The notes under the pieces: model-generated | Told to the model about the DNA's origin: nothing | The model's input: the letters and a program-made list of their open reading frames with translations, nothing else | Databases searched by the model: none | Program-made: the position numbers and the translations under genes | In this document: piece after piece, positions 1 through 64,000 of the stretch | How the letters are laid out: each line of letters begins with the position of its first letter | How positions within the stretch are numbered: position 1 is the first letter of the stretch | Source of the DNA: Tyzzerella sp. | GTDB taxonomy: Bacteria > Bacillota > Clostridia > Lachnospirales > Lachnospiraceae | Direction: 5' to 3' | NCBI GenBank assembly: GCA_017410145.1 | Contig: JAFQRJ010000015.1 | Coordinates: 121,950-185,949, forward strand | Length of the DNA stretch: 64,000 nucleotides

Positions 1-1
1 A

Positions 2-1306
2 GACTTTGATGACATGCTTGTCTTAACTTATGAGCTTTTTCAGAAACGGCCGGACATTTTAAAAATGTGGCAAACCAAATATAAATATATATTAATCGAT
101 GAGTTTCAAGATATTAACAAAGTGCAGTATGATGTCATTCGCATGCTGGCAGCACCGGAAGATAATATATTTATCGTAGGGGATGACGACCAGTCTATTT
201 ATCGGTTTCGCGGAGCAAGACCAGAGATTATGTTGAATTTCCCAAAGGATTTTCCGGAAACAAAACAGATAATCTTGGATGTAAATTATCGCTCGACAAG
301 AGCTATTGTGAATGGTGCGGGGCGCGTTATCGCACGCAATTGCAAACGATATCCAAAGCAGATTGTCACAACCAATGAACAGGGTGTAAATGTACATGTT
401 CAAGAAGTCCGTCACCCCATAGAGGAGAGCAAGTATGTGTTAAAAGAGATACAGAAGGCGTTAAAAGATGGCGTGCCGCCAACGGAGATAGCAGTTCTTT
501 TCCGCACCAATAACGAGGCGCGGGTATTGATTGAAACGCTGATGGAATATAATCAGCCTTTCTATATGAAGGAGCATATTCCAAATCTGTACGAGCATTT
601 TATTGCACGAAATCTGATTGCTTATATGAAAATGGCATTAGGAGACCGCTCACGAAAGTTGTTTTTGGAGATTATGAATCGACCAAATCGCTATATTGGA
701 AGGGATAGTGTAGAAAATGGAGAAGTGTCCTTCGAGGATTTGAAGAAATTTTATGCAGACAAAGAATGGATGCAGGACCGCATTGACCAATTGGATGTGG
801 ACTTACGCATTATCAAAAGATGTAAACCCTATGCAGCTATTCGGTATATTCGTAAGCACATAGGATATGATGATTTTTTGAAGGAATATGCGGTGAAGCG
901 TAGAATTAAATTAGAAGAACTAATGGATGTTGTGCATGAAATTGAAATGCGCGCAAAGGAGTTTAAGACTATTGAGGATTGGTTTTCCCATATTGAAGAA
1001 TATGGGGAGAATTTGCGAAGACAAGCAGAACTCCGAGGACCAAGTCAAAATGTGGTTCAGTTGATGACCATGCATGCAGCCAAGGGATTGGAATTTCATA
1101 CGGTATTTATTATCGGTGCAAATGAGGATGTTTGCCCGTATAAAAAGGCAGAAACCGCAGAAGAAATAGAGGAAGAGCGAAGACTCTTCTATGTAGCAAT
1201 GACAAGGGCGAAAAAGCAACTGGTTATTTCATATAGTAAAGAGCGAAATGGGAAGAAGATGAAGCAGTCAAGGTTTGTTGGAGAACTATTAAATCTAAAA
1301 AAATAA
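2..1306 (+). CDS. UvrD/PcrA-family superfamily I DNA helicase, 3' part only
   Basis: The reading frame is open from base 2, upstream of the first ATG at 14 (residues DFDD precede it), so the gene starts outside the window. The visible part, about 434 residues, carries the helicase core from motif II on: Walker B-like ILIDEFQD near residue 30, motif III GDDDQSIYRFRGA, motif IV NYRST, motif V TMHAAKGLEFHTVF, and motif VI RRLFYVAMTRAK near the end. These are diagnostic of UvrD/PcrA/Rep 3'-5' helicases, which unwind DNA in repair and replication restart. The N-terminal Walker A is not in view. The protein ends soon after motif VI and lacks the long C-terminal extension of true PcrA, so it may be one of the shorter UvrD-like paralogues common in Clostridia. 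It ends just before the hrcA promoter. Confidence 0.93.
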   Translation, partial: DFDDMLVLTYELFQKRPDILKMWQTKYKYILIDEFQDINKVQYDVIRMLAAPEDNIFIVGDDDQSIYRFRGARPEIMLNFPKDFPETKQIILDVNYRSTRAIVNGAGRVIARNCKRYPKQIVTTNEQGVNVHVQEVRHPIEESKYVLKEIQKALKDGVPPTEIAVLFRTNNEARVLIETLMEYNQPFYMKEHIPNLYEHFIARNLIAYMKMALGDRSRKLFLEIMNRPNRYIGRDSVENGEVSFEDLKKFYADKEWMQDRIDQLDVDLRIIKRCKPYAAIRYIRKHIGYDDFLKEYAVKRRIKLEELMDVVHEIEMRAKEFKTIEDWFSHIEEYGENLRRQAELRGPSQNVVQLMTMHAAKGLEFHTVFIIGANEDVCPYKKAETAEEIEEERRLFYVAMTRAKKQLVISYSKERNGKKMKQSRFVGELLNLKK

Positions 1307-1315
1307 TAAAGATAG

Positions 1316-1344
1316 TTGACAAAACTTTCCCATGGGTGTATCTT
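1316..1344 (+). promoter_or_regulatory. Promoter of the hrcA operon
   Basis: TTGACA (1316-1321), a 17-bp spacer and TATCTT (1339-1344) form a good sigma-A promoter. The predicted transcription start, about 1350, places the CIRCE operator in the very beginning of the transcript. Confidence 0.85.
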
Positions 1345-1357
1345 AATAACGTAGATA

Positions 1358-1384
1358 TTAGCACTCGAAGGAAAAGAGTGCTAA
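1358..1384 (+). promoter_or_regulatory. CIRCE operator for HrcA
   Basis: A perfect inverted repeat with arms TTAGCACTC and GAGTGCTAA separated by 9 bp. This is the canonical CIRCE sequence bound by the HrcA repressor. It lies between the promoter and the hrcA start, so HrcA is expected to repress its own operon until heat stress inactivates it. Confidence 0.97.
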
Positions 1385-1407
1385 TAAACAAAAAAGAGGA
1401 GGTATAT

Positions 1408-2448
1408 ATGGAACTAAATCATGGATTAGACGATCGCAAACTTAAGATTTTACATGCGGTTATCAAGAATTATTTAGAGACCGGAGAACCGGTTGGCTCA
1501 AGAACCATTTCTAAATATACGGACTTGAATTTGAGTTCAGCAACCATCCGTAATGAGATGGCTGATTTAGAGGATTTGGGTTACATTATACAGCCTCATA
1601 CATCAGCGGGACGTATTCCTTCGGATAAAGGATATCGTTTGTATGTAGATATGTTGATGGCGGAGAAGGAACAGGAAGTTATCGAGATGCGGGAGCAGAT
1701 GCTGGAGAAGGCCGATAAGATGGATAAGATCTTGAAGCAGGCTGCAAAGGTGTTGGCGGTTAATACGAATTACGCAACCATGGTTTCCGCTCCGACAATG
1801 AACCGCAACAAATTAAAATTCATTCAGCTATCCCAGGTTGATGAGCATCAGATTATTGCTGTCATTGTGATGGAGGGTAACATTATTAAGAATAAGATTG
1901 TTACAGTGGAAGAAACTCTTAATAATGAGATCATGCTGAAGTTAAATATGCTTTTGAACACAAGTCTTCCGGGAATGTCAATTGAAGAGATTAATCTAGG
2001 AATGATAGCAGCATTGAAAGAGCAGGCCGGAGAACAGAGTGAAATCATCGGCGATGTATTACATGCAATTGGAAGCACCATACAGCCGGAGGATTTGGAA
2101 ATCTATACCAGCGGTGCAACAAATGTATTTAAGTACCCGGAACTTAGCGATAATCACAGTGCACAAGAGATTATTAACGCATTTGAAGAAAAGCAGATGT
2201 TACAGGAGATTGTGACACAGACACTTTCTAAGGAAGATAATCATGGCATTCAAGTTTACATCGGTAATGAGACACCTGTACAATCCATGAAAGATTGTAG
2301 TGTGGTTACAGCAACATATGAATTGGGTGAAGGCATGCAGGGAACGATAGGTATTATCGGACCGAAGCGAATGGATTATGAACATGTAATGAAGACTCTG
2401 AAAACTCTGATGACAGAGCTTGACGAGATTTTCCATAAACAAGAATAG
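1408..2448 (+). CDS. hrcA: Heat-inducible transcription repressor HrcA
   Basis: HrcA represses class I heat-shock genes by binding CIRCE, and is folded by GroEL, which links its activity to chaperone load. The 346-residue product has the N-terminal winged helix (region DRKLKILHAVIKNYLETGEP, then SSATIRNEMADLEDLGYI) and the family GRIPSDKGYRLYVD motif, followed by the GAF-like and dimerisation region. ATG 1408 is chosen because AAGAGGAGG sits 7 bp upstream. The longer frame from GTG 1336 would run through the CIRCE element and is rejected. It is the first gene of hrcA-grpE-dnaK-dnaJ, the usual clostridial order. Confidence 0.97.
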   Translation: MELNHGLDDRKLKILHAVIKNYLETGEPVGSRTISKYTDLNLSSATIRNEMADLEDLGYIIQPHTSAGRIPSDKGYRLYVDMLMAEKEQEVIEMREQMLEKADKMDKILKQAAKVLAVNTNYATMVSAPTMNRNKLKFIQLSQVDEHQIIAVIVMEGNIIKNKIVTVEETLNNEIMLKLNMLLNTSLPGMSIEEINLGMIAALKEQAGEQSEIIGDVLHAIGSTIQPEDLEIYTSGATNVFKYPELSDNHSAQEIINAFEEKQMLQEIVTQTLSKEDNHGIQVYIGNETPVQSMKDCSVVTATYELGEGMQGTIGIIGPKRMDYEHVMKTLKTLMTELDEIFHKQE

Positions 2449-2465
2449 AAAGGTGGCAAGGTCCC

Positions 2466-3116
2466 TTGGAAGAAAACAAGAATCAAGAGATTGTAGAGGA
2501 AACTGTGGAAGAAACTGCAGAGACTGAGACTGTGGCAGAAGAAACTCTCGAAGGAAATGTGGATGCTGAGACAGCAGAAGCAGAAAATGCAGATGCGGAA
2601 TCTGAAGAGATAGAGGATGCAGTAGAAGGCGCAGAAAAATCTACAAAAGAGAAATCAAAATTATTTAAAAAGAAAAAAGATCCAAAAGATGAGAGAATTG
2701 AAGAACTCTCAGACAAACTGTTAAGGCAGATGGCTGAGTTCGATAATTTCCGTAAACGTACAGAAAAAGAGAAATCAGCAATGTACGAAATCGGTGCAAA
2801 GGACATTATTGAAAAGTTGCTTCCGGTAGTGGATAACTTCGAGAGAGGTTTTCTGACTGTAGCAGAAGAAGATAAGGAAGATGCATTTGTGACCGGTATG
2901 GAAATGGTGTATAAGCAACTGATGACGATGCTTGAGACAGTTGGTGTTAATCCAATTGAGGCAGTTGGGAAGGAATTCAATCCGGACCTTCACAATGCAG
3001 TAATGCATGTGGAAGATGAGACGGTTGGAGATAATATTATTGTAGAAGAATTTCAAAAAGGTTACACATACCGCGACTCAGTAGTGAGATATAGCATGGT
3101 AAAGGTAGCGAATTGA
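2466..3116 (+). CDS. grpE: Nucleotide exchange factor GrpE
   Basis: GrpE releases ADP from DnaK in the chaperone cycle. The 216-residue product has a very acidic N-terminal segment (residues 1-60, rich in Glu and Ala), a basic KKKKDP stretch, then the long coiled coil beginning at DERIEELSDKLLRQMAEFDN and the C-terminal beta domain ending with GYTYRDSVVRYSMVKV, the family signature. The start is TTG 2466, with AAAGGTGG about 9 bp upstream; no ATG gives the full acidic N-terminus. It follows hrcA by 17 bp and is controlled by the same CIRCE promoter. The acidic N-terminal tail is longer than in E. coli GrpE but common in Firmicutes. Confidence 0.95.
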   Translation: MEENKNQEIVEETVEETAETETVAEETLEGNVDAETAEAENADAESEEIEDAVEGAEKSTKEKSKLFKKKKDPKDERIEELSDKLLRQMAEFDNFRKRTEKEKSAMYEIGAKDIIEKLLPVVDNFERGFLTVAEEDKEDAFVTGMEMVYKQLMTMLETVGVNPIEAVGKEFNPDLHNAVMHVEDETVGDNIIVEEFQKGYTYRDSVVRYSMVKVAN

Positions 3117-3131
3117 CCGAAAGCAACTTAG

Positions 3132-5141
<2,010 letters not shown>

Positions 5142-5156
5142 AAACTAATCAATAAA

Positions 5157-5203
5157 CAAGTAAGGCGTTCTGCGAGATGAAAGTTTCGCAGAACGTCCTT
5201 GTG
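5157..5203 (+). other. Stem-loop between dnaK and dnaJ
   Basis: Arms ACAAGtAAGGCGTTCTGCGA and TCGCAGAACGTCCTTGT can pair over about 18 positions around a 9-base loop. No U run follows (the next bases are GATTAAAT), so it is more likely an RNA processing or stability element, or a partial attenuator that lowers dnaJ output, than a full terminator. Confidence 0.7.
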
Positions 5204-5233
5204 ATTAAATATCGATAGGAAGGCAAATAAATT

Positions 5234-6418
5234 ATGGCTGAGACAAAAAGAGATTATTATGAGGTGTTGGGGGTTAGTAAGACAGCCGATGCCTCAGAGA
5301 TCAAAAAAGCATATAGAGCCTTAGGTAAGAAATATCACCCGGATGCAAATCCCGGAGACAAGGAAGCGGAGGCAAAGTTCAAAGAACTGTCAGAAGCTTA
5401 TGCGGTACTTAGTGATCCGGAAAAACGCCAGAAGTACGACCAATTTGGTCATGCTGCATTTGATGGCGGCGCAGGGGGCGCCGGTGGTTTCGGCGGTTTC
5501 GATTTTGGCGGAATGGATTTCACAGATATATTTGGAGATATTTTTGGTGATATGTTTGGCGGTGGACGTCGCAGCAGACGTTCTTATAATGGACCGATGC
5601 AGGGAGCGAATGTCCGTAAAGGCGTAAGAATTACATTTGAGGAAGCAATTTTCGGTTGTGAAAAAGAACTGGAAGTTGTGATTAAAGACCCTTGCAATAC
5701 ATGTAATGGAACAGGGGCCAAACCAGGCACCTCGCCGGAAACCTGTCCGAAATGTAACGGACGTGGTCAAGTGGTATATACATCCCAGTCGTTCTTTGGT
5801 ACCATGCAGAATGTTCAGACTTGTCCGGAATGTAATGGGTCAGGAAAAGTGATTCGTGAAAAATGCTCAGATTGTGCGGGCACAGGATATGTTTCTACTA
5901 AAAAGAAGATTTCGGTAACAATTCCTGCAGGCATAGATAATGGACAGAGCATCCGTATTCGTGAAAAAGGAGAGCCGGGCATTAATGGCGGTCCGAGAGG
6001 AGATTTGCTTGTTGAAGTAACTGTTTCCAGACATCCGGAGTTTGCACGTCAGGATATGCATATATTCTCCACTGCACCAATTACATTCGCACAGGCAGCA
6101 TTAGGCGGAGATGTTCGCATCAAAACAGTGGATGGCGACGTATTGTATACAATTGCGCCGGGAACTAAGACGGATACAAAGGTGAGACTACGTGGGAAAG
6201 GAGTTCCTTCCCTTAGAGATAAGAAAATCCGTGGTGACCACTATGTAACCTTAGTGATTAAGACACCGGATAAATTAAGTGCAGAAGCAAAAGAGTTGCT
6301 TCGTAAATTTGATGAACTTACCGGTAACTCCTTGAAGCAAGGCGAAGAAGCGGAAAAGGAAAAGAAGAATAAGAAAAAAGGCTTTATGGATAAAGTGAAA
6401 GAAGTTTTTGAAGATTAA
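5234..6418 (+). CDS. dnaJ: Co-chaperone DnaJ (Hsp40)
   Basis: DnaJ stimulates DnaK ATP hydrolysis and delivers unfolded substrate. The 394-residue product has the J domain with the HPD motif ([10 protein letters not shown]), a Gly/Phe-rich linker ([13 protein letters not shown]), four zinc-binding CxxCxGxG repeats ([32 protein letters not shown]) and the C-terminal substrate-binding beta domains. This order is type I DnaJ. The C-terminus carries an extra Lys/Glu-rich tail. ATG 5234 follows GGAAGGC by about 10 bp. It is the fourth gene of the heat-shock operon. Confidence 0.97.
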
Positions 6419-6438
6419 TTCTGAGGGGGAGAGTAGAA

Positions 6439-7134
6439 ATGACAATCGATTTTTTGGATTGGACGATCAATTTTCATGACCTCGGCATCTCAGTGTTTAA
6501 GATAGCATTAGCGCTGATTTGTGCCGGAGTGATTGGAATTGAAAGAGGTAGAAAAAAGAGACCGGCAGGTTTTAGAACTTACATGGTTGTATGTGTGGGT
6601 GCAACACTGGTTATGATGACAAATGAGTATTTGTGTAAGCTGTATGGAGCAGGGGATGTTGCCCGTTTGGGAGCACAGGTTATCAATGGCATCGGTTTCT
6701 TGGGTGCAGGAACTATTATCACGACTGGGCACAACAGAGTAAAAGGATTGACAACAGCAGCAGGTCTATGGACCTCTGCTTGTATCGGTTTGGCAATTGG
6801 TAGTGGATACTACGAGGGAGCAATTATCGGAACCCTTGCAATTGTTATCATTATGGTTATGTTACATAGTTTCGACAGACGACTTACAAATAATACGAAA
6901 GCCATTATTTTGTATGTAGAATTTACGAAAATGTCAATCATCAGAAGTCTTGTAGGCTTTGCAAGGGAGAATGACATTAAAGTAGAGGATGTTGAGGTGG
7001 AACAGCCGAATAACACCATGGGAGCAAAGATGGCAGCAATTGTTACGCTGAGACTTCCATCCAAGGAAAATCATTTGGAATTAATTGAAAAAATCAATTC
7101 CCTCGAAGGTATTATTTTTGCAGAAGAAATATAA
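6439..7134 (+). CDS. MgtC/SapB family membrane protein
   Basis: The 231-residue product has at least four hydrophobic segments between residues 12 and 140 and the family motif GVIGIERGRKKRPAGFRTYM, followed by GAQVINGIGFLGAGTII and VKGLTTAAGLWTSA. These mark the MgtC/SapB/YhiD family of inner membrane proteins. The soluble C-terminal 80 residues look like an ACT-like regulatory domain. MgtC proteins act in low-magnesium or acid adaptation in some pathogens; the function here is not known. It starts 20 bp after dnaJ with AGGGGGAGAG as ribosome site and is followed by a strong terminator, so it is probably the last gene of the heat-shock transcript. Confidence 0.9.
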   Translation: MTIDFLDWTINFHDLGISVFKIALALICAGVIGIERGRKKRPAGFRTYMVVCVGATLVMMTNEYLCKLYGAGDVARLGAQVINGIGFLGAGTIITTGHNRVKGLTTAAGLWTSACIGLAIGSGYYEGAIIGTLAIVIIMVMLHSFDRRLTNNTKAIILYVEFTKMSIIRSLVGFARENDIKVEDVEVEQPNNTMGAKMAAIVTLRLPSKENHLELIEKINSLEGIIFAEEI

Positions 7135-7141
7135 GGATCAT

Positions 7142-7183
7142 AAAAACGGATGTTGCATGTAAAAAGTGCAACATCCGTTTTTG
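7142..7183. terminator. Bidirectional rho-independent terminator
   Basis: AAAAACGGATGTTGCA and TGCAACATCCGTTTTT form a 16-bp stem flanked by A and T runs on each side. It lies between the converging MgtC-like and ABC-F genes and can end transcripts from both strands. Confidence 0.92.
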
Positions 7184-7193
7184 AACTATCGGA

Positions 7194-8831
7194 TTAATTA
7201 TCTTCCGGTATATCACCTGTTGTATAAACTTGACGTTTTCTAGCCATTTCATCACTTTCAAGATATTCGTCATAGGTTGTGATTTTATCGATTAACTTAC
7301 CGCCAGGAATGATTTCCATAATACGGTTTGCAGTAGTCTGAACTACTTGGTGGTCACGGGAAGCGAAGAGCAGTACGCCTGGGAATTTAATCAAACCATT
7401 GTTTAGAGCGGTAATTGCTTCCATGTCTAAGTGGTCCGTTGGTTCATCAAGTACAAGAACGTTTGAACCGGAAATCATCATTTTCGACAATAAGCAACGA
7501 ACTTTCTCACCACCGGAAAGAACCTTTACTTTCTTCACTCCATCTTCACCGGAGAATAACATTCTTCCTAAGAAACCACGTACATAGGTAACATCTTTTT
7601 CTTCCGAATACTGTGTTAACCATTCTACGATGGTGTCATCATTGTCGAATTCATTTGTGCTGTCTTTTGGGAAGTAGGCTTGCGTTGTAGTTACGCCCCA
7701 TTTGTAAGTACCTTCATCCGGTTCCATCTCGCCCATTAAAATCTTGAATAATGTTGTTTTTGCAAGTTCATTTCCGCCTACAAAAGCAACCTTGTCTTCA
7801 CGGCCAATTGTGAATGAAATGTTGTCCAATATTTTTACGCCGTCAATCGTTTTTGAAATACCTTCCACGGTAAGAACTTCATTACCAATTGTACGATTTG
7901 GTCTAAAATCAATGTATGGATATTTTCTGCTGGATGGACGGATGTCTTCCAATTCGATTTTCTCCAATGCACGTTTACGCGATGTTGCCTGTTTTGATTT
8001 AGAAGCGTTAGCGCTAAAGCGGGAAATAAATTCTTGTAGCTCTTTGATTTTTTCTTCCTTTTTACGGTTTGCTTCCTTCATTTGACGGATGATTAACTGA
8101 CTGGACTCATACCAGAAGTCGTAGTTTCCGGCGTATAATTGAATCTTTCCGTAATCAATATCAGCAATCTGTGTACAAACCTTATTTAAGAAGTAACGGT
8201 CATGGGATACCACGATTACGGTATTATCAAAGTTGATTAAGAATTCTTCTAACCATGCAATGGCATCTAAATCCAAGTGGTTGGTAGGCTCGTCAAGGAG
8301 TAAGATGTCCGGATTACCGAACAAGGCCTGAGCGAGTAGTACCTTCACCTTTTCGGAACCTTTTAAATCTCTTAAATATTTGTAGTGTAAATCTGTTTCG
8401 ATTCCAAGACCATTTAAGAGAGAAGCAGCATCTGATTCGGCTTCCCAACCATTCATTGTGGCAAATTCGCCTTCTAATTCACTGGCTTTAATACCATCTT
8501 CCTCTGTGAAATCTTCTTTCATATAAAGGGCTTCTTTTTCCTTCATGATATCATAGAGACGTCTGTTTCCCATGATAACAGTATCGAGAACTAAGTAGTC
8601 ATCATATTTGAAGTGGTCCTGTTGTAAGAAAGAAAGTCTTTCGCCAGGTGTGATGATAACCTCACCCTTTGTAGGCTCCAGTTTTCCGGAAAGGATTTTG
8701 AGAAATGTAGACTTTCCGGCACCATTTGCACCGATAAGACCGTAGCAGTTCCCTTCTGTAAATTTTACATTTACGTCTTCGAATAAAGCTTTTTTACCAA
8801 CACGCAATGTAACATTACTTGTACTTATCAT
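7194..8831 (-). CDS. ABC-F family ATPase, YbiT/YkpA type
   Basis: The 545-residue protein has two ABC ATPase domains and no membrane segment, so it is an ABC-F protein, a group that works on the ribosome. Domain 1 has Walker A GANGAGKST and Walker B LLLDEPTNHLDLDAI. A charged linker of about 80 residues (RFSANASKSKQATSRKRALE) is typical of the YbiT/YkpA branch rather than of antibiotic-resistance ABC-F proteins. Domain 2 is atypical: its Walker A reads GGNELAKTT and its switch motif reads SRDH instead of SHD. ATG at 8831 follows GGAGG by 9 bp. A divergent promoter pair separates it from pnp. Confidence 0.92.
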   Translation of the reverse strand: MISTSNVTLRVGKKALFEDVNVKFTEGNCYGLIGANGAGKSTFLKILSGKLEPTKGEVIITPGERLSFLQQDHFKYDDYLVLDTVIMGNRRLYDIMKEKEALYMKEDFTEEDGIKASELEGEFATMNGWEAESDAASLLNGLGIETDLHYKYLRDLKGSEKVKVLLAQALFGNPDILLLDEPTNHLDLDAIAWLEEFLINFDNTVIVVSHDRYFLNKVCTQIADIDYGKIQLYAGNYDFWYESSQLIIRQMKEANRKKEEKIKELQEFISRFSANASKSKQATSRKRALEKIELEDIRPSSRKYPYIDFRPNRTIGNEVLTVEGISKTIDGVKILDNISFTIGREDKVAFVGGNELAKTTLFKILMGEMEPDEGTYKWGVTTTQAYFPKDSTNEFDNDDTIVEWLTQYSEEKDVTYVRGFLGRMLFSGEDGVKKVKVLSGGEKVRCLLSKMMISGSNVLVLDEPTDHLDMEAITALNNGLIKFPGVLLFASRDHQVVQTTANRIMEIIPGGKLIDKITTYDEYLESDEMARKRQVYTTGDIPEDN

Positions 8832-8868
8832 ATATATTTACCTCCGTTGCAAACTCTATATTAAGCAT

Positions 8869-8897
8869 ATTCTAACATGGAAGTATTAGATTGTAAA
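8869..8897 (-). promoter_or_regulatory. Promoter of the ABC-F gene
   Basis: Read on the minus strand: TTTACA, a 17-bp spacer ending in an extended TG, then TAGAAT. It is placed about 38 bp upstream of the ABC-F start codon. Confidence 0.65.
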
Positions 8898-8905
8898 TAA
8901 TTTCA

Positions 8906-8934
8906 TTGCAAGTAGAAAATATCTATGTTATAAT
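8906..8934 (+). promoter_or_regulatory. Promoter of pnp
   Basis: TTGCAA (8906-8911), a 17-bp spacer with TG one base before the hexamer, and TATAAT (8929-8934). This is an extended -10 promoter. Its -35 lies only 9 bp from that of the divergent ABC-F promoter. Confidence 0.8.
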
Positions 8935-8949
8935 AATTTAGATTGTGGG

Positions 8950-9027
8950 CTGAGTAGACAAGCCGAGACCACTGAAGAGTGTATGAATAAAAGATCGTGC
9001 CATCTTCAGTAGTTTCGGAGAACTCAG
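8950..9027 (+). promoter_or_regulatory. Long hairpin in the pnp 5' leader
   Basis: An outer CTGAGT/ACTCAG pair encloses a 15-16 bp arm, CCGAGACCACTGAAG (8963-8977), with CTTCAGTAGTTTCGG (9004-9018), with one mismatch and one G-U pair. The hairpin ends about 28 bases before the pnp start codon. In E. coli, pnp mRNA is autoregulated through an RNase III-cut leader hairpin; a similar role here is inference from position and shape only. Confidence 0.7.
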
Positions 9028-9054
9028 TCAAAGTAGAAAAAAAGGAGAAAAACT

Positions 9055-11145
9055 ATGTTCAAGAAATTTGAAATGGAATTGGCCGGCAGAACACTTCGTG
9101 CAGATATCGGAAGAGTGGCAGCGCAGGCAAATGGTGCAGTGCTTTTGCACTACGGTGACACAGTTGTGTTATCAACAGCAACAGCTTCAGAAAAACCAAG
9201 AGAAGGAATTGATTTCTTCCCATTAAGTGTTGAATATGAAGAAAAAATGTATGCAGTAGGTAAAATCCCAGGTGGATTTAACAAAAGAGAAGGAAAGGCA
9301 TCTGAAAATGCAATCCTTACATCACGTGTAATCGACAGACCAATGAGACCATTGTTCCCAAAAGATTACAGAAATGATGTTACACTTAACAATATGGTTA
9401 TGTCAGTTGACCCTGACTGCAGCCCGGAATTAACAGCTATGTTGGGTTCCGCAATTGCAACAGCAATTTCTGACATCCCATTTGATGGTCCTACTTCAAC
9501 AACACAAGTAGGTTTAATTGACGGTGAATTTGTATTTAACCCAAATGCAGCTCAGAGAGCAGTTTCTGATCTGCAATTGACAGTTGCATCTACAAGAGAA
9601 AAAGTGATTATGATTGAAGCAGGTGCAAATGAAGTTCCTGAAGCAAAAATGATCGAAGCAATTTTTGCAGCTCATGAAGTAAACCAAGAAGTAATCAAAT
9701 TTATCGATATGATTGTTGCTGATTGTGGTAAAGAAAAGCACGCTTATACAAGCTGTGCAATTCCGGAAGAATTGTTTGCAGCAATCAAGGAAATTGTACC
9801 TCCGGCTGAAATGGAAGTAGCAGTTTTCACAGATGTAAAACAAGTAAGAGAAGAAAACTTACGTGTTATTAGAGAAAAATTAGAAGAAGCTTTTGCCGAC
9901 AATGAAGAATGGTTGGCAATCTTAGGCGAAGCTTTATATCAATATCAGAAGAAGACTGTTCGTAAGATGATTTTGGTTGACCACAAGCGTCCGGACGGAA
10001 GAGCAATCGACCAAATCAGACCACTTGCTGCAGAGACAGATATTATTCCAAGAGTACATGGTTCAGCTATGTTTACACGTGGACAGACCCAGATCTGTAC
10101 AGTTACTACACTTGGACCTTTATCAGAAGCTCAAAAATTAGATGGATTGGATGAAGCTGAAGTTTCTAAGAGATATATGCATCATTACAATTTCCCTGCA
10201 TACTCTGTGGGTGAAACAAAACCATCAAGAGGACCGGGACGTCGTGAAATCGGTCATGGTGCATTGGCTGAGAGAGCATTGCTTCCAGTTCTTCCAAGTG
10301 AAGAGGAATTCCCATATGCAATCCGTACTGTGTCAGAAACATTTGAATCAAATGGTTCAACATCACAGGCAAGTGTTTGTGCATCTAGTATGTCACTTAT
10401 GGCAGCCGGTGTTCCTATTAAGGCAGCTGTTGCAGGTATCTCAGCAGGTCTTGTAACCGGTGATACAGATGATGAATACTTGGTATTAACAGATATCCAA
10501 GGTTTGGAAGACTTCTTCGGAGATATGGACTTTAAGGTAGCTGGTACACACAAAGGTATCACAGCTATCCAAATGGATATTAAGATTCACGGTTTAACAC
10601 GTGCAATCATTGAAGAAGCAATCGCTTGCACAAAGAAAGCAAGAACATACATCTTAGATGAAGTAATGGCAAAAGCAATTGCAGAGCCACGTGAAGAAGT
10701 AGGACAATATGCTCCAAAGATTCGTTCTATGCAGATTGACCCAGCTAAGATTGGTGATGTTGTTGGACAACGTGGAAAGACAATCAATGCTATCATTGAA
10801 CAGACAGGCGTTAAGATTGATATTACAGATGATGGTGCTGTTTCTATCTGTGGTACGGATGCAGAAAAGATGGAAGAAGCAATGAAGATGATTGCTACTA
10901 TCGTTACAGATTTCGAAGCTGGAATGGTATTCGAAGGGAAAGTAATCAGCATCAAAGAATTTGGCGCATTCGTTGAATTCGCACCTGGAAAAGAAGGAAT
11001 GGTACACATTTCTAAGATTTCCAAAGAAAGAATCAAACAAGTAGAAGACGTTCTTACATTAGGAGATAAGGTAAAAGTTGTTTGTCTTGGAAAAGACAAG
11101 ATGGGAAGAATTAGCTTCTCAATGAAAGACGTTGACGAAGAGTAA
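9055..11145 (+). CDS. pnp: Polyribonucleotide nucleotidyltransferase (PNPase)
   Basis: PNPase degrades RNA 3' to 5' by phosphorolysis and can add tails. The 696-residue product has two RNase PH-like domains (about residues 10-140 and 315-535) joined by a helical domain, a KH domain with the loop GDVVGQRGKTINAI near residue 565, and a C-terminal S1 domain starting near GMVFEGKVISIKEFGAFVEF. Motifs GKIPGGFNKREGK and SRGPGRREIGHGALAERAL are family signatures. AAAGGAG lies 7 bp before ATG 9055. It is a single-gene transcript: own promoter and leader upstream, strong terminator after the stop. Confidence 0.98.
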   Translation: MFKKFEMELAGRTLRADIGRVAAQANGAVLLHYGDTVVLSTATASEKPREGIDFFPLSVEYEEKMYAVGKIPGGFNKREGKASENAILTSRVIDRPMRPLFPKDYRNDVTLNNMVMSVDPDCSPELTAMLGSAIATAISDIPFDGPTSTTQVGLIDGEFVFNPNAAQRAVSDLQLTVASTREKVIMIEAGANEVPEAKMIEAIFAAHEVNQEVIKFIDMIVADCGKEKHAYTSCAIPEELFAAIKEIVPPAEMEVAVFTDVKQVREENLRVIREKLEEAFADNEEWLAILGEALYQYQKKTVRKMILVDHKRPDGRAIDQIRPLAAETDIIPRVHGSAMFTRGQTQICTVTTLGPLSEAQKLDGLDEAEVSKRYMHHYNFPAYSVGETKPSRGPGRREIGHGALAERALLPVLPSEEEFPYAIRTVSETFESNGSTSQASVCASSMSLMAAGVPIKAAVAGISAGLVTGDTDDEYLVLTDIQGLEDFFGDMDFKVAGTHKGITAIQMDIKIHGLTRAIIEEAIACTKKARTYILDEVMAKAIAEPREEVGQYAPKIRSMQIDPAKIGDVVGQRGKTINAIIEQTGVKIDITDDGAVSICGTDAEKMEEAMKMIATIVTDFEAGMVFEGKVISIKEFGAFVEFAPGKEGMVHISKISKERIKQVEDVLTLGDKVKVVCLGKDKMGRISFSMKDVDEE

Positions 11146-11148
11146 TCT

Positions 11149-12581
<1,433 letters not shown>

Positions 12582-12582
<1 letters not shown>

Positions 12583-12766
12583 TATCAGATGGGAGACAAT
12601 CCCCATCTGATATATGCTCCGCGAGGATGTGCAGGGATTCGGTATGGTAATATGTCAGCTTACGCTGACCCGAATCCCGCACCAAGACTCGCGAGCGAGT
12701 CTTGAATAGAAAAAAAAACAAAAGGCGCTGGCTGTGCAAAATGTTTGCATGACTGGCGCTTTTGCT
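12582..12766 (+). other. Four consecutive stem-loops after gdhA
   Basis: This gap holds four separate hairpins: 12582-12613 (ATATCAGATGGG with CCCATCTGATAT), 12629-12682 (GGGATTCGG with CCGAATCCC plus an inner GTCAGC/GCTGAC), 12684-12703 (AAGACTCGC with GCGAGTCTT) and 12719-12764 (TGCAAA/TTTGCA extended by G-U-rich pairing and ending in CTTTTGCTTT). The last one is the best terminator candidate. The second and third are more GC-rich than the surroundings and may be a copy of a dispersed palindromic element. Confidence 0.65.
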
Positions 12767-12812
12767 TTATGGAAACTGACAGACTTTTCTATATAAAAAA
12801 TTCAAAAAGTGC

Positions 12813-12841
12813 TTGACTTTAGCGTGCTAATTCGTTACTAT
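12813..12841 (+). promoter_or_regulatory. Promoter of the amino acid transporter operon
   Basis: TTGACT (12813-12818), a 17-bp spacer and TACTAT (12836-12841), about 40 bp upstream of the first start codon. Confidence 0.75.
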
Positions 12842-12881
12842 GAGAAAGTGTTATAAAAACAATGATAAAGGAGAAAAAAAT

Positions 12882-13676
12882 ATGAAAAAATTAGTTGCAT
12901 TATTATTAAGTGTTATTATGGTACTTTCATTGGTGGCTTGTGGCGGTAAGGATACTGCTAAGTCGGATTTGGAAAAAGTAAAAGATGCAGGAAAGCTTGT
13001 TGTTGGTATCACAGAGTTTGAACCTATGGATTACAAAGATAAGGATGGAAACTGGGTTGGATTTGATGCGGACATGGCAACTGCATTTGCGGAGTATTTA
13101 GGCGTTGAAGTAGAGTTTGAAATTATTGTTGATTGGACAAACAAGCATCTGGAACTGAATAACGGAACTTTTGACTGTATTTGGAATGGTATGACGTTGA
13201 CAGATGAAGTGAAAGCAGCAATGGATTACAAAGCATATTGCAACAATCATCAAGTAGTGGTTGTAAAGGCGGATAAGGCTGACCAATACACAACAGAAGA
13301 GAGTATTGAAAACTTAGAATTTGCAGTAGAACAGGGAAGTGCAGGAGAAGCTGAGGCAAAGGAAAGAGGCTGGAAAAAAATCAATGGAGTACCTGATCAG
13401 GCATCGGCATTGAATGAAGTAAAAGCAGGAGCATCAGAAGCTGCGATTATCGATTATTTGATGGCAGTTGCTATGGTTGGACCTGATTCAGATTATTCAG
13501 ATTTGGCAGCAACTTCAATCTATGTGTCAGATGAAGAACTTGGTGTTGGATTCCGAAAAGGCTCTGACCTTTTAGCGGAATTAGAAAAATTCTTTGAACA
13601 AGCATATGCAGACGGTACAATGATGAAATATGCAGAAAAATACGGTCTAGAAAACGATATTATTGAACAGAAATAG
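12882..13676 (+). CDS. Polar amino acid ABC transporter, substrate-binding lipoprotein
   Basis: The 264-residue product begins with a lipoprotein signal (hydrophobic residues 4-17, lipobox LVAC, Cys20) and continues as a periplasmic-binding-protein type 2 fold of the polar amino acid family: GKLVVGITEFEPMDYKDKDG, then VGFDADMATAFAEYLGVEVE and FDCIWNGMTLTDE. The protein would be anchored to the outer face of the membrane and hand substrate to the permease encoded 21 bp downstream. Ligand class (glutamine, glutamate, cystine or basic amino acids) cannot be read from sequence. ATG 12882 has AAGGAG upstream; the frame open from 12840 lies on the promoter. Confidence 0.93.
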   Translation: MKKLVALLLSVIMVLSLVACGGKDTAKSDLEKVKDAGKLVVGITEFEPMDYKDKDGNWVGFDADMATAFAEYLGVEVEFEIIVDWTNKHLELNNGTFDCIWNGMTLTDEVKAAMDYKAYCNNHQVVVVKADKADQYTTEESIENLEFAVEQGSAGEAEAKERGWKKINGVPDQASALNEVKAGASEAAIIDYLMAVAMVGPDSDYSDLAATSIYVSDEELGVGFRKGSDLLAELEKFFEQAYADGTMMKYAEKYGLENDIIEQK

Positions 13677-13697
13677 ATTAGAAAGCAGGATATACAT

Positions 13698-14384
13698 ATG
13701 GAACGAATATTGGAACAATTTCCAATCGTCGTAAATGCACTGAATATAGGGTTTGTGCAGACGTTAAAACTATTTGCATCCACTCTGATTGGGGCGATAC
13801 CTTTTGGACTCATTATAGCCTTGGGTTCAATGTCCTCATTTAAACCGTTAAGTTATTTGACGAGAATGATTGTTTGGATTGTGAGAGGAACTCCTCTCAT
13901 GATTCAACTGTTAATTATTTATTATGGACCGGGACTGATGTTGGAAAACCATATCTGGGGTGTTGGTGAATCGGGGCGTTTTTTGGCGGCGACGGTAGCA
14001 TTTGTGTTTAACTATGCCTGCTATTTTTCTGAAATATATCGAGGTGGTATTCAAAGTGTGCCAGTTGGACAGGAAGAGGCAGGATTGGTGCTTGGAATGA
14101 AGAAGAGTCAGATTTTCTTCCGGGTAAAATTACTACAAATGGTAAAACGTGTTATTCCACCAATGTCAAACGAGATTATCACTTTGGTAAAAGACACATC
14201 CCTTGCGCGTATTATTGCATTGCAGGAAATTATTTATGCAGGGCAAACCTTTATGAAAGGGTCTCAGGGAATTGCAGGTGCGATGTGGCCACTATTCTTT
14301 ACCGGAGTCTATTATTTGATATTTAATGGAATTGTTACAGTTCTTCTTGGACGTTTAGAGAAGAAACTGGATTATTTCCAATAA
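13698..14384 (+). CDS. Polar amino acid ABC transporter, permease
   Basis: The 228-residue protein has about five membrane segments and the HisM/GlnP family features: RGTPLMIQLLIIYYG near residue 70 and the coupling-loop region EEAGLVLGMKKSQIFFRVKL, which resembles the EAA motif that docks on the ATPase. A single permease gene in the operon suggests a homodimeric channel. It lies between the binding-protein and ATPase genes with short spacers, so all three are one operon. Confidence 0.94.
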   Translation: MERILEQFPIVVNALNIGFVQTLKLFASTLIGAIPFGLIIALGSMSSFKPLSYLTRMIVWIVRGTPLMIQLLIIYYGPGLMLENHIWGVGESGRFLAATVAFVFNYACYFSEIYRGGIQSVPVGQEEAGLVLGMKKSQIFFRVKLLQMVKRVIPPMSNEIITLVKDTSLARIIALQEIIYAGQTFMKGSQGIAGAMWPLFFTGVYYLIFNGIVTVLLGRLEKKLDYFQ

Positions 14385-14399
14385 GGAGGTGCGGACAAG

Positions 14400-15194
14400 A
14401 TGGCGATTTTAGAAGTGAAAAATATACATAAAAGTTTTGGACGCACAGAAGTTTTAAAGGATGTTAGTTTTTCCTTGGAAAAAGGGGACGTGATATCTAT
14501 TATCGGTTCTTCTGGAAGTGGAAAGACGACGTTATTGCGATGCCTTAATTTCTTGGAACGTCCGGACAAGGGTATTATTCGTGTAAATGATGAAACCATA
14601 TTTGATGCAGAGGATAAGAAGACGCAACTGGAATCACAAATTCGCATGAAGCGACTGCATTTCGGTTTGGTATTTCAATCCTTTAATCTGTTCCCACAAT
14701 ATACAGCTTTGCAGAACGTGATGTTAGCAAAAGAATTATTGGCAAAGGAACAACCGGATTATAAGGCGAGAAAAAAGGAAATTCATAATGAAATCAAAGA
14801 ACAGGCAATTATGCTGTTAAAACAAATGGGGCTTGAAAATAGGATGAATAATTATCCGCATCAGCTTTCGGGTGGACAGTGCCAGCGTGTGGCTATAGCC
14901 CGTGCCCTTGCTTTGGAACCGGATATTCTTTGTTTTGATGAACCGACATCGGCTCTTGACCCGGAACTTACCGGTGAGGTTCTGAAGGTTATCAAAGAAT
15001 TGGCAGATAAAAAGACTACCATGATTATTGTTACACATGAGATGGCATTTGCAAAGGAAGTGTCAGATCAGGTAGTGTTCATGGATGGCGGTATTGTTTT
15101 GGAACAGGGTTCGCCGAGTGAAGTCTTTGACAATCCAAAAGAGGAAAGAACTAAACAATTTTTAAAGGGTTATCACAACACTATTCAGCCATAA
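14400..15194 (+). CDS. Polar amino acid ABC transporter, ATP-binding protein
   Basis: The 264-residue ATPase has Walker [10 protein letters not shown] near residue 38, a Q-loop in [16 protein letters not shown], signature [16 protein letters not shown], Walker [15 protein letters not shown] and the H-loop [11 protein letters not shown]. This is the GlnQ/HisP type. Compared with GlnQ it has an insertion of about 20 residues ([20 protein letters not shown]) before the signature motif. GGAGGTGCGGACAAG precedes ATG 14400, which lies 15 bp after the permease stop. Confidence 0.95.
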
Positions 15195-15372
15195 AGCTCG
15201 AATACGCTGTGCTTTTTCTCGCTTAGGCTAAGCGCCATATGTCAAATATTTTCAAAAAAGTGGATTTTTTTTGCCTTAAATGGCGTAAAATCAATAATTG
15301 AACAGGAAAAACAGATTTTTCTTAAGGCAAAAAAACGACTTCTGTTGTAAGAGACCATCGTGAGCATTTAGC

Positions 15373-15402
15373 TTTAAGTTTTATGGCAAGGTGAAATGTG
15401 CT
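15373..15402 (+). repeat. Hairpin motif, copy A
   Basis: A 30-bp motif whose centre folds as TTTTAT-GGCAAG-GTGAAA with two G-U pairs. It matches copy B at 16722-16751 at most positions, and the differences within the stem keep pairing. It lies 37 bp before the -35 of the promoter at 15439. Confidence 0.55.
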
Positions 15403-15438
15403 GTGGAAAATCAATCAATAAAAAACTGTTCAAATTAA

Positions 15439-15467
15439 TTGATAATTCAAACAAAAAAGAGTATAAT
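15439..15467 (+). promoter_or_regulatory. Promoter upstream of the 130-residue reading frame
   Basis: TTGATA (15439-15444), a 17-bp spacer and TATAAT (15462-15467). The first supported reading frame starts about 115 bp downstream. Confidence 0.65.
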
Positions 15468-15583
15468 GTAAATACAAAAAGAAAAAGAAAAACAAAAAAG
15501 ACTGAAAATAAGGCAGCTGCTATTAATAGAAATATGTAACTAAAGGAATAGAAGTCATTATTTTTGTGGGTTTCTAAAATGTA

Positions 15584-15976
15584 ATGAATTGTATTCACTC
15601 TGATTGTGGGGAAGAAAGGACTGTATTACTTGCAGATATGAGAGGAGAAGTGGAACCGTGTTATGAACCAGTTTGTGGTATGTATCAATATCATTATATG
15701 GTTTCTAGCGGATTTGGAACGGTTTATAAGGAGGATGGATCTACATATATTCTTTTGGCATCAGCATGGCAATGTAAGAGATGTATGTTGGTGATGGTTA
15801 CTGAGGGGGATATTATATGGGGGGAAATGACTACCATTGGTAAATATGCCACCTATCATGGATATGTTGATCCGATTAATACAAATGGTTGTATAATTTG
15901 GGGTGCTGATCATTATGGGTATACTTCAAACAATTATTTATCTGGATATAGATTTGTTATACCTACGTATTATTAG
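15584..15976 (+). CDS. Unrecognised Cys-rich protein, possibly truncated at its start
   Basis: I do not recognise this 130-residue protein. It has Cys pairs (CIHSDC, CYEPVC, CKRC), many aromatic and Gly residues and no membrane segment, which looks like the mature part of a secreted, disulfide-bonded protein. ATG 15584 has no convincing ribosome site, and an in-frame stop lies 9 bp upstream, so there is no room for a signal peptide in this frame. A promoter stands at 15439-15467. Two readings are possible: a short intact protein with poor initiation, or the remnant of a longer secreted protein that lost its 5' end. It could also be read together with the lipoprotein gene that follows. Confidence 0.5.
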   Translation: MNCIHSDCGEERTVLLADMRGEVEPCYEPVCGMYQYHYMVSSGFGTVYKEDGSTYILLASAWQCKRCMLVMVTEGDIIWGEMTTIGKYATYHGYVDPINTNGCIIWGADHYGYTSNNYLSGYRFVIPTYY

Positions 15977-16059
15977 AAGGGTTTTATTTCTGTAAGTAAA
16001 GCACCACAAGTTGTTAAATGATGTTGCTGTAGTTGTGTGGGACACCGGAGGGACAGAGT

Positions 16060-16578
16060 ATGAAAAAAATTTTTATTATATTCATTGTCTTAGAGATATT
16101 TGTTGTTGGTTGTGCGAAAAATAATGCTAAGGGGCTTGCTGAGATACAGGAAAAAGAATTGATTGAAAATTTTTTATATGAGGTTTTTGATTTAAATAAG
16201 CAACAAAGATGCAACACCTTTATAGAAATGGTGGGTCCAACACGTGATATGTCTACATTGAAGGAAACGGAAGGTGTCCAAGAAATATCAAATGAAACAC
16301 AACAAGCATACGAGAACTACTGTAAGCCATTTGAAGCTTATGCAACTCAGAAATGTATTGACTTGATGCAGGCAAACCGTATACCTATACAATATGATCT
16401 TTATGTCGTAAATCAGAACGTAACGGTTGAGATTGCTGATGTACAATATGAGAAGGTAAGCGAGAACACATACTCTTTTGAAGTTTCATATAAAACAGAT
16501 TTGTATTCCATTAAAGGGAAGATAACAATAGAAAAAGCAGAAGGTAAAGTTCTGGTCACATCGGTTAACGCATATTGA
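16060..16578 (+). CDS. Small lipoprotein of unknown function
   Basis: The 172-residue product starts with a lipoprotein signal (hydrophobic residues 4-16, lipobox VVGC, Cys18). The rest is soluble, charged and mixed alpha/beta, with a C-terminal stretch of alternating residues (YDLYVVNQNVTVEIADVQYE) that suggests a small beta sheet like those of NTF2-like or DUF4829-type domains; this assignment is a guess. ATG 16060 follows CGGAGGG by 7 bp; the frame open from GTG 16033 has no ribosome site. It sits 83 bp after the Cys-rich frame and could share its promoter. Confidence 0.75.
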   Translation: MKKIFIIFIVLEIFVVGCAKNNAKGLAEIQEKELIENFLYEVFDLNKQQRCNTFIEMVGPTRDMSTLKETEGVQEISNETQQAYENYCKPFEAYATQKCIDLMQANRIPIQYDLYVVNQNVTVEIADVQYEKVSENTYSFEVSYKTDLYSIKGKITIEKAEGKVLVTSVNAY

Positions 16579-16640
16579 AAAAACAACTATTTTCGGCTAT
16601 AGTTTGTTTTGATAAAAAAGTAAATAAGGAATTATATGGT

Positions 16641-16680
16641 TAAAGTGCGTTTCTATACCTTGGAAACGCACTTTGTATTT
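16641..16680 (+). terminator. Probable terminator after the small lipoprotein gene
   Basis: AAAGTGCGTTTC and GGAAACGCACTTT form a 12-bp stem with an 8-base loop, followed by a broken T run (GTATTT). Confidence 0.65.
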
Positions 16681-16721
16681 AATAAATGGGTAAATTTTAA
16701 AACTAACATCCAGTTTTTGAA

Positions 16722-16751
16722 TTTAAGTTCCACGGCAAAGTGGAATTTACT
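16722..16751 (+). repeat. Hairpin motif, copy B
   Basis: TTCCAC-GGCAAA-GTGGAA, a perfect 6-bp stem within a 30-bp block related to copy A at 15373-15402. The block lies 39 bp before the -35 of the tRNA-Val promoter, close to the 36-bp spacing of copy A from its promoter. Confidence 0.55.
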
Positions 16752-16790
16752 TTAAAAAATAAAAATATATTAAAAAAAGTGAAAAAAGTG

Positions 16791-16820
16791 TTGACAAGTT
16801 GTGACATATAATAGTATACT
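16791..16820 (+). promoter_or_regulatory. Promoter of the tRNA-Val/tRNA-Met unit
   Basis: TTGACA (16791-16796), an 18-bp spacer and TATACT (16815-16820). A leader hairpin with arms AAGCGGGT and ACCCGCTT (16825-16850) follows directly before the first tRNA. Confidence 0.8.
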
Positions 16821-16856
16821 AGCAAAGCGGGTTGCGAAGACGACCCGCTTATACTT

Positions 16857-16929
16857 GGGATCATAGCTCAGCTGGGAGAGCACCTGCCTTACAAGCAGGG
16901 GGTCACAGGTTCGAGCCCTGTTGGTCCCA
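16857..16929 (+). tRNA. tRNA-Val (anticodon TAC)
   Basis: A complete cloverleaf: acceptor GGGATCA/TGGTCCC with one G-U pair, D arm with AGCTCAGCTGGGAGAGC, anticodon arm CTGC-CTTACAA-GCAG with anticodon TAC at 16890-16892, and T arm with GGTTCGAGCC. CCA is not encoded. Confidence 0.97.
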
Positions 16930-17036
16930 TTTTGCGACAGTTATTCTGTTGTAAAATTTAAATTTAGAGTCGCAAAATGTGACGTGCGTGCTTCGCACGA
17001 TGCACACAGTTTCTACGAAACTGGCGCGATTAGTTT

Positions 17037-17110
17037 GGCGGGATAGCTCAGTTGGCTAGAGCATACGGTTCATACCCGTAGTGTCGCTGGTTCGAATCCA
17101 GTTCCCGCTA
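17037..17110 (+). tRNA. tRNA-Met (anticodon CAT), elongator type
   Basis: A complete cloverleaf: acceptor GGCGGGA/TCCCGCT, anticodon arm TACGG-TTCATAC-CCGTA with CAT at 17071-17073, and T arm with GGTTCGAATCC. The anticodon stem lacks the three G-C pairs of initiator tRNA and matches the Firmicute elongator Met pattern. CCA is not encoded. The 107-bp spacer from tRNA-Val holds hairpins ATTTTGCGAC/GTCGCAAAAT, CGTGCG/CGCACG and CAGTTTC/GAAACTG, probably used in processing. Confidence 0.96.
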
Positions 17111-17116
17111 CTTGAT

Positions 17117-17143
17117 GAAAGCCCATATTTATGGGCTTTTTTC
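17117..17143 (+). terminator. Terminator of the tRNA unit
   Basis: GCCCAT and ATGGGC around a 4-base loop, preceded by GAAA and followed by TTTTTTC. Confidence 0.92.
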
Positions 17144-17212
17144 ATTGCTCAAACCCAAATCATTCAAAACAATTTAAAAATTCTACCCTAATTTCTACCA
17201 TAACTGTATGGA

Positions 17213-17542
17213 TTTACGGTGCGAGAAAGAGATAATGTCAAATTCACCGTAATTTTGAGAGTAAAAAAAGTTTGTTTTTATGAAAATACGGCGTGACAGA
17301 TAGGTTTTGCATAATACACCGTAGTTTTTGTACATAAAACATAGATTATACAAGTCCTACACAGATATTTTACGGTGAGCAAGGTGTTTTTATTGTTTGA
17401 CACCGTAACAGCAAGTTTTGTAGTCATGTATTTACGGTGTGTGGGCGTTTTTCTTAGATTCACACCGTAAAACCAAGTTTTATGATTCTAAAAACAGACT
17501 TATTTACGGTATAGTAGCGTATATGTTTGTCTCACACCGTAA
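17213..17542 (+). repeat. Array of five inverted-repeat units, TTTACGGTG ... CACCGTAAA
   Basis: Five units lie at 17213-17252, 17287-17323, 17369-17408, 17431-17470 and 17503-17542. Each is 37-40 bp long, opens with TTTACGGTG (or TACGGCGTG in unit 2, TTTACGGTAT in unit 5) and closes with CACCGTAA. The arms of unit 4 pair over 10 bp. The interior of units 2-4 shares a T-rich GGTTTT/CGTTTTT block, and two of the spacers share CAAGTTTT, so the units look like copies of one ancestor. Inter-unit spacers vary from 22 to 45 bp. The array fills most of the 515-bp gap between tRNA-Met and ispF. No gene is supported in it. Confidence 0.9.
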
Positions 17543-17585
17543 ATTCTCATATTTGTGCAAAATTCTTTTGGTAATGTAAAAAATA

Positions 17586-17594
17586 TGATATACT
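17586..17594 (+). promoter_or_regulatory. Extended -10 promoter element of ispF
   Basis: TGaTATACT lies 31 bp before the ispF start. The -35 region is weak (TTTTGG, 17 bp upstream). Confidence 0.55.
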
Positions 17595-17625
17595 ATTTTA
17601 TTATAAAGAAAAAGAGAGGTTAACT

Positions 17626-18177
17626 ATGCGAGTTGGTTTAGGATATGATGTTCATAAATTAGTAGAAGATAGAGACTTGATTTTAGGTGGGGTGACAATT
17701 CCTTATGAAAAGGGCTTGTTAGGCCATTCGGATGCAGATGTTTTGGTGCATGCGATAATGGATGCACTTGTTGGAGCAGCTGCACTCGGTGATATCGGAA
17801 AACATTTCCCAGATACAGATCCACAATATAAAGGTATCTCTAGTGTCAAATTATTGGAGCATGTTGGCAAGCTTTTGGACGAGCATATGTATGTGATTGA
17901 AAATATTGATGCTACCATTATTGCACAGCGTCCAAAAATGGCACCATACATTCAGGATATGAGAAAAAATATTGCAGATACACTGGGGCTCGAATTAGAT
18001 CAGGTAAACGTAAAGGCAACCACAGAAGAAGGATTAGGATTTACAGGTACCGGGGAAGGCATTTCATCACAGGCAATTTGTGCTATTGAAAAGATTACAA
18101 ATTTAACAAGCTTTAAGGTGGCTGACAGCGAGGAAGGATGCGCAGGCTGCGGGGGATGTAAGAAACATGAAGCTTAG
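17626..18177 (+). CDS. ispF: 2-C-methyl-D-erythritol 2,4-cyclodiphosphate synthase with a Cys-rich tail
   Basis: IspF makes the cyclic diphosphate intermediate of the MEP isoprenoid pathway. The metal ligands sit in GYDVHKL (Asp8, His10) and the GHSDADVL region; [12 protein letters not shown] and the [11 protein letters not shown](T)GEG stretch are also family motifs. The family is usually about 155-160 residues; this product has 183, with an extra 27 residues at the C-terminus ending [15 protein letters not shown]. Three closely spaced Cys suggest a metal or redox role that is not part of the known reaction. The last 11 bases overlap the next gene, so the two are co-transcribed. Confidence 0.95.
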
Positions 18178-19024
18178 AAAACTTCAACCAGATGAGCACA
18201 TTAGGACACGAAAACTGTGGAAAGAGATATTCACAGAAGATACGCCGGAGTTTCTGGATTATTATTATTCTGCTAAAATAAAAGATAATGAAATCTATGT
18301 CATAGAAGAAGATGGTGAAATTGTATCAATGATACATTTGAATCCTTATCACATGCGAGTGAAAGACAAGGTTTACAAAACTCATTACATCGTAGCAGTT
18401 GCAACGGATGAAAGATACAGGAAGCAGGGACTCATGAGGCAATTGCTGAATCATGTAACGCAGGTGATGGCAGACAGAGGAGAACCGTTTACCTTTCTCA
18501 TGCCGGCAGATAAGGCAATCTATAAGCCTTTTGGGTTTGAGTTTGTTTATGAACAAAAACAAGATAAAGTAGTTGGTAAATGTAGTTGTGATGCAAAATT
18601 AGAGATGATACCAGCTACAGAGAATGACTGCGAAAAGATTGCCAACTTCGCAAATCAGATGTTGCAGGAGTATGATGTTGTGACTAGGCGAGACTCGGGA
18701 TATTATGAGACGTTACTTTTGGAACTTGCAAGTGAAAATGGTGGAATTCTTTTGGCAAAGCGAGAAGGTAAGATAGAAGGTGTCTTTTGTTATGCTTACA
18801 ATGGTGGAGAAGATAAGCATTTTGTTATGAGGGAGCCAATATTCCGAAACGAGCAAGATTTACAGCATGCTATTTTTCATCTTACAGGCAATGAAATAGA
18901 CCGCGCTTTGTGTACGGGATATGGCGCTGAAGAAGCAAAACCGATGATTATGGCGAAGGTTTTGAATCCGGAATTCGATTTAGACCTTAAAAATGCAAAA
19001 ATTTTCATAAATGAAGAGGTCTAG
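18167..19024 (+). CDS. GNAT-family N-acetyltransferase, Eis-like architecture
   Basis: The 285-residue product has an N-terminal GNAT fold with the acetyl-CoA loop [19 protein letters not shown] near residue 83, followed by [20 protein letters not shown]. The remaining 150 residues form a second domain, as in Eis-type proteins with a tandem GNAT plus sterol-carrier-like tail. The substrate is unknown. The start ATG 18167 overlaps the end of ispF, so translation is coupled to it; the neighbour does not by itself suggest a function. Confidence 0.85.
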
Positions 19025-19027
19025 AGG

Positions 19028-19056
19028 TTGACAAAATGTGGGATTTTGAATACGAT
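19028..19056 (+). promoter_or_regulatory. Promoter of the cysS-mrnC-rlmB-sigH block
   Basis: TTGACA (19028-19033), a 17-bp spacer and TACGAT (19051-19056), 32 bp before the cysS start. No T-box leader fits in this short space. Confidence 0.7.
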
Positions 19057-19088
19057 TTAGAGATAGAGAAAAGGAGTGGCAGGCTAAC

Positions 19089-20495
19089 ATGAAGGTATTT
19101 AACACATTATCAAAAAGAAAAGAAGAGTTTGTTCCAATTGAGGAAGGAAAGGTAAAAATGTATGTATGTGGTCCTACAGTATACAATTACATTCATATCG
19201 GAAATGCGAGACCGATGATTGTATTTGATACAGTAAGACGTTATTTTGAATATAAAGGCTATGATGTGAATTTCGTTTCGAATTTCACGGATGTGGATGA
19301 TAAGATTATCAAAAAGGCTATCGAAGAAGGCGTGACGGCTGAAGAGATTGCAAAAAGATATATTGAAGAATGTAAGAAAGATATGGCAGGGATGAATGTA
19401 AAACCGGCAACCACCCATCCACTTGCAACAGAAGAAATCGGTGGCATGATTGAAATGATTGGAAAGCTGATTGCAGACGGTTATGCATATGAAAAGAATG
19501 GAACCGTATATTTCCGTACAAGAAAGTTTGATGAGTATGGTAAGTTGTCTCATAAAAACTTAGATGATTTACAATCCGGTGGTCGTTCTCTTTTGGTGAC
19601 AGGTGAAGACGAGAAGGAAGATTCTCTGGACTTCGTATTATGGAAACCGAAAAAAGAAGGAGAACCTGCATGGGAATCGCCATGGAGTGATGGAAGACCG
19701 GGCTGGCATATTGAATGTTCTGTAATGTCAAAGAAATATTTGGGCGACCAGATTGATATTCATGCAGGTGGAGAAGACCTTGTATTCCCACACCATGAAA
19801 ATGAGATTGCACAGAGTGAAGCGGCAAACGGAAAAGAATTTTCGAAATACTGGATGCATAATGCGTTCTTGAATATTGACAATCGTAAGATGTCAAAATC
19901 ACTTGGCAACTTCTTTACCGTTCGTGAAATCAGCGAGCAGTATGATTTGCAGGTGCTTCGTTTCTTCATGCTGAGTGCACATTACAGAAGCCCACTAAAT
20001 TTCAGTGCAGATTTGATGGAAGCATCTAAGAATGGATTGGAGCGTATCATCACAGCAGTTGCGAATTTAAAACATTTAATGGGTGCAACTACAGCAGATG
20101 TGATGACAGAAGAAGAAAAACTTGTCTTTGAAAAAACGAATGAGTTTGTTGAAAACTTTGAAAAGGCCATGGAAGATGACTTTAACACGGCAGATGCGAT
20201 TTCTTCGGTATTTGAACTTGTGAAATATGCAAATACAACGGCAAACGGAGAAAGCTCAAAAGAGTACTTGGAAGGCTTACTTAATCTAATTGTGAAATTG
20301 GCAGATGTTCTTGGATTGATCGTAGAAAAAGAAGAGGAATTACTTGCTGAAGATATCGAAAAATTAATCGAAGAACGCCAGGCTGCAAGAAAGGAAAAGA
20401 ACTTCCAAAGAGCAGATGAAATTCGTAATGAATTGTTAGAAAAGGGTATTATCTTAGAGGATACTCGCGAAGGAGTAAAATGGAGAAAAGCGTAG
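19089..20495 (+). CDS. cysS: Cysteinyl-tRNA synthetase
   Basis: The 468-residue class I synthetase charges tRNA-Cys. The signature HIGH motif appears as YIHIGNARP near residue 37, and KMSKS as RKMSKSLGNF near residue 267. Zinc-site residues are visible as CGPTVYNY (Cys28), HIECSVMS and HHENEIAQSE. The C-terminal helical anticodon-binding region ends with LLEKGIILEDTREGVKWR. AAAAGGAG lies upstream of ATG 19089. Its end overlaps mrnC by 16 bp, a conserved arrangement in Firmicutes. Confidence 0.98.
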   Translation: MKVFNTLSKRKEEFVPIEEGKVKMYVCGPTVYNYIHIGNARPMIVFDTVRRYFEYKGYDVNFVSNFTDVDDKIIKKAIEEGVTAEEIAKRYIEECKKDMAGMNVKPATTHPLATEEIGGMIEMIGKLIADGYAYEKNGTVYFRTRKFDEYGKLSHKNLDDLQSGGRSLLVTGEDEKEDSLDFVLWKPKKEGEPAWESPWSDGRPGWHIECSVMSKKYLGDQIDIHAGGEDLVFPHHENEIAQSEAANGKEFSKYWMHNAFLNIDNRKMSKSLGNFFTVREISEQYDLQVLRFFMLSAHYRSPLNFSADLMEASKNGLERIITAVANLKHLMGATTADVMTEEEKLVFEKTNEFVENFEKAMEDDFNTADAISSVFELVKYANTTANGESSKEYLEGLLNLIVKLADVLGLIVEKEEELLAEDIEKLIEERQAARKEKNFQRADEIRNELLEKGIILEDTREGVKWRKA

Positions 20496-20938
20496 GATTT
20501 GATTTTGTTTCCTATATGAATGAGTTATTTCAAATGGAAGAGGTGGATATCAGAGAATATTCACCTCTTACATTAGCGTATATAGGAGATTGCATATTCG
20601 ACTTGGTGATTAAGAGTTTGGTGATAAATGATGGTAACAAACAGGTGAACAAGCTTCATCAGGAGACCAGCAGACTGGTTCAGGCATCTGCCCAGTCTCT
20701 TATGATGCGGACCATGCAGGAACATTTAACCGAAGAGGAACATGCGGTGTATAAACGCGGGCGCAATGCAAAGTCAGTATCACCGGCAAAGAACCAGTCC
20801 ATTACAGATTATCGTCGTGCAACAGGATTTGAGGCACTTTTAGGATACTTGTATTTAAAAAAGGATTACAAACGATTGTTAGATTTGGTGAAAATCGGAC
20901 TGGACAGTTTGGATAACGGTAGGACAGAAGCAAAGTAA
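20480..20938 (+). CDS. mrnC: Mini-ribonuclease III
   Basis: Mini-RNase III matures 23S rRNA ends in Firmicutes. The 152-residue product consists only of an RNase III catalytic domain without a dsRNA-binding domain: SPLTLAYIGDCIFDLVIKSL carries the catalytic Asp region, and RATGFEALLGYLYLKKDYKRL is the second acidic motif. The position between cysS and rlmB, with translational overlap on the left, is the standard one and supports the call. Confidence 0.96.
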   Translation: MEKSVGFDFVSYMNELFQMEEVDIREYSPLTLAYIGDCIFDLVIKSLVINDGNKQVNKLHQETSRLVQASAQSLMMRTMQEHLTEEEHAVYKRGRNAKSVSPAKNQSITDYRRATGFEALLGYLYLKKDYKRLLDLVKIGLDSLDNGRTEAK

Positions 20939-20957
20939 TTGCTATGTGGAGGAATTT

Positions 20958-21710
20958 ATGAGTGAGGAAATCAAAGTACAGAATTTAGTAATAGAAGGAC
21001 GAAATGCTGTGATTGAGGCCTTTCGTTCGGGCAAACCAGTGGATAAGCTGTTTGTGTTGGACGGATGTCAGGATGGACCGATTCGAACGATTGTGAGAGA
21101 GGCTAAAAAGCATGACACTATTTTGAAATTTGTAACAAAAGAGAGATTAGACCAGCTATCTGAAACGAAGAAACATCAAGGCGTGATTGCTTATGCGGCG
21201 GCCTATGAGTATTCGGAGGTAGAGGATATTTTTGTTTTGGCTGAGAAAAAAGGAGAGGACCCATTTATTATCTTGTTGGATAATATTGAGGACCCGCATA
21301 ACCTGGGAGCCATTATCCGTACTGCAAATCTGGCCGGTGCACATGGTGTAATTATACCAAAGCATCGCGCGGTAGGGTTGACTGCTACCGTAGCCAAAAC
21401 ATCGGCAGGGGCACTTAACTATACTCCGGTTGCAAAGGTAACAAACCTTGCAAAGACAATGGAAGAGTTAAAGGAAAAGGGTTTGTGGTTTGTGTGTGCT
21501 GACATGGGTGGAGAGTCTATGTACCGCTTAAATCTGACAGGACCGATTGGACTTGTAATTGGAAATGAAGGAGAAGGCGTGAGTCGCTTGGTAAAAGAGA
21601 AGTGTGACTTTATTGCATCTATCCCAATGAAAGGTGATATCGATTCATTGAACGCATCTGTGGCAGCAGGTGTGCTTGCATATGAAATCGTAAGACAACG
21701 TTTGAAATAA
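20958..21710 (+). CDS. rlmB: 23S rRNA 2'-O-ribose methyltransferase RlmB (TrmH/SPOUT family)
   Basis: The 250-residue product has a small N-terminal substrate-binding domain (LVIEGRNAVIEAFRSGKPVD) and a SPOUT knot domain with motif 1 LDNIEDPHNLGAIIRTANLA, motif 2 GLVIGNEGEGVSRLV and motif 3 IPMKGDIDSLNASVAAGVLA. The enzyme methylates a 23S rRNA guanosine (G2251 in E. coli). ATG 20958 follows TGGAGGA by 5-6 bp; the frame from GTG 20946 would begin inside that ribosome site. Confidence 0.95.
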   Translation: MSEEIKVQNLVIEGRNAVIEAFRSGKPVDKLFVLDGCQDGPIRTIVREAKKHDTILKFVTKERLDQLSETKKHQGVIAYAAAYEYSEVEDIFVLAEKKGEDPFIILLDNIEDPHNLGAIIRTANLAGAHGVIIPKHRAVGLTATVAKTSAGALNYTPVAKVTNLAKTMEELKEKGLWFVCADMGGESMYRLNLTGPIGLVIGNEGEGVSRLVKEKCDFIASIPMKGDIDSLNASVAAGVLAYEIVRQRLK

Positions 21711-21711
21711 T

Positions 21712-22323
21712 ATGAGTAAGTATGAAAATATGCCGGATGAGCAGCTGATTCGTAAACTTCGAGAGGGTGAGACTGCCATCATGGATTACATTATCAGTAA
21801 ATATAAATATGTGGTAATACGAGCAGCGAAGGCGATGTATTTGCTGGGCGGAGAAAATGATGACTTAATACAGGAAGGTATGATAGGTTTATTTAAAGCC
21901 GTCAGAGACTATGATACGGAACAAGAGGCATCCTTTTACAGTTTTGCAGAACTATGTATTTCCCGTCAGATGTATACCGCAATTAAACTGTCTCAAAGAC
22001 AGAAGCATATACCGCTCAATTCGTACGTATCATTATATGATATAAAAAAGGCGGATTCTGATGAGAAGCAGTCGCCGCTCATTGAACAACTGGAAATGAC
22101 AACGAATAATAATCCGGAAGAATTATTTTTGGATAAGGAACGTATGTTAATGTTGGTGAGTGAATTGAATCAGCGACTTAGCGATTTGGAACGAAGAGTG
22201 TTGCATTTGCACTTGCAAGGAGAGGACTACCATTCTATTGCAGAACTATTGGATAAAAGTCCCAAGTCCATCGATAATGCCTTGCAGAGAATCAGACAAA
22301 AAATGCGTACAATTTTGGAATAA
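21712..22323 (+). CDS. sigH: RNA polymerase sigma factor, SigH type
   Basis: The 203-residue sigma-70-family factor has region 2 (NDDLIQEGMIGLFKAVRDYD, with the RNA polymerase and -10 contacts) and region 4 (LSDLERRVLHLHLQGEDYHSIAELL, then KSIDNALQRIRQKMR). Position directly after rlmB, at the end of the cysS block, is that of sigH, which controls the transition state and early sporulation in Bacillus and clostridia. In Bacillus yacP lies between rlmB and sigH; here it is absent. There is no clear ribosome site: the start overlaps the rlmB stop region (1-bp spacer), suggesting coupled translation. Whether the host sporulates cannot be judged here. Confidence 0.9.
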   Translation: MSKYENMPDEQLIRKLREGETAIMDYIISKYKYVVIRAAKAMYLLGGENDDLIQEGMIGLFKAVRDYDTEQEASFYSFAELCISRQMYTAIKLSQRQKHIPLNSYVSLYDIKKADSDEKQSPLIEQLEMTTNNNPEELFLDKERMLMLVSELNQRLSDLERRVLHLHLQGEDYHSIAELLDKSPKSIDNALQRIRQKMRTILE

Positions 22324-22327
22324 ACAT

Positions 22328-22356
22328 TTGACTTTCGGCGGTACATATAGTAGTAT
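22328..22356 (+). promoter_or_regulatory. Promoter of tRNA-Thr
   Basis: TTGACT (22328-22333), a 17-bp spacer and TAGTAT (22351-22356), 25 bp before the tRNA. Confidence 0.65.
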
Positions 22357-22381
22357 ATAAAAGTACTGTCGAAGACAGTTT

Positions 22382-22454
22382 GCTGTTGTGGCGCAGTCGG
22401 TAGCGCGTCGCCTTGGTAAGGCGGAGGTCACGGGTTCAAGTCCCGCCAACAGCT
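22382..22454 (+). tRNA. tRNA-Thr (anticodon GGT)
   Basis: A complete cloverleaf: acceptor GCTGTTG/CAACAGC, anticodon arm CGCC-TTGGTAA-GGCG with GGT at 22415-22417, and T arm with GGGTTCAAGTCCC. CCA is not encoded. A T run follows the gene directly. Confidence 0.97.
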
Positions 22455-22559
22455 TTTTTTGATATTACACGGTTCTGTGTTATCATTTATTATTTCATGC
22501 ATGTTTCATGCAAATATTTCAGTATGAATAATTGAATAGTGTGTTTAATAAGGCAGCCA

Positions 22560-22668
22560 TAAAAAATAGCCGTTCCTGTCTCTCGCAAAGGTTGGAACGG
22601 CTACTCTTGTAGCTCAACAATATTTTGCCAGAACGGGTAGCGTGCACCTACTCGTCGGCTGTCTTGTT
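22560..22668 (-). ncRNA. Candidate small RNA, about 109 nt, antitoxin-like
   Basis: On the minus strand a perfect promoter (TTGACA, 16 bp, TATAAT) is followed after about 100 bases by a strong terminator: TAGCCGTTCC, a 17-base loop, GGAACGGCTA and six T. No ORF or ribosome site lies between, so an independent small RNA is the simplest reading. The body includes a near-palindrome GTAGGTGCACGCTAC. The layout resembles antisense RNAs of type I toxin-antitoxin loci in Firmicutes, but I find no small hydrophobic toxin ORF on the opposite strand, so that identity is only a suggestion. Confidence 0.7.
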
Positions 22669-22674
22669 AAGTAC

Positions 22675-22702
22675 ATTATAACAGACGATGTAATTTTGTC
22701 AA
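22675..22702 (-). promoter_or_regulatory. Promoter of the small RNA
   Basis: On the minus strand, TTGACA (22697-22702) and TATAAT (22675-22680) with a 16-bp spacer. Both hexamers match consensus in full. It lies between the small RNA and the 3' end of the fucosidase gene. Confidence 0.85.
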
Positions 22703-22730
22703 CTTGACTTTCAATCATGCACCTTATTTG

Positions 22731-23960
22731 TTAGTCACATACAATTTTAGCTACACGCACAACTAGATTACGGCCATAAGTATATGGTACGGTGGTAACA
22801 ACTACATCATTGTTGCTTTGAATAAACGATACCGTTTCACCATTATCTAGCCATGTAACAGATTGAATCTTATCTGCTAACTGAAATTTGCTTTCATATT
22901 GCGCGTCTTGTAAAATAGCAACATTTGCATCTGCAACCATTGGCAGATTGTAACAGAATAGATAATAATTCTTTTCATGCTTCAGGATGAAGTCATCAGG
23001 TTTTCCTTCTATTTCTATTTTGGTTGGTTCTGGCTTACGGATTGCCTCATCAAAGTAATTTACCCAACTTCCCATTAGATTTAGAATAGCCTTATCTATT
23101 TCGCGAATACTTCCATCGCCCATTGGTCCAATATTCATCAACATGTTGGCGCGATAACGGCGGCAGTCTGCAAGTTCACGAATCATTTGGGCAGGAGATT
23201 TGTAGTTTAAGTCTTCTCTTGCATACCCCCAATGATCGCAAAAAACTTCGCACATTTCACTCGCTACATATTTTGGAGCACCTTCCATGTTGATTGCTCC
23301 AGGCTTTCCACGCTCAAATGTTACGCTATCTAGCTCAATATGACCAAGTGCGCCTCTAGCGTCCAATCCAGTATTATTGATAATCATAGCATCAGGTTGG
23401 TATTTACGAATCATTCCGTAAAGTGCATTTTCTTCCCAATCCTCATCCGGTTTATCCCACATACCGTCAAACCAGATACCACCGATTTTGCCGTAATGCT
23501 TGCAGATAATCTCTACACTTTTACGCAAGTATTCTAAATATTTTGGAAAATCTTGTTTATAACTTTCCTCGTGCCAGTCTAGTAAAGTATGGTAAAAGAA
23601 TGGGATGATTTCTTCACAATTACATGCATCCACAAATTCTTTGATTAAATCTCTGCCACATTTGGAATGAGGTGCATCGTAAGTATTTAGACCGCACGTA
23701 TCGAAAAGTGAAAAACCATCGTGATGGCGTGTTGTCAGAGTAATATATTTGCATCCTGCATTTTTTGCTGTTTTCACGAGCTCTGTTGCCCAATCCTCTT
23801 TTGGGTTGAATTGTTCTAATAAGGAGTCGTAGTCCTCGTCAGGAATATGATTGCTATACTTTGCCCATTCGGCGGTTCCCAGTATGCTATACAATCCGAA
23901 GTGAACAAACATACCAAATCCTAGGTTTTCAAAATCTTTAATATATTGTTTGATAATCAT
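22731..23960 (-). CDS. Alpha-L-fucosidase, GH29 family
   Basis: The 409-residue product matches GH29: FGMFVHFGLYSILGTAEW near the start, YITLTTRHHDGFSLFDT, and IGGIWFDGMWD, where Asp165 is the expected nucleophile. RANMLMNIGPMGDG closes the barrel, and a small beta domain follows. There is no signal peptide, so it should act in the cytoplasm on imported oligosaccharides, releasing L-fucose. Its start lies 2 bp after the stop of the GH38 alpha-mannosidase gene, so the two enzymes are made from one transcript and probably attack the same glycan. The linkage preference cannot be read from the sequence. Confidence 0.93.
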   Translation of the reverse strand: MIIKQYIKDFENLGFGMFVHFGLYSILGTAEWAKYSNHIPDEDYDSLLEQFNPKEDWATELVKTAKNAGCKYITLTTRHHDGFSLFDTCGLNTYDAPHSKCGRDLIKEFVDACNCEEIIPFFYHTLLDWHEESYKQDFPKYLEYLRKSVEIICKHYGKIGGIWFDGMWDKPDEDWEENALYGMIRKYQPDAMIINNTGLDARGALGHIELDSVTFERGKPGAINMEGAPKYVASEMCEVFCDHWGYAREDLNYKSPAQMIRELADCRRYRANMLMNIGPMGDGSIREIDKAILNLMGSWVNYFDEAIRKPEPTKIEIEGKPDDFILKHEKNYYLFCYNLPMVADANVAILQDAQYESKFQLADKIQSVTWLDNGETVSFIQSNNDVVVTTVPYTYGRNLVVRVAKIVCD

Positions 23961-23962
23961 AT

Positions 23963-26380
23963 TTAAATCTCCATTCTATCAAGTTCACATAAGTTACCAT
24001 CATAGAAGAAAGTCTTAACTTCATATTTGTTAAAGACAACAATCTGGGTTTGATTACCTACGGTGATACTTGTTTTCTGTGCTTCTTTATAGTTGTTGAT
24101 TAGTCTTAAAATATAACCCTCTCGTTTATCAGATTTCTTTATTGTAACAAGGGTAATGTTTGTGTTTGAAACATTCACATCAAATTTGTTTTCAATATCC
24201 TTTTCGCCCAGCGGGAATACGTTAACTGCGTAAGGTTTACGATTAAATTCGTTTGCTTTTCTATCTAATTCAATTTCATTGCAAACAGATAAACGGAAGT
24301 AGTAGTTGTGTTCCGATTGGTCCATCTTTCTGGTGAATCTGTCATTTGGAATTAATAGTCTGTCCTCAATTGGATGGGCGCAATAAGTGGTACCCCTTAC
24401 CAATGATAGATATAGAGTGCCATCTTCAAAATGCCCACCGTATCGACTCTTGTCAAAAATAGCAACGTACTTATCATCTGATTCCACAGCTGTAAAACGA
24501 TGAGAAATTAATTCATGTCCGTCGTTAAATAATTCTTCTGTACCAAAAGCAGTCTGTCCAATTACTTTTCCTGAATTTATAACAGGGACAGCAAGTTTTA
24601 CCATCTTATTGGCATCATTAAAGAAAAGTGTTACATTTACATCCACATCATCATTGTTCTTATAAATGCGGTATTCAATGCGAGCTTTGCTGTTGTCTTT
24701 TTCAAAGAAAGCCTCTACTCCAAGATAAATATCTCCATCCTCAATCACCTGAACGCTCTTCATATTCTGGAATACACCACTTGGAGTGCTGGAGAGTGCA
24801 AACGGTTCTCCATTGGTGCCTACGCGTTCTAATTGGTCCTTGCCCATTGCCCATGGGTCTGGATTATCATCAAACATAGTGAGAGAGAAGGCGTTTTTTG
24901 CATACTCTTTGCCATCAATACAAAAACTCTTAAGAAGTCCCGTGTTGTTGTCAATTTCCACATATTTATGCCCATTGTCGAAAATAACAGAATCCGTAAG
25001 TGTTGGTTTTGCAACTGGGACGGTCTCAATGTACACACTGTACCGTTTCATACTCATAGGTGGTAGTTTTGCTTCGAAGATAACTCGTTTTCTCCAGTCC
25101 AGATTCAGGTTACTTTCTTCCTTAATTACCTGATATGGAATCAGTTCGTTACCGTTTTTTACAAGGATGCGAGAAACATCTGTGGTGGACCAATTTTGGT
25201 CAGCCAGCATAAATTCGCATTCCACGTTATCCACAAGTTCATAAGGGTGTGGATTGAATACCACGATTGGATATTCTCCTTCCTTTGCTACCGGTTGCTC
25301 TTTGCAGAGAGCAAAATATGCTGCCGTTTTAATTCTAGTTGCATCTAAGAGACCATGGTTGAATAGCATAAGTCCGTTGTCTTCGCCGGCTTTGATAGAA
25401 CTTCCAGGAAGAACGTCGTGGAATTCTCCATTTAGCAGGTCTTCGAAGCAAGAATATAGTTTTTCTTTTGGATATGTCATTAGCCCTTTTGCACTGGCTA
25501 AACTCGACATAATTTCTGCAAGATACAATTCATTTTCCAGTTCCAAATGTTTTTGCTTTACGCAAATGGAAGAGGTGTAGCAGCCCGGCATAGAAATGTA
25601 GAGCGATTTTTCTACTATGTATGTAGGGTCAAGTTCTGCGAAAAATGCTTCCGGTGTAGAGTGGAACATTTCCCATTTGCTATTGTCCTTTATCAGTTCG
25701 GAAATATCAGCAAGATCTTTATCAGAAGGTCCGCCTCCGTGATTACCAACACCCCACATGACGCAGGTGATAGGCTCCCGATCACGACATTCCAATTTGG
25801 TTTTAATTGCATCTGCAGTTGTACCTAAAGGTGAATTATATCCATCTGGTGAACGGTATACTTTGATTTCGCTGTTGTCAAAGCCTTTCCATAAGAAAAT
25901 GTTTTCTTCAATATCAATTTCGTCTGTATGAGGACGGCAAACGATAAGGCTGTCTTGTCCACATTTTTTCAAAATTTGCACCAGACCTCTTGTGTGACCG
26001 AAAGCATCTACATTAAATGCAGTAGTAGGTGTTACACCGAATTTCTCCCTGAAATAATCAAATCCCATTTGAATCTGTCTAACAAAGCTTTCGCCCATTG
26101 GCATGTTGTCGTCCGGTTGTAAATACCAGCCACCAATGATGCGCCATTTTCCAGCCTTCACCAACTGCTTGATTTTTTCAAATAATTCGGGTGCATATTC
26201 CTCTACATATTTATATACGGTTACTTCGTTGTGGCAGAAGATGTAGTCGTATTTATCGGCTAGATTTGCTGCAGAACGAAAAGTGGAAAGTACTGCACTG
26301 GCACCTTCTTGCCAATCCCATTGCCAGATTGGGTCAATGTGGGCGTTGCAGACTAGATGTACTCGTTGCTTTTTATTCAT
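23963..26380 (-). CDS. Alpha-mannosidase, GH38 family
   Basis: The 805-residue product has the GH38 zinc-site motif NAHIDPIWQWDW (His14, Asp16) and the nucleophile motif NVDAFGHTRG with Asp125. The central helical bundle and a large C-terminal beta domain follow, as in bacterial enzymes of the MngB type. No signal peptide is present, so it is a cytoplasmic exo-acting enzyme that removes alpha-mannose from imported glycans. AGGAGGACACGTC precedes the ATG at 26380. It is the first gene of a two-gene operon with the GH29 fucosidase and diverges from the GH2 beta-mannosidase. Confidence 0.95.
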   Translation of the reverse strand: MNKKQRVHLVCNAHIDPIWQWDWQEGASAVLSTFRSAANLADKYDYIFCHNEVTVYKYVEEYAPELFEKIKQLVKAGKWRIIGGWYLQPDDNMPMGESFVRQIQMGFDYFREKFGVTPTTAFNVDAFGHTRGLVQILKKCGQDSLIVCRPHTDEIDIEENIFLWKGFDNSEIKVYRSPDGYNSPLGTTADAIKTKLECRDREPITCVMWGVGNHGGGPSDKDLADISELIKDNSKWEMFHSTPEAFFAELDPTYIVEKSLYISMPGCYTSSICVKQKHLELENELYLAEIMSSLASAKGLMTYPKEKLYSCFEDLLNGEFHDVLPGSSIKAGEDNGLMLFNHGLLDATRIKTAAYFALCKEQPVAKEGEYPIVVFNPHPYELVDNVECEFMLADQNWSTTDVSRILVKNGNELIPYQVIKEESNLNLDWRKRVIFEAKLPPMSMKRYSVYIETVPVAKPTLTDSVIFDNGHKYVEIDNNTGLLKSFCIDGKEYAKNAFSLTMFDDNPDPWAMGKDQLERVGTNGEPFALSSTPSGVFQNMKSVQVIEDGDIYLGVEAFFEKDNSKARIEYRIYKNNDDVDVNVTLFFNDANKMVKLAVPVINSGKVIGQTAFGTEELFNDGHELISHRFTAVESDDKYVAIFDKSRYGGHFEDGTLYLSLVRGTTYCAHPIEDRLLIPNDRFTRKMDQSEHNYYFRLSVCNEIELDRKANEFNRKPYAVNVFPLGEKDIENKFDVNVSNTNITLVTIKKSDKREGYILRLINNYKEAQKTSITVGNQTQIVVFNKYEVKTFFYDGNLCELDRMEI

Positions 26381-26397
26381 GACGTGTCCTCCTGTAG

Positions 26398-26454
26398 TTA
26401 CGTGTTTGTATGTTCTTTTCTTTTAGATTTAACATGAATTTACACGTTTGTAAA
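26398..26454 (-). promoter_or_regulatory. Promoter and candidate operators of the GH38-GH29 operon
   Basis: On the minus strand TTTACA (26449-26454), a 17-bp spacer and TAAATC (26426-26431, with an extended TG) form a promoter. The -35 overlaps the inverted repeat TTTACAAACGTGTAAA (26439-26454). A related sequence, TACAAACACGTAA (26398-26410), lies downstream of the start point. This pair suits binding by a repressor, perhaps of the LacI or GntR type, but none is encoded nearby. Confidence 0.5.
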
Positions 26455-26474
26455 TTGGAAAAGAAGAGATTGAA

Positions 26475-26532
26475 ATTTTGGTACAAAATATTGAAAATTT
26501 ATAGTAATGCAATAGATATGATTTTTTAGTAT
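26475..26532 (+). promoter_or_regulatory. AraC-type 21-bp repeat promoter, copy 1 (GH2 gene), degenerate
   Basis: ATTTTggtaCAAAATAT at 26475 and the matching block AATTTATAGTAATGCAATAG 21 bp later resemble the stronger copies at 32824, 38805, 46789 and 58937. A -10-like TAGTAT (26527-26532) lies at about the same distance. The match is weaker than in the other copies. Confidence 0.5.
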
Positions 26533-26569
26533 TATATAGATAGAAGGCATAGGAAAGAGAGGAATGATT

Positions 26570-28990
26570 ATGAACAGAATTGATTTGTGTGGCACATGGA
26601 ATTTCTATGACGAAGAGGGAAATTGTCATCAAGGAACGGTCCCAGGCTGCGTACACACAGATTTATTTTCTATGAGTGACATGTTTTGGGAAAAGAATTC
26701 GAAAGAATGTCAGTTTATAGAAATGCAGGACTGGACATATATGAAAGAATTCCAAATCGATGGAATTAGAGAAAACATGGAATTGGTCTTTGAAGGATTA
26801 GATACTTATTGCGATATTTATTTGAATGATATGAAAATTGGTTCTACTGAAAATATGTTTATACCACATACATTCTCGGTGGATGGCATCTTAAGGGAAG
26901 GAGACAATACACTGAAGGTGTGCTTTTTTTCTCCTATAAAAGCTGTGGAAGGAAAAGAGGCCCTTCCAGGGAATTTCACTACAGAACGTTTACATTCCAG
27001 GAGAATGCAATGTACATATGGTTGGGACTGGGTAGAACGGTTTGTAACTTGCGGAATATATAGACCGGTATATATTGTTTGTCATGAAAAAATGGAACTG
27101 GAACACGTATATGTATTTACCGACAACATTGATGAGTATAGTGCGCAGATAAAAATAACGGAGCATTTTAGAGGTTTTGAAACGGGTGCATTGGTAAAAA
27201 CAGAATTGATTAACCCAGAGGGAGAAGTCATTTACTGCAGCGAAACATGGTGTCAGGAAGAGGAAAGTGTTCTGTATTGTGACGTGGAAAATCCTAGACT
27301 TTGGTTTCCACACACCTATGGGGAACAGCCAATCTATACGTTAAGAATTACAGTTGGAGAGCAAGTGACCCACCAAAAATTTGGTATTCGAACGGTCAAG
27401 ATTTTGCAGTTGAAAGATAAGGATGAAAACATTATCAAACAATGCAAAGATTTGCAGCAGACAGCAAGTGGAGAAGCTTGGGATAAAAACGAAGAATATA
27501 CAGGATTTATTCTCCTTATCAATGGTGTTAGAATTTTCTGCACCGGTGCGAACTGGGTACCATGTGAACCATTTCCTTCTGCAGAAACAGAAGAAAAGAT
27601 GACAAAGAATCTGGAAATGGGCGTCCAGATGGGTATTAACATGCTTCGTGTCTGGGGTGGTGGCTTGTTTGAAAAGCAGCATCTTTATGATGAATGTGAC
27701 CGGCTTGGAATCTTAGTGACGCAAGACTTTTTAATGGCATGTGGAACATATCCGGAAACAGATGAAACTTTCCAAGAGCACTTACGAAAGGAAGCAGAGT
27801 TTGCAGCTATTTATCTTCGTAATCATCCAAGTTTGGTTTGGTGGACTGGCGATAACGAAAATGCTGTGTCCGGAGATGACACACAAGAAAATTACTGTGG
27901 AAGGCTTTCGGCACGCAAAGTGATTGCGCCTGTCCTTGAGAAATTAGATTACAATCGAAGGTTTTTGTTTTCATCTCCATATGGCGGAAATCCTTATTCG
28001 TCAAAAACAGCAGGAACAACCCACAACACAAACTTTCTTTGGTATATGTTTCAGTATTTTGCAAAAGAAGATTTGTCCGACTACCGAGAGTATTGGAAAG
28101 AGCATCTTGCACGTTTTATTGCAGAAGAACCGATTATGGGTGCAGTTTGCAAATGTTCCTTAGATGAATTTGTGTCTCCGGAAAATCAAAGTGACTATGA
28201 TATGTGGATACACCATTCACAAGGAAATCCTGGTCTTCCAAGAGAACTCTTTGATTATATGGATGATTTTACAAAGGGACTCTTTGGAGAATCTCAAGAT
28301 TTTGAAGACCATTATTTTAAAATGCGTTATCTACAATATGAGTGGGTTCGCTTCACAATGGGATATGCGCGAAGCAATCTCTGGTTTAATAGCGGAGTTG
28401 TGTATTGGATGTTTAATGATTGCTGGCCTGCATTTATGGGATGGGCTCTTGTGGACTATTATTTAAGACCAAAAGCAGGCTACTATGCAATGAAACATTA
28501 TGCAAAGCCAGTGGCAATCTATATTGAGAAAAATAGCACGGGATATCAGCTACATGTATCAAATATTGTGCCACAGTCAAACAAATGCACTGTGGAAGTG
28601 TTCGTGTTAAATCTGGTAACAGGCAAACGGGAAAAGATTCTGGAAGAAGAAATCACGGTATGTGAAGAAAGTGTTGCTAGAGACTTCAATCTGACATTGG
28701 GTGAGAATGAAATTTTAATAGCGGAGGCAAAGACGACGGATGGAGTACTACGTAATTGGTATCGCGAGGGTTCACCAAAGTTGGCAAAGACGTGTGATTT
28801 AAAATATCAGGTTGTAGACAATGGAGTAGAAGTATGGTCGGATACTTATACTCACGTTGTAGAAATCGAAAGAGCAGAAAAGATTAGTGATAACTATTTC
28901 TGTCTGCTTCCAGGAGAAAGAAGAACAATTACATTTGATAAAGTAATGGAAAAAGAAGTTGTGGTTAATGGATATACTTTTCTGATATAA
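26570..28990 (+). CDS. Beta-mannosidase, GH2 family
   Basis: The 806-residue product has the GH2 layout: jelly-roll sugar-binding domain (CGTWNFYDEEG, then VPGCVHTDLF), Ig-like domain, and a barrel with NWVPCEPFPS, MLRVWGGGLFE and WWTGDNEN, where Glu430 is the expected acid/base. The nucleophile region is RFIAEEPIMG near residue 519. C-terminal beta domains follow. WGGG and VPGCVHTD favour beta-mannosidase over beta-galactosidase. There is no signal peptide. ATG 26570 is preferred over 26564 because of spacing from AAGAGAGG. It diverges from the alpha-mannosidase operon; together they could remove alpha- and beta-linked mannose of an N-glycan core or mannan fragment. Confidence 0.93.
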   Translation: MNRIDLCGTWNFYDEEGNCHQGTVPGCVHTDLFSMSDMFWEKNSKECQFIEMQDWTYMKEFQIDGIRENMELVFEGLDTYCDIYLNDMKIGSTENMFIPHTFSVDGILREGDNTLKVCFFSPIKAVEGKEALPGNFTTERLHSRRMQCTYGWDWVERFVTCGIYRPVYIVCHEKMELEHVYVFTDNIDEYSAQIKITEHFRGFETGALVKTELINPEGEVIYCSETWCQEEESVLYCDVENPRLWFPHTYGEQPIYTLRITVGEQVTHQKFGIRTVKILQLKDKDENIIKQCKDLQQTASGEAWDKNEEYTGFILLINGVRIFCTGANWVPCEPFPSAETEEKMTKNLEMGVQMGINMLRVWGGGLFEKQHLYDECDRLGILVTQDFLMACGTYPETDETFQEHLRKEAEFAAIYLRNHPSLVWWTGDNENAVSGDDTQENYCGRLSARKVIAPVLEKLDYNRRFLFSSPYGGNPYSSKTAGTTHNTNFLWYMFQYFAKEDLSDYREYWKEHLARFIAEEPIMGAVCKCSLDEFVSPENQSDYDMWIHHSQGNPGLPRELFDYMDDFTKGLFGESQDFEDHYFKMRYLQYEWVRFTMGYARSNLWFNSGVVYWMFNDCWPAFMGWALVDYYLRPKAGYYAMKHYAKPVAIYIEKNSTGYQLHVSNIVPQSNKCTVEVFVLNLVTGKREKILEEEITVCEESVARDFNLTLGENEILIAEAKTTDGVLRNWYREGSPKLAKTCDLKYQVVDNGVEVWSDTYTHVVEIERAEKISDNYFCLLPGERRTITFDKVMEKEVVVNGYTFLI

Positions 28991-28994
28991 AAAA

Positions 28995-29786
28995 TTAGCG
29001 CATTTTATTGCGATATTTTAGTGGTGTCATTCCTTCGTATTCTTTAAAAACGCGATTAAATGTACGTAACGATTCATAGCCACATTCCAATGCAATATCC
29101 AAAACGGACGTATTTGTGGTTTCCAGAAGTTCCTTTGCATAGGCGATGCGCATGAAGTTGACGTACTTCACAAAGTTTATCTTTATAGAAGAAGAGAATA
29201 ATCTGGATACATCAAATCGACTGATGCCTAGTGCATCAGCAGCAGTATCTAGAGAAATATTTTCCTTAAAGTGTTCCGTAACATAAGTAACGGCTCTTAC
29301 TGAGAGATTAGATTTGAATTTCTCAGTGTTTGGTTTTAAATGAAATAACGGAAGTGTTCTTGCAAGTATTAGTGAAATAATCGCTTTAATCAGTGCTGAT
29401 TTTTCATCACAATCATTTAAGGATACGAGTTCATTCATAAGTACAGAAATATCATCCGGCAAATCCGAAGATTTAATCACAGGATTTGCCGGATGTTTTT
29501 GTAATAAAGTATTTTTGAAATCATCATAAATGTCATGTCTGCTAATTGCGAGTGTATAATCTACAGTTGAAGTGATGGCGCTATATCCATGTATGGTGTA
29601 TGGAAAAATAATCGCAAAATCGCCTTCTGACAGCACAAAAGAGCAATCCGGATATTCAATCCGAAGCATTCCTTCGTTGATATAGATAAATTCAGCCGGA
29701 ATGTGCATGTGTAAAGGGAAATCAAAATTTTCACATTCACGTCTGGATTGCAAAATAGATGCTTTGTGTTCAAAAAAAGGTAGCAT
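28995..29786 (-). CDS. AraC-family transcriptional regulator
   Basis: The 263-residue product has an N-terminal cupin-like sensor domain (FPLHMHIPAEFIYINEG, HxxxE pattern) and a C-terminal pair of helix-turn-helix units: ISLDTAADALGISRFDVSRLF and SVLDIALECGYESLRTFNRVF, ending with GMTPLKYR. This is the usual build of sugar-responsive AraC activators. AAGGAA lies 8 bp before the start. It is convergent with the GH2 gene (4 bp apart) and divergent from xylA, so likely targets are xylAB or the mannosidase genes. The ligand is unknown. Confidence 0.93.
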   Translation of the reverse strand: MLPFFEHKASILQSRRECENFDFPLHMHIPAEFIYINEGMLRIEYPDCSFVLSEGDFAIIFPYTIHGYSAITSTVDYTLAISRHDIYDDFKNTLLQKHPANPVIKSSDLPDDISVLMNELVSLNDCDEKSALIKAIISLILARTLPLFHLKPNTEKFKSNLSVRAVTYVTEHFKENISLDTAADALGISRFDVSRLFSSSIKINFVKYVNFMRIAYAKELLETTNTSVLDIALECGYESLRTFNRVFKEYEGMTPLKYRNKMR

Positions 29787-29906
29787 TTTCAGGTTCCTTT
29801 CTGCAAGAATTGTCTAGTTTTTATCATTATATGTCGAGAAAATCGGATTGTCAAATGATATGCTTTTTATAATCGATAAATTAGATTGAAATGGAGGAAA
29901 AACTAT

Positions 29907-31217
29907 ATGGAATACTTTAAAAACATTGGGAAAATTAAATATGAAGGAAAGCAATCAGACAATCCGTTTGCTTTCAAGTTCTACAATCCTGACGAAGTTG
30001 TTGCGGGAAAAACAATGCGTGAGCAATTGAAGTTCGCAATGTCTTATTGGCATACCATGTGTGCAGAAGGTTCAGACATGTTTGGAGTCGGAACAATGTC
30101 TAAAAACTATGGTGCTACAAATGAAATGGATATTGCAAAAAACAAAGCACATGCGGCATTTGAACTCATGGACAAATTAGACATTGACTATTATTGCTTC
30201 CATGACAGAGATATCGCACCAGAGGGTGCAAGCCTAGCGGAGAGCAATGCAAGATTAGATGAAATTACAGCAATATTAAAGGGCTTAATGAAACAAAGCG
30301 GAAAGAAGCTTCTTTGGGGTACAGCAAACTGCTTTGGCAACAAGAGATATATGCACGGCGCAGGGACAGCCCCAAATGCAGATGTGTTTGCATTTGCAGC
30401 AGCACAGATTAAAAAGGCTGTTGAAATTACAACGGAGCTTGGCGGAGACGGTTATGTGTTCTGGGGTGGAAGAGAAGGTTATGAAACACTTCTGAATACC
30501 AATATGGCATTGGAACAGGATAACATGGCGCGCCTTATGCGTATGACCGTTGATTATGCACGTTCTATCGGTTTCACAGGAGACTTTTATATCGAACCAA
30601 AACCGAAGGAGCCAACCAAGCATCAATACGATTTCGATACAGCAACAGTGCTTGCGTTCTTAAGAAAATATGACTTGAATAAAGACTTTAAGATGAATAT
30701 CGAAGCAAACCATGCAACCCTTGCGATGCACACGTTCCAACATGAACTTCGTGTTGCAAGAGATAACGGTGTGTTTGGTTCTATCGACGCCAACCAAGGT
30801 GATATGTGTCTGGGATGGGATACAGACCAATTTCCGACAAACGTGTACGATACAGCACTTTGCATGTATGAAGTCTTAAAAGCAGGTGGATTTACAAAAG
30901 GTGGTCTTAACTTTGATGCGAAGACACGTCGTGGTTCTAATACTTCTGAGGATATCTTCTTGGCATACATTGCAGGTATGGATGCATTTGCGTTAGGACT
31001 TCGCATTGCAGATAAGATGATTACAGATGGAAGAATCGACAAATTTGTGGCAGAGAGATATGCAAGTTATCAAAGCGGAATCGGAAAGAAAATCGTGGAT
31101 GGCACAGCAACGATGACTGAATTGGAGGCCTATGCTTTAAATATGGGTGATGTTACAACGAACATCAGTGGAAAACAAGAATATCTTGAAAGTGTTTTGA
31201 ATTCAATTATGTTTTAG
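29907..31217 (+). CDS. xylA: Xylose isomerase
   Basis: The 436-residue enzyme converts D-xylose to D-xylulose. Family motifs are clear: [13 protein letters not shown] (catalytic His and Asp), [27 protein letters not shown] (metal and catalytic Lys region), [17 protein letters not shown] and [19 protein letters not shown]. The length is that of class II isomerases. GGAGGAAAAACTAT precedes ATG 29907; the frame from TTG 29886 starts before the ribosome site. A TATAAT at 29868-29873 is a possible -10 but has no well-spaced -35, which would suit activator control. xylB follows 12 bp downstream. Confidence 0.97.
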
Positions 31218-31229
31218 GAGGATTTACAT

Positions 31230-32753
31230 ATGAAATATGTAATCGGAATTGATTTAGGGACTTCTGGTACAAAGACGGTGTTGTTTGACCAATTGGGAAA
31301 TACAATTGCTTTGCACATGGTGGAATACCCAATGTATCAGCCACAGAATGGCTGGGCAGAGCAGGACCCTGTAGATTGGTGGAATGCCACTGTGACAACT
31401 GTAAAAGCAGTTGTTACAGAGAGTGGTGTTTCAAACACAGATATTGTTGGCATTGGTATCTCTGGACAGATGCATGGGCTTGTGATGTTAGATGAAAAAA
31501 ATCAGATTATCCGTAATTCCATTATCTGGTGCGATCAGCGTACTGCAGAGGAATGTGAGGATATTGAACGATTAGTTGGAAGAGAAAGATTAATTCAAAT
31601 TACAGCCAATCCGGCACTTACCGGTTTTACAGCTTCTAAAATTATGTGGGTGAAGAAGCATGAGCCGGAGAACTATGCAAAGTGCAGACACATTTTATTA
31701 CCAAAGGATTATGTCAGATTTATGCTGACAGGTGAGTATGCTACAGAAGTTTCAGATGCTTCTGGTATGCAGCTTTTGGATGTGGGCAAACGCTGCTGGT
31801 CAGATGAAGTCCTAGAGAAGTTAGAGATAGACAGAACAATGCTTGGTAAGGTTTACGAATCACCGGAAATCACAGGATATGTGACTGAGGAGATTGCTGC
31901 GTTAACCGGTCTTGCAAAAGGTACACCGGTTGTGGGCGGCGCAGGCGATAATGCGGCTGCAGCGGTGGGAACTGGAACAGTGGTTGACGGTTCGGCATTT
32001 ACAACCATTGGAACGTCCGGAGTAGTGTATGCACATACAAAGGAAATGGCAATCGACTCGCAAGGACGCGTACACACTTTTTGCTGTGCAGTTCCAGGCG
32101 AGTGGCATGTGATGGGCGTGACTCAAGCTGCCGGGTTGTCATTAAAATGGTTCAGAGATAATTTTTGTCAAGATATTATTGCAGAGGCAAAGCAAAAAGG
32201 TGTAGATCCTTATGACATTACCAATGTGATGGCGGAACAATCAGGTATTTCCGCAAGACGACTGATGTTCTTACCGTATTTAATGGGAGAGCGTACGCCA
32301 CATCTTGACCCAAATGCAAGAGGTGCTTTTATCGGTCTGTCAGCTATTCATGAACGTGGCGATATGATACGTGCCATTATGGAAGGTGTCACATACTCAT
32401 TGAAAGATTGCCTTTCAGTCTTAGAAGAGATGGGTGTGAAACCAGATAACATGTTAGCATGTGGCGGTGGCGCAAGAAGCGAACTGTGGAGACAGATGAT
32501 GGCAGATGTTTATGGTATGAATGTGTCAACCGTGGATTCAAAAGAAGGACCAGCACTTGGAGTCGCAATTCTGGCAATGGTGGGTGCAGGATTGTATGAG
32601 AGCGTTGAAGAAGCTTGCCAGAAGGTGATTCGAGTGAATGATACTACGACACTGGATGTTGAACGAGCAGCACAATATGCAAAAGTATACGATATATATA
32701 AAGATTTATATCAGCATTTGAAAGAGCAATATCAATTATTGGCAAGGCTGTAG
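31230..32753 (+). CDS. xylB: Xylulokinase
   Basis: The 507-residue FGGY-family kinase phosphorylates D-xylulose for the pentose phosphate pathway. Visible motifs are the ATP site YVIGIDLGTSGTKTVLFD, the substrate region GISGQMHGLVMLDE, GGAGDNAAAAVGTG, FTTIGTSGVV and LACGGGARSELWRQMMADV near the end. AGGAGG lies 10 bp before ATG 31230. With xylA it makes a two-gene operon for xylose use. No transporter or xylosidase gene is directly attached, so xylose is probably freed by enzymes encoded elsewhere or by a neighbour of unknown function. Confidence 0.97.
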   Translation: MKYVIGIDLGTSGTKTVLFDQLGNTIALHMVEYPMYQPQNGWAEQDPVDWWNATVTTVKAVVTESGVSNTDIVGIGISGQMHGLVMLDEKNQIIRNSIIWCDQRTAEECEDIERLVGRERLIQITANPALTGFTASKIMWVKKHEPENYAKCRHILLPKDYVRFMLTGEYATEVSDASGMQLLDVGKRCWSDEVLEKLEIDRTMLGKVYESPEITGYVTEEIAALTGLAKGTPVVGGAGDNAAAAVGTGTVVDGSAFTTIGTSGVVYAHTKEMAIDSQGRVHTFCCAVPGEWHVMGVTQAAGLSLKWFRDNFCQDIIAEAKQKGVDPYDITNVMAEQSGISARRLMFLPYLMGERTPHLDPNARGAFIGLSAIHERGDMIRAIMEGVTYSLKDCLSVLEEMGVKPDNMLACGGGARSELWRQMMADVYGMNVSTVDSKEGPALGVAILAMVGAGLYESVEEACQKVIRVNDTTTLDVERAAQYAKVYDIYKDLYQHLKEQYQLLARL

Positions 32754-32823
32754 CTTACAATGAAACAAAGAATCTGCCAAATGTGCAATATAATTTCATT
32801 TATATTTCAGTTGTCAATTTGAA

Positions 32824-32882
32824 ATTTTTATACAATTTATTAGGATTTTCAAGCAATACATTTAAGTAGGCGATTTGATAAC
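32824..32882 (+). promoter_or_regulatory. AraC-type 21-bp repeat promoter, copy 2 (1937-residue protein)
   Basis: First half site ATTTTTATACAATTTATTAG (32824), second ATTTTCAAGCAATACATTTA (32845). The CAAT cores at 32833 and 32854 are exactly 21 bp apart. GATAAC (32877-32882) lies 23 bp after the second core and 41 bp before the start codon. No normal -35 exists; the second half site occupies that place. Confidence 0.8.
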
Positions 32883-32922
32883 ATTTAGAATATACAAAAT
32901 TATCGAGAAGGAGAGGATAATT

Positions 32923-35900
32923 ATGAAAAACAGAAAGTGGTTAAAAGTTTTTGTTTCGATCTTATGCATGCTGGCATTGCTGATTAGCAATCTCAGTCCT
33001 TTGTCTTGGGGCGGAAAATCCATTGACAAGGTGCAGGCAGCGGATTGGGATGGATTAACTGAACTTACATGGTCAGACTTTGGTATTGCTTGTGGAAGTG
33101 CATCAAATGATAAAAAAACGCTTTCATCAGGAAAAGATATCAATAACAGTTTGTTCAATGGAGATATTACTATGGCGGCAGGATCAGATATTCGATATCT
33201 TGGTAACGCAGATTATACAGGGCTGATTATTGCTGTAACAGATGCAGGCGCATTGAAGATGTCAACTGCTGGTGGATGGGCAAATTATCTTGGCTATGGA
33301 CTAGAATTCACGGCAGACACATTTGGACTGACAACCTTTGCAAATACTAAATTTAATCTCAAGATTGCAGTTACAGAATACACTACCAAATCTGCAACAT
33401 TTAGTGTTTATGTAAATGATCAGATAGTAGGAGAGCCTTTTTCCTATACAGCAGATAGTGCTATGGGAACCTATTTATCATTATATACAGGAACCATTGT
33501 ACCGGAGTATGTATTGCACGAACTTACATGGTCAGACTTTGGTATTGCTTGTGGAAGTGCATCAACTGATAAAAAAACGCTTTCATCAGGGAAAGATATC
33601 AATAACAGTTTGTTCAATGGTGATGTTACTATGGCGGCAGGCTCAGACATCCGATATCTTGGTAACGCAGATTACGCCGGGTTGATTATTGCTGTAACAG
33701 ATACTGGCACATTAAAGTTATCAACAGCTGCTACGTGGGCAGATTACCTTGGATATGGATTAGAGTTTTCAGCAGATACATTTGGACTTACAACCTTTGC
33801 AAACACCAAATTCAATCTCAAGATTGCAGTAACAGAATATACAACTTCATCTGCAAACGTTGAAGTATATGTCAATGACCAGATTGTAGGAGAGACATTT
33901 TCAATTGGTTCAGGTACTTTGGGGACTTATATGTCATTATACACGGGTACTATTGTACCAGAGTATGTGTTGCATGAACTTACATGGTCAGACTTTGGTA
34001 TTGCTTGTGGAAGTGCATCAAATGATAAAAAAATGCTTTCATCCGGAAAAGGTATAGATAACAGCTTGTTCAATGGAGATATTACTATGCAGGCGGGTTC
34101 TGATATCCGATATCTTGGTAACGCAGATTATACTGGGTTGATTATAGCTGTGACGGATGCTGGCGCATTGAAGTTATCAACAGCTGGTATGTGGGCAAAT
34201 TACCTTGGATATGGATTAGAGTTTTCAGCAGATACATTTGGACTTACAACCTTTGCAAACACCAAATTCAATCTCAAGATTGTAGTAACAGAATATACAA
34301 CTTCATCTGCAAACGTTGAGGTATATGTCAATGGCAAGATTGTGGGAGAGAAATTTACATTAGGTGAAGGAACCCTAGGGACTTATATGTCATTATATAC
34401 AGGCACTATTGTACCGGACAAAGCATCAGCTGAGACTGAATTACATGAACTCACATGGTCAGACTTTAATATTCCTTGTGGTGAGGTGTCAACTGCGAAA
34501 AATCAGCTTTCATCCGGAAAAGATATCAATAACAGCTTGTTCAATGGAGATATTACTATGCAGGCAGGTTCTGATATCCGATATCTAGGCAATGCAGATT
34601 ATACTGGGTTGATTATAGCTGTGACGGATGCTGGCGCATTGAAGTTATCAACAGCTGGTATGTGGTCAAATTATCTTGGAAACGGACTAGAGTTTTCAGC
34701 AGGTACATTTGGACTTGCAACTTTTGCCAACACTAAATTTAATCTCAAGATTGCTGTAACAGAGTATACAACTTCATCTGCAAAGGTTGAAGTATATGTC
34801 AATGACAAGATTGTGGGAGAGAAATTCACATTAGGTGAAGGTACCATGGGAACCTATATGTCATTGTATACAGGAATTGTTGAAGCAGATTATGTATTGC
34901 ATGAACTTACATGGTCAGATTTTGGTATTACTTGTGGAAGTGTATCAACTGAGAAAAAACAGCTTTCATCAGAAAAAGATATCAATAACAGTTTGTTCAA
35001 TGGTGATGTTACTATGGCGGCGGGTTCCGAGATTCGATATGCTGGAGCCGCAGATTTTACGGGACTTACTATTGGCGTTAATGCAAGTGGCAATTTAACA
35101 TTAGGAGCTGCTGCAATGTGGTCAGATGAACTTAATGGCACACAAGAATTTGCAGCAGCAACATTTAATATGGAAACATTTGCCAATACAAGATTTAATC
35201 TTAAAATAGCAGTGACAGAGTACACCACTCAATCTGCAAAGTTTAGAGTATGGGTAAATGATCAGTTAGTGAGAGAAATCTTTACAATTAGATGTACGGA
35301 TGCAAATTATCCGCTTGGAACTTATATGTCACTGTTTTCGGGAACAATTGAAGCAGACTATATATTGCATGAACTTACTTGGTCTGACTTTGGTATTCCT
35401 TGTAATGGACAGCAGACCAGTGTAAATGGTCAACTTGCTTCTGATAAAGAGATAAACAACAGTTTATTTGTTGGTGATGTAATTATGTCAGCTGATTCTG
35501 AAATTCGATATGCAGGAGCAGCAGATTTTACAGGACTTGTTATTGGTGTAAATGCTAGCGGTAATTTAACATTGGGAGCCGGTGGAATGTGGTCAAATGA
35601 ACTTGGTGGAACACAAGAATTTACAGCAGCAACGTTTAATATGGAAACATTCGCCAATACAAGATTTAATCTTAAGATAGCAACGACAGAATATTCCGAC
35701 CAATCAGCAAATTTTAGAGTGTGGGTAAATGGGCAGTTAGTGAGAGAAATCTTTACAATTAGATGTACGGATGCAAATTATCCGCTAGGAACCTATATGT
35801 CTTTGTTTAAAGGTAGCATCGACCCATCTTATACCAATGGTACATCTGTACCAATGGGACTTGCTGATTTGACATGGGAAGACTTTGGGTTCACATGTAT

Positions 35901-38736
35901 AGGACAATACACTGCCAATCCGAATGGTGGGGTATACGGTAAGAATGGAACGTTGACATCAGGCAAAGAAATGAACAATACTTTGTTTAGTGGCAACATT
36001 ACTATGCAGGCAGGAAGTGAAATAAGACTCATAGGTGCTGCGGATTATACAGGACTTGTAATTGGTGTAAATGCGAACGGTGATTTGAGACTGTCTAAAG
36101 CTGCTGTGCAGGCATCATACCTTGCATCTGACAGAATATTCTCGGCAGAAACATTTGGGCTTAGTTCTTTTGCAAACACTAAGTTCAATCTCAAAGTTGC
36201 AATTACAGATTATAGTACCGCATCTGCTAAAATAGGTGTTTGGGTTAATGACCAAATGGTAGGAGATTATTTTACGCTTGAAGGTGTAGCAAATTATCCG
36301 CTCGGAAGCTATATGACATTCTACGATGGTACAATAGAACCACACTCTATAATCGCAAAACCAACAAGATTAACAAACATTCACTTTGGAGATTGGAATG
36401 CAGGTATCTATGGCGATAACGTTTTGAACAATAACGAATTGCTTGGAGATGTTTCTCATCCGAATGTTGATACATTACTAAATACATCGTTAAAAGAAAA
36501 TGTGAAATTCACAGGACCGGGCGCTAGTATGGATGGTCAATATGTATTCTGTTGGGGAGGTCTCAAAGCAGAAGGAAAGACATGGTATGGACTAAGAATT
36601 GACTTTGTTGGTGACACCATGAAACTTTACAAAGTTAACAATGATGCAACTTCTTCAAGTTCAGATCATTTTACACTTACAGCAGATACATTGGGCATTG
36701 ATAATTTCAGTTTCTATGACAGAGAGTATTTGTGGCAGGTTGACATTACTCAATGCGGCGACAATGTATTAGTTTGGATGTATTTTGACGGTATTTTATA
36801 CGGCAACGCACCGATTGTTATACAAAATTTGGCAAGTGAGATGAGTGATACTTTGGTATTTAGTCCAATGCCACAAGTAAATGGAACACCGGTAGAACGT
36901 CCGGCGGCACTCGGGGTAACTGAGAGAACGCTTTCTGATCTCTATCATGATTTGGACGTCAATGCATATGTTATTCCAAGCGGAGTCATTACAATGCAAA
37001 AGAAGAACATTGTAGATGGTGTGCCAACTTGGGATGATATGGATGTTAACGGTGGAGATAAAATCACAGTTGCCGGAGACTATAAGATTAAATTTAATGA
37101 TGGAGTATCAGATTATATTCAAGAAGTAGTTTTATATCGTTCTGGCGATACAAAAATCAATGACCAAAATGCAGTTGGTGCAGCAGATTTAGTAAGACTG
37201 ATTAAGGCAACCAAAGAAGGTGTTGATGCCGCATACAAGTGTGAAGAATGGGCATATGACGTAAATGGCGATTATGTAATTGATACGGAAACGGATTCAA
37301 TGAAAAATGCAGAAGTTGTTACGCTTCGTGAAATGATTTTGGATATATACGTAGAGGACGCAGCTGATAAGATGCCAATTATTGGATTTGCCGGACCTGC
37401 AGGAAATCAGATAAAGGAAGAGACGTATCAAAAGATACAGAAACTTGGAATTACGCTCATCATAGAAAATGGAGGCGAACATTCATATTCAGATATTCCT
37501 GTGAATCGTTACTACACTTATGAGCAATTGACTTTGGCACAAAAATATGGAATCAGTATGACAGTGCCGGATCAAAGGTTGCTCGATATGCGTACGGAGT
37601 CAGTTGAAACAATACAGAATTACTTGCCGGAGGCAATTGAGTATTACAAAGATTATCAATCATTTGCAGGGCTATTTATCATTGATGAACCGGTTACAAC
37701 GAGCTATCCGCCGTATTATTTGTCATATACCAATCCGAATGCTGCAAACTTTAGTGAATATGCTAATCTTGCGAAGGCAGTTAATACTATGGAAGTTAAT
37801 GGACAGAAATTATTTGCATATTCCAATGCACTTGGATATTGCTATCAACATGTGAACGATGTAACATCTCCGTACAAATATATGGATTATCTGAACGGTT
37901 TTGCAGAAGAGTATGGAAATCAATTTGTGTCTGCTACTTATTATCCGTTCTTTGGAGAACATGTTGATGTGCCGGATGCTGGATCACCGACTGATGGTTC
38001 TGATTACTTCAAACATCTTGCGCTAAACCGTTATGTAGCAAATGAGTCTGGCAATCCGCTTTGGACATTTGTTCAGGCTGGTGATTCCTTTGAATTGGCG
38101 CCGGACGGCGATCCGATTACAGAAGGTGAATTCAAGTGGAGTGCAAATATGGGCTTGGCATTTGGTGCGAAGGGAATTCAATATTTCTCATTGGTGCAGC
38201 CGACTAATCCTATCTTCCATCAATCACCTATGGGTCTGCTTGATTCTACCGGAGCAGAAAATGCAGCGGGTTATTATGATTGGGCAATGGATGTAAATGA
38301 AGAACTTACAGCAATCGATCACATTCTTGTGAATGCAACCCACGAGGGAATTATGACAACAGGAACACATGCAACAGAACAGGCAGCAAATAATGTGAAA
38401 GATATTGAACTTTATAAAAGTAAGCATTGGCTTTGGGCAACGGGTGAGGATTCACAAGGAAACGCCAAAGTTGAAGTATACAGTAACTACGAAGGCGCAA
38501 CAGTAACTTGTGGTACTGACAGTACATACGGAACGCTTACAGGTTGTTTTAAAACTGCTGACGGAAAACATGCATTGTTTATTGCAAATTATAATCCGGA
38601 ACAAGACAACACAGTAGCTGTGAATGTTGGTTCTGGTGTGGCAGCGACGATTATTCATGAAGGAAATACGACAGAAGCAACAGGCAGTGCTTATATTACA
38701 CTTGGTGCAGGTGAGGCTGCGTTAGTAGTATTCTAA
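32923..38736 (+). CDS. Giant secreted protein: seven tandem modules, dockerin-like segment, glycosidase-like C-terminus
   Basis: The 1937-residue product starts with a signal peptide (cleavage near VQA-AD, about residue 38). Seven modules of 152-170 residues begin near residues 47, 200, 352, 509, 661, 817 and 982, each opening ELTWSDFGI-CG and continuing with NNSLFNGD, R(Y/L).GAADYTGL and FANTKFNLKI. They look like beta-sandwich carbohydrate-binding or laminin-G-like domains. A divergent eighth copy begins near 1152. Residues 1407-1477 resemble a dockerin (AVGAADLVRLI and YDVNGDYVIDTE). The last 460 residues look like a (beta/alpha)8 hydrolase with GLFIIDEP (Glu1589, possible acid) and GAKGIQYFSLVQP. 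No catalytic family can be named. GAAGGAGAGG precedes ATG 32923. A terminator follows. Confidence 0.85.
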   Translation: MKNRKWLKVFVSILCMLALLISNLSPLSWGGKSIDKVQAADWDGLTELTWSDFGIACGSASNDKKTLSSGKDINNSLFNGDITMAAGSDIRYLGNADYTGLIIAVTDAGALKMSTAGGWANYLGYGLEFTADTFGLTTFANTKFNLKIAVTEYTTKSATFSVYVNDQIVGEPFSYTADSAMGTYLSLYTGTIVPEYVLHELTWSDFGIACGSASTDKKTLSSGKDINNSLFNGDVTMAAGSDIRYLGNADYAGLIIAVTDTGTLKLSTAATWADYLGYGLEFSADTFGLTTFANTKFNLKIAVTEYTTSSANVEVYVNDQIVGETFSIGSGTLGTYMSLYTGTIVPEYVLHELTWSDFGIACGSASNDKKMLSSGKGIDNSLFNGDITMQAGSDIRYLGNADYTGLIIAVTDAGALKLSTAGMWANYLGYGLEFSADTFGLTTFANTKFNLKIVVTEYTTSSANVEVYVNGKIVGEKFTLGEGTLGTYMSLYTGTIVPDKASAETELHELTWSDFNIPCGEVSTAKNQLSSGKDINNSLFNGDITMQAGSDIRYLGNADYTGLIIAVTDAGALKLSTAGMWSNYLGNGLEFSAGTFGLATFANTKFNLKIAVTEYTTSSAKVEVYVNDKIVGEKFTLGEGTMGTYMSLYTGIVEADYVLHELTWSDFGITCGSVSTEKKQLSSEKDINNSLFNGDVTMAAGSEIRYAGAADFTGLTIGVNASGNLTLGAAAMWSDELNGTQEFAAATFNMETFANTRFNLKIAVTEYTTQSAKFRVWVNDQLVREIFTIRCTDANYPLGTYMSLFSGTIEADYILHELTWSDFGIPCNGQQTSVNGQLASDKEINNSLFVGDVIMSADSEIRYAGAADFTGLVIGVNASGNLTLGAGGMWSNELGGTQEFTAATFNMETFANTRFNLKIATTEYSDQSANFRVWVNGQLVREIFTIRCTDANYPLGTYMSLFKGSIDPSYTNGTSVPMGLADLTWEDFGFTCIGQYTANPNGGVYGKNGTLTSGKEMNNTLFSGNITMQAGSEIRLIGAADYTGLVIGVNANGDLRLSKAAVQASYLASDRIFSAETFGLSSFANTKFNLKVAITDYSTASAKIGVWVNDQMVGDYFTLEGVANYPLGSYMTFYDGTIEPHSIIAKPTRLTNIHFGDWNAGIYGDNVLNNNELLGDVSHPNVDTLLNTSLKENVKFTGPGASMDGQYVFCWGGLKAEGKTWYGLRIDFVGDTMKLYKVNNDATSSSSDHFTLTADTLGIDNFSFYDREYLWQVDITQCGDNVLVWMYFDGILYGNAPIVIQNLASEMSDTLVFSPMPQVNGTPVERPAALGVTERTLSDLYHDLDVNAYVIPSGVITMQKKNIVDGVPTWDDMDVNGGDKITVAGDYKIKFNDGVSDYIQEVVLYRSGDTKINDQNAVGAADLVRLIKATKEGVDAAYKCEEWAYDVNGDYVIDTETDSMKNAEVVTLREMILDIYVEDAADKMPIIGFAGPAGNQIKEETYQKIQKLGITLIIENGGEHSYSDIPVNRYYTYEQLTLAQKYGISMTVPDQRLLDMRTESVETIQNYLPEAIEYYKDYQSFAGLFIIDEPVTTSYPPYYLSYTNPNAANFSEYANLAKAVNTMEVNGQKLFAYSNALGYCYQHVNDVTSPYKYMDYLNGFAEEYGNQFVSATYYPFFGEHVDVPDAGSPTDGSDYFKHLALNRYVANESGNPLWTFVQAGDSFELAPDGDPITEGEFKWSANMGLAFGAKGIQYFSLVQPTNPIFHQSPMGLLDSTGAENAAGYYDWAMDVNEELTAIDHILVNATHEGIMTTGTHATEQAANNVKDIELYKSKHWLWATGEDSQGNAKVEVYSNYEGATVTCGTDSTYGTLTGCFKTADGKHALFIANYNPEQDNTVAVNVGSGVAATIIHEGNTTEATGSAYITLGAGEAALVVF
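33061..36350 (+). repeat. Tandem DNA repeats encoding the seven modules
   Basis: Repeat units start at 33061, 33520, 33976, 34447, 34903, 35371 and 35866 (456-495 bp each). Units 1-4 are close at the DNA level: long blocks such as ACATGGTCAGACTTTGGTAT recur with few changes. Recombination between them would change the module number in frame. Confidence 0.9.
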
Positions 38737-38761
38737 AAATAGAATAAAAATTTTAAACAAA

Positions 38762-38794
38762 GAGTGCGGCTCGAGTGTTTCGAGTCGCACTTTT
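38762..38794 (+). terminator. Terminator after the giant protein gene
   Basis: AGTGCGGCTCGA and TCGAGTCGCACT pair around a short loop, followed by TTTT. Confidence 0.88.
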
Positions 38795-38804
38795 CATGTT
38801 TGGA

Positions 38805-38863
38805 ATTCTCATACAATTAATTAAGATTTTAAAACAATACATAAAGTAGCATGTTTTGTTAAG
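38805..38863 (+). promoter_or_regulatory. AraC-type 21-bp repeat promoter, copy 3 (1311-residue lipoprotein)
   Basis: Half sites ATTCTCATACAATTAATTAA (38805) and ATTTTAAAACAATACATAAA (38826), CAAT cores at 38814 and 38835 (21 bp). GTTAAG (38858-38863) lies 23 bp after the second core and 37 bp before the start codon. Confidence 0.75.
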
Positions 38864-38900
38864 ATGTAACTATGAATAAGTGTCAAAAGGAGGATAAGTG

Positions 38901-41900
38901 ATGTACCTGAGACGTAAGAAAAATTTTGGAAAGATTTTCGCTTTGCTATTTACGGCTATTTTTATGGTTTTATTAAGTGGTTGTGGAAATAAAGAACAAG
39001 TGAATGGAGTATCTTTCCAAGAGGATACAGTGACAATTGAAAAATATGAGACCTATTCATTGAAACTTCAGGGAACGGAAGATGAAGAGATTGAATGGAA
39101 ATCAAAGGACAAGGACATTGCTACCGTTCAGGATGGTGTTGTATGCGGAAGGAAGAAAGGAAATACGGAAGTTTTTGCATACATAGATGGCAAGGAATTG
39201 TCATGTGATATTGTTGTTACGGATAACAAATATGTTCCTATACTTGAACTGGGGGAAACAGACAATTTGATAATGGACATCGGTGGAACATACACATTAC
39301 AGCCAATTTTGTCCTACAACGGAAACGTGTATACAGATGTGAAATACAATTATTCTAGTAAAGGGAAGATAATTGAGATTGATGAAAATGGTGTAATCAC
39401 ATCCACTAAAGAGGGTGAAGGCACAGTATGCGTGGAAGCGAAGTGGCGAGGTAACGTGATCGATACATCATTGGAAGTCAATGTTATTGATGCATCTACA
39501 TCTATAGAGGTATCTGATAAAGTTTATGATATTTATCTAAATGGTACAGGTGGAGAGTGGCCAGCTAAAGTTGATTTAGGCATTTCCATCTTTGATAAGG
39601 ATATACCAATCAAGGAGAAAAATGCTTCTGTCAAATATGTTGAAAAGCCTATGGATGATGATGTAGAGGGAGCAGCTACAGTGAAAAATGGAGTAGCTTA
39701 TGCTGCTAAGTATGGTACAACACACTATGTTGCTGAATATACATCTATTGCTGGAAACGTAGTTCGTTCTACTACATTTACAATCAATGTATTGCAAACA
39801 CCGGCTGATAAATATAGCAAACCAATTGAAGGTGAAGAATTTGAATTCTTCTTTGAACCACTAAGTCCGGTGAACTCAGTAGAATGGGATGAGGATTTAC
39901 ATGCGTACCATTTCATTAACAAAAATGCAGATGAAAATGACGGTAGAGGATTTATCTTCAACAGACAGTATGTTGAGAATATTATTAAGTATACTAACAT
40001 AGAGTCAATCAAATTTGAGTTTAAGACAGATGGTATACCAAGTCAGGAGGGAAGAAGCGGCGGAGACTTCTGGACAGGCTTTTATCCGAATTGGTGGGAT
40101 GAAGGAGAAAAAGGACGTTATCCAAATTCGGATGAATGGACAGAGATTGAAATATTCTTTAGTGATATACCAAGGGATGCAGAAGGCAATCTGAAGGCGA
40201 TATTCTTGTTGAATTCGTACGAGGGATTCTATATTCGAAATATCACCTTAGTGCCGAAGTATACAGGTCCATATTTGTGCTTGGATATGGAAATCAATAC
40301 AACCGGCGGTGATTGGAAAGATGATATTGAAGTGTCATTTGTTTCTCATGCATTCGAAGGGGATATTAATAATTGTAAAGACAGAGTTATTTTCAAAGAA
40401 GGAAAGCCTGAGCGAGTTAGATTACGATTAGATGATTTACTTGTGGATGGAGAATTACCGGGATTCGGATTTGTTCTCTTTGGCGGACCGGCATGGGATG
40501 CAAAGCTTGCAGATGGCTTTACACCAGATAGAACAACGATTACTATTAAAAATGTAGAAATTGAAGGTAATGGAACGAACAAGATAGACTTAAGTACTGC
40601 AACTTGGACAAAGGGCAAGGCTGCGGGATTTGCTAATGCTAATGATTCAGGTGTTGCAGATTATTATAACGGAGTAGTTACAATTACAAACGGATTCCGA
40701 TTTGACGGACACAAAGTGACTTTTGGTAATCCAGAAGATGCAAAGAACACCACATATCTATGTATGGATATGGGAATTACTACTTCAGGTGGCAACTGGA
40801 CAGATGCAATTGAGATTGCGTTCTTCAATCATTCATATAATGGTTCAGTTGGCGATGGTACTTTGAGAAAAGTTTTATATGCAGATAAGGGCGCTACAAC
40901 AGAAGTAAGATTGAAATTAGATGACTTCTTAGTAGATGGAGAATTCCCGGGATTTGGTTTCGCTATTTTAGGCGGACCTGAATGGGATGCAAAACTTTCT
41001 GATGGATATACACCGAACAGAACGACAATTACACTTTCTAATGTACGATTAGAAGGTGCAAAGAATGAAACATTTGATTTAAGTAATGCTATTTGGAAAA
41101 ATGGAACAAATGCAGGATATTCTTTCGCAAATGGTTCGGGAGTGGCGTCATATGAAGATGGAGTAGTTTCTATTACAAACGGCTTTAGATATGACGGACA
41201 TAAAGTAACCTTTGGTGATCCAGAAGAAGCAAAGAAAACCACATATCTTTGCATGGATATGGAAATTGCTACATTAGGCGGTAATTGGAGTGAAGCAATT
41301 GAAGTCGCATTCTTTAATCATGCATATACCGGTTCAGTTGGCGATGGCACATTAAGAAAAGTTTTATATGCAGATAAACATAAAACGACAAAAATTAAAT
41401 TAAAAGTTGATGATTTCTTAGTAGATGGAGAACTTCCTGGTTTTGGATTTGCTATCCTTGGCGGACCAGAATGGGATGATAAACTTGCAGACGGATACAC
41501 ACCGGATAGAACAACTATTACCGTTTCTAATGTACGTTTAGAAGGTGCCAAGAATGAAACAATTGATTTGAGCGATGCTATTTGGACGAGCGGAACAAAT
41601 GCAGGTTATTCATTTGCAAATGGTAATGGTGTGGCATCATATAGTGATGGAGTAGTTACTATTTCCAACGGTTTCCGTTATGACGGACACAAAGTAACTT
41701 TTGGAACAGGAGAAACTACAGAACCGGAAAAAGAAACATATTTTTATATGGATATGAGCATTACAACAACAGCTGGTGATTGGGTAAGCCCAATTGAACT
41801 TGGCTTTGCTTCACATTCGTATGAGGGAGATATTAACGATTGTGGAAATAGAGTTATTGTAACAGCCGAGCAGAACAATGAAATCAAATTGAAGTTAGAT

Positions 41901-42836
41901 GATCTGTTGGTAGATGGGGAATTCTCTGGATTTGGATTTGTTATTTATGGTGGACCTGAATGGGATGCAAAACTCGAAGATGGATACACATCGAATAGAA
42001 CAACCATTACCATTTCGAATGTCCGCATTGAAGGTGATGAAACAGAGAACATAGATTTGAGCACAGCAACATGGGTAAATGGTACAAACGCAGGATTTAC
42101 GAATGCCAATGGTTCAGGTATTGCATCGTATAGTGATGGTGTTGTTACAATTACGAACGGTTTCCGTTACGATGGTCATAAAGTAACATTTGGTGAATCT
42201 GGTTCTACAGATGAACCAGAAGTTCCGGACGCTCCAGAAGAACCGGACGCACCAGAAGTACCAGAGGAAATCTTCCTTTGCATGGATATGTCAATCAACA
42301 CAACCGGTGGTTGGACAGATCCAATTACAGTGAGATTTTTCAATCACACATACACAGGTTCGGTTGGCGATGCTGGTATTGCAGAGCAAGTAATCACTGC
42401 AGACGCAGCACAAGCAACAGAAATCAGATTAAACATAAATGACTTCTTAGTAGATGGAGAACTTCCAGGATTTGGCTTTGCTATCATGGGCGGACCGGAA
42501 TGGGATGCTAAGTGTGCAGATGGATATACACCAAATAGAACGACAACTACGATTACCAATGTTCGTTTGGAAGGTGGAGTAAATAAAGCCATCGGTTTAG
42601 AAGATGCCGCATGGACAAAGGGAACGGATGCAGGATATAGTTGGTCAAATAGTAATGGCGTAGCTTCTTATAATGCAGGAGTAGTTTCAATCACAGATGG
42701 CTTCCGCTATGATGGTCATGAGATAACCTTTGGAGAATCAGTAACCATGGAAACAGATGTGATGGTTGCTGAAGCTAATTGGTTCAGTACAATGGTGTTT
42801 CGTATCCGAAGATTTATAACTGATATTTTTGTTTAA
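38901..42836 (+). CDS. Large surface lipoprotein with Ig-like (BIG2) domains and five tandem modules
   Basis: The 1311-residue product has a lipobox LLSGC (Cys28), so it is membrane-anchored outside the cell. Residues about 33-195 hold two BIG2-like Ig domains (EIEWKSKDKDIATVQDG, then ITSTKEGEGTVCVEAKW). After a unique region, five modules of 161-178 residues begin near 458, 619, 782, 947 and 1125; each has YLCMDM, FLVDGE.PGFGF, GGPEWDAKL.DGYTPNRTT and GFRYDGHKVTFG. They look like beta-sandwich glycan-binding domains. A Pro/Glu-rich linker precedes the last one. No catalytic domain is visible, so a glycan-capture or scaffold role is inferred. ATG 38901 is used rather than GTG 38898, with AAGGAGG upstream. 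Confidence 0.85.
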   Translation: MYLRRKKNFGKIFALLFTAIFMVLLSGCGNKEQVNGVSFQEDTVTIEKYETYSLKLQGTEDEEIEWKSKDKDIATVQDGVVCGRKKGNTEVFAYIDGKELSCDIVVTDNKYVPILELGETDNLIMDIGGTYTLQPILSYNGNVYTDVKYNYSSKGKIIEIDENGVITSTKEGEGTVCVEAKWRGNVIDTSLEVNVIDASTSIEVSDKVYDIYLNGTGGEWPAKVDLGISIFDKDIPIKEKNASVKYVEKPMDDDVEGAATVKNGVAYAAKYGTTHYVAEYTSIAGNVVRSTTFTINVLQTPADKYSKPIEGEEFEFFFEPLSPVNSVEWDEDLHAYHFINKNADENDGRGFIFNRQYVENIIKYTNIESIKFEFKTDGIPSQEGRSGGDFWTGFYPNWWDEGEKGRYPNSDEWTEIEIFFSDIPRDAEGNLKAIFLLNSYEGFYIRNITLVPKYTGPYLCLDMEINTTGGDWKDDIEVSFVSHAFEGDINNCKDRVIFKEGKPERVRLRLDDLLVDGELPGFGFVLFGGPAWDAKLADGFTPDRTTITIKNVEIEGNGTNKIDLSTATWTKGKAAGFANANDSGVADYYNGVVTITNGFRFDGHKVTFGNPEDAKNTTYLCMDMGITTSGGNWTDAIEIAFFNHSYNGSVGDGTLRKVLYADKGATTEVRLKLDDFLVDGEFPGFGFAILGGPEWDAKLSDGYTPNRTTITLSNVRLEGAKNETFDLSNAIWKNGTNAGYSFANGSGVASYEDGVVSITNGFRYDGHKVTFGDPEEAKKTTYLCMDMEIATLGGNWSEAIEVAFFNHAYTGSVGDGTLRKVLYADKHKTTKIKLKVDDFLVDGELPGFGFAILGGPEWDDKLADGYTPDRTTITVSNVRLEGAKNETIDLSDAIWTSGTNAGYSFANGNGVASYSDGVVTISNGFRYDGHKVTFGTGETTEPEKETYFYMDMSITTTAGDWVSPIELGFASHSYEGDINDCGNRVIVTAEQNNEIKLKLDDLLVDGEFSGFGFVIYGGPEWDAKLEDGYTSNRTTITISNVRIEGDETENIDLSTATWVNGTNAGFTNANGSGIASYSDGVVTITNGFRYDGHKVTFGESGSTDEPEVPDAPEEPDAPEVPEEIFLCMDMSINTTGGWTDPITVRFFNHTYTGSVGDAGIAEQVITADAAQATEIRLNINDFLVDGELPGFGFAIMGGPEWDAKCADGYTPNRTTTTITNVRLEGGVNKAIGLEDAAWTKGTDAGYSWSNSNGVASYNAGVVSITDGFRYDGHEITFGESVTMETDVMVAEANWFSTMVFRIRRFITDIFV

Positions 42837-42842
42837 TTAATG

Positions 42843-42885
42843 AAGCTGTCTCATCCATATTGGAGTTTATGGATGTGGCAGCTTT
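42843..42885 (+). other. Hairpin between two lipoprotein genes
   Basis: AAGCTGTCTCATCCATA and TATGGATGTGGCAGCTTT form a long stem. No proper T run follows (CATAATATT), so read-through into the next gene, which lacks its own visible promoter, is likely. Confidence 0.65.
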
Positions 42886-42910
42886 CATAATATTAGCGGG
42901 GGAATAAAGA

Positions 42911-44305
42911 ATGAAAGTTATCAGAATTTTGAAAAAAAGTATGTTTCTTATGCTTACAACTGTAGTTTTGGTTTTAAGTGGTTGTAACAAGTCACAACAT
43001 GACAAAGGAACTGTCCCGAATAATTGTTATGTTGAGAAATTTGATGTGAGTGAATATCACAATAGAACGCCAAAACCACGGGATAATGAACACAAAAACT
43101 GGATATTTGCAGGATGGTATACAGAAGAAAACAGCAATAGTAACAACGGAGAAATGTGGGCAAAGTTTATTCCTGAAGATATGTTATGTGTGGATTATCA
43201 AGTGTCTGAAAACACAACAAAATCGTCTGAAACATGTGATATCATTCTCCAAGCTCTTGTTGATGATGCATCCTACAAAGAAGTGGGGTTTGTTATTAAA
43301 TGGGATGGAAGGGAAGAAACATTTGTAGCAGGTCAGGTATTAGAAGAAAATGCAAAATATTATATATCAGCAACCATTGAGGATGTTTCTAACAATTTAT
43401 TTAGCACAGGAATTTGCGTTACGCCGTATATTGTTACACCAGACGGAACCCGAGTAGAAGGTAAAGGCAGATATATCAGAGTAGAAGATACATACTTAGA
43501 TGTTGTCAATGTTCCTGTGCATTTCTATTCAGACGCAGAAATAAAATCAGAAAACGTTACCGTTAATTACGATGCGGATAATTTTGATTATATTGGAATT
43601 GACAAAGGCAATATTTGCACAGAGGATTTCAATACAGATACAACAATAGCAGGCAAGATAATCTGTACCATAAACGAAAATACAATCGCAGATGGTTTGT
43701 TTGCTAATTTTAGATTCAAATTAAAAGACGATGTAACACTTTTGTATCATGATTCTCTTGATTTATTTACAGTAACAGCTAATGAGAAATGGAATTGTTC
43801 TTACTTTGTGCACACACAAATAGAACCAGCAATAAGGATTGAGATGAACGAAAAAGAGCATAAATGGTTACACAACACGGATACCGGTATTACTGGTGGT
43901 CATGGTGGCGGTACCATTTCATATCATGGAGACATTTTGAAAATTGCGGATTGTTGGGCTCTTGCTGTACATGAACTTCAGTTCATAGATGGAGGACAAG
44001 AGTTTACTTCTGGGAAAACACTTCGAATGCAGGTGAAAGCAACTCCAAGTGGAAGCGACATGAATAATCTGAAGTTGTTGTTTTTTAATTGTGATACAAC
44101 CGGAAGTTTGGCTGATGAAAATCTTACCCGTGTTGTAAAAGATGTTGAGAAGCAAGGAGAATGGGTAACTATCGAAATGGACTTGGATATGTTTTTGAAT
44201 TCGGAAAGCAAATTTCCGGGTATGGTAATTGTGACAGGTGGTTACAATGATTGGCAATCGCAAGAGATGTATACTTTTGAAATCAGTAATGTTGAAATAT
44301 ATTAG
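42911..44305 (+). CDS. Lipoprotein with cohesin-like and binding-module-like parts
   Basis: The 464-residue product has lipobox VLSGC (Cys25). After a short Flg_new/InlB B-repeat-like piece (WIFAGWYTEE, EMWAKFIP) comes a beta domain of about 90 residues with YKEVGFVIKWDG. Residues about 195-300 (VVNVPVHFYSDAEI to FANFRFKLKDD) resemble a cohesin fold. The last 150 residues resemble one module of the neighbouring 1311-residue protein in style (GKTLRMQVKATPSG, FPGMVIVTGGYNDW). The first two thirds match the broken gene at 59243-60325. Cohesin identity is a fold guess from spacing and hydrophobic pattern. It lies 74 bp after the larger lipoprotein gene and may share its transcript. Confidence 0.75.
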   Translation: MKVIRILKKSMFLMLTTVVLVLSGCNKSQHDKGTVPNNCYVEKFDVSEYHNRTPKPRDNEHKNWIFAGWYTEENSNSNNGEMWAKFIPEDMLCVDYQVSENTTKSSETCDIILQALVDDASYKEVGFVIKWDGREETFVAGQVLEENAKYYISATIEDVSNNLFSTGICVTPYIVTPDGTRVEGKGRYIRVEDTYLDVVNVPVHFYSDAEIKSENVTVNYDADNFDYIGIDKGNICTEDFNTDTTIAGKIICTINENTIADGLFANFRFKLKDDVTLLYHDSLDLFTVTANEKWNCSYFVHTQIEPAIRIEMNEKEHKWLHNTDTGITGGHGGGTISYHGDILKIADCWALAVHELQFIDGGQEFTSGKTLRMQVKATPSGSDMNNLKLLFFNCDTTGSLADENLTRVVKDVEKQGEWVTIEMDLDMFLNSESKFPGMVIVTGGYNDWQSQEMYTFEISNVEIY

Positions 44306-44333
44306 GAGCATATCAAATGATATGCTCCATTTT
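44305..44333. terminator. Terminator between convergent genes
   Basis: GGAGCATATC and GATATGCTCC with a 4-base loop, followed by ATTTTCTT on the plus strand. It ends the transcript of the cohesin-like lipoprotein gene and possibly that of the AraC-family gene. Confidence 0.82.
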
Positions 44334-44334
44334 C

Positions 44335-45228
44335 TTATGTATTTTGCTTTAATGTGTTTTTATACTTGGAAGGAGAAATTTGATACTTCTCCTTAAATAA
44401 CCGACTAAAATGTGCACTGTCACAAAAACCACAACTATTGGCGATGGTAGTAAGAGAACTATTTGTATGTTTTAGCATAGATCTTGCTTGTCTCAAACGA
44501 TAATCCTGTATGTAGTCGATTGGTGGACAGTCAAAAAGCTGTTTAAAATATCGGATGTATGAGGAACGGGACATGCAGGATATGGTGTATAATGTCTGCA
44601 ACTCGATTTTTTCACCGTAGTTTGAATGAATATATTCAACTGATTTTAATAAATCAAATAAATATCGATTACTACCATTATATGTTGTTTTTTCTTCTTC
44701 CATCATATCACATATTTTGGCTATCACATAAAGTGCAAGGTGCTCTTTCTCTTGCTCGATATTTCCTGTTTCCTGTCTTTCAAGCAAACCTAATTCGTTG
44801 AATATCCTCATTAAATTATAGTTTTCTTTAATGTTTATATGAAGAAAGTTATTCATGCCGTTTTTTTGCTTTCGAATCAGCGGATCGATATTAAAAAGAA
44901 TTTGATATCCGTTTAGATTATTTAAATAGGCTTCATGCTTTTTGAAGAAATCTTTATTAAAAAGCAGATGAAATATAGAATATTTTTTGGAATCAAATGT
45001 ATATCCATGACTAATGCCGGGAGGCATGATAAAAACATCTCCGGTAGTAATGCGACATGAGGAGGTGTTCATGTGGTGTGTTCCATCACCGGATATTACA
45101 ATATTTAATTCATAAAAATTATGAGTATGCATTGGAGTAAAATTATAGGTTTCATCATGGAAGTATGCTTGAACCAATTCGAGCGGTTTAAAAACTTTAT
45201 CTTCCGTGTAGTGCTTCAATTTATCCAT
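44335..45228 (-). CDS. AraC-family transcriptional regulator, likely activator of the locus
   Basis: The 297-residue product has an N-terminal cupin domain (MHTHNFYELNIVISGDGTHH, then TGDVFIMPPGISHGY) and a C-terminal double helix-turn-helix: IELQTLYTISCMSRSSYIRYF and SLTTIANSCGFCDSAHFSRLF, ending ISPSKYKNTL. GAGGTAATTAT precedes its ATG at 45228. It lies in the middle of six promoters that share 21-bp-spaced half sites, the spacing used by AraC-type double HTH proteins, so it is my first candidate for the factor that binds them. The other AraC-family protein (28995-29786) cannot be excluded. Confidence 0.93.
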   Translation of the reverse strand: MDKLKHYTEDKVFKPLELVQAYFHDETYNFTPMHTHNFYELNIVISGDGTHHMNTSSCRITTGDVFIMPPGISHGYTFDSKKYSIFHLLFNKDFFKKHEAYLNNLNGYQILFNIDPLIRKQKNGMNNFLHINIKENYNLMRIFNELGLLERQETGNIEQEKEHLALYVIAKICDMMEEEKTTYNGSNRYLFDLLKSVEYIHSNYGEKIELQTLYTISCMSRSSYIRYFKQLFDCPPIDYIQDYRLRQARSMLKHTNSSLTTIANSCGFCDSAHFSRLFKEKYQISPSKYKNTLKQNT

Positions 45229-45341
45229 ATAATTACCTCATTTTCTATTTAGAATATAATAATTATACTTTATGAAAATAAGGTTTTCAATAGATGTTCT
45301 GCAGGAATGATTTTCCATGCAGAATATTTTTGATATTTGAA

Positions 45342-45400
45342 ATTTTTGTACAAAAAAATTAGATTAAAAAAAAATAAACTTGATAGACGTATGTGTTAAA
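45342..45400 (+). promoter_or_regulatory. AraC-type 21-bp repeat promoter, copy 4 (GH36 pseudogene), degenerate
   Basis: ATTTTTGTACAAAAAAATTAG (45342) and ATTAAAAAAAAATAAACTTG (45363) keep the frame of the other copies but have lost the second CAAT core. GTTAAA (45395-45400) is at the same distance as the -10 in the others. The operator seems to decay together with its gene. Confidence 0.5.
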
Positions 45401-45472
45401 ATTTAAAATAGAGATAGTGAGAAAAGAAGCGAAAGGTTATCTTACAAAAAAGGTATAAAAAGGAGATTAGCG

Positions 45473-46780
45473 ATGAGCATTACGTTTAACAAAGATAACA
45501 ATATTTTTTATCTAAATAACGAAAAATGTACTTATGCATTCTGCATAGATTCCGCGTTTGCCCCGATAGTTAATGAGTCAGAACGCAGTTCTAGTTTAGA
45601 TGTGATTCCACAAGAATATCCAATTTATGGGATGGGAGATTTCCGGGAAACAGCTGTGCTAATTCGAACTCAGTCAGGAAATCGAGTTACGAATTTTTAA
45701 TATCAATCGCATAAAGTAACAGATGAGAAACCAAGAATTATTGGAATTCCTTCTTTGCGGGGCGGAGAGACTCTGATTGTGACACTTTGGGATTGTGTGA
45801 ATCAATTAGAATTGGAACTGCACTATACAATTTATGAGAAACAGTCAGCAGTGGTAAGAAGAACGGTTCTAAAAAACAAAGGAAACAAAGCTGTTAGTAT
45901 ATTGAAATTGAATAGTTTTAGTATGGATATGAATCGTTCGGATTTTGATAAGATATGTCTGCATGGTGGATAGGCAAAAGAACGATCAATGGAGCGCACG
46001 CCGCTTTCTCATGGTATTTTCGAAATTTCCAAAATAACTGGGAGAGTACTTATTTTAATTTCAATGAAGACATTTTGTGCGATATGATAGAAAAAGCAAA
46101 AGGAACAGGTATTGACACTTTTGTTTTGGATGATGGCTGGTTCGGAGTCAGAAATTCGGATACGACGGGACTGGGAGATTGGTTTGTGAATCAAGCAAAA
46201 TTGCCTGGTGGCCTTAAAAATGTAATCAAAAAATGTCATGAATGTGGTATGAAATTCGGAATCTGGATCGAACCAGAAATGATAAGTGAGGATAGTCAAT
46301 TATACCAAGAACACCCAGATTGGTGTATTCGAATGCCGGAACTTCCACCGTGTAAAAGTAGACATCAATTGGTTTTGGATTTTTCCAATCCAAAGGTGGT
46401 GGGATACATAAAAGAATGCATTGAGTAAGGAAGATTTTGAAAGTATTTCTTCCCACATTTGCTTTTATGATTCCATATCTCATTTGATTTTAGACGGAGA
46501 CTTATATCGCCTGCTTAGTCCTTTTGAAGGAAATTATTTTGCCCAAATTGTTGTGTCAAGGGATAAGAAAGAGGCAGCATTTATATTAATGAAAATGTCG
46601 GCAAGGAGCAATGACTGCTATCCAGTAGTAAAATTAAAAGGATTGGACGAAGAACTCATGTATGAGATTGCAGGAATGGGAGTCTATAGTGGAAGCGTGT
46701 TAATGAATGTGGGTCTTAAGTTTCGAAATAATCTTTGGGATTTTGAAACAATTTGTTTTAGGTTAAAAGAATATTGTTAA
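45473..46780 (+). pseudogene. Decayed alpha-galactosidase gene, GH36 family
   Basis: Pieces of one GH36 protein (normally about 730 residues) follow each other in order: N-terminal domain with LDVIPQEYPIYGMGDFRE, beta domain, then barrel start NNWESTYFNF and LDDGWFG, GDWFVNQAKLPGGLK, GMKFGIWIEPEMIS, then a C-terminal beta-domain fragment ending LRFRLKEYC-like. An in-frame TAA at 45698-45700 probably replaces Leu, and a TAG at 45971-45973 probably replaces Trp. About 130 codons are missing near 46010-46025, with a frame change. A second deletion near 46430 removes the nucleophile region (DYxKWDxNR). Several independent lesions make a sequencing artefact unlikely. No active enzyme can be made. 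Confidence 0.9.
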
Positions 46781-46788
46781 AATTTGAA

Positions 46789-46847
46789 ATTTCCATACAA
46801 TTTATTAACATTTTAAGTCAATACAGTAAGAAGCAAGTTATGATAAT
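46789..46847 (+). promoter_or_regulatory. AraC-type 21-bp repeat promoter, copy 5 (GH127-transporter operon)
   Basis: Half sites ATTTCCATACAATTTATTAA (46789) and ATTTTAAGTCAATACAGTAA (46810), CAAT cores at 46798 and 46819 (21 bp). TGATAAT with GATAAT at 46842-46847, 23 bp after the second core, and 47 bp before the start codon. Confidence 0.8.
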
Positions 46848-46894
46848 ATTTTAATGTAATAGACTATAATGCAGACAGAAGGATGTTTTATAAA

Positions 46895-48661
46895 ATGAAG
46901 CGATTGTATGAGAATTCAATTAAAACCAAGGGCATTATGGATAAAGCTGTTTGGTTTGTAATTAACAATCAATTGAAGGATAAAAGTGCGTGGGAAACAT
47001 ACATCAATGTTTTTGCAAATAGTGAAGACGCGCAAGATGAAAGATGGCGTGGCGAATATTTTGGAAAACAGATGAGAGGTGCATGTTATGCCTATATGTA
47101 TGCGCAAGATGAGGAATTATACGATGTCTTGACATGGGCAAGTGAACGCCTCTTAGAGACACAGGATGAATTTGGGCGTATTTCTACATACACAACAGAA
47201 AACGAATTTTGCGGATGGGATATGTGGTGTAGAAAATATGTGCTAACCGGTTTGCAACATTATCTTCGCATTTGCAAGGATGAAAAATTAAAAGAGAAAA
47301 TCTTAATGGCTTGTTGCAGACACCTTGATTATATTATTGATAAAATCGGTGATGGTAAAATCGAGATTTCAACCACATCTAAATGGTGGGGTGCTGTAAA
47401 CTCTAGTACAATTCTTGAACCAACAGTTGAGTTGTATAAGATGACACAACATGAGAGATATTTGGATTTTGCAAAATATATCATTTCCAGAGGTGGAAGT
47501 AGCGATTGCAATCTGGTTAAGTTAGCTTTAGAGAATAAACTTATGCCTTATCAATATCCGGTAACTAAAGCATATGAGATGATGTCGTTCTATGAGGGCC
47601 TTTTGGCATATTATGAGGTTACGGGTGAGAGATTATATTTTGATGCAGCAGATCGATTCTTTGAGGCAGTTGCTAAGAGCGATATTACGATTATTGGTTG
47701 TTCAGGATGTACGCATGAATTGTTTGACCATTCGGCAATTAGGCAGACAGAACCAGCAGATAATATTATGCAGGAGACATGTGTTACAGTTACATGGATT
47801 CGTGTTATGGCGAGAATGTATCTCTTAACGCAAGATGCAAAATACATAGATAGAATTGAACAGTCAGGATATAACGCATTGTATGGCAGTCTTAACACAA
47901 AGAGTTGCAAACAATTAGAGTTGGAGTCACGGGAATATCTGCAACCCAAAACATTTGACAGTTATTCACCGCTTTATATGAATACTCGTGGTCGTGGTGT
48001 TGGGGGGTATTTAAAGTTTTTGAATGGAGAGTATGGCGGTTGTTGTGTTGCAATAGGAGCTTGCGGTATTTCTCTGATACCACTTACAGCAGTGATGTAT
48101 GACGAGAAAAACATCTATATCAACCAACAATTTAATGGTGAAGTTGTAGTGGAAGATGTGGATGGACAGGAAATTAAACTGGAATTTACCAGTGATTATC
48201 CGACGAAAACGACATGCAAGGTAACTGTTCGTTGCGAAAAAGAAAGTTCTCTGTATTTTAAAATCAGAAAACCTGGTTGGTGCGAGACAATGATTGTGAA
48301 TGGCGAAAGCATTCAGTCAGAAGGATATTTCAAAATATCCGGTCGATATCAAGATGGTGACGAGATTGTATTTACATGGCCAGTAACTCTGAAAGTACAT
48401 CGGTTGAGTGAGAAAGTAGCGTTTACGTATGGTGCGATTACTTTAGCATGCGACACTGCAAAGAGCGAAAGAGATATCAAGGCACCGGTGATTGTTTCCG
48501 ATGAACCTGCTTATCAAGTTCTTGTTCCAGAAAAAGATGAACTTGTAAGAATAGAGTGTGACACATATAATGGTAAAATCTTGCTTACGGATTATCAATC
48601 CTGTGGTAAAGATTGGTTGTCAGAAAAGAATATCATAACCGTTTGGTTAAACACAAAGTAA
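46895..48661 (+). CDS. GH127-type beta-L-arabinofuranosidase (DUF1680)
   Basis: The 588-residue product has a helical (alpha/alpha)6 barrel followed by beta-sandwich domains (FKIRKPGWCETMIVNGE), the GH127 build. Two sequence spots match the zinc-thiolate active site known from HypBA1: ETC at Glu294-Cys296 (Glu338/Cys340 there) and GGCC at Cys383-Cys384 (Cys417/Cys418 there, the first being the nucleophile). There is no signal peptide, so it acts inside the cell on imported oligosaccharides. ATG 46895 follows AGAAGGA by 11 bp. It is the first gene of an operon with the sugar importer, so its substrate is probably what that importer brings in. Related GH families (GH142, GH146) cannot be fully excluded. 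Confidence 0.82.
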   Translation: MKRLYENSIKTKGIMDKAVWFVINNQLKDKSAWETYINVFANSEDAQDERWRGEYFGKQMRGACYAYMYAQDEELYDVLTWASERLLETQDEFGRISTYTTENEFCGWDMWCRKYVLTGLQHYLRICKDEKLKEKILMACCRHLDYIIDKIGDGKIEISTTSKWWGAVNSSTILEPTVELYKMTQHERYLDFAKYIISRGGSSDCNLVKLALENKLMPYQYPVTKAYEMMSFYEGLLAYYEVTGERLYFDAADRFFEAVAKSDITIIGCSGCTHELFDHSAIRQTEPADNIMQETCVTVTWIRVMARMYLLTQDAKYIDRIEQSGYNALYGSLNTKSCKQLELESREYLQPKTFDSYSPLYMNTRGRGVGGYLKFLNGEYGGCCVAIGACGISLIPLTAVMYDEKNIYINQQFNGEVVVEDVDGQEIKLEFTSDYPTKTTCKVTVRCEKESSLYFKIRKPGWCETMIVNGESIQSEGYFKISGRYQDGDEIVFTWPVTLKVHRLSEKVAFTYGAITLACDTAKSERDIKAPVIVSDEPAYQVLVPEKDELVRIECDTYNGKILLTDYQSCGKDWLSEKNIITVWLNTK

Positions 48662-48690
48662 GTCTATAAATATTTAGGAGGAGAAAAAAC

Positions 48691-50367
48691 ATGAAAAGAA
48701 AATCAATTATTACACTTGCAATGGCAGCAATATTGGCGTTATCGTCGATTTCTCTTACCGGTTGCGGTAATGGCGGTGGCAGTAAGGCAGATGCAACCAA
48801 GACACATTTATCGGTTTTGAATTATGATGGGGGAATTGGTTCAGAATGGCTTAAAAGAGTAGCAGAAAGATTTGAAGCAAAATATGCTGATGTTTCATTT
48901 GAAGAAGGAAAAAAAGGTGTTGTTATCGACATCACCAATAATAAAAACGACGGTTCTGAAGGTGTAACAAATACTTCTTTTGCAGTATGGTTTTCAGAAA
49001 GTAACGCATACAATGACTTGATTGCTTCAGGACAGGTTGTTGAAATCACGGATATTGTGACAGAGTCTTTGTCAGACGCATCTAACGGTGCAGAAACAGG
49101 GACAATAGAAGATAAATTGTCTGAAGCACACAAAGAGGCTATGACAGCAATCGACGGAAAGTATTACTGTCTGCCACATTATGAAGTGTATACAGGTCTT
49201 GTTTATGATGTGGACTTATTTGATGAATATGGATATTATTTCAGTGAAACTGGCAACTTTACAAATGTAGCAGAAGAAAAGACAGTTGGACCAGATGGTG
49301 TTAGGGGAACAAAAGATGATGGTCTGCCATCTTCCTATGAAGAATTATATACGCTGATGGACCAAATGGTAGCTGATGGTGTAACTCCATTTACATGGGT
49401 AGGACAACATGAAAATTATGCGAATGACTTGTTTGCAGGACTTCAAGCAGCTTATGCAGGAAAAGATGAACTTTTGTTAAATGTTACATTTGACAGTAGT
49501 GCATCAAATACCCAGGCCACTATTGTTGAGTTTGAAGGAAATAAAGCAGTAGAGAAGAAAGTAGACATTAATAGCCAAAACGGATATTTGATGTCGCAAC
49601 AAGCTGCGAAATATTATGCATATGAATTATTTGAAAAAATCATGTCTAGTGATAGTTACCACACGAAGTTGGATAAATCAACTTCTCACTTAGACACGCA
49701 AGAAAAATTCATCTTAAGTAGTTTGAAAGCGGGAGAAAGTCCGATTGCTATGATGATTGAAGGTAGCTATTGGTATAATGAAGCAACAGAAGCGTTGAAA
49801 CGTTCTGTAAACACATACAAAGAACAGGCAGAAGGAAGAAGATTCGGTTGGATGCCACTTCCGGTACAATATTCTGGAAGTGTAACAGAAGGTAATGGAC
49901 GCAAAAACACGGTGTTGGAAACATTGAATTCCTTCGCATTTATCAATGCAAGATACAAAGATGATGAAGCGATTTGTAAACTTGCCAAACTGTTCTTACA
50001 ATTCTGCTACACAGATGAATCATTAGTTGATTTTTCTATTACGACAGGACTTCCAAAAGGTGTTAATTATACTATTCCGGAAGATAAATTGGCAGAAATA
50101 GACAACTATTTCCAAAGAGATTTATTAGAGACAAAGATGAATTCAGATGTTGTTTACCCATACTCTGCACATCCTATTTTTATAAACGATCAAGGAAATT
50201 TCATGTTCCAACAGGGTTCAGAGTTCTGGGCTGCAACAATTGATGGCGAAAAATTTGCTAATTATTTTGCAGCAAACAAAGTTGGAATTACAGCAAAAGA
50301 GTATTTCGTTAATGCTGCAATTGATAAAAAAACATGGGAAGAAAAGTACGGTGAATTTTTAAAATAA
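48691..50367 (+). CDS. Sugar ABC transporter, substrate-binding lipoprotein
   Basis: The 558-residue product has lipobox SLTGC (Cys25) and a large periplasmic-binding-protein fold typical of the carbohydrate uptake CUT1 family, longer than the usual 420-450 residues. Features include HLSVLNYDGGIGSEWLKRVA after the signal, LPHYEVYTGLVYDVDLFDEY and FGWMPLPVQYSGS. The larger size suits binding of oligosaccharides. AGGAGGAG precedes the start. It is 29 bp after the GH127 gene and followed by two permease genes. Confidence 0.9.
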   Translation: MKRKSIITLAMAAILALSSISLTGCGNGGGSKADATKTHLSVLNYDGGIGSEWLKRVAERFEAKYADVSFEEGKKGVVIDITNNKNDGSEGVTNTSFAVWFSESNAYNDLIASGQVVEITDIVTESLSDASNGAETGTIEDKLSEAHKEAMTAIDGKYYCLPHYEVYTGLVYDVDLFDEYGYYFSETGNFTNVAEEKTVGPDGVRGTKDDGLPSSYEELYTLMDQMVADGVTPFTWVGQHENYANDLFAGLQAAYAGKDELLLNVTFDSSASNTQATIVEFEGNKAVEKKVDINSQNGYLMSQQAAKYYAYELFEKIMSSDSYHTKLDKSTSHLDTQEKFILSSLKAGESPIAMMIEGSYWYNEATEALKRSVNTYKEQAEGRRFGWMPLPVQYSGSVTEGNGRKNTVLETLNSFAFINARYKDDEAICKLAKLFLQFCYTDESLVDFSITTGLPKGVNYTIPEDKLAEIDNYFQRDLLETKMNSDVVYPYSAHPIFINDQGNFMFQQGSEFWAATIDGEKFANYFAANKVGITAKEYFVNAAIDKKTWEEKYGEFLK

Positions 50368-50398
50368 TTTGAGCAACTTGAGGTGAAAGGAGATTTTT

Positions 50399-51331
50399 AT
50401 GAAGCCAAATAAGAAACGTAAAAAAATGGGTAGAGGGAAAACCATATTTTATTGGAGCATACTTGCTTTTCCACTTTTGCAATTTATAATCTTTTATGTT
50501 GGTGTGAATTTAAACTCCTTTGCACTTGCATTTCAAAAATTTGATTATTCAGGCAATGGTTATACATTTGTAGGATTTGAGAATTTATTCCAGAATTTTT
50601 TAGATGTGTTTAAAGAATTTCAGGAAGCAAAATACCTACAAACGGCAGTATGGAATTCCGTATTGGTGTTTATTCTTGGACTTGTTATTGGTTTGTCACT
50701 TGGTTTACTGTTTTCATATTACATATATAAAAAATGCGCTTTGAGTAAATTTTATAAGACCATTTTATTTTTACCTTATATTATTTCAAGTATTACGTTA
50801 GTTATTATTTACAAATATTTTGTTGAACAAGCAGTTCCTGAAGTTGTTTTGAAACTATTTAACATTGAAATGGATGGTTTGCTTAGTAATCAGAACACAG
50901 AATTCGGCGCAATCTTATTTTTTACCATATGGACGGGGTTTGGAGTGCAAACGCTTATCTATAGCAGTTCAATGAGTGGTATTTCCAATGAGATTGTCGA
51001 AGCCGCTAAGATGGATGGCATAACACCATTGAAAGAATTTTTGTTTATTGATATTCCGATTATTGCTCCAACAATTTCAGTGTTCGTCGTATCAAGTGTA
51101 GCCACATTGTTTGTAAATCAGATGAATTTGTTTAACTTTTATGGTGCGGAAGCGCCATATGGTATATATACCATTGGATACTACATATATCGTGGAGTTT
51201 CTGCTGCCGGAACAACATTATCAGATTATCCTTATTATGCTGCATTTGGTCTTGTAATGACGATGATTACAATCCCTATTACATTGATTGTAAGAAAAGT
51301 AATGAATAAATTGGATCCAAACGAGGGGTAG
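50399..51331 (+). CDS. Sugar ABC transporter permease, MalF type
   Basis: The 310-residue protein has six predicted membrane segments beginning with IFYWSILAFPLLQFIIFYVG and a coupling-loop EAA motif near residue 200 (EIVEAAKMDGITPLKEFLFI, then DIPIIAPTISV). It pairs with the permease encoded 7 bp downstream to form the channel of a CUT1-type importer. AAAGGAG lies 8 bp before ATG 50399. Confidence 0.93.
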   Translation: MKPNKKRKKMGRGKTIFYWSILAFPLLQFIIFYVGVNLNSFALAFQKFDYSGNGYTFVGFENLFQNFLDVFKEFQEAKYLQTAVWNSVLVFILGLVIGLSLGLLFSYYIYKKCALSKFYKTILFLPYIISSITLVIIYKYFVEQAVPEVVLKLFNIEMDGLLSNQNTEFGAILFFTIWTGFGVQTLIYSSSMSGISNEIVEAAKMDGITPLKEFLFIDIPIIAPTISVFVVSSVATLFVNQMNLFNFYGAEAPYGIYTIGYYIYRGVSAAGTTLSDYPYYAAFGLVMTMITIPITLIVRKVMNKLDPNEG

Positions 51332-51338
51332 ATGGCGT

Positions 51339-52214
51339 ATGAAAAAAAATAAAATATCTATATTAAATATATTGTTATTTGCTATTTTAGCAATCTATTC
51401 TATCAGCATGATTTTTCCGATGTTCTGGGCTTTGATTACGTCAGTGAAAGAACAATATGACTTCTTAGATAATGTTTTAGGCCTACCGGTTAAAGTTATA
51501 ACTGAGAACTTCGCAACGGTTATTAAGTATTTTGAAGTACCGGCACAACAAGGTGATGTACAGGTGTTTCACGGTTTTTGGCAAATGTTTTTAAATACGA
51601 TTTTATACGTAGGCGGTTGTTCTTTGACAGCGACACTGATTCCGTGTATCACTGCATATGCAACTGCAAAATTTCCGCAAAAGAAGATGAGCTCGATTAT
51701 TTATGGTATAGTTATCGTAACAATGATGATTCCGATTGTAGGTTCTTACCCAGCGGAAATCGATATGTTACAGAAACTCGGTCTATATAACACATTAGTG
51801 GGTACTTGGATACAAAAAGCAAATTTCCTTGGGATGTATTTCTTGGTATTTCATGCAGCATTTAAGGCCTTGGCAAAGGACTACTCAGAGGCTGCTGAAA
51901 TTGATGGTGCAAGCGAGTTTACCGTAATGACAAGAATTATGTTGCCATTAGTAAGGAATGCTTTCTTCACAGTATTTCTTGTGAAGTTTGTGGAATTTTG
52001 GAATGATTATCAAATGCCACTGTTGTATTTACCAAGCAGACCTACACTTTCTTTTGGTCTGTATTATATTTCGAATAATACTGCTAATATGATAAGTACA
52101 GTTCCAATGCGTATGGCAGGATGTATTATCATATTAATACCGATTGTTGTTATATTTACCATTTTTAGTGATAAACTGATGGGTAATATTACTTTAGGTG
52201 GGGTAAAAGGATAA
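51339..52214 (+). CDS. Sugar ABC transporter permease, MalG type
   Basis: The 291-residue protein has about six membrane segments, opening with LNILLFAILAIYSISMIFPM, and the EAA loop YSEAAEIDGASEFTVMTRIM followed by LPLVRNAFF. The operon encodes no ATPase, so the importer must borrow a shared one of the MsmK/MsiK type from elsewhere in the genome, which is common in Firmicutes. Confidence 0.93.
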   Translation: MKKNKISILNILLFAILAIYSISMIFPMFWALITSVKEQYDFLDNVLGLPVKVITENFATVIKYFEVPAQQGDVQVFHGFWQMFLNTILYVGGCSLTATLIPCITAYATAKFPQKKMSSIIYGIVIVTMMIPIVGSYPAEIDMLQKLGLYNTLVGTWIQKANFLGMYFLVFHAAFKALAKDYSEAAEIDGASEFTVMTRIMLPLVRNAFFTVFLVKFVEFWNDYQMPLLYLPSRPTLSFGLYYISNNTANMISTVPMRMAGCIIILIPIVVIFTIFSDKLMGNITLGGVKG

Positions 52215-52236
52215 ACCAAGAAAGGAAGAAAATGCA

Positions 52237-55221
52237 ATGAATAAGAAGAAAGTAGTGATAGGAGCCGTTCTTGCATGTATCTGTGTCGCATTGGCTGTTG
52301 GATTTTTCAATGTCAATTCATTTGCTGAAAAAGCAAGCATTGTTGATTGTGATATGGAATCCAAATACAATCATGGCGAAGAATTTGTGATGCCTGACGG
52401 AAAAATTTCCTATAAGGGAAAAGAGAAAAAAGCAGATAGCAAATATGTTGTTTTTCCATCAGGAAAAGCAAACGAAAGTGAAAAGATTGTCTTATCTGAA
52501 AAAGGAAAATATGAGATTGTATTTAAAGCGAAATTTAATGGTGTGACTGTGTCTGCAAAGAAAGAGTTCATTGTTAGCAAATCGCTACTAGATGTTCAAA
52601 ACAATAATTCAACGGCCAAGATAGATGAGGGAAAAATCAAAGTAAATTTGGCTACAGATGATGTTTTTACTTATAATGAAGTTTTGGATTTGACTCAATC
52701 ATCAACCGATGATCCGCTAATTGATTTGGAACTTAATCCAAATGCGATTGGAACAGCAGATGTAACACGGTTTAAAATTCGCTTAACGGATTTATATGAT
52801 GAAAATAATTATGTCACGATTAGTGTAAACAACTATCCGGAAGCTTGGGCAAACGGTGTTGCATACATTACTGCGGGAGCAGCAAATCAGCCACAAGTCG
52901 GAATCGAAAATGTAGACAATCCGGAAAAAACAAGTATCAAAATAAACGATATTTATGGCTATGGTGCAGCAGTAAACTTCTCTTTGGTTGGATTACCAAA
53001 CACTGATTTGGATACTCATTTAAAACTTTATTTTGATTATGAAGAGCGAGCGTTTTATGCAGACAGAGAAGCTTATAGTGGTGGTCAACAACGTATTGTA
53101 GTAGACTTGGATGATAAAAATATTTTTGGAGATGATATTTGGTCAGGCTTTACCAGCGGCAAAGTGAAAATGTCCATTTTCGGAACAAATTATCAAGCAC
53201 CTACGCTTAATTTCATGATATCAACAATTAATGGAAACAGTGAATTTGATGATAAGGGTGATGTGAATGCACCGCTTATTACTATTGATTCAGAATATGA
53301 TTTAGATAAATTACCAAATGCATTAGTTGGTAAACCATATAAGGTATTTGATACACATGCAGTGGATGTTTATGATGGGAAAATAGATACAGTTGCATCT
53401 GTATATTACAAGTATTATTCGGAAAAACCAGTAAAAATGTCATTGACAGATGGTAAGTTTACTCCTAATAAAGAAGGAACATATGTTATTGAATATACAG
53501 CGACTGACTTGTCTGGTAATGTAGCTACAGAGTTTGTTGAAGTTCAGGCAATCAAGGGTGATGGAGTGCAGGTTGAATTAAAGGATGTTGCTACTGAAAC
53601 GAACACAGGTGTTCCTGTGAAGCTTCTTTCTAGCGTTGATTATACAAATCCATCAGGAAATGTAAAGTATTCAGTAAAAGCAAAACACAAATCAACAGAT
53701 GAAGAAATTAAAATTGACAAAGATACAATGGAATTTATTCCTATGACGGACGGCGAGTGGGAAGTTGTTGTTACTGTGAAAGATTATATATCTACAGTAA
53801 AGAAAACTTTTGATATCAAGGCAAATCACACAACACAACCGCAAGTATATGATAATGTAGCTGTACCAAAATATTTTATTGTGGGTGCGACCTATGACAT
53901 GCCTAATAGTTACGGATATGATTTCACATCCGGAAAGGGTGTAAAGGCTGACATGGATTTGTTTGTCACAGAAAACGGAAGTACTGAAAAGCAAATAGAA
54001 AAAGGTCAGTATATTCCGGAAAAGGCGGGTAATGTTACTCTTACCTATCGATTGACAGTTGATGATAAAACTTGTGAGCGTTCTTATGCGGCTACAGTTG
54101 TTGATATTGGATACACGGGCAATCTAGAACTTGCTAAGATGTTTGTTGCGACAAATGGAAATGCCACAGCAGAAAGCAGCAATACTTCTATTACTTATAA
54201 TATTGGAAAAGATACAAAATTGGATTTTGTGAATTATGTTCAAACAAAAGAATTCACATTCTCTTTCCAGGTTGGCGAGAAAAATGCTTATAACAGAATT
54301 AATATTTATTTGACTGATATTATCAGCGGAAAACAAGTGAAATTGTCATATAGAAAAACGGCGGATGGCACTGTGTTTAATGTGAATGATGGTTCAGATG
54401 TGAAAGTAACATCCACATTTGATGACTTAAACAGAAACTTTGCTTTGGAATTTTACAATGATAGACATCTTGTATCGCCGGATGCAGATATAAATGTTGA
54501 GGTAAAACAATTCCTTGATGGTAGTAAATTTGAAGGATTTACAGACTCGGTTGCTTTATTTGCAGTTGAAATTGAAGGTGTTTCAGGTGCATCTCAACTC
54601 ATCGTAAATAATGTAAATGGACATACTATGAACTCATCAAGAATGGATAGATTTGCACCACAGATTCTTGTGGAAACAAAAGCCGGTGACAGAGGAAAAG
54701 GTGAAAAGGTTGAGTTAAAAGGTGCATTTGCTTACGACGTTATCGATCCGATTTCAAAAATGACATTAGATGTAACAGATCCGGATGGCAAGTATGTTAC
54801 AGATGAAAATGGTGTTGTTCTTGATGGCACACAGGATCCGACGCAGGATATTGTTTTTGATTTGAATAAATATGGTGATTTTACTATCAGATATGTGATA
54901 GCAGATGGTAGGGGTACTACAGACACATATGTTTATGCTATTACGGCAAAAGATGTTGCAAGACCATCAATTGAAATTAAGAAGCATAAAGAGACTGCGA
55001 AAAAGGGTGCAACAGTTAAGGTGGCCGAAACTGAAGTGGAAGATAACATATCAAAAGAATGTACAGTGGAGGTATATGTATTCGATCCGGAAGGCATCAA
55101 TGTCGATGTAATTGACGGTGCATTTGAGGCAACCAAGGCAGGGGTATATACTGTAAGATATATTGCATTTGATGAAAATGGAAACTGTGCGTTTGCTTCC
55201 TATGAAATTGTTGTAAAGTAG
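52237..55221 (+). CDS. Large secreted protein with Ig-like (DUF5011/HYR-like) repeats
   Basis: The 994-residue product has an N-terminal signal or anchor (VVIGAVLACICVALAVGFF, residues 6-24). Ig-like domains with the pattern EGTYVIEYTATDLSGNVAT near residue 410 and AGVYTVRYIAFDENGNC near the C-terminus recur, with looser copies between (GEWEVVVTVKD, YGDFTIRYVIADGRGTT). Two other segments, near residues 150-340 and 640-800, look like jelly-roll beta sandwiches (VTRFKIRLTDLYDENNYVTI and YNRINIYLTDIISGKQVKL). These could bind glycans. I see no catalytic motif. It lies in the importer operon, 22 bp after the second permease, so a cell-surface capture role next to the transporter is likely. Confidence 0.8.
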   Translation: MNKKKVVIGAVLACICVALAVGFFNVNSFAEKASIVDCDMESKYNHGEEFVMPDGKISYKGKEKKADSKYVVFPSGKANESEKIVLSEKGKYEIVFKAKFNGVTVSAKKEFIVSKSLLDVQNNNSTAKIDEGKIKVNLATDDVFTYNEVLDLTQSSTDDPLIDLELNPNAIGTADVTRFKIRLTDLYDENNYVTISVNNYPEAWANGVAYITAGAANQPQVGIENVDNPEKTSIKINDIYGYGAAVNFSLVGLPNTDLDTHLKLYFDYEERAFYADREAYSGGQQRIVVDLDDKNIFGDDIWSGFTSGKVKMSIFGTNYQAPTLNFMISTINGNSEFDDKGDVNAPLITIDSEYDLDKLPNALVGKPYKVFDTHAVDVYDGKIDTVASVYYKYYSEKPVKMSLTDGKFTPNKEGTYVIEYTATDLSGNVATEFVEVQAIKGDGVQVELKDVATETNTGVPVKLLSSVDYTNPSGNVKYSVKAKHKSTDEEIKIDKDTMEFIPMTDGEWEVVVTVKDYISTVKKTFDIKANHTTQPQVYDNVAVPKYFIVGATYDMPNSYGYDFTSGKGVKADMDLFVTENGSTEKQIEKGQYIPEKAGNVTLTYRLTVDDKTCERSYAATVVDIGYTGNLELAKMFVATNGNATAESSNTSITYNIGKDTKLDFVNYVQTKEFTFSFQVGEKNAYNRINIYLTDIISGKQVKLSYRKTADGTVFNVNDGSDVKVTSTFDDLNRNFALEFYNDRHLVSPDADINVEVKQFLDGSKFEGFTDSVALFAVEIEGVSGASQLIVNNVNGHTMNSSRMDRFAPQILVETKAGDRGKGEKVELKGAFAYDVIDPISKMTLDVTDPDGKYVTDENGVVLDGTQDPTQDIVFDLNKYGDFTIRYVIADGRGTTDTYVYAITAKDVARPSIEIKKHKETAKKGATVKVAETEVEDNISKECTVEVYVFDPEGINVDVIDGAFEATKAGVYTVRYIAFDENGNCAFASYEIVVK

Positions 55222-55231
55222 GTGAAAAAAT

Positions 55232-57139
55232 ATGAAAAAATTACGTCGACTATTAATATTTATATTGGTTACTGCCTTTGCTTTGGGAAGCGTGGGATGT
55301 TCCCCGGATAAAGAAGCATCAAACAATGGTTTAACTGCTGTAAAAGGAAAGTATCTTGTAGATGAAGGTGTATCGAAATATAAAATTGTTGTTCCAAAGC
55401 AGGAAAGTGGTTTGATAACAATTGCTACTTCGGAATTTAACAAGTTCTTTTCGGAATCAACGGGAGTAACGCTCCCGGTGGTTACCGATGATGAGATAAA
55501 AGATGGGGATAAATATATCTCTATAGGAGAAACCACACTTTTAAAAGAAACAGATATTACTTATGAATTTGACGAGCTGGGTAGAGATGGTTATAAGATT
55601 GTCACTAAGGGTGATAACCTGTATCTAATCGGTGGAGATGAATATGGCTCTTTGTACGCTGTGTATGAATTGCTTGAATATCTCATCAATTATGATTTCT
55701 TTGCTGAAGATTGCTATACACTTGCAAAAGGTGTTACCCAGATTCCATTATATCAATTTGACTTAACTGATATCCCAGATATCGATTATCGAATTGCAGC
55801 TGATGGGATTGTTATAGGAGATACTTACACGCTTTATCGATTGAGACAAAGACCAAACAGTGAAATGTTCGTTACTGTGAAAAATCAGTGGACACATAAC
55901 TCCTTGGAGTATGTACAAGATGCACCGGAGGCAAATGCAAACTGGTACAATCGAGACAAAACTCAATTATGTTATACAGCTCACGGCGATGAAGCAGAGT
56001 ATAAGAAACTGTTAAATGCTTGTTTCACTACCATGAAAGAGGAATTAATAAATACTCCTGACAGAACATCGATTATGCTTACAAATGAGGATAATTATGA
56101 TGTGTGTGAATGTGATGCATGTAATAAAATAGTAGAAGAATACGGTGCAATATCGGCATCAATCATTCTATTTATCAATGATTTAAATGCCATGGTTAGA
56201 GAGTGGTTTGAGACAGAAGAAGGAAAACCATACGCAAGAGATTTAAGAATTGTATTTTTCGCATACACCGGTTATGAGGCTGCTCCGGTAACTTATAATG
56301 CAGAAACTGATGAATATAAGCCGAATAAAGGTATTCATCTTGATGAAGGTGTGTATTGTCAGCTTGCTATCATTAAGAACGATTATTATCGAACAATGAC
56401 AGATAAAGCAAATGCAGAATATTATAAAAATTTACGTGGTTGGTCTGCGTTGGCTGGAGAGAATCTGTATCTCTGGCTTTACAGTACAAACTTCTCTTAT
56501 TATCTAGCGCCTTACGATTGCTTTGATTCGTTTGCTGAAAGTTATCGTTTAGCAGCAGATCTTAATGCATTTTATATGTTTGATCAACGTCAGACTGATG
56601 AAAGAGGCGTGTTAACCGGTTGGTCATATTTGAAATCATATATTTGCAGCAAATTAGCATGGGATGCAAATCAAGATATAGGAGAGTTAACTGATAAATT
56701 CTTCGATGGGTATTTCGGACCAGCTTCTTCCGATATGAGAGAAGTATTTGACCAGTTGCGTACTCTTACAAATTATAATAAAGAGCATAATGAATTGGGA
56801 GGCGATTCGTCTATCTATTTGCAACTTGCTTCAGATACTTATTGGCCGAAAGATGTTCTTGAACGTTGGCTTGATTGTTATGACAAAGCAGAGAAAAGCA
56901 TTGCAAGCTTAAAAGAAGATAATCCTGAGGTGTATCAAAAATATCACGACCATATTATGGCAGAAAAACTGTCAACATTGTATTTGTATGTAGAATGTTA
57001 CAATTTCAATACAAGTGCAGATATAATTGATGCATATAAGGCAGAATTTAAAGAAATTGCTGACTACTTTAATATATCTCAAGTCAGTGAAGGGAAAAAT
57101 ATATCGAATCTCTACGACAAGTGGGGAATGGAATACTAA
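55232..57139 (+). CDS. DUF4838-type lipoprotein, probable glycan-active enzyme
   Basis: The 635-residue product has lipobox SVGC (Cys23). Residues about 45-160 look like the small alpha/beta domain that precedes GH20 and GH67 catalytic barrels (KYKIVVPKQESGLITIATSE, YGSLYAVYELLEYL). The rest matches the DUF4838 pattern: NRDKTQLCYTAHGDE, MLTNEDNYDVCECDACNKI, and a late WSYLKSYICSKLAWD followed by ELTDKFFDGYFG. The CxCxxC segment is typical of this group. DUF4838 proteins are linked to polysaccharide use but the reaction is unknown to me. It is 10 bp after the Ig-repeat protein gene and followed by a terminator. Confidence 0.82.
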   Translation: MKKLRRLLIFILVTAFALGSVGCSPDKEASNNGLTAVKGKYLVDEGVSKYKIVVPKQESGLITIATSEFNKFFSESTGVTLPVVTDDEIKDGDKYISIGETTLLKETDITYEFDELGRDGYKIVTKGDNLYLIGGDEYGSLYAVYELLEYLINYDFFAEDCYTLAKGVTQIPLYQFDLTDIPDIDYRIAADGIVIGDTYTLYRLRQRPNSEMFVTVKNQWTHNSLEYVQDAPEANANWYNRDKTQLCYTAHGDEAEYKKLLNACFTTMKEELINTPDRTSIMLTNEDNYDVCECDACNKIVEEYGAISASIILFINDLNAMVREWFETEEGKPYARDLRIVFFAYTGYEAAPVTYNAETDEYKPNKGIHLDEGVYCQLAIIKNDYYRTMTDKANAEYYKNLRGWSALAGENLYLWLYSTNFSYYLAPYDCFDSFAESYRLAADLNAFYMFDQRQTDERGVLTGWSYLKSYICSKLAWDANQDIGELTDKFFDGYFGPASSDMREVFDQLRTLTNYNKEHNELGGDSSIYLQLASDTYWPKDVLERWLDCYDKAEKSIASLKEDNPEVYQKYHDHIMAEKLSTLYLYVECYNFNTSADIIDAYKAEFKEIADYFNISQVSEGKNISNLYDKWGMEY

Positions 57140-57144
57140 AACAA

Positions 57145-57180
57145 TAAGGTAGTCTTCAGTTAAAGGGGGCTACCTTTTTT
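57145..57180 (+). terminator. Terminator inside or after the importer operon
   Basis: AAGGTAG and CTACCTT pair around a loop and are followed by TTTTTT. The next gene starts 18 bp later with no visible promoter, so partial read-through is likely. Confidence 0.8.
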
Positions 57181-57197
57181 CAACAGGAGATACTATT

Positions 57198-58928
57198 ATG
57201 GCAATAAAAATTATTCCGACTTTAAACAATAAAGACAATTATGTTTTCATTCCAGCATGTTGCTATGCGGGAAATCAGTTTCATGTTTTGAAATATAGCT
57301 ATCCACCGCTGTTTAAACCTGATAATGCAAGAATTGATATGCCAATTACAATTTCAGATGTTCCAAGACTTGAACCTGACGGTAGTGGAAAGATTGAAGT
57401 GACCACGGGCGATGCAGCGACGCCATGCATTGGTGTGTTTTCGCCTTCTGAAAAAAGAGGTATTCTTGTTTTTACGGTACAACAGATTAATGGTAAAAAT
57501 GTTGGTCTTGCATATGAAGATGGAGAAATTCGTCTCACATGGCCTGCAAAGAGAGAAAAAGTGTATCGTATGTGCTGTATGAGTGACAATGAGACCCAGT
57601 GGGTTGATGAACCAGCAGAAATTCCGTGTCAAATATTGGATTTTGCTTGCGAGAGTTTATCGCAGTTTTACCGAGTATTTTTTGAAAATCGCAAGATTAT
57701 GGGCTTGGACTGTCAACGACCGGAGCCACTGCCATATGATAAACAATTCGAGATCCAGCGAGACAAATTCAATACGATGAACTGGAATGAGAGTTTGGGC
57801 ATATACCAAGTTGGGACTACAGACCATCGTTTTCAGGTGTGGCAGCCTGGATGGGTTGGTGGAGCTATGAGTGGATATCCGCTTATGAAATTAGGGGGAG
57901 AAATTGAATTTGAACGTCAGATGAAAACGTTATCTTTCTTGTTCTCAACTCAATGTGAAAGTGGATTTTTCCATAGCGTGGTTGATAAAGATGGAAATTC
58001 GTTTGGTGATGGATTAGATATGAAAGGTGCTGAACATTGGCATTTGATACGCAAATCTGCGGATGTGCTTTATTTTCTCTTTAAGCATTTCAAGTTAATG
58101 CGAGAGAAAAATATTGAAATTCCATATGATTTTGTGCAGGGGGCAAAAAAAGCAGCAGACGGTTTTGCCCGGTTGTTTAATAGGTATGGACAATTTGGTC
58201 AAATTGTCGATGTGCATACAGGAGAAATTTGTGTAGGTGGTTCTACTTGTGGAGCTATTGCACCCGCAGGATTAGCAGAAGCTTATCGATTTTTTGGAAA
58301 TCCTGAATATTTGCGTGTGGCACGAGAAAGTGCAGAAGCTTATTATCAGAATTCATTGTGTGAAGGATATACTACCGGTGGTCCAGGCGACATGCTTCAA
58401 TGTGTTGACTCCGAAAGTGCTTTTGGTCTTTTGGAAAGTTTTGTTGTTTTATACGATGTTACCAATGAAGAAAAATGGCTTAAGTATGCGAAAGAAAATG
58501 CACATTATTGTAGTAGCTGGGTAGTAAGTTATAATTATCTTTTCTCAAGTGATAGCGAATTTGGTCGGCTTGGAATGAAGACGGTAGGAAGTGTGTTTGC
58601 AAATCTTCAAAACAAGCATTCAGCTCCTGGCATTTGCACATTGTCAGGCGATAGCATATACAAACTATGGAAATGGACTGAAGATCCGTTATATCTGGAA
58701 CTTATTAAAGATATTGCGCTTACAATTGGGCAGTATATGTCTACAGATGAAAGACCGATTTACGATTGGGAACTTGAGGCGTCTCGCATGCCACAAGGGT
58801 TTATCAATGAACGTGTAAATATGTCCGATTGGGAAGGGCCGGATAAAGTAGGCGGCGTATTTAATGGAAGTTGTTGGTCGGAAACAAGCAATCTGCTTGT
58901 ATTAGCAGAAGTTTTACAATTATTCTAG
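57198..58928 (+). CDS. Cytoplasmic protein, probably a six-hairpin (alpha/alpha)6 glycosidase-like enzyme
   Basis: The 576-residue product has no signal peptide. The first 170 residues look like a beta-sandwich (VPRLEPDGSGKIEV, GVFSPSEKRGILVFTV). The remainder has the periodic helices and Gly/Trp-rich loops of six-hairpin glycosidases: YQVGTTDHRFQVWQPGWVGG, AEHWHLIRKSADVLYFLF, GTCGAIAPAGLAEAYRFFG-like stretch, and GICTLSGDSIYKLWKWTEDPLY. I cannot assign a GH family. It lies after the terminator of the importer operon; CAGGAGATAC is its ribosome site. Confidence 0.7.
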   Translation: MAIKIIPTLNNKDNYVFIPACCYAGNQFHVLKYSYPPLFKPDNARIDMPITISDVPRLEPDGSGKIEVTTGDAATPCIGVFSPSEKRGILVFTVQQINGKNVGLAYEDGEIRLTWPAKREKVYRMCCMSDNETQWVDEPAEIPCQILDFACESLSQFYRVFFENRKIMGLDCQRPEPLPYDKQFEIQRDKFNTMNWNESLGIYQVGTTDHRFQVWQPGWVGGAMSGYPLMKLGGEIEFERQMKTLSFLFSTQCESGFFHSVVDKDGNSFGDGLDMKGAEHWHLIRKSADVLYFLFKHFKLMREKNIEIPYDFVQGAKKAADGFARLFNRYGQFGQIVDVHTGEICVGGSTCGAIAPAGLAEAYRFFGNPEYLRVARESAEAYYQNSLCEGYTTGGPGDMLQCVDSESAFGLLESFVVLYDVTNEEKWLKYAKENAHYCSSWVVSYNYLFSSDSEFGRLGMKTVGSVFANLQNKHSAPGICTLSGDSIYKLWKWTEDPLYLELIKDIALTIGQYMSTDERPIYDWELEASRMPQGFINERVNMSDWEGPDKVGGVFNGSCWSETSNLLVLAEVLQLF

Positions 58929-58936
58929 CAATTGAA

Positions 58937-58995
58937 ATTTTCATACAATTTATTAGGATTTTGAGTCAATACATTTAGTAGTTTAGCGTGATAAT
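58937..58995 (+). promoter_or_regulatory. AraC-type 21-bp repeat promoter, copy 6 (small peptide and cohesin-like gene)
   Basis: The clearest copy: ATTTTCATACAATTTATTAG (58937) and ATTTTGAGTCAATACATTTAG (58958), CAAT cores at 58946 and 58967. GATAAT (58990-58995) lies 23 bp after the second core, as in copy 5. The start codon of the small peptide gene is 83 bp downstream. Confidence 0.82.
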
Positions 58996-59077
58996 ATTTT
59001 AATATGTAAGACAAGCTAGTAACTGTTTGGATGAATACAAAATAGTAACGACTATGGATTGATAGGGAGGAAAACAT

Positions 59078-59206
59078 ATGGTGTATGAAAAACCAGAAAT
59101 GGATGTTGTTTTGTTTGAAAGAAATGTATATATGGCATTGTCACTTCAACCTGGCGGTAACGAAGAAGGTGAAGGGGAAGGCATAAACCCATATGGCGTT
59201 TTCTGA
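59078..59206 (+). CDS. 42-residue peptide of unknown function
   Basis: A short frame with an excellent ribosome site (AGGGAGG, 7 bp before ATG 59078). The peptide begins MVYEKPEMDVVLFERNVYMA and ends in a Gly/Glu-rich tail, GGNEEGEGEGINPYGVF. It has no signal peptide. Its front half is acidic and amphipathic with a YEKPE opening, and its tail looks flexible. A leader-plus-core layout could suggest a precursor peptide, but no modification enzyme lies nearby. It is the first gene after the strongest copy of the AraC-type promoter, and the next gene starts 36 bp later, so it is very probably expressed. Confidence 0.65.
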   Translation: MVYEKPEMDVVLFERNVYMALSLQPGGNEEGEGEGINPYGVF

Positions 59207-59242
59207 TTTCAAAGTAACGAAATATAAAGGAGAGTACGGATT

Positions 59243-60325
59243 ATGAAAATGAAAAAAATGATAAAAAGTGTGATGGCTGGAATCTTAACAGTTGCAATCA
59301 TGATGACAGGATTAATCATTTCACCAACGAAAGAAAATGAAGCAGAGGCTGTTGCTTTATCAGAAGATGATAAAGTTTATTATGATGAAAAAACTGGTGC
59401 AGAGTTTAAAGATCTTTATGTTACACAGAATAAGAAGGCTCCTACAAAAGAAGGGTATCTTTTTGGAGGCTGGTATAAGGATGAAGGTACAACACCAATT
59501 ACGACAGAGACAGATTTAAGCAGCATTGCTAATGATACTACAGTGTATGCAAAATTTGTGCCAGCATATGTATTGAGTGTTAAATCTCAAAACTATGCTG
59601 ATACAAAGGCAACAGCGAGTGGTACACCTTCGGAAAGCAATAAAACAACGACACGTGTGGTTTCAACCGTAGATAAAAGCCTTTTATATAATGAGGTGGG
59701 CTTTGAAGTTGTTATAAACTGACAGACATTTGGCAGCAAGAGCAATAAGGTATGGGAAAAACTTAAAGTAGGGGAAACAGCTTATGATGCAAAAACTTTA
59801 TATGGTACTGTTTCCGAATATTTCTTTGTATTAAATATCAACAACATTCCTGAAACAAAATGGGCAGATCAGATTTTCGCAAGACCATATTGGATTACGG
59901 AAGATGGAACAAAAGTAGAAGGACTTGGGAAATACGTCTATGTAGAAGATGGTCTCAAGGGCTATATTAGTGTACCAGTGAATTTGAATAATGTTACAGA
60001 AAACATTGCAGCTGGCGTGTTAGAAGTGGATTATGATGAGACGAAATTAAGATATGTAGAATGCAGAACAGGAAGAGTTTTTGAAGAGATGGTAGTAGCA
60101 GAAAAAGAGTCTGCTGGTAACAAATCTATACGATGTGTTGGAAATGTAACAGAGCTTGTAGGAGTACAAGAAGACGATATGTATATTACACTTCGTTTTG
60201 AAGTAATTGCGAATGAAACACTTACTAGTCGTGAAAAACCTTATCAATTTGTAATTAGTGATGAGGATTTTGCAAATCTTGCTGAAAATGATGTTGACTT
60301 AAAAGTGTGGGATGTTCAGTATTAG
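59243..60325 (+). pseudogene. Secreted cohesin-like protein gene interrupted by one in-frame TGA
   Basis: A signal peptide (about residues 1-36, ending AEA) is followed by a Flg_new/InlB B-repeat-like piece (GYLFGGWYKDEG, TTVYAKFVPA), a beta domain, and a C-terminal part with VPVNLNNVTENIAAGVLEVD and YITLRFEVIANET, which resembles a cohesin. A TGA at 59720-59722 interrupts the frame after 159 codons, but the same frame continues without shift to 60325 (360 residues in all) and stays similar to the intact lipoprotein at 42911-44305. So this is either a recent nonsense mutation or a read-through stop. No other lesion is visible. Confidence 0.75.
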
Positions 60326-60329
60326 AAGG

Positions 60330-60377
60330 ATATATTAGAAAAAAATGAGGATGTGATTGTTTCACATCCTTATTTTT
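60330..60377 (+). terminator. Terminator after the interrupted gene
   Basis: AGGATGTG and CACATCCT around a short loop (about 60347-60370), followed by TATTTTTG. Confidence 0.8.
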
Positions 60378-60400
60378 GAAAAAATCAAGGAGAAAAGGAT

Positions 60401-60961
60401 ATGAAAAAAGTAGTATTATTAGGTGATTCCATTCGGATGATTGGATATGGAGAAAAGGTAGAAGAAACATTTCGTAAAGAAGGGTGCGAGGTATGGCAAC
60501 CGGAAGATAATTGCCGTTTTGCAAAATATACATTGCGCATGTTATTTGAATTCCAAGACCAGATTAAAGGGGCGGATGTAGTGCATTGGAATAATGGCTT
60601 ATGGGATGCTTGTGATATTTTTGGCGATGGGCCATTTACTCCAATTGATGAATATGTAAATAATATGTGTCGCATTGCAGAAATTCTTTTGCAATATGGG
60701 AAAAAAGTTATTTTTGCGACAACAACACCAACACATCCGGATTATCCATATCATGAATTGGAACGTATCAAACTTTATAATGATACATTGGTGTCGGAAT
60801 TAAAGAAAAAAGACATTATCATTAATGATTTATTTACTGTTATGGTTGACCATAGAATTGATGGCATCCGTGATGATGACAAGATTCATTTAAATGAACT
60901 TGGAATCGAACTTTGTTCCGCACAGGTTGTAGAAACAATTCAAAAGGCTCTCACAGAATAG
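60401..60961 (+). CDS. SGNH/GDSL-family hydrolase
   Basis: The 186-residue product shows the SGNH blocks: KKVVLLGDSIR (nucleophile Ser in GDS), VVHWNNGLWD (block III Asn), and DDDKIHLNELG (catalytic Asp-x-x-His). There is no signal peptide. In a glycan locus such a protein is usually an acyl esterase that removes acetyl groups from sugars; this role is inferred. It is 20 bp upstream of the beta-propeller gene and the two probably form an operon. AAGGAG precedes ATG 60401. Confidence 0.88.
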   Translation: MKKVVLLGDSIRMIGYGEKVEETFRKEGCEVWQPEDNCRFAKYTLRMLFEFQDQIKGADVVHWNNGLWDACDIFGDGPFTPIDEYVNNMCRIAEILLQYGKKVIFATTTPTHPDYPYHELERIKLYNDTLVSELKKKDIIINDLFTVMVDHRIDGIRDDDKIHLNELGIELCSAQVVETIQKALTE

Positions 60962-60980
60962 AAACAAAAGAGGTACGGTT

Positions 60981-62015
60981 ATGGTAAACGATTTTGGTTA
61001 TAAAACAGGGAAGGCTGTAAAGGCCTTAGAGTTCGAGGACTATTATTCTTGGGATTCTTCCGTTATTAAAGTGAATGGAAAATACCATATGTTTACATCT
61101 AGATGGGACAGAAAATATGGGTTTGGTTGGAACTGGTTGTTTCATAGTGAGATTGTACATTCTGTATCTGATTCCCCAGAGGGACCATATAAATTTCAAA
61201 ATGTGGCACTTCCACGTCGTGGCAGAGAATATTTTGATGGAATGAACACTCATAATACTTGTATCAAACAGTACGGTGGTAAATTCTATCTCTATTATAT
61301 GGGATGTACCTATGGTGGTGATGTTCCGAAGAGTTTGGAGGATGTTTCGGAAGGATATGCACTGGAAACATGGAATCGTAAGCGTATTGGCGTTGCAGTA
61401 GCAGATGATATCAATGGTGAGTTTGTTCGATGCGATACGCCGCTTCTAGAGCCTAGAGATTGTAGATATTGGGATTGTACGATTACCACCAATCCTTCTG
61501 TTACAATTTTATCGGATGGAAAGACATACATGATATATAAGTCGCGTTGTGCTGTCAATCAACCACTTCAGTTGGGAATTGCGGTGGCAGACCGACCTGA
61601 TGGGAATTTTCGTCGCCTTTCTGATGAACCAATTCTGCAATTTAAGGACAAAGAATATTGCATTGAAGATCCTTTTTTCTGGTATGATGAAAAGAGAGAG
61701 AAATTCTGCTTGATTGCGAAGGATGATTGTAAGGATGAAACAAAAGGCATAACTGGCCAGTGGGGAAGTGGTTTCTATGCAGAAAGCGATGACTGCATCA
61801 ACTTTGAAATAGCACAAAATCCCATGGTTTATTCCAGAGAGTTACATTGGGCAGATGGCAACGTGACAGTGCAGGGAAATTTAGAGAGACCGTCTGTTTT
61901 GTTTGATGAAAATGGCAATCCAACTCATCTGTTTTGTGCTAGTGGAGATGGTTCGACACCATATTGCTTTAAAGGTAATACATTTGTTGTTTGCATGAAG
62001 TTAGATAAAAAATAA
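60981..62015 (+). CDS. Five-bladed beta-propeller glycosidase-like protein (GH43/GH32-like)
   Basis: The 344-residue product repeats blade motifs: YSWDSSVIKVNGKYHMFTSRW, FYLYYMGCTYGG, RYWDCTITTNPSVTIL, TYMIYKSRC, YCIEDPFFWYDEKREKFCLI and LERPSVLFDENG. Asp in the first blade (SWDSSV) and Glu-Asp in IEDPFFW fit the GH43/GH68-like catalytic layout, but the family cannot be fixed. There is no signal peptide, so a cytoplasmic enzyme acting on imported oligosaccharides is likely. AAGAGGT precedes ATG 60981. Confidence 0.8.
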   Translation: MVNDFGYKTGKAVKALEFEDYYSWDSSVIKVNGKYHMFTSRWDRKYGFGWNWLFHSEIVHSVSDSPEGPYKFQNVALPRRGREYFDGMNTHNTCIKQYGGKFYLYYMGCTYGGDVPKSLEDVSEGYALETWNRKRIGVAVADDINGEFVRCDTPLLEPRDCRYWDCTITTNPSVTILSDGKTYMIYKSRCAVNQPLQLGIAVADRPDGNFRRLSDEPILQFKDKEYCIEDPFFWYDEKREKFCLIAKDDCKDETKGITGQWGSGFYAESDDCINFEIAQNPMVYSRELHWADGNVTVQGNLERPSVLFDENGNPTHLFCASGDGSTPYCFKGNTFVVCMKLDKK

Positions 62016-62017
62016 AT

Positions 62018-62058
62018 AAGGCAGGTACAGACTGAAATGGTTTGTGCCTGTCTATTTT
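62018..62058 (+). terminator. Terminator after the beta-propeller gene
   Basis: CAGGTACAGAC and GTTTGTGCCTG pair with two G-U pairs around a 7-base loop, followed by TCTATTTT. Confidence 0.75.
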
Positions 62059-62089
62059 AATAATTTTATAATCCCAAAACGATAAGTTA

Positions 62090-62119
62090 TTTACAGAACT
62101 TGTATATTTGTGTTAAAAT
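62090..62119 (+). promoter_or_regulatory. Promoter of glnS
   Basis: TTTACA (62090-62095), an 18-bp spacer with an extended TG, and TAAAAT (62114-62119), 36 bp before the start codon. Confidence 0.65.
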
Positions 62120-62154
62120 AACAAGATAATGGAAATGACTTGAGGAGGACTACC

Positions 62155-63820
62155 ATGGAAAAGGAAGTAGTTTCAAAAAATTTTATAGAACAAGAGATTG
62201 ATAAAGACTTAAGAGAAGGCGTGTATGATACCGTATGCACAAGATTTCCGCCGGAACCGAACGGATATCTTCATATCGGACATGCTAAGTCTATTTTATT
62301 AAATTACGGCTTGGCGCAAAAATATAATGGTAAATTCCATATGCGTTTTGATGATACGAATCCGACAAAGGAAAAGATTGAGTTTGTTGAGTCCATTAAA
62401 GAAGATATCAAATGGCTTGGAGCGGATTGGAAAGAGAATTTGTTCTTTGCATCTGACTATTTTGAAATTATGTACGAATGTGCCGTGAAGTTGATTAAAA
62501 AAGGCAAGGCCTATGTATGTGACCTTTCACCGGAGGAAATCCGTGAGTACAGAGGAACGCTTACAGAACCGGGAAAGAACAGCCCATATCGCGACCGTAC
62601 AGTGGAAGAGAACTTGGAATTATTTGAGGCAATGAAGAACGGTGAATATGAAGATGGTGAACGAGTACTCCGTGCAAAGATTGACATGGCATCGCCTAAC
62701 ATCAACATGCGTGACCCGATTATCTATCGTGTGGCTCATATGACTCATCACAACACAGGCGATAAGTGGTGCATTTACCCAATGTACGATTTTGCACACC
62801 CAATCGAAGATGCGGTAGAAAAGATTACCCATTCTATCTGTACTTTAGAGTTTGAAGACCACAGACCATTGTATGACTGGGTGGTAAGAGAATGTGAATT
62901 TGACCCAGCACCAAGACAGATTGAGTTTGTAAAAATTATACCTTACAAACGTAGTGACTGGTAAGAGATATATTAAGAAATTAGTGGAAGAAGGCATAGT
63001 TGACGGTTGGGATGACCCAAGACTGGTTTCTATCGCAGCATTAAGAAGACGTGGATTTACCCCGGAATCATTAAAAATGTTTGTGGAAATGTGCGGCGTT
63101 TCAAAGAGCAACAGCTCCGTAGATTATGCAATGCTGGAATACTGTATCCGTGAAGACTTGAAGCTCAAAAAGCCTCGTATGATGGCAGTCCTTGACCCGA
63201 TTAAGTTGATTATTGATAATTATCCGGAAGGACAAGTAGAATATCTGGATGTTGTGAATAATATGGAAAATGAGGAACTGGGTTCCAGAAAGGTTCCTTT
63301 CTGTAGAGAACTTTACATCGACAGAGAAGACTTTATGGAAGAACCACCGAAGAAATATTTCCGTTTGTTCCCGGGAAATGAAGTCCGTCTGATGCATGCA
63401 TATTTTGTAAAATGTGAAAGCTTTGTAAAAGACGAAAATGGTAAAGTGACAGAGATTCACTGTACTTACGACCCGGAAACCAAGTGTGGAACAGGTTTTA
63501 CGGGACGTAAGGTAAAAGGTACCATTCACTGGGTGCCGGCTCCATATGCGACAAAAGCAGAAGTACGTCTCTATGAAAATATTGTTGACGAAGAAAAAGG
63601 CGTATATAATAAGGAAGATGGTTCTCTTAACTTAAACCCTAATTCATTGACAGTATTGAAAGATTGTTATTTAGAACCAAGTTTTGATGGTGTGAAGGCG
63701 TATGACAGTTTCCAATTTGTAAGAAACGGATACTTCTGTGTGGATGCTAAGGATTCGAAACCGGATAAATTAGTATTTAATCGTATCGTTTCGTTAAAGA
63801 GTTCATTTAAAATTTCGTAA
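62155..63820 (+). pseudogene. glnS: Glutaminyl-tRNA synthetase gene split by a one-base insertion
   Basis: GlnRS charges tRNA-Gln. The first part, 62155-62964, has [20 protein letters not shown] (HIGH motif) and DDTNPTKEK. It runs out of frame at an A5 run at 62931-62935 and ends in a non-family tail at 62964. Removing one A there restores [18 protein letters not shown] and joins it to the second part, which is intact to 63820 with [18 protein letters not shown] and [10 protein letters not shown]. Everything else looks under selection. A sequencing or assembly error in the homopolymer is the simplest reason; a real frameshift or slippage is possible. GAGGAGG precedes ATG 62155. Confidence 0.88.
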
Positions 63821-63829
63821 AAAGCCAAA

Positions 63830-63864
63830 GAAAAGGACAAAGCAGTTTATGCTTTGTCCTTTCA
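63830..63864 (+). terminator. Terminator of glnS
   Basis: AAAGGACAAAGC and GCTTTGTCCTTT form a 12-bp stem with a 7-base loop. Confidence 0.88.
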
Positions 63865-63874
63865 GAGTGTAGAC

Positions 63875-63908
63875 AAAGTTCCGGGCTTGCGCCCGGACTT
63901 TTCTTTTA
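63875..63908 (+). terminator. Second terminator-like hairpin
   Basis: AGTTCCGGGC and GCCCGGACTT around TTGC, followed by TTCTTTTATT. Confidence 0.7.
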
Positions 63909-63918
63909 TTGACATGGA

Positions 63919-64000
63919 TTGGGTCTATGGAGATTTTTTATATCTCTAGGCCCATTTTTAAAGAAAAATAAATTCGTTTCTGAGTTTTTGGGTCTACGGA
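63919..64000 (+). repeat. Third hairpin and a 13-bp direct repeat at the window end
   Basis: TGGG..GAGAT and ATCTC..CCCA (63920-63954) fold as a hairpin followed by TTTTTA. TTGGGTCTATGGA (63919-63931) recurs as TTGGGTCTACGGA (63988-64000). The second copy touches the end of the window, so further copies may follow. No gene is visible in 63821-64000. Confidence 0.5.

Follow-up and report, generated by a model that had tools for sequence, protein, structure and literature searches.

The window, that is, the whole stretch of 64,000 nucleotides analysed here, is the end of contig 14 of a Tyzzerella sp. assembly, which was also searched in full (1,890,112 bases in 32 contigs, 67.8% complete). Between positions 26469 and 59206, six copies of a putative operator are interspersed with genes for glycosidases, an importer and an AraC-family regulator, as follows (-10 elements are given with the operator that they accompany).

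26469..26516, forward strand: operator copy 1, with a weaker proximal half, upstream of the GH2 gene; -10 TATTAT at 26530-26535, without TGn
26564..28990, forward strand: GH2-type glycosidase of 808 aa (Pfam)
32818..32865, forward strand: operator copy 2, strong; -10 TAACAT at 32879-32884, TGA before it
32923..38736, forward strand: giant protein 1 (open reading frame; start reassigned, on re-reading the sequence, to the ATG that follows the promoter)
38799..38846, forward strand: operator copy 3, strong; -10 TAAGAT at 38860-38865, TGT before it
38901..42836, forward strand: giant protein 2, with a weak Big_2-like segment (Pfam, sequence)
44335..45228, reverse strand: AraC-family regulator with a cupin-type N-terminal domain and a C-terminal HTH domain, the proposed factor (Pfam HTH_18, AraC_binding)
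45262..45290, reverse strand: promoter-like site of the AraC gene, TTGAAA-17-TATAAT (11/12 consensus match)
45336..45383, forward strand: operator copy 4, whose proximal half is degraded, flanked by the AraC gene and the broken GH36 gene; -10 TAAAAT at 45397-45402, TGT before it
45474..46780, forward strand: broken GH36 gene, in pieces only (Melibiase and Glyco_hydro_36C pieces in separate open reading frames)
46783..46830, forward strand: operator copy 5, strong, preceding the GH127-importer operon; -10 TAATAT at 46844-46849, TGA before it
46883..58928, forward strand: GH127, a substrate-binding protein, two permeases, and 994-aa, DUF4838 and 576-aa proteins (Pfam, NCBIfam)
58931..58978, forward strand: operator copy 6, strong, upstream of the 42-aa peptide gene; -10 TAATAT at 58992-58997, TGA before it
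59078..59206, forward strand: gene for a 42-aa peptide, following operator copy 6 (sequence)

From their order, we infer that the genes from 46883 to 58928 form one operon. Several products of the locus have little or no resemblance to recognised families. Indeed, giant protein 1 matched only DUF3126 and DUF4397 in Pfam, without a passing stretch, and the 42-aa peptide had no match in NCBIfam. When the 994-aa protein was used as an anchor in 397 genomes at E<=1e-60, just two copies were found, both in this genome, the cut-off being so strict that the paralogue itself barely passes.

The preliminary description had placed operators at 26475, 32824, 38805, 45342, 46789 and 58937, and all six are present at these positions. 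They are compared here in a common register in which 0 is the first A of ATTTT. Two half-sites of the form ATTTT-n4-CAAT had been claimed for every copy; this form holds in the four strong copies (32824, 38805, 46789 and 58937), in which the CAAT cores are indeed 21 bp apart, but not in the two weak ones, whose half-sites read ATTTTGGTACAAA / AATTTATAGTAAT (26475) and ATTTTTGTACAAA / ATTAAAAAAAAAT (45342). Both weak copies match the distal half-site TTGAAATTTTNNTACAA (15 fixed bases) exactly, and TACAA occupies +7 to +11 of the distal half-site in all six. Conservation extends upstream of the repeat, with TTTGAA, ATTGAA or TTTGGA at -6 to -1, that is, TTGAA or TTGGA directly before the repeat in every copy. 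The proximal half-site begins 21 bp after the distal one; it is weak in 26475 and degraded in 45342, and the linker between it and the -10 varies in sequence among the copies. Summed over the six copies, the self-identity of the half-sites peaks at 21 bp (57; next 44), which is the direct-repeat spacing of an AraC-family class II operator. Taken copy by copy, 21 bp is the sole peak in the four strong copies, it is tied with 23 bp in copy 26475, and copy 45342 peaks at 16 bp instead of 21. We also note that the most degraded proximal half-site precedes the broken GH36 gene, as expected for a dead target; this is a single case that proves nothing alone.

The hexamers proposed earlier as -10 elements, 23 bp after the second CAAT, do exist in the strong copies (GATAAC, GTTAAG, GATAAT and GATAAT, at +53), but a different register fits all six copies. 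Indeed, TAnnAT starts exactly at +55 in 6/6 (TATTAT, TAACAT, TAAGAT, TAAAAT, TAATAT and TAATAT), against a background of 11/930 flank positions and at most 2/6 copies at any other offset from 38 to 79. In five of the six copies this hexamer is preceded by TGn, as in an extended -10. Matches to TATAAT summed over the copies amount to 26/36 at +55 and 23/36 at +53, with two copies in which the +53 hexamer is closer to TATAAT than the +55 one (5/6 versus 4/6). We provisionally prefer +55 to +53 as the -10 register. With this register, the proximal half-site lies at the -35 position and at a fixed distance from the -10 in all six copies, as in class II operators of AraC-family proteins.

The absence of a -35 element, also part of the preliminary description, stands for the +55 hexamers: the best -35 reaches only 3/6 in every copy, and an ordinary sigma-70 -35 (near TTGACA, 16-19 bp from the -10) accompanies none of the six. 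Copy 45342, however, has an alternative pair, in which TTGATA (45380) is separated by 18 bp from a second TAAAAT at 45404-45409, 7 bp downstream of the +55 hexamer, with 10/12 matches to consensus. Because of this pair, the promoter of copy 45342 may need no help. The promoter-like site of the AraC gene is a consensus match only, from a scan that left out copies 1-3 and that found 86 sites in all, versus 81.9 in shuffles.

The preliminary description presented these sites as a local regulon, a view that hits scattered over the genome would have spoken against. In the 68%-complete assembly, the full site occurs nowhere outside this cluster. Exact matches to the full pattern (18 fixed bases) number four and all lie in the window, and there are five other places, each with three mismatches; the reversed control gives five matches at three mismatches or fewer. 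Likewise, the distal half-site TTGAAATTTTNNTACAA is matched exactly four times in the assembly, each time at one of the six copies (46789 has one mismatch and 38805 two), and three other places with one mismatch; allowing up to two mismatches, it is found at 39 places versus 20 in the reversed control. With a looser direct-repeat pattern, the four strong copies are recovered at 0-1 mismatch, together with one other place at two mismatches, inside an open reading frame. In nine further genomes of the genus, the search gave no match with fewer than two mismatches; the highest AraC score there is 67 bits, versus 635 for the 44335-45228 protein. Seven weaker motif matches, a subset of all such matches, were inspected elsewhere (six in this genome and one in another, G001). 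Five lie inside open reading frames, one at the end of an open reading frame and one between genes, and they were rejected as operators, their full-matrix scores being at most 1.5 versus 59-79 for the six copies.

Which protein, then, would bind these sites? Two AraC-family proteins of the window are among those scanned, encoded at 44335-45228 and 28995-29786. The first lies within the locus itself, and operator copy 4 is located in its divergent region. Among the upstream regions of 18 AraC-type open reading frames of this genome, that of 44335-45228 has by far the top score, since it holds copy 4. With copy 4 removed from the matrix, the distal half of this region still scores 19.0 bits, the next region reaching 10.6 with the full matrix, which was used for all other regions; the proximal half falls to 8.0 bits, and other regions reach up to 9.2 (again with the full matrix).

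In 150 genomes of the family, no relative of the 44335-45228 protein among those listed exceeds 98.3 bits besides a paralogue on contig C11 of this genome (the best 15 candidates per genome were scored), and a search of genome contigs for its close relatives gave one weak match. At E<=1e-30, the protein has matches in 14 of 391 genomes of the class (this genome counted among them); outside this genome there are 16 matching places, and all 16 were fetched. These relative searches scored just the best 15 or the best 6 candidates per genome. In 10 of the 16 relatives (L190, L191, L193, L194, L195 and L197-L201), an element chosen partly by eye lies divergent from the relative's own AraC gene. It consists of a half-site resembling A..ATT.TACA, with TTTGAA or TTTGGA directly before it in five relatives, a second half-site (TAC or CAC) at a distance of 21 bp (22 bp in L193), and a TATAAT or TAAAAT hexamer at +54 (+55 in L193). 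These counts are not independent, as L197/L198 and L195/L201 are close kin and L199/L200 belong to one genus. The second half-site differs between the two sets, being CAATACA in the window and TACTAT in most relatives. The element was not seen near five relatives (L188, L189, L192, L196 and L202).

Several counts bear on whether this spacing arises by chance. TACA is followed by TACT at 21 bp in seven cases, versus a shuffle mean of 0.16 and a maximum of 3 in 500, in shuffles which, as for all our spacing counts of fixed short words, preserve base content only and not dinucleotides; on the opposite strand, a single TACA-TACT pair occurs across all spacings from 8 to 60. A strict whole-locus scan gave a weak excess, with 0.5 matches per locus versus 0.23 in shuffles. 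When the distal matrix was built from the window only, the element ranked 1 of 32404 positions in L194, second in L195 and in L199, fifth in L200 and tenth in L191; 6/17 regulator regions pass p<=0.05, with one of these hits (L198) not being the element. The best relative, L187 (184 bits), adjoins a GH127 gene whose product is 43% identical to the window GH127. An element with a 4/6 -10 at +54 is found upstream of that gene, so that L187 is the eleventh relative with an element; scored with the window matrix, the distal half of this element is only the eighth best among 9866 positions, which alone is not significant. When 31 AraC upstream regions were searched for repeats by self-identity, 21 bp did not stand out in the majority, because the half-sites are degenerate; the counts of fixed short words did bring it out.

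The recognition helix varies in step with the element. Indeed, the window protein has SRS[STC] in its first recognition helix, as do 8/10 aligned relatives that have the element and 0/4 of those without it, in an alignment that omits L192 and L200 (of the same genera as L189 and L199).

Altogether, the six sites are very probably operators of one AraC-family activator, most likely the 44335-45228 protein, binding and activation being inferred. As proposed in the preliminary description, the direct repeat, the proximal half at the -35 and the fixed -10 distance correspond to the class II geometry of this family, and the choice of 44335-45228 as the probable factor gains support from the matching elements beside its relatives' own genes. 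Activation is suggested by the poor -35, by the position of the site and by published practice for this family (PMC8579813, PMC6205950).

In the mechanism that we propose, an AraC dimer would occupy the two direct-repeat half-sites, 21 bp apart and thus on the same helical face. With the proximal half-site in the place of the -35, the bound protein would bring RNA polymerase to the promoter at an extended -10 (TGn-TAnnAT), presumably a weak one by itself. Switching on probably depends on a glycan-derived sugar that binds the cupin-type domain; the GH2 glycosidase, both giant proteins, the products of the GH127-importer operon and the small peptide would then be made together. The presence of GH127 suggests that the inducing glycan bears L-arabinofuranose. 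The predicted shared response thus joins the GH127-importer operon, the two giant proteins, the GH2 enzyme and the small peptide, so that the 994-aa and 576-aa proteins, the giants and the peptide, for which little or no family is recognised, can now be studied within one glycan programme.

The alternative that survives best accepts true AraC-type sites but assigns them to a different working factor: the C11 paralogue, the second AraC protein of the window, or one encoded in the unassembled third of the genome. We consider it unlikely, but it has points in its favour. The genome has 26 AraC-like matches in total. The C11 paralogue is 63% identical to the 44335-45228 protein, which it resembles in the HTH region (70% identity in the final 102 residues), and its divergent region contains a match to the distal half-site matrix that ranks 4 of 71682 contig positions. 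This gene, however, sits at its own operon, divergent from a paralogous GH127-importer cluster; its region lacks a clear second half-site, the first recognition helix is SAS, not SRS, and the best score of the four-strong-copy matrix on contig C11 is 4.6, versus 59-64 for the copies themselves. The six copies may nonetheless be cross-regulated by this paralogue. As for the protein at 28995-29786, its gene adjoins those for a xylose isomerase (TIGR02630) and a xylulokinase (TIGR01312), both above cut-off, and its upstream region scores low for the six-copy motif. In the intergenic region between this gene and xylA lies another element, TGCAAGAATTGTCT..TTTTTAT.ATTATATG.CGAGA, which is unlike the six-copy motif and which also occurs in the divergent region of a 47%-identical relative in another genome (G039). 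The 28995-29786 protein is thus probably a local regulator of its neighbours. These neighbours (29886-32753) were first read as rhamnose genes, a reading rejected in favour of xylA and xylB on the NCBIfam matches. The 44335-45228 protein remains the preferred factor, with copy 4 in its divergent region just as the element lies in that of 10/16 relatives.

A protein bound at these sites could also repress instead of activating, since the proximal half-site overlaps the -35 position and its occupation could block polymerase. This is very improbable. In Caldicellulosiruptor, sites of single-component AraC-family proteins upstream of mapped promoters were read as activator sites (PMC8579813). Moreover, the +55 hexamers have no usable -35 (3/6 at best) and a weak extended -10, which points to promoters that need help, copy 4 being perhaps an exception.

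Direct repeats about 21 bp apart are also used by LytTR regulators, and a LytTR-type response regulator would fit this spacing. We give this reading next to no credence: elements of this geometry accompany AraC genes, and a LytTR search found 0 matches in this 68%-complete genome, the same search being positive in 5/14 control genomes.

No more credible is a recent duplication of promoter segments that would have left the pattern without selection, for while long identical runs are common to four copies, identity among them is a mosaic. Between pairs of strong copies, it amounts to 0.85 and 0.79 in the two half-sites and to 0.85 in TGn and the -10, versus 0.30 in the linker, 0.48 just past the -10 and 0.24-0.31 further out. 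As half-sites and -10 are kept and linker and flanks are not, the conserved unit is therefore that of a site for a protein and for polymerase.

As a site for an AraC-family activator, the operator belongs to a familiar type. The class II operators of the E. coli araI1-I2 and XylS type consist of two half-sites in tandem, spaced by about 21 bp, of which the proximal lies at the -35. The window copies have the same arrangement, but they differ in half-site sequence and combine an extended -10 with the lack of a good -35. AraC-family regulators of L-rhamnose use in Bacillales, Bacteroides and Enterococcus are described with direct repeats that have a 21-bp period and a sequence specific to each group (PMC3870299). 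They likewise control local sugar regulons, but with other genes; the comparison is one of repeat spacing, the fixed -10 distance and the extended -10 being described here for the window operators. CphR of Rhodococcus is a constitutively expressed AraC-type activator that responds to 4-chlorophenol or phenol; it has a pair of direct repeats spanning -35 to -49 and -55 to -69, and the proximal repeat shares two bases with the -35 (PMC6205950). It resembles the window system in being an activator of this type with two direct repeats and an overlapped -35, and differs by repeats 20 bp apart, TGCA-N6-GGNTA half-sites and a phenolic inducer. Finally, the AraC-family sites of Caldicellulosiruptor bescii are tandem repeats upstream of mapped promoters and belong to local carbohydrate regulators of Firmicutes, a comparison made by arrangement and not by motif letters (PMC8579813). 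Because a 21-bp repeat with group-specific letters is already published for the rhamnose regulators (PMC3870299), the window operator represents a known kind of switch and is a further well-built, ordinary case. Our limited literature search found no papers on these operators in this bacterial family.

Less ordinary is an apparent link of recognition helix, half-site letters and -10 type across families of the class. AraC proteins only 18-23% identical to the 44335-45228 protein, in other genera, show the same architecture with a different half-site. Indeed, TTGT and GCAA stand at the 21-bp-repeat distance in 9/29 divergent regions (shuffle mean 0.09, maximum 1 in 500). TTGTAC-N18-TGCAAGA has 32 sites in 30/150 genomes, versus 11 for the reversed control. 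The locus could be fetched for 30/32 of these sites, and 11/30 are beside a divergent AraC gene, six of these loci coming from the earlier relative search and five being new. A -10 of 5-6/6 at +54 or +55 is found at 11/11 of the AraC-adjacent sites, and 0/19 of the others have their best -10 at these offsets with a match of that quality. The architecture seen in the window thus recurs beside homologous AraC genes in 10/16 near relatives and 9/29 distant ones. TGn precedes the -10 in 5/6 window copies and 8/11 near relatives, versus 0/10 distant ones. Such comparisons suggest that the repeat spacing and the -10 distance are held, and that half-site letters, -10 type and recognition helix would change together, a link that draws on a few tens of loci.

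We would tentatively go one step further, to a reading that falls just short of being probable, in which the window operator is one dialect of a grammar common to the cupin-AraC regulators of the class (roughly TG[AG]-n-A-n3-T-n-n-TAC, a 21-bp repeat and a -10 at +54/55), the first recognition helix setting the dialect. If so, one dialect would pair the helix SRS[STC] with TTTGAA..TACA and an extended -10, and a second would pair an S[ESKDQ]SHFM[KR]FFK-like helix with TTGTAC/TGCAAG without the extended -10. The regulons of many orphan AraC genes could then be read from protein sequence, and the relatives' operators make such target prediction in Clostridia directly testable. The TG[AG] at -4 to -2, which lies outside the patterns used for searching, is present in 6/6 window copies, in 11/11 near relatives and in 9/10 distant ones.

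In the loci of near relatives of the AraC-family protein encoded at 44335-45228 (-), the -10 plus its continuation reads TATAAT[GA]CAAG (L190, L193, L194, L195 and L197-L201), a sequence similar to the proximal half-site that goes with the distant AraC proteins, those of other genera that are 18-23% identical. In L191, the gene (9167-11257) divergent from the near relative encodes a PFL-like glycyl-radical enzyme according to Pfam; in L194, L197, L198 and L200 the divergent gene was assigned to the same type by eye, with similar N-termini.

A paralogue of the AraC-family protein (63% identical) is also found in the window's own genome, where it is divergent from a paralogous GH127 cluster. The features are:

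Contig C11, 1497-22158 (L051/L052): paralogous cluster, same genome as the window
52237-55221: 994-aa protein of the GH127-importer operon

The C11 cluster encodes, among others, a GH127, two permeases, a DUF4838 protein, a tyrosine-phosphatase-like protein, a 2201-aa giant protein and a 987-aa protein that is homologous to the 994-aa protein of the window (27% identity). Among the 397 genomes searched, the window's included, the own-genome paralogue is the only relative of the 994-aa protein at E<=1e-60. The sole segment recognised in the latter is a weak OmpL47-type match, below the cut-off.

The second AraC gene lies beside xylA, and the intergenic region between them (29787-29885) carries an element that is also conserved in L115, the locus of a 47%-identical relative. 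This element is probably the operator of the second AraC protein. Judged by eye, the gene divergent from AraC in L115 differs from that of the window.

Directly downstream of operator copy 6, the last of the six promoter sites, lies:

59078-59206 (+): 42-aa peptide gene

The peptide contains a stretch rich in glycine and glutamate, and an NCBIfam search gave no match.

Towards the window end, a Glu/Gln-type tRNA synthetase gene (62140-63820, +) is split by a frameshift, real or assembly-made, into two overlapping ORFs (62140-62964 and 62954-63820).
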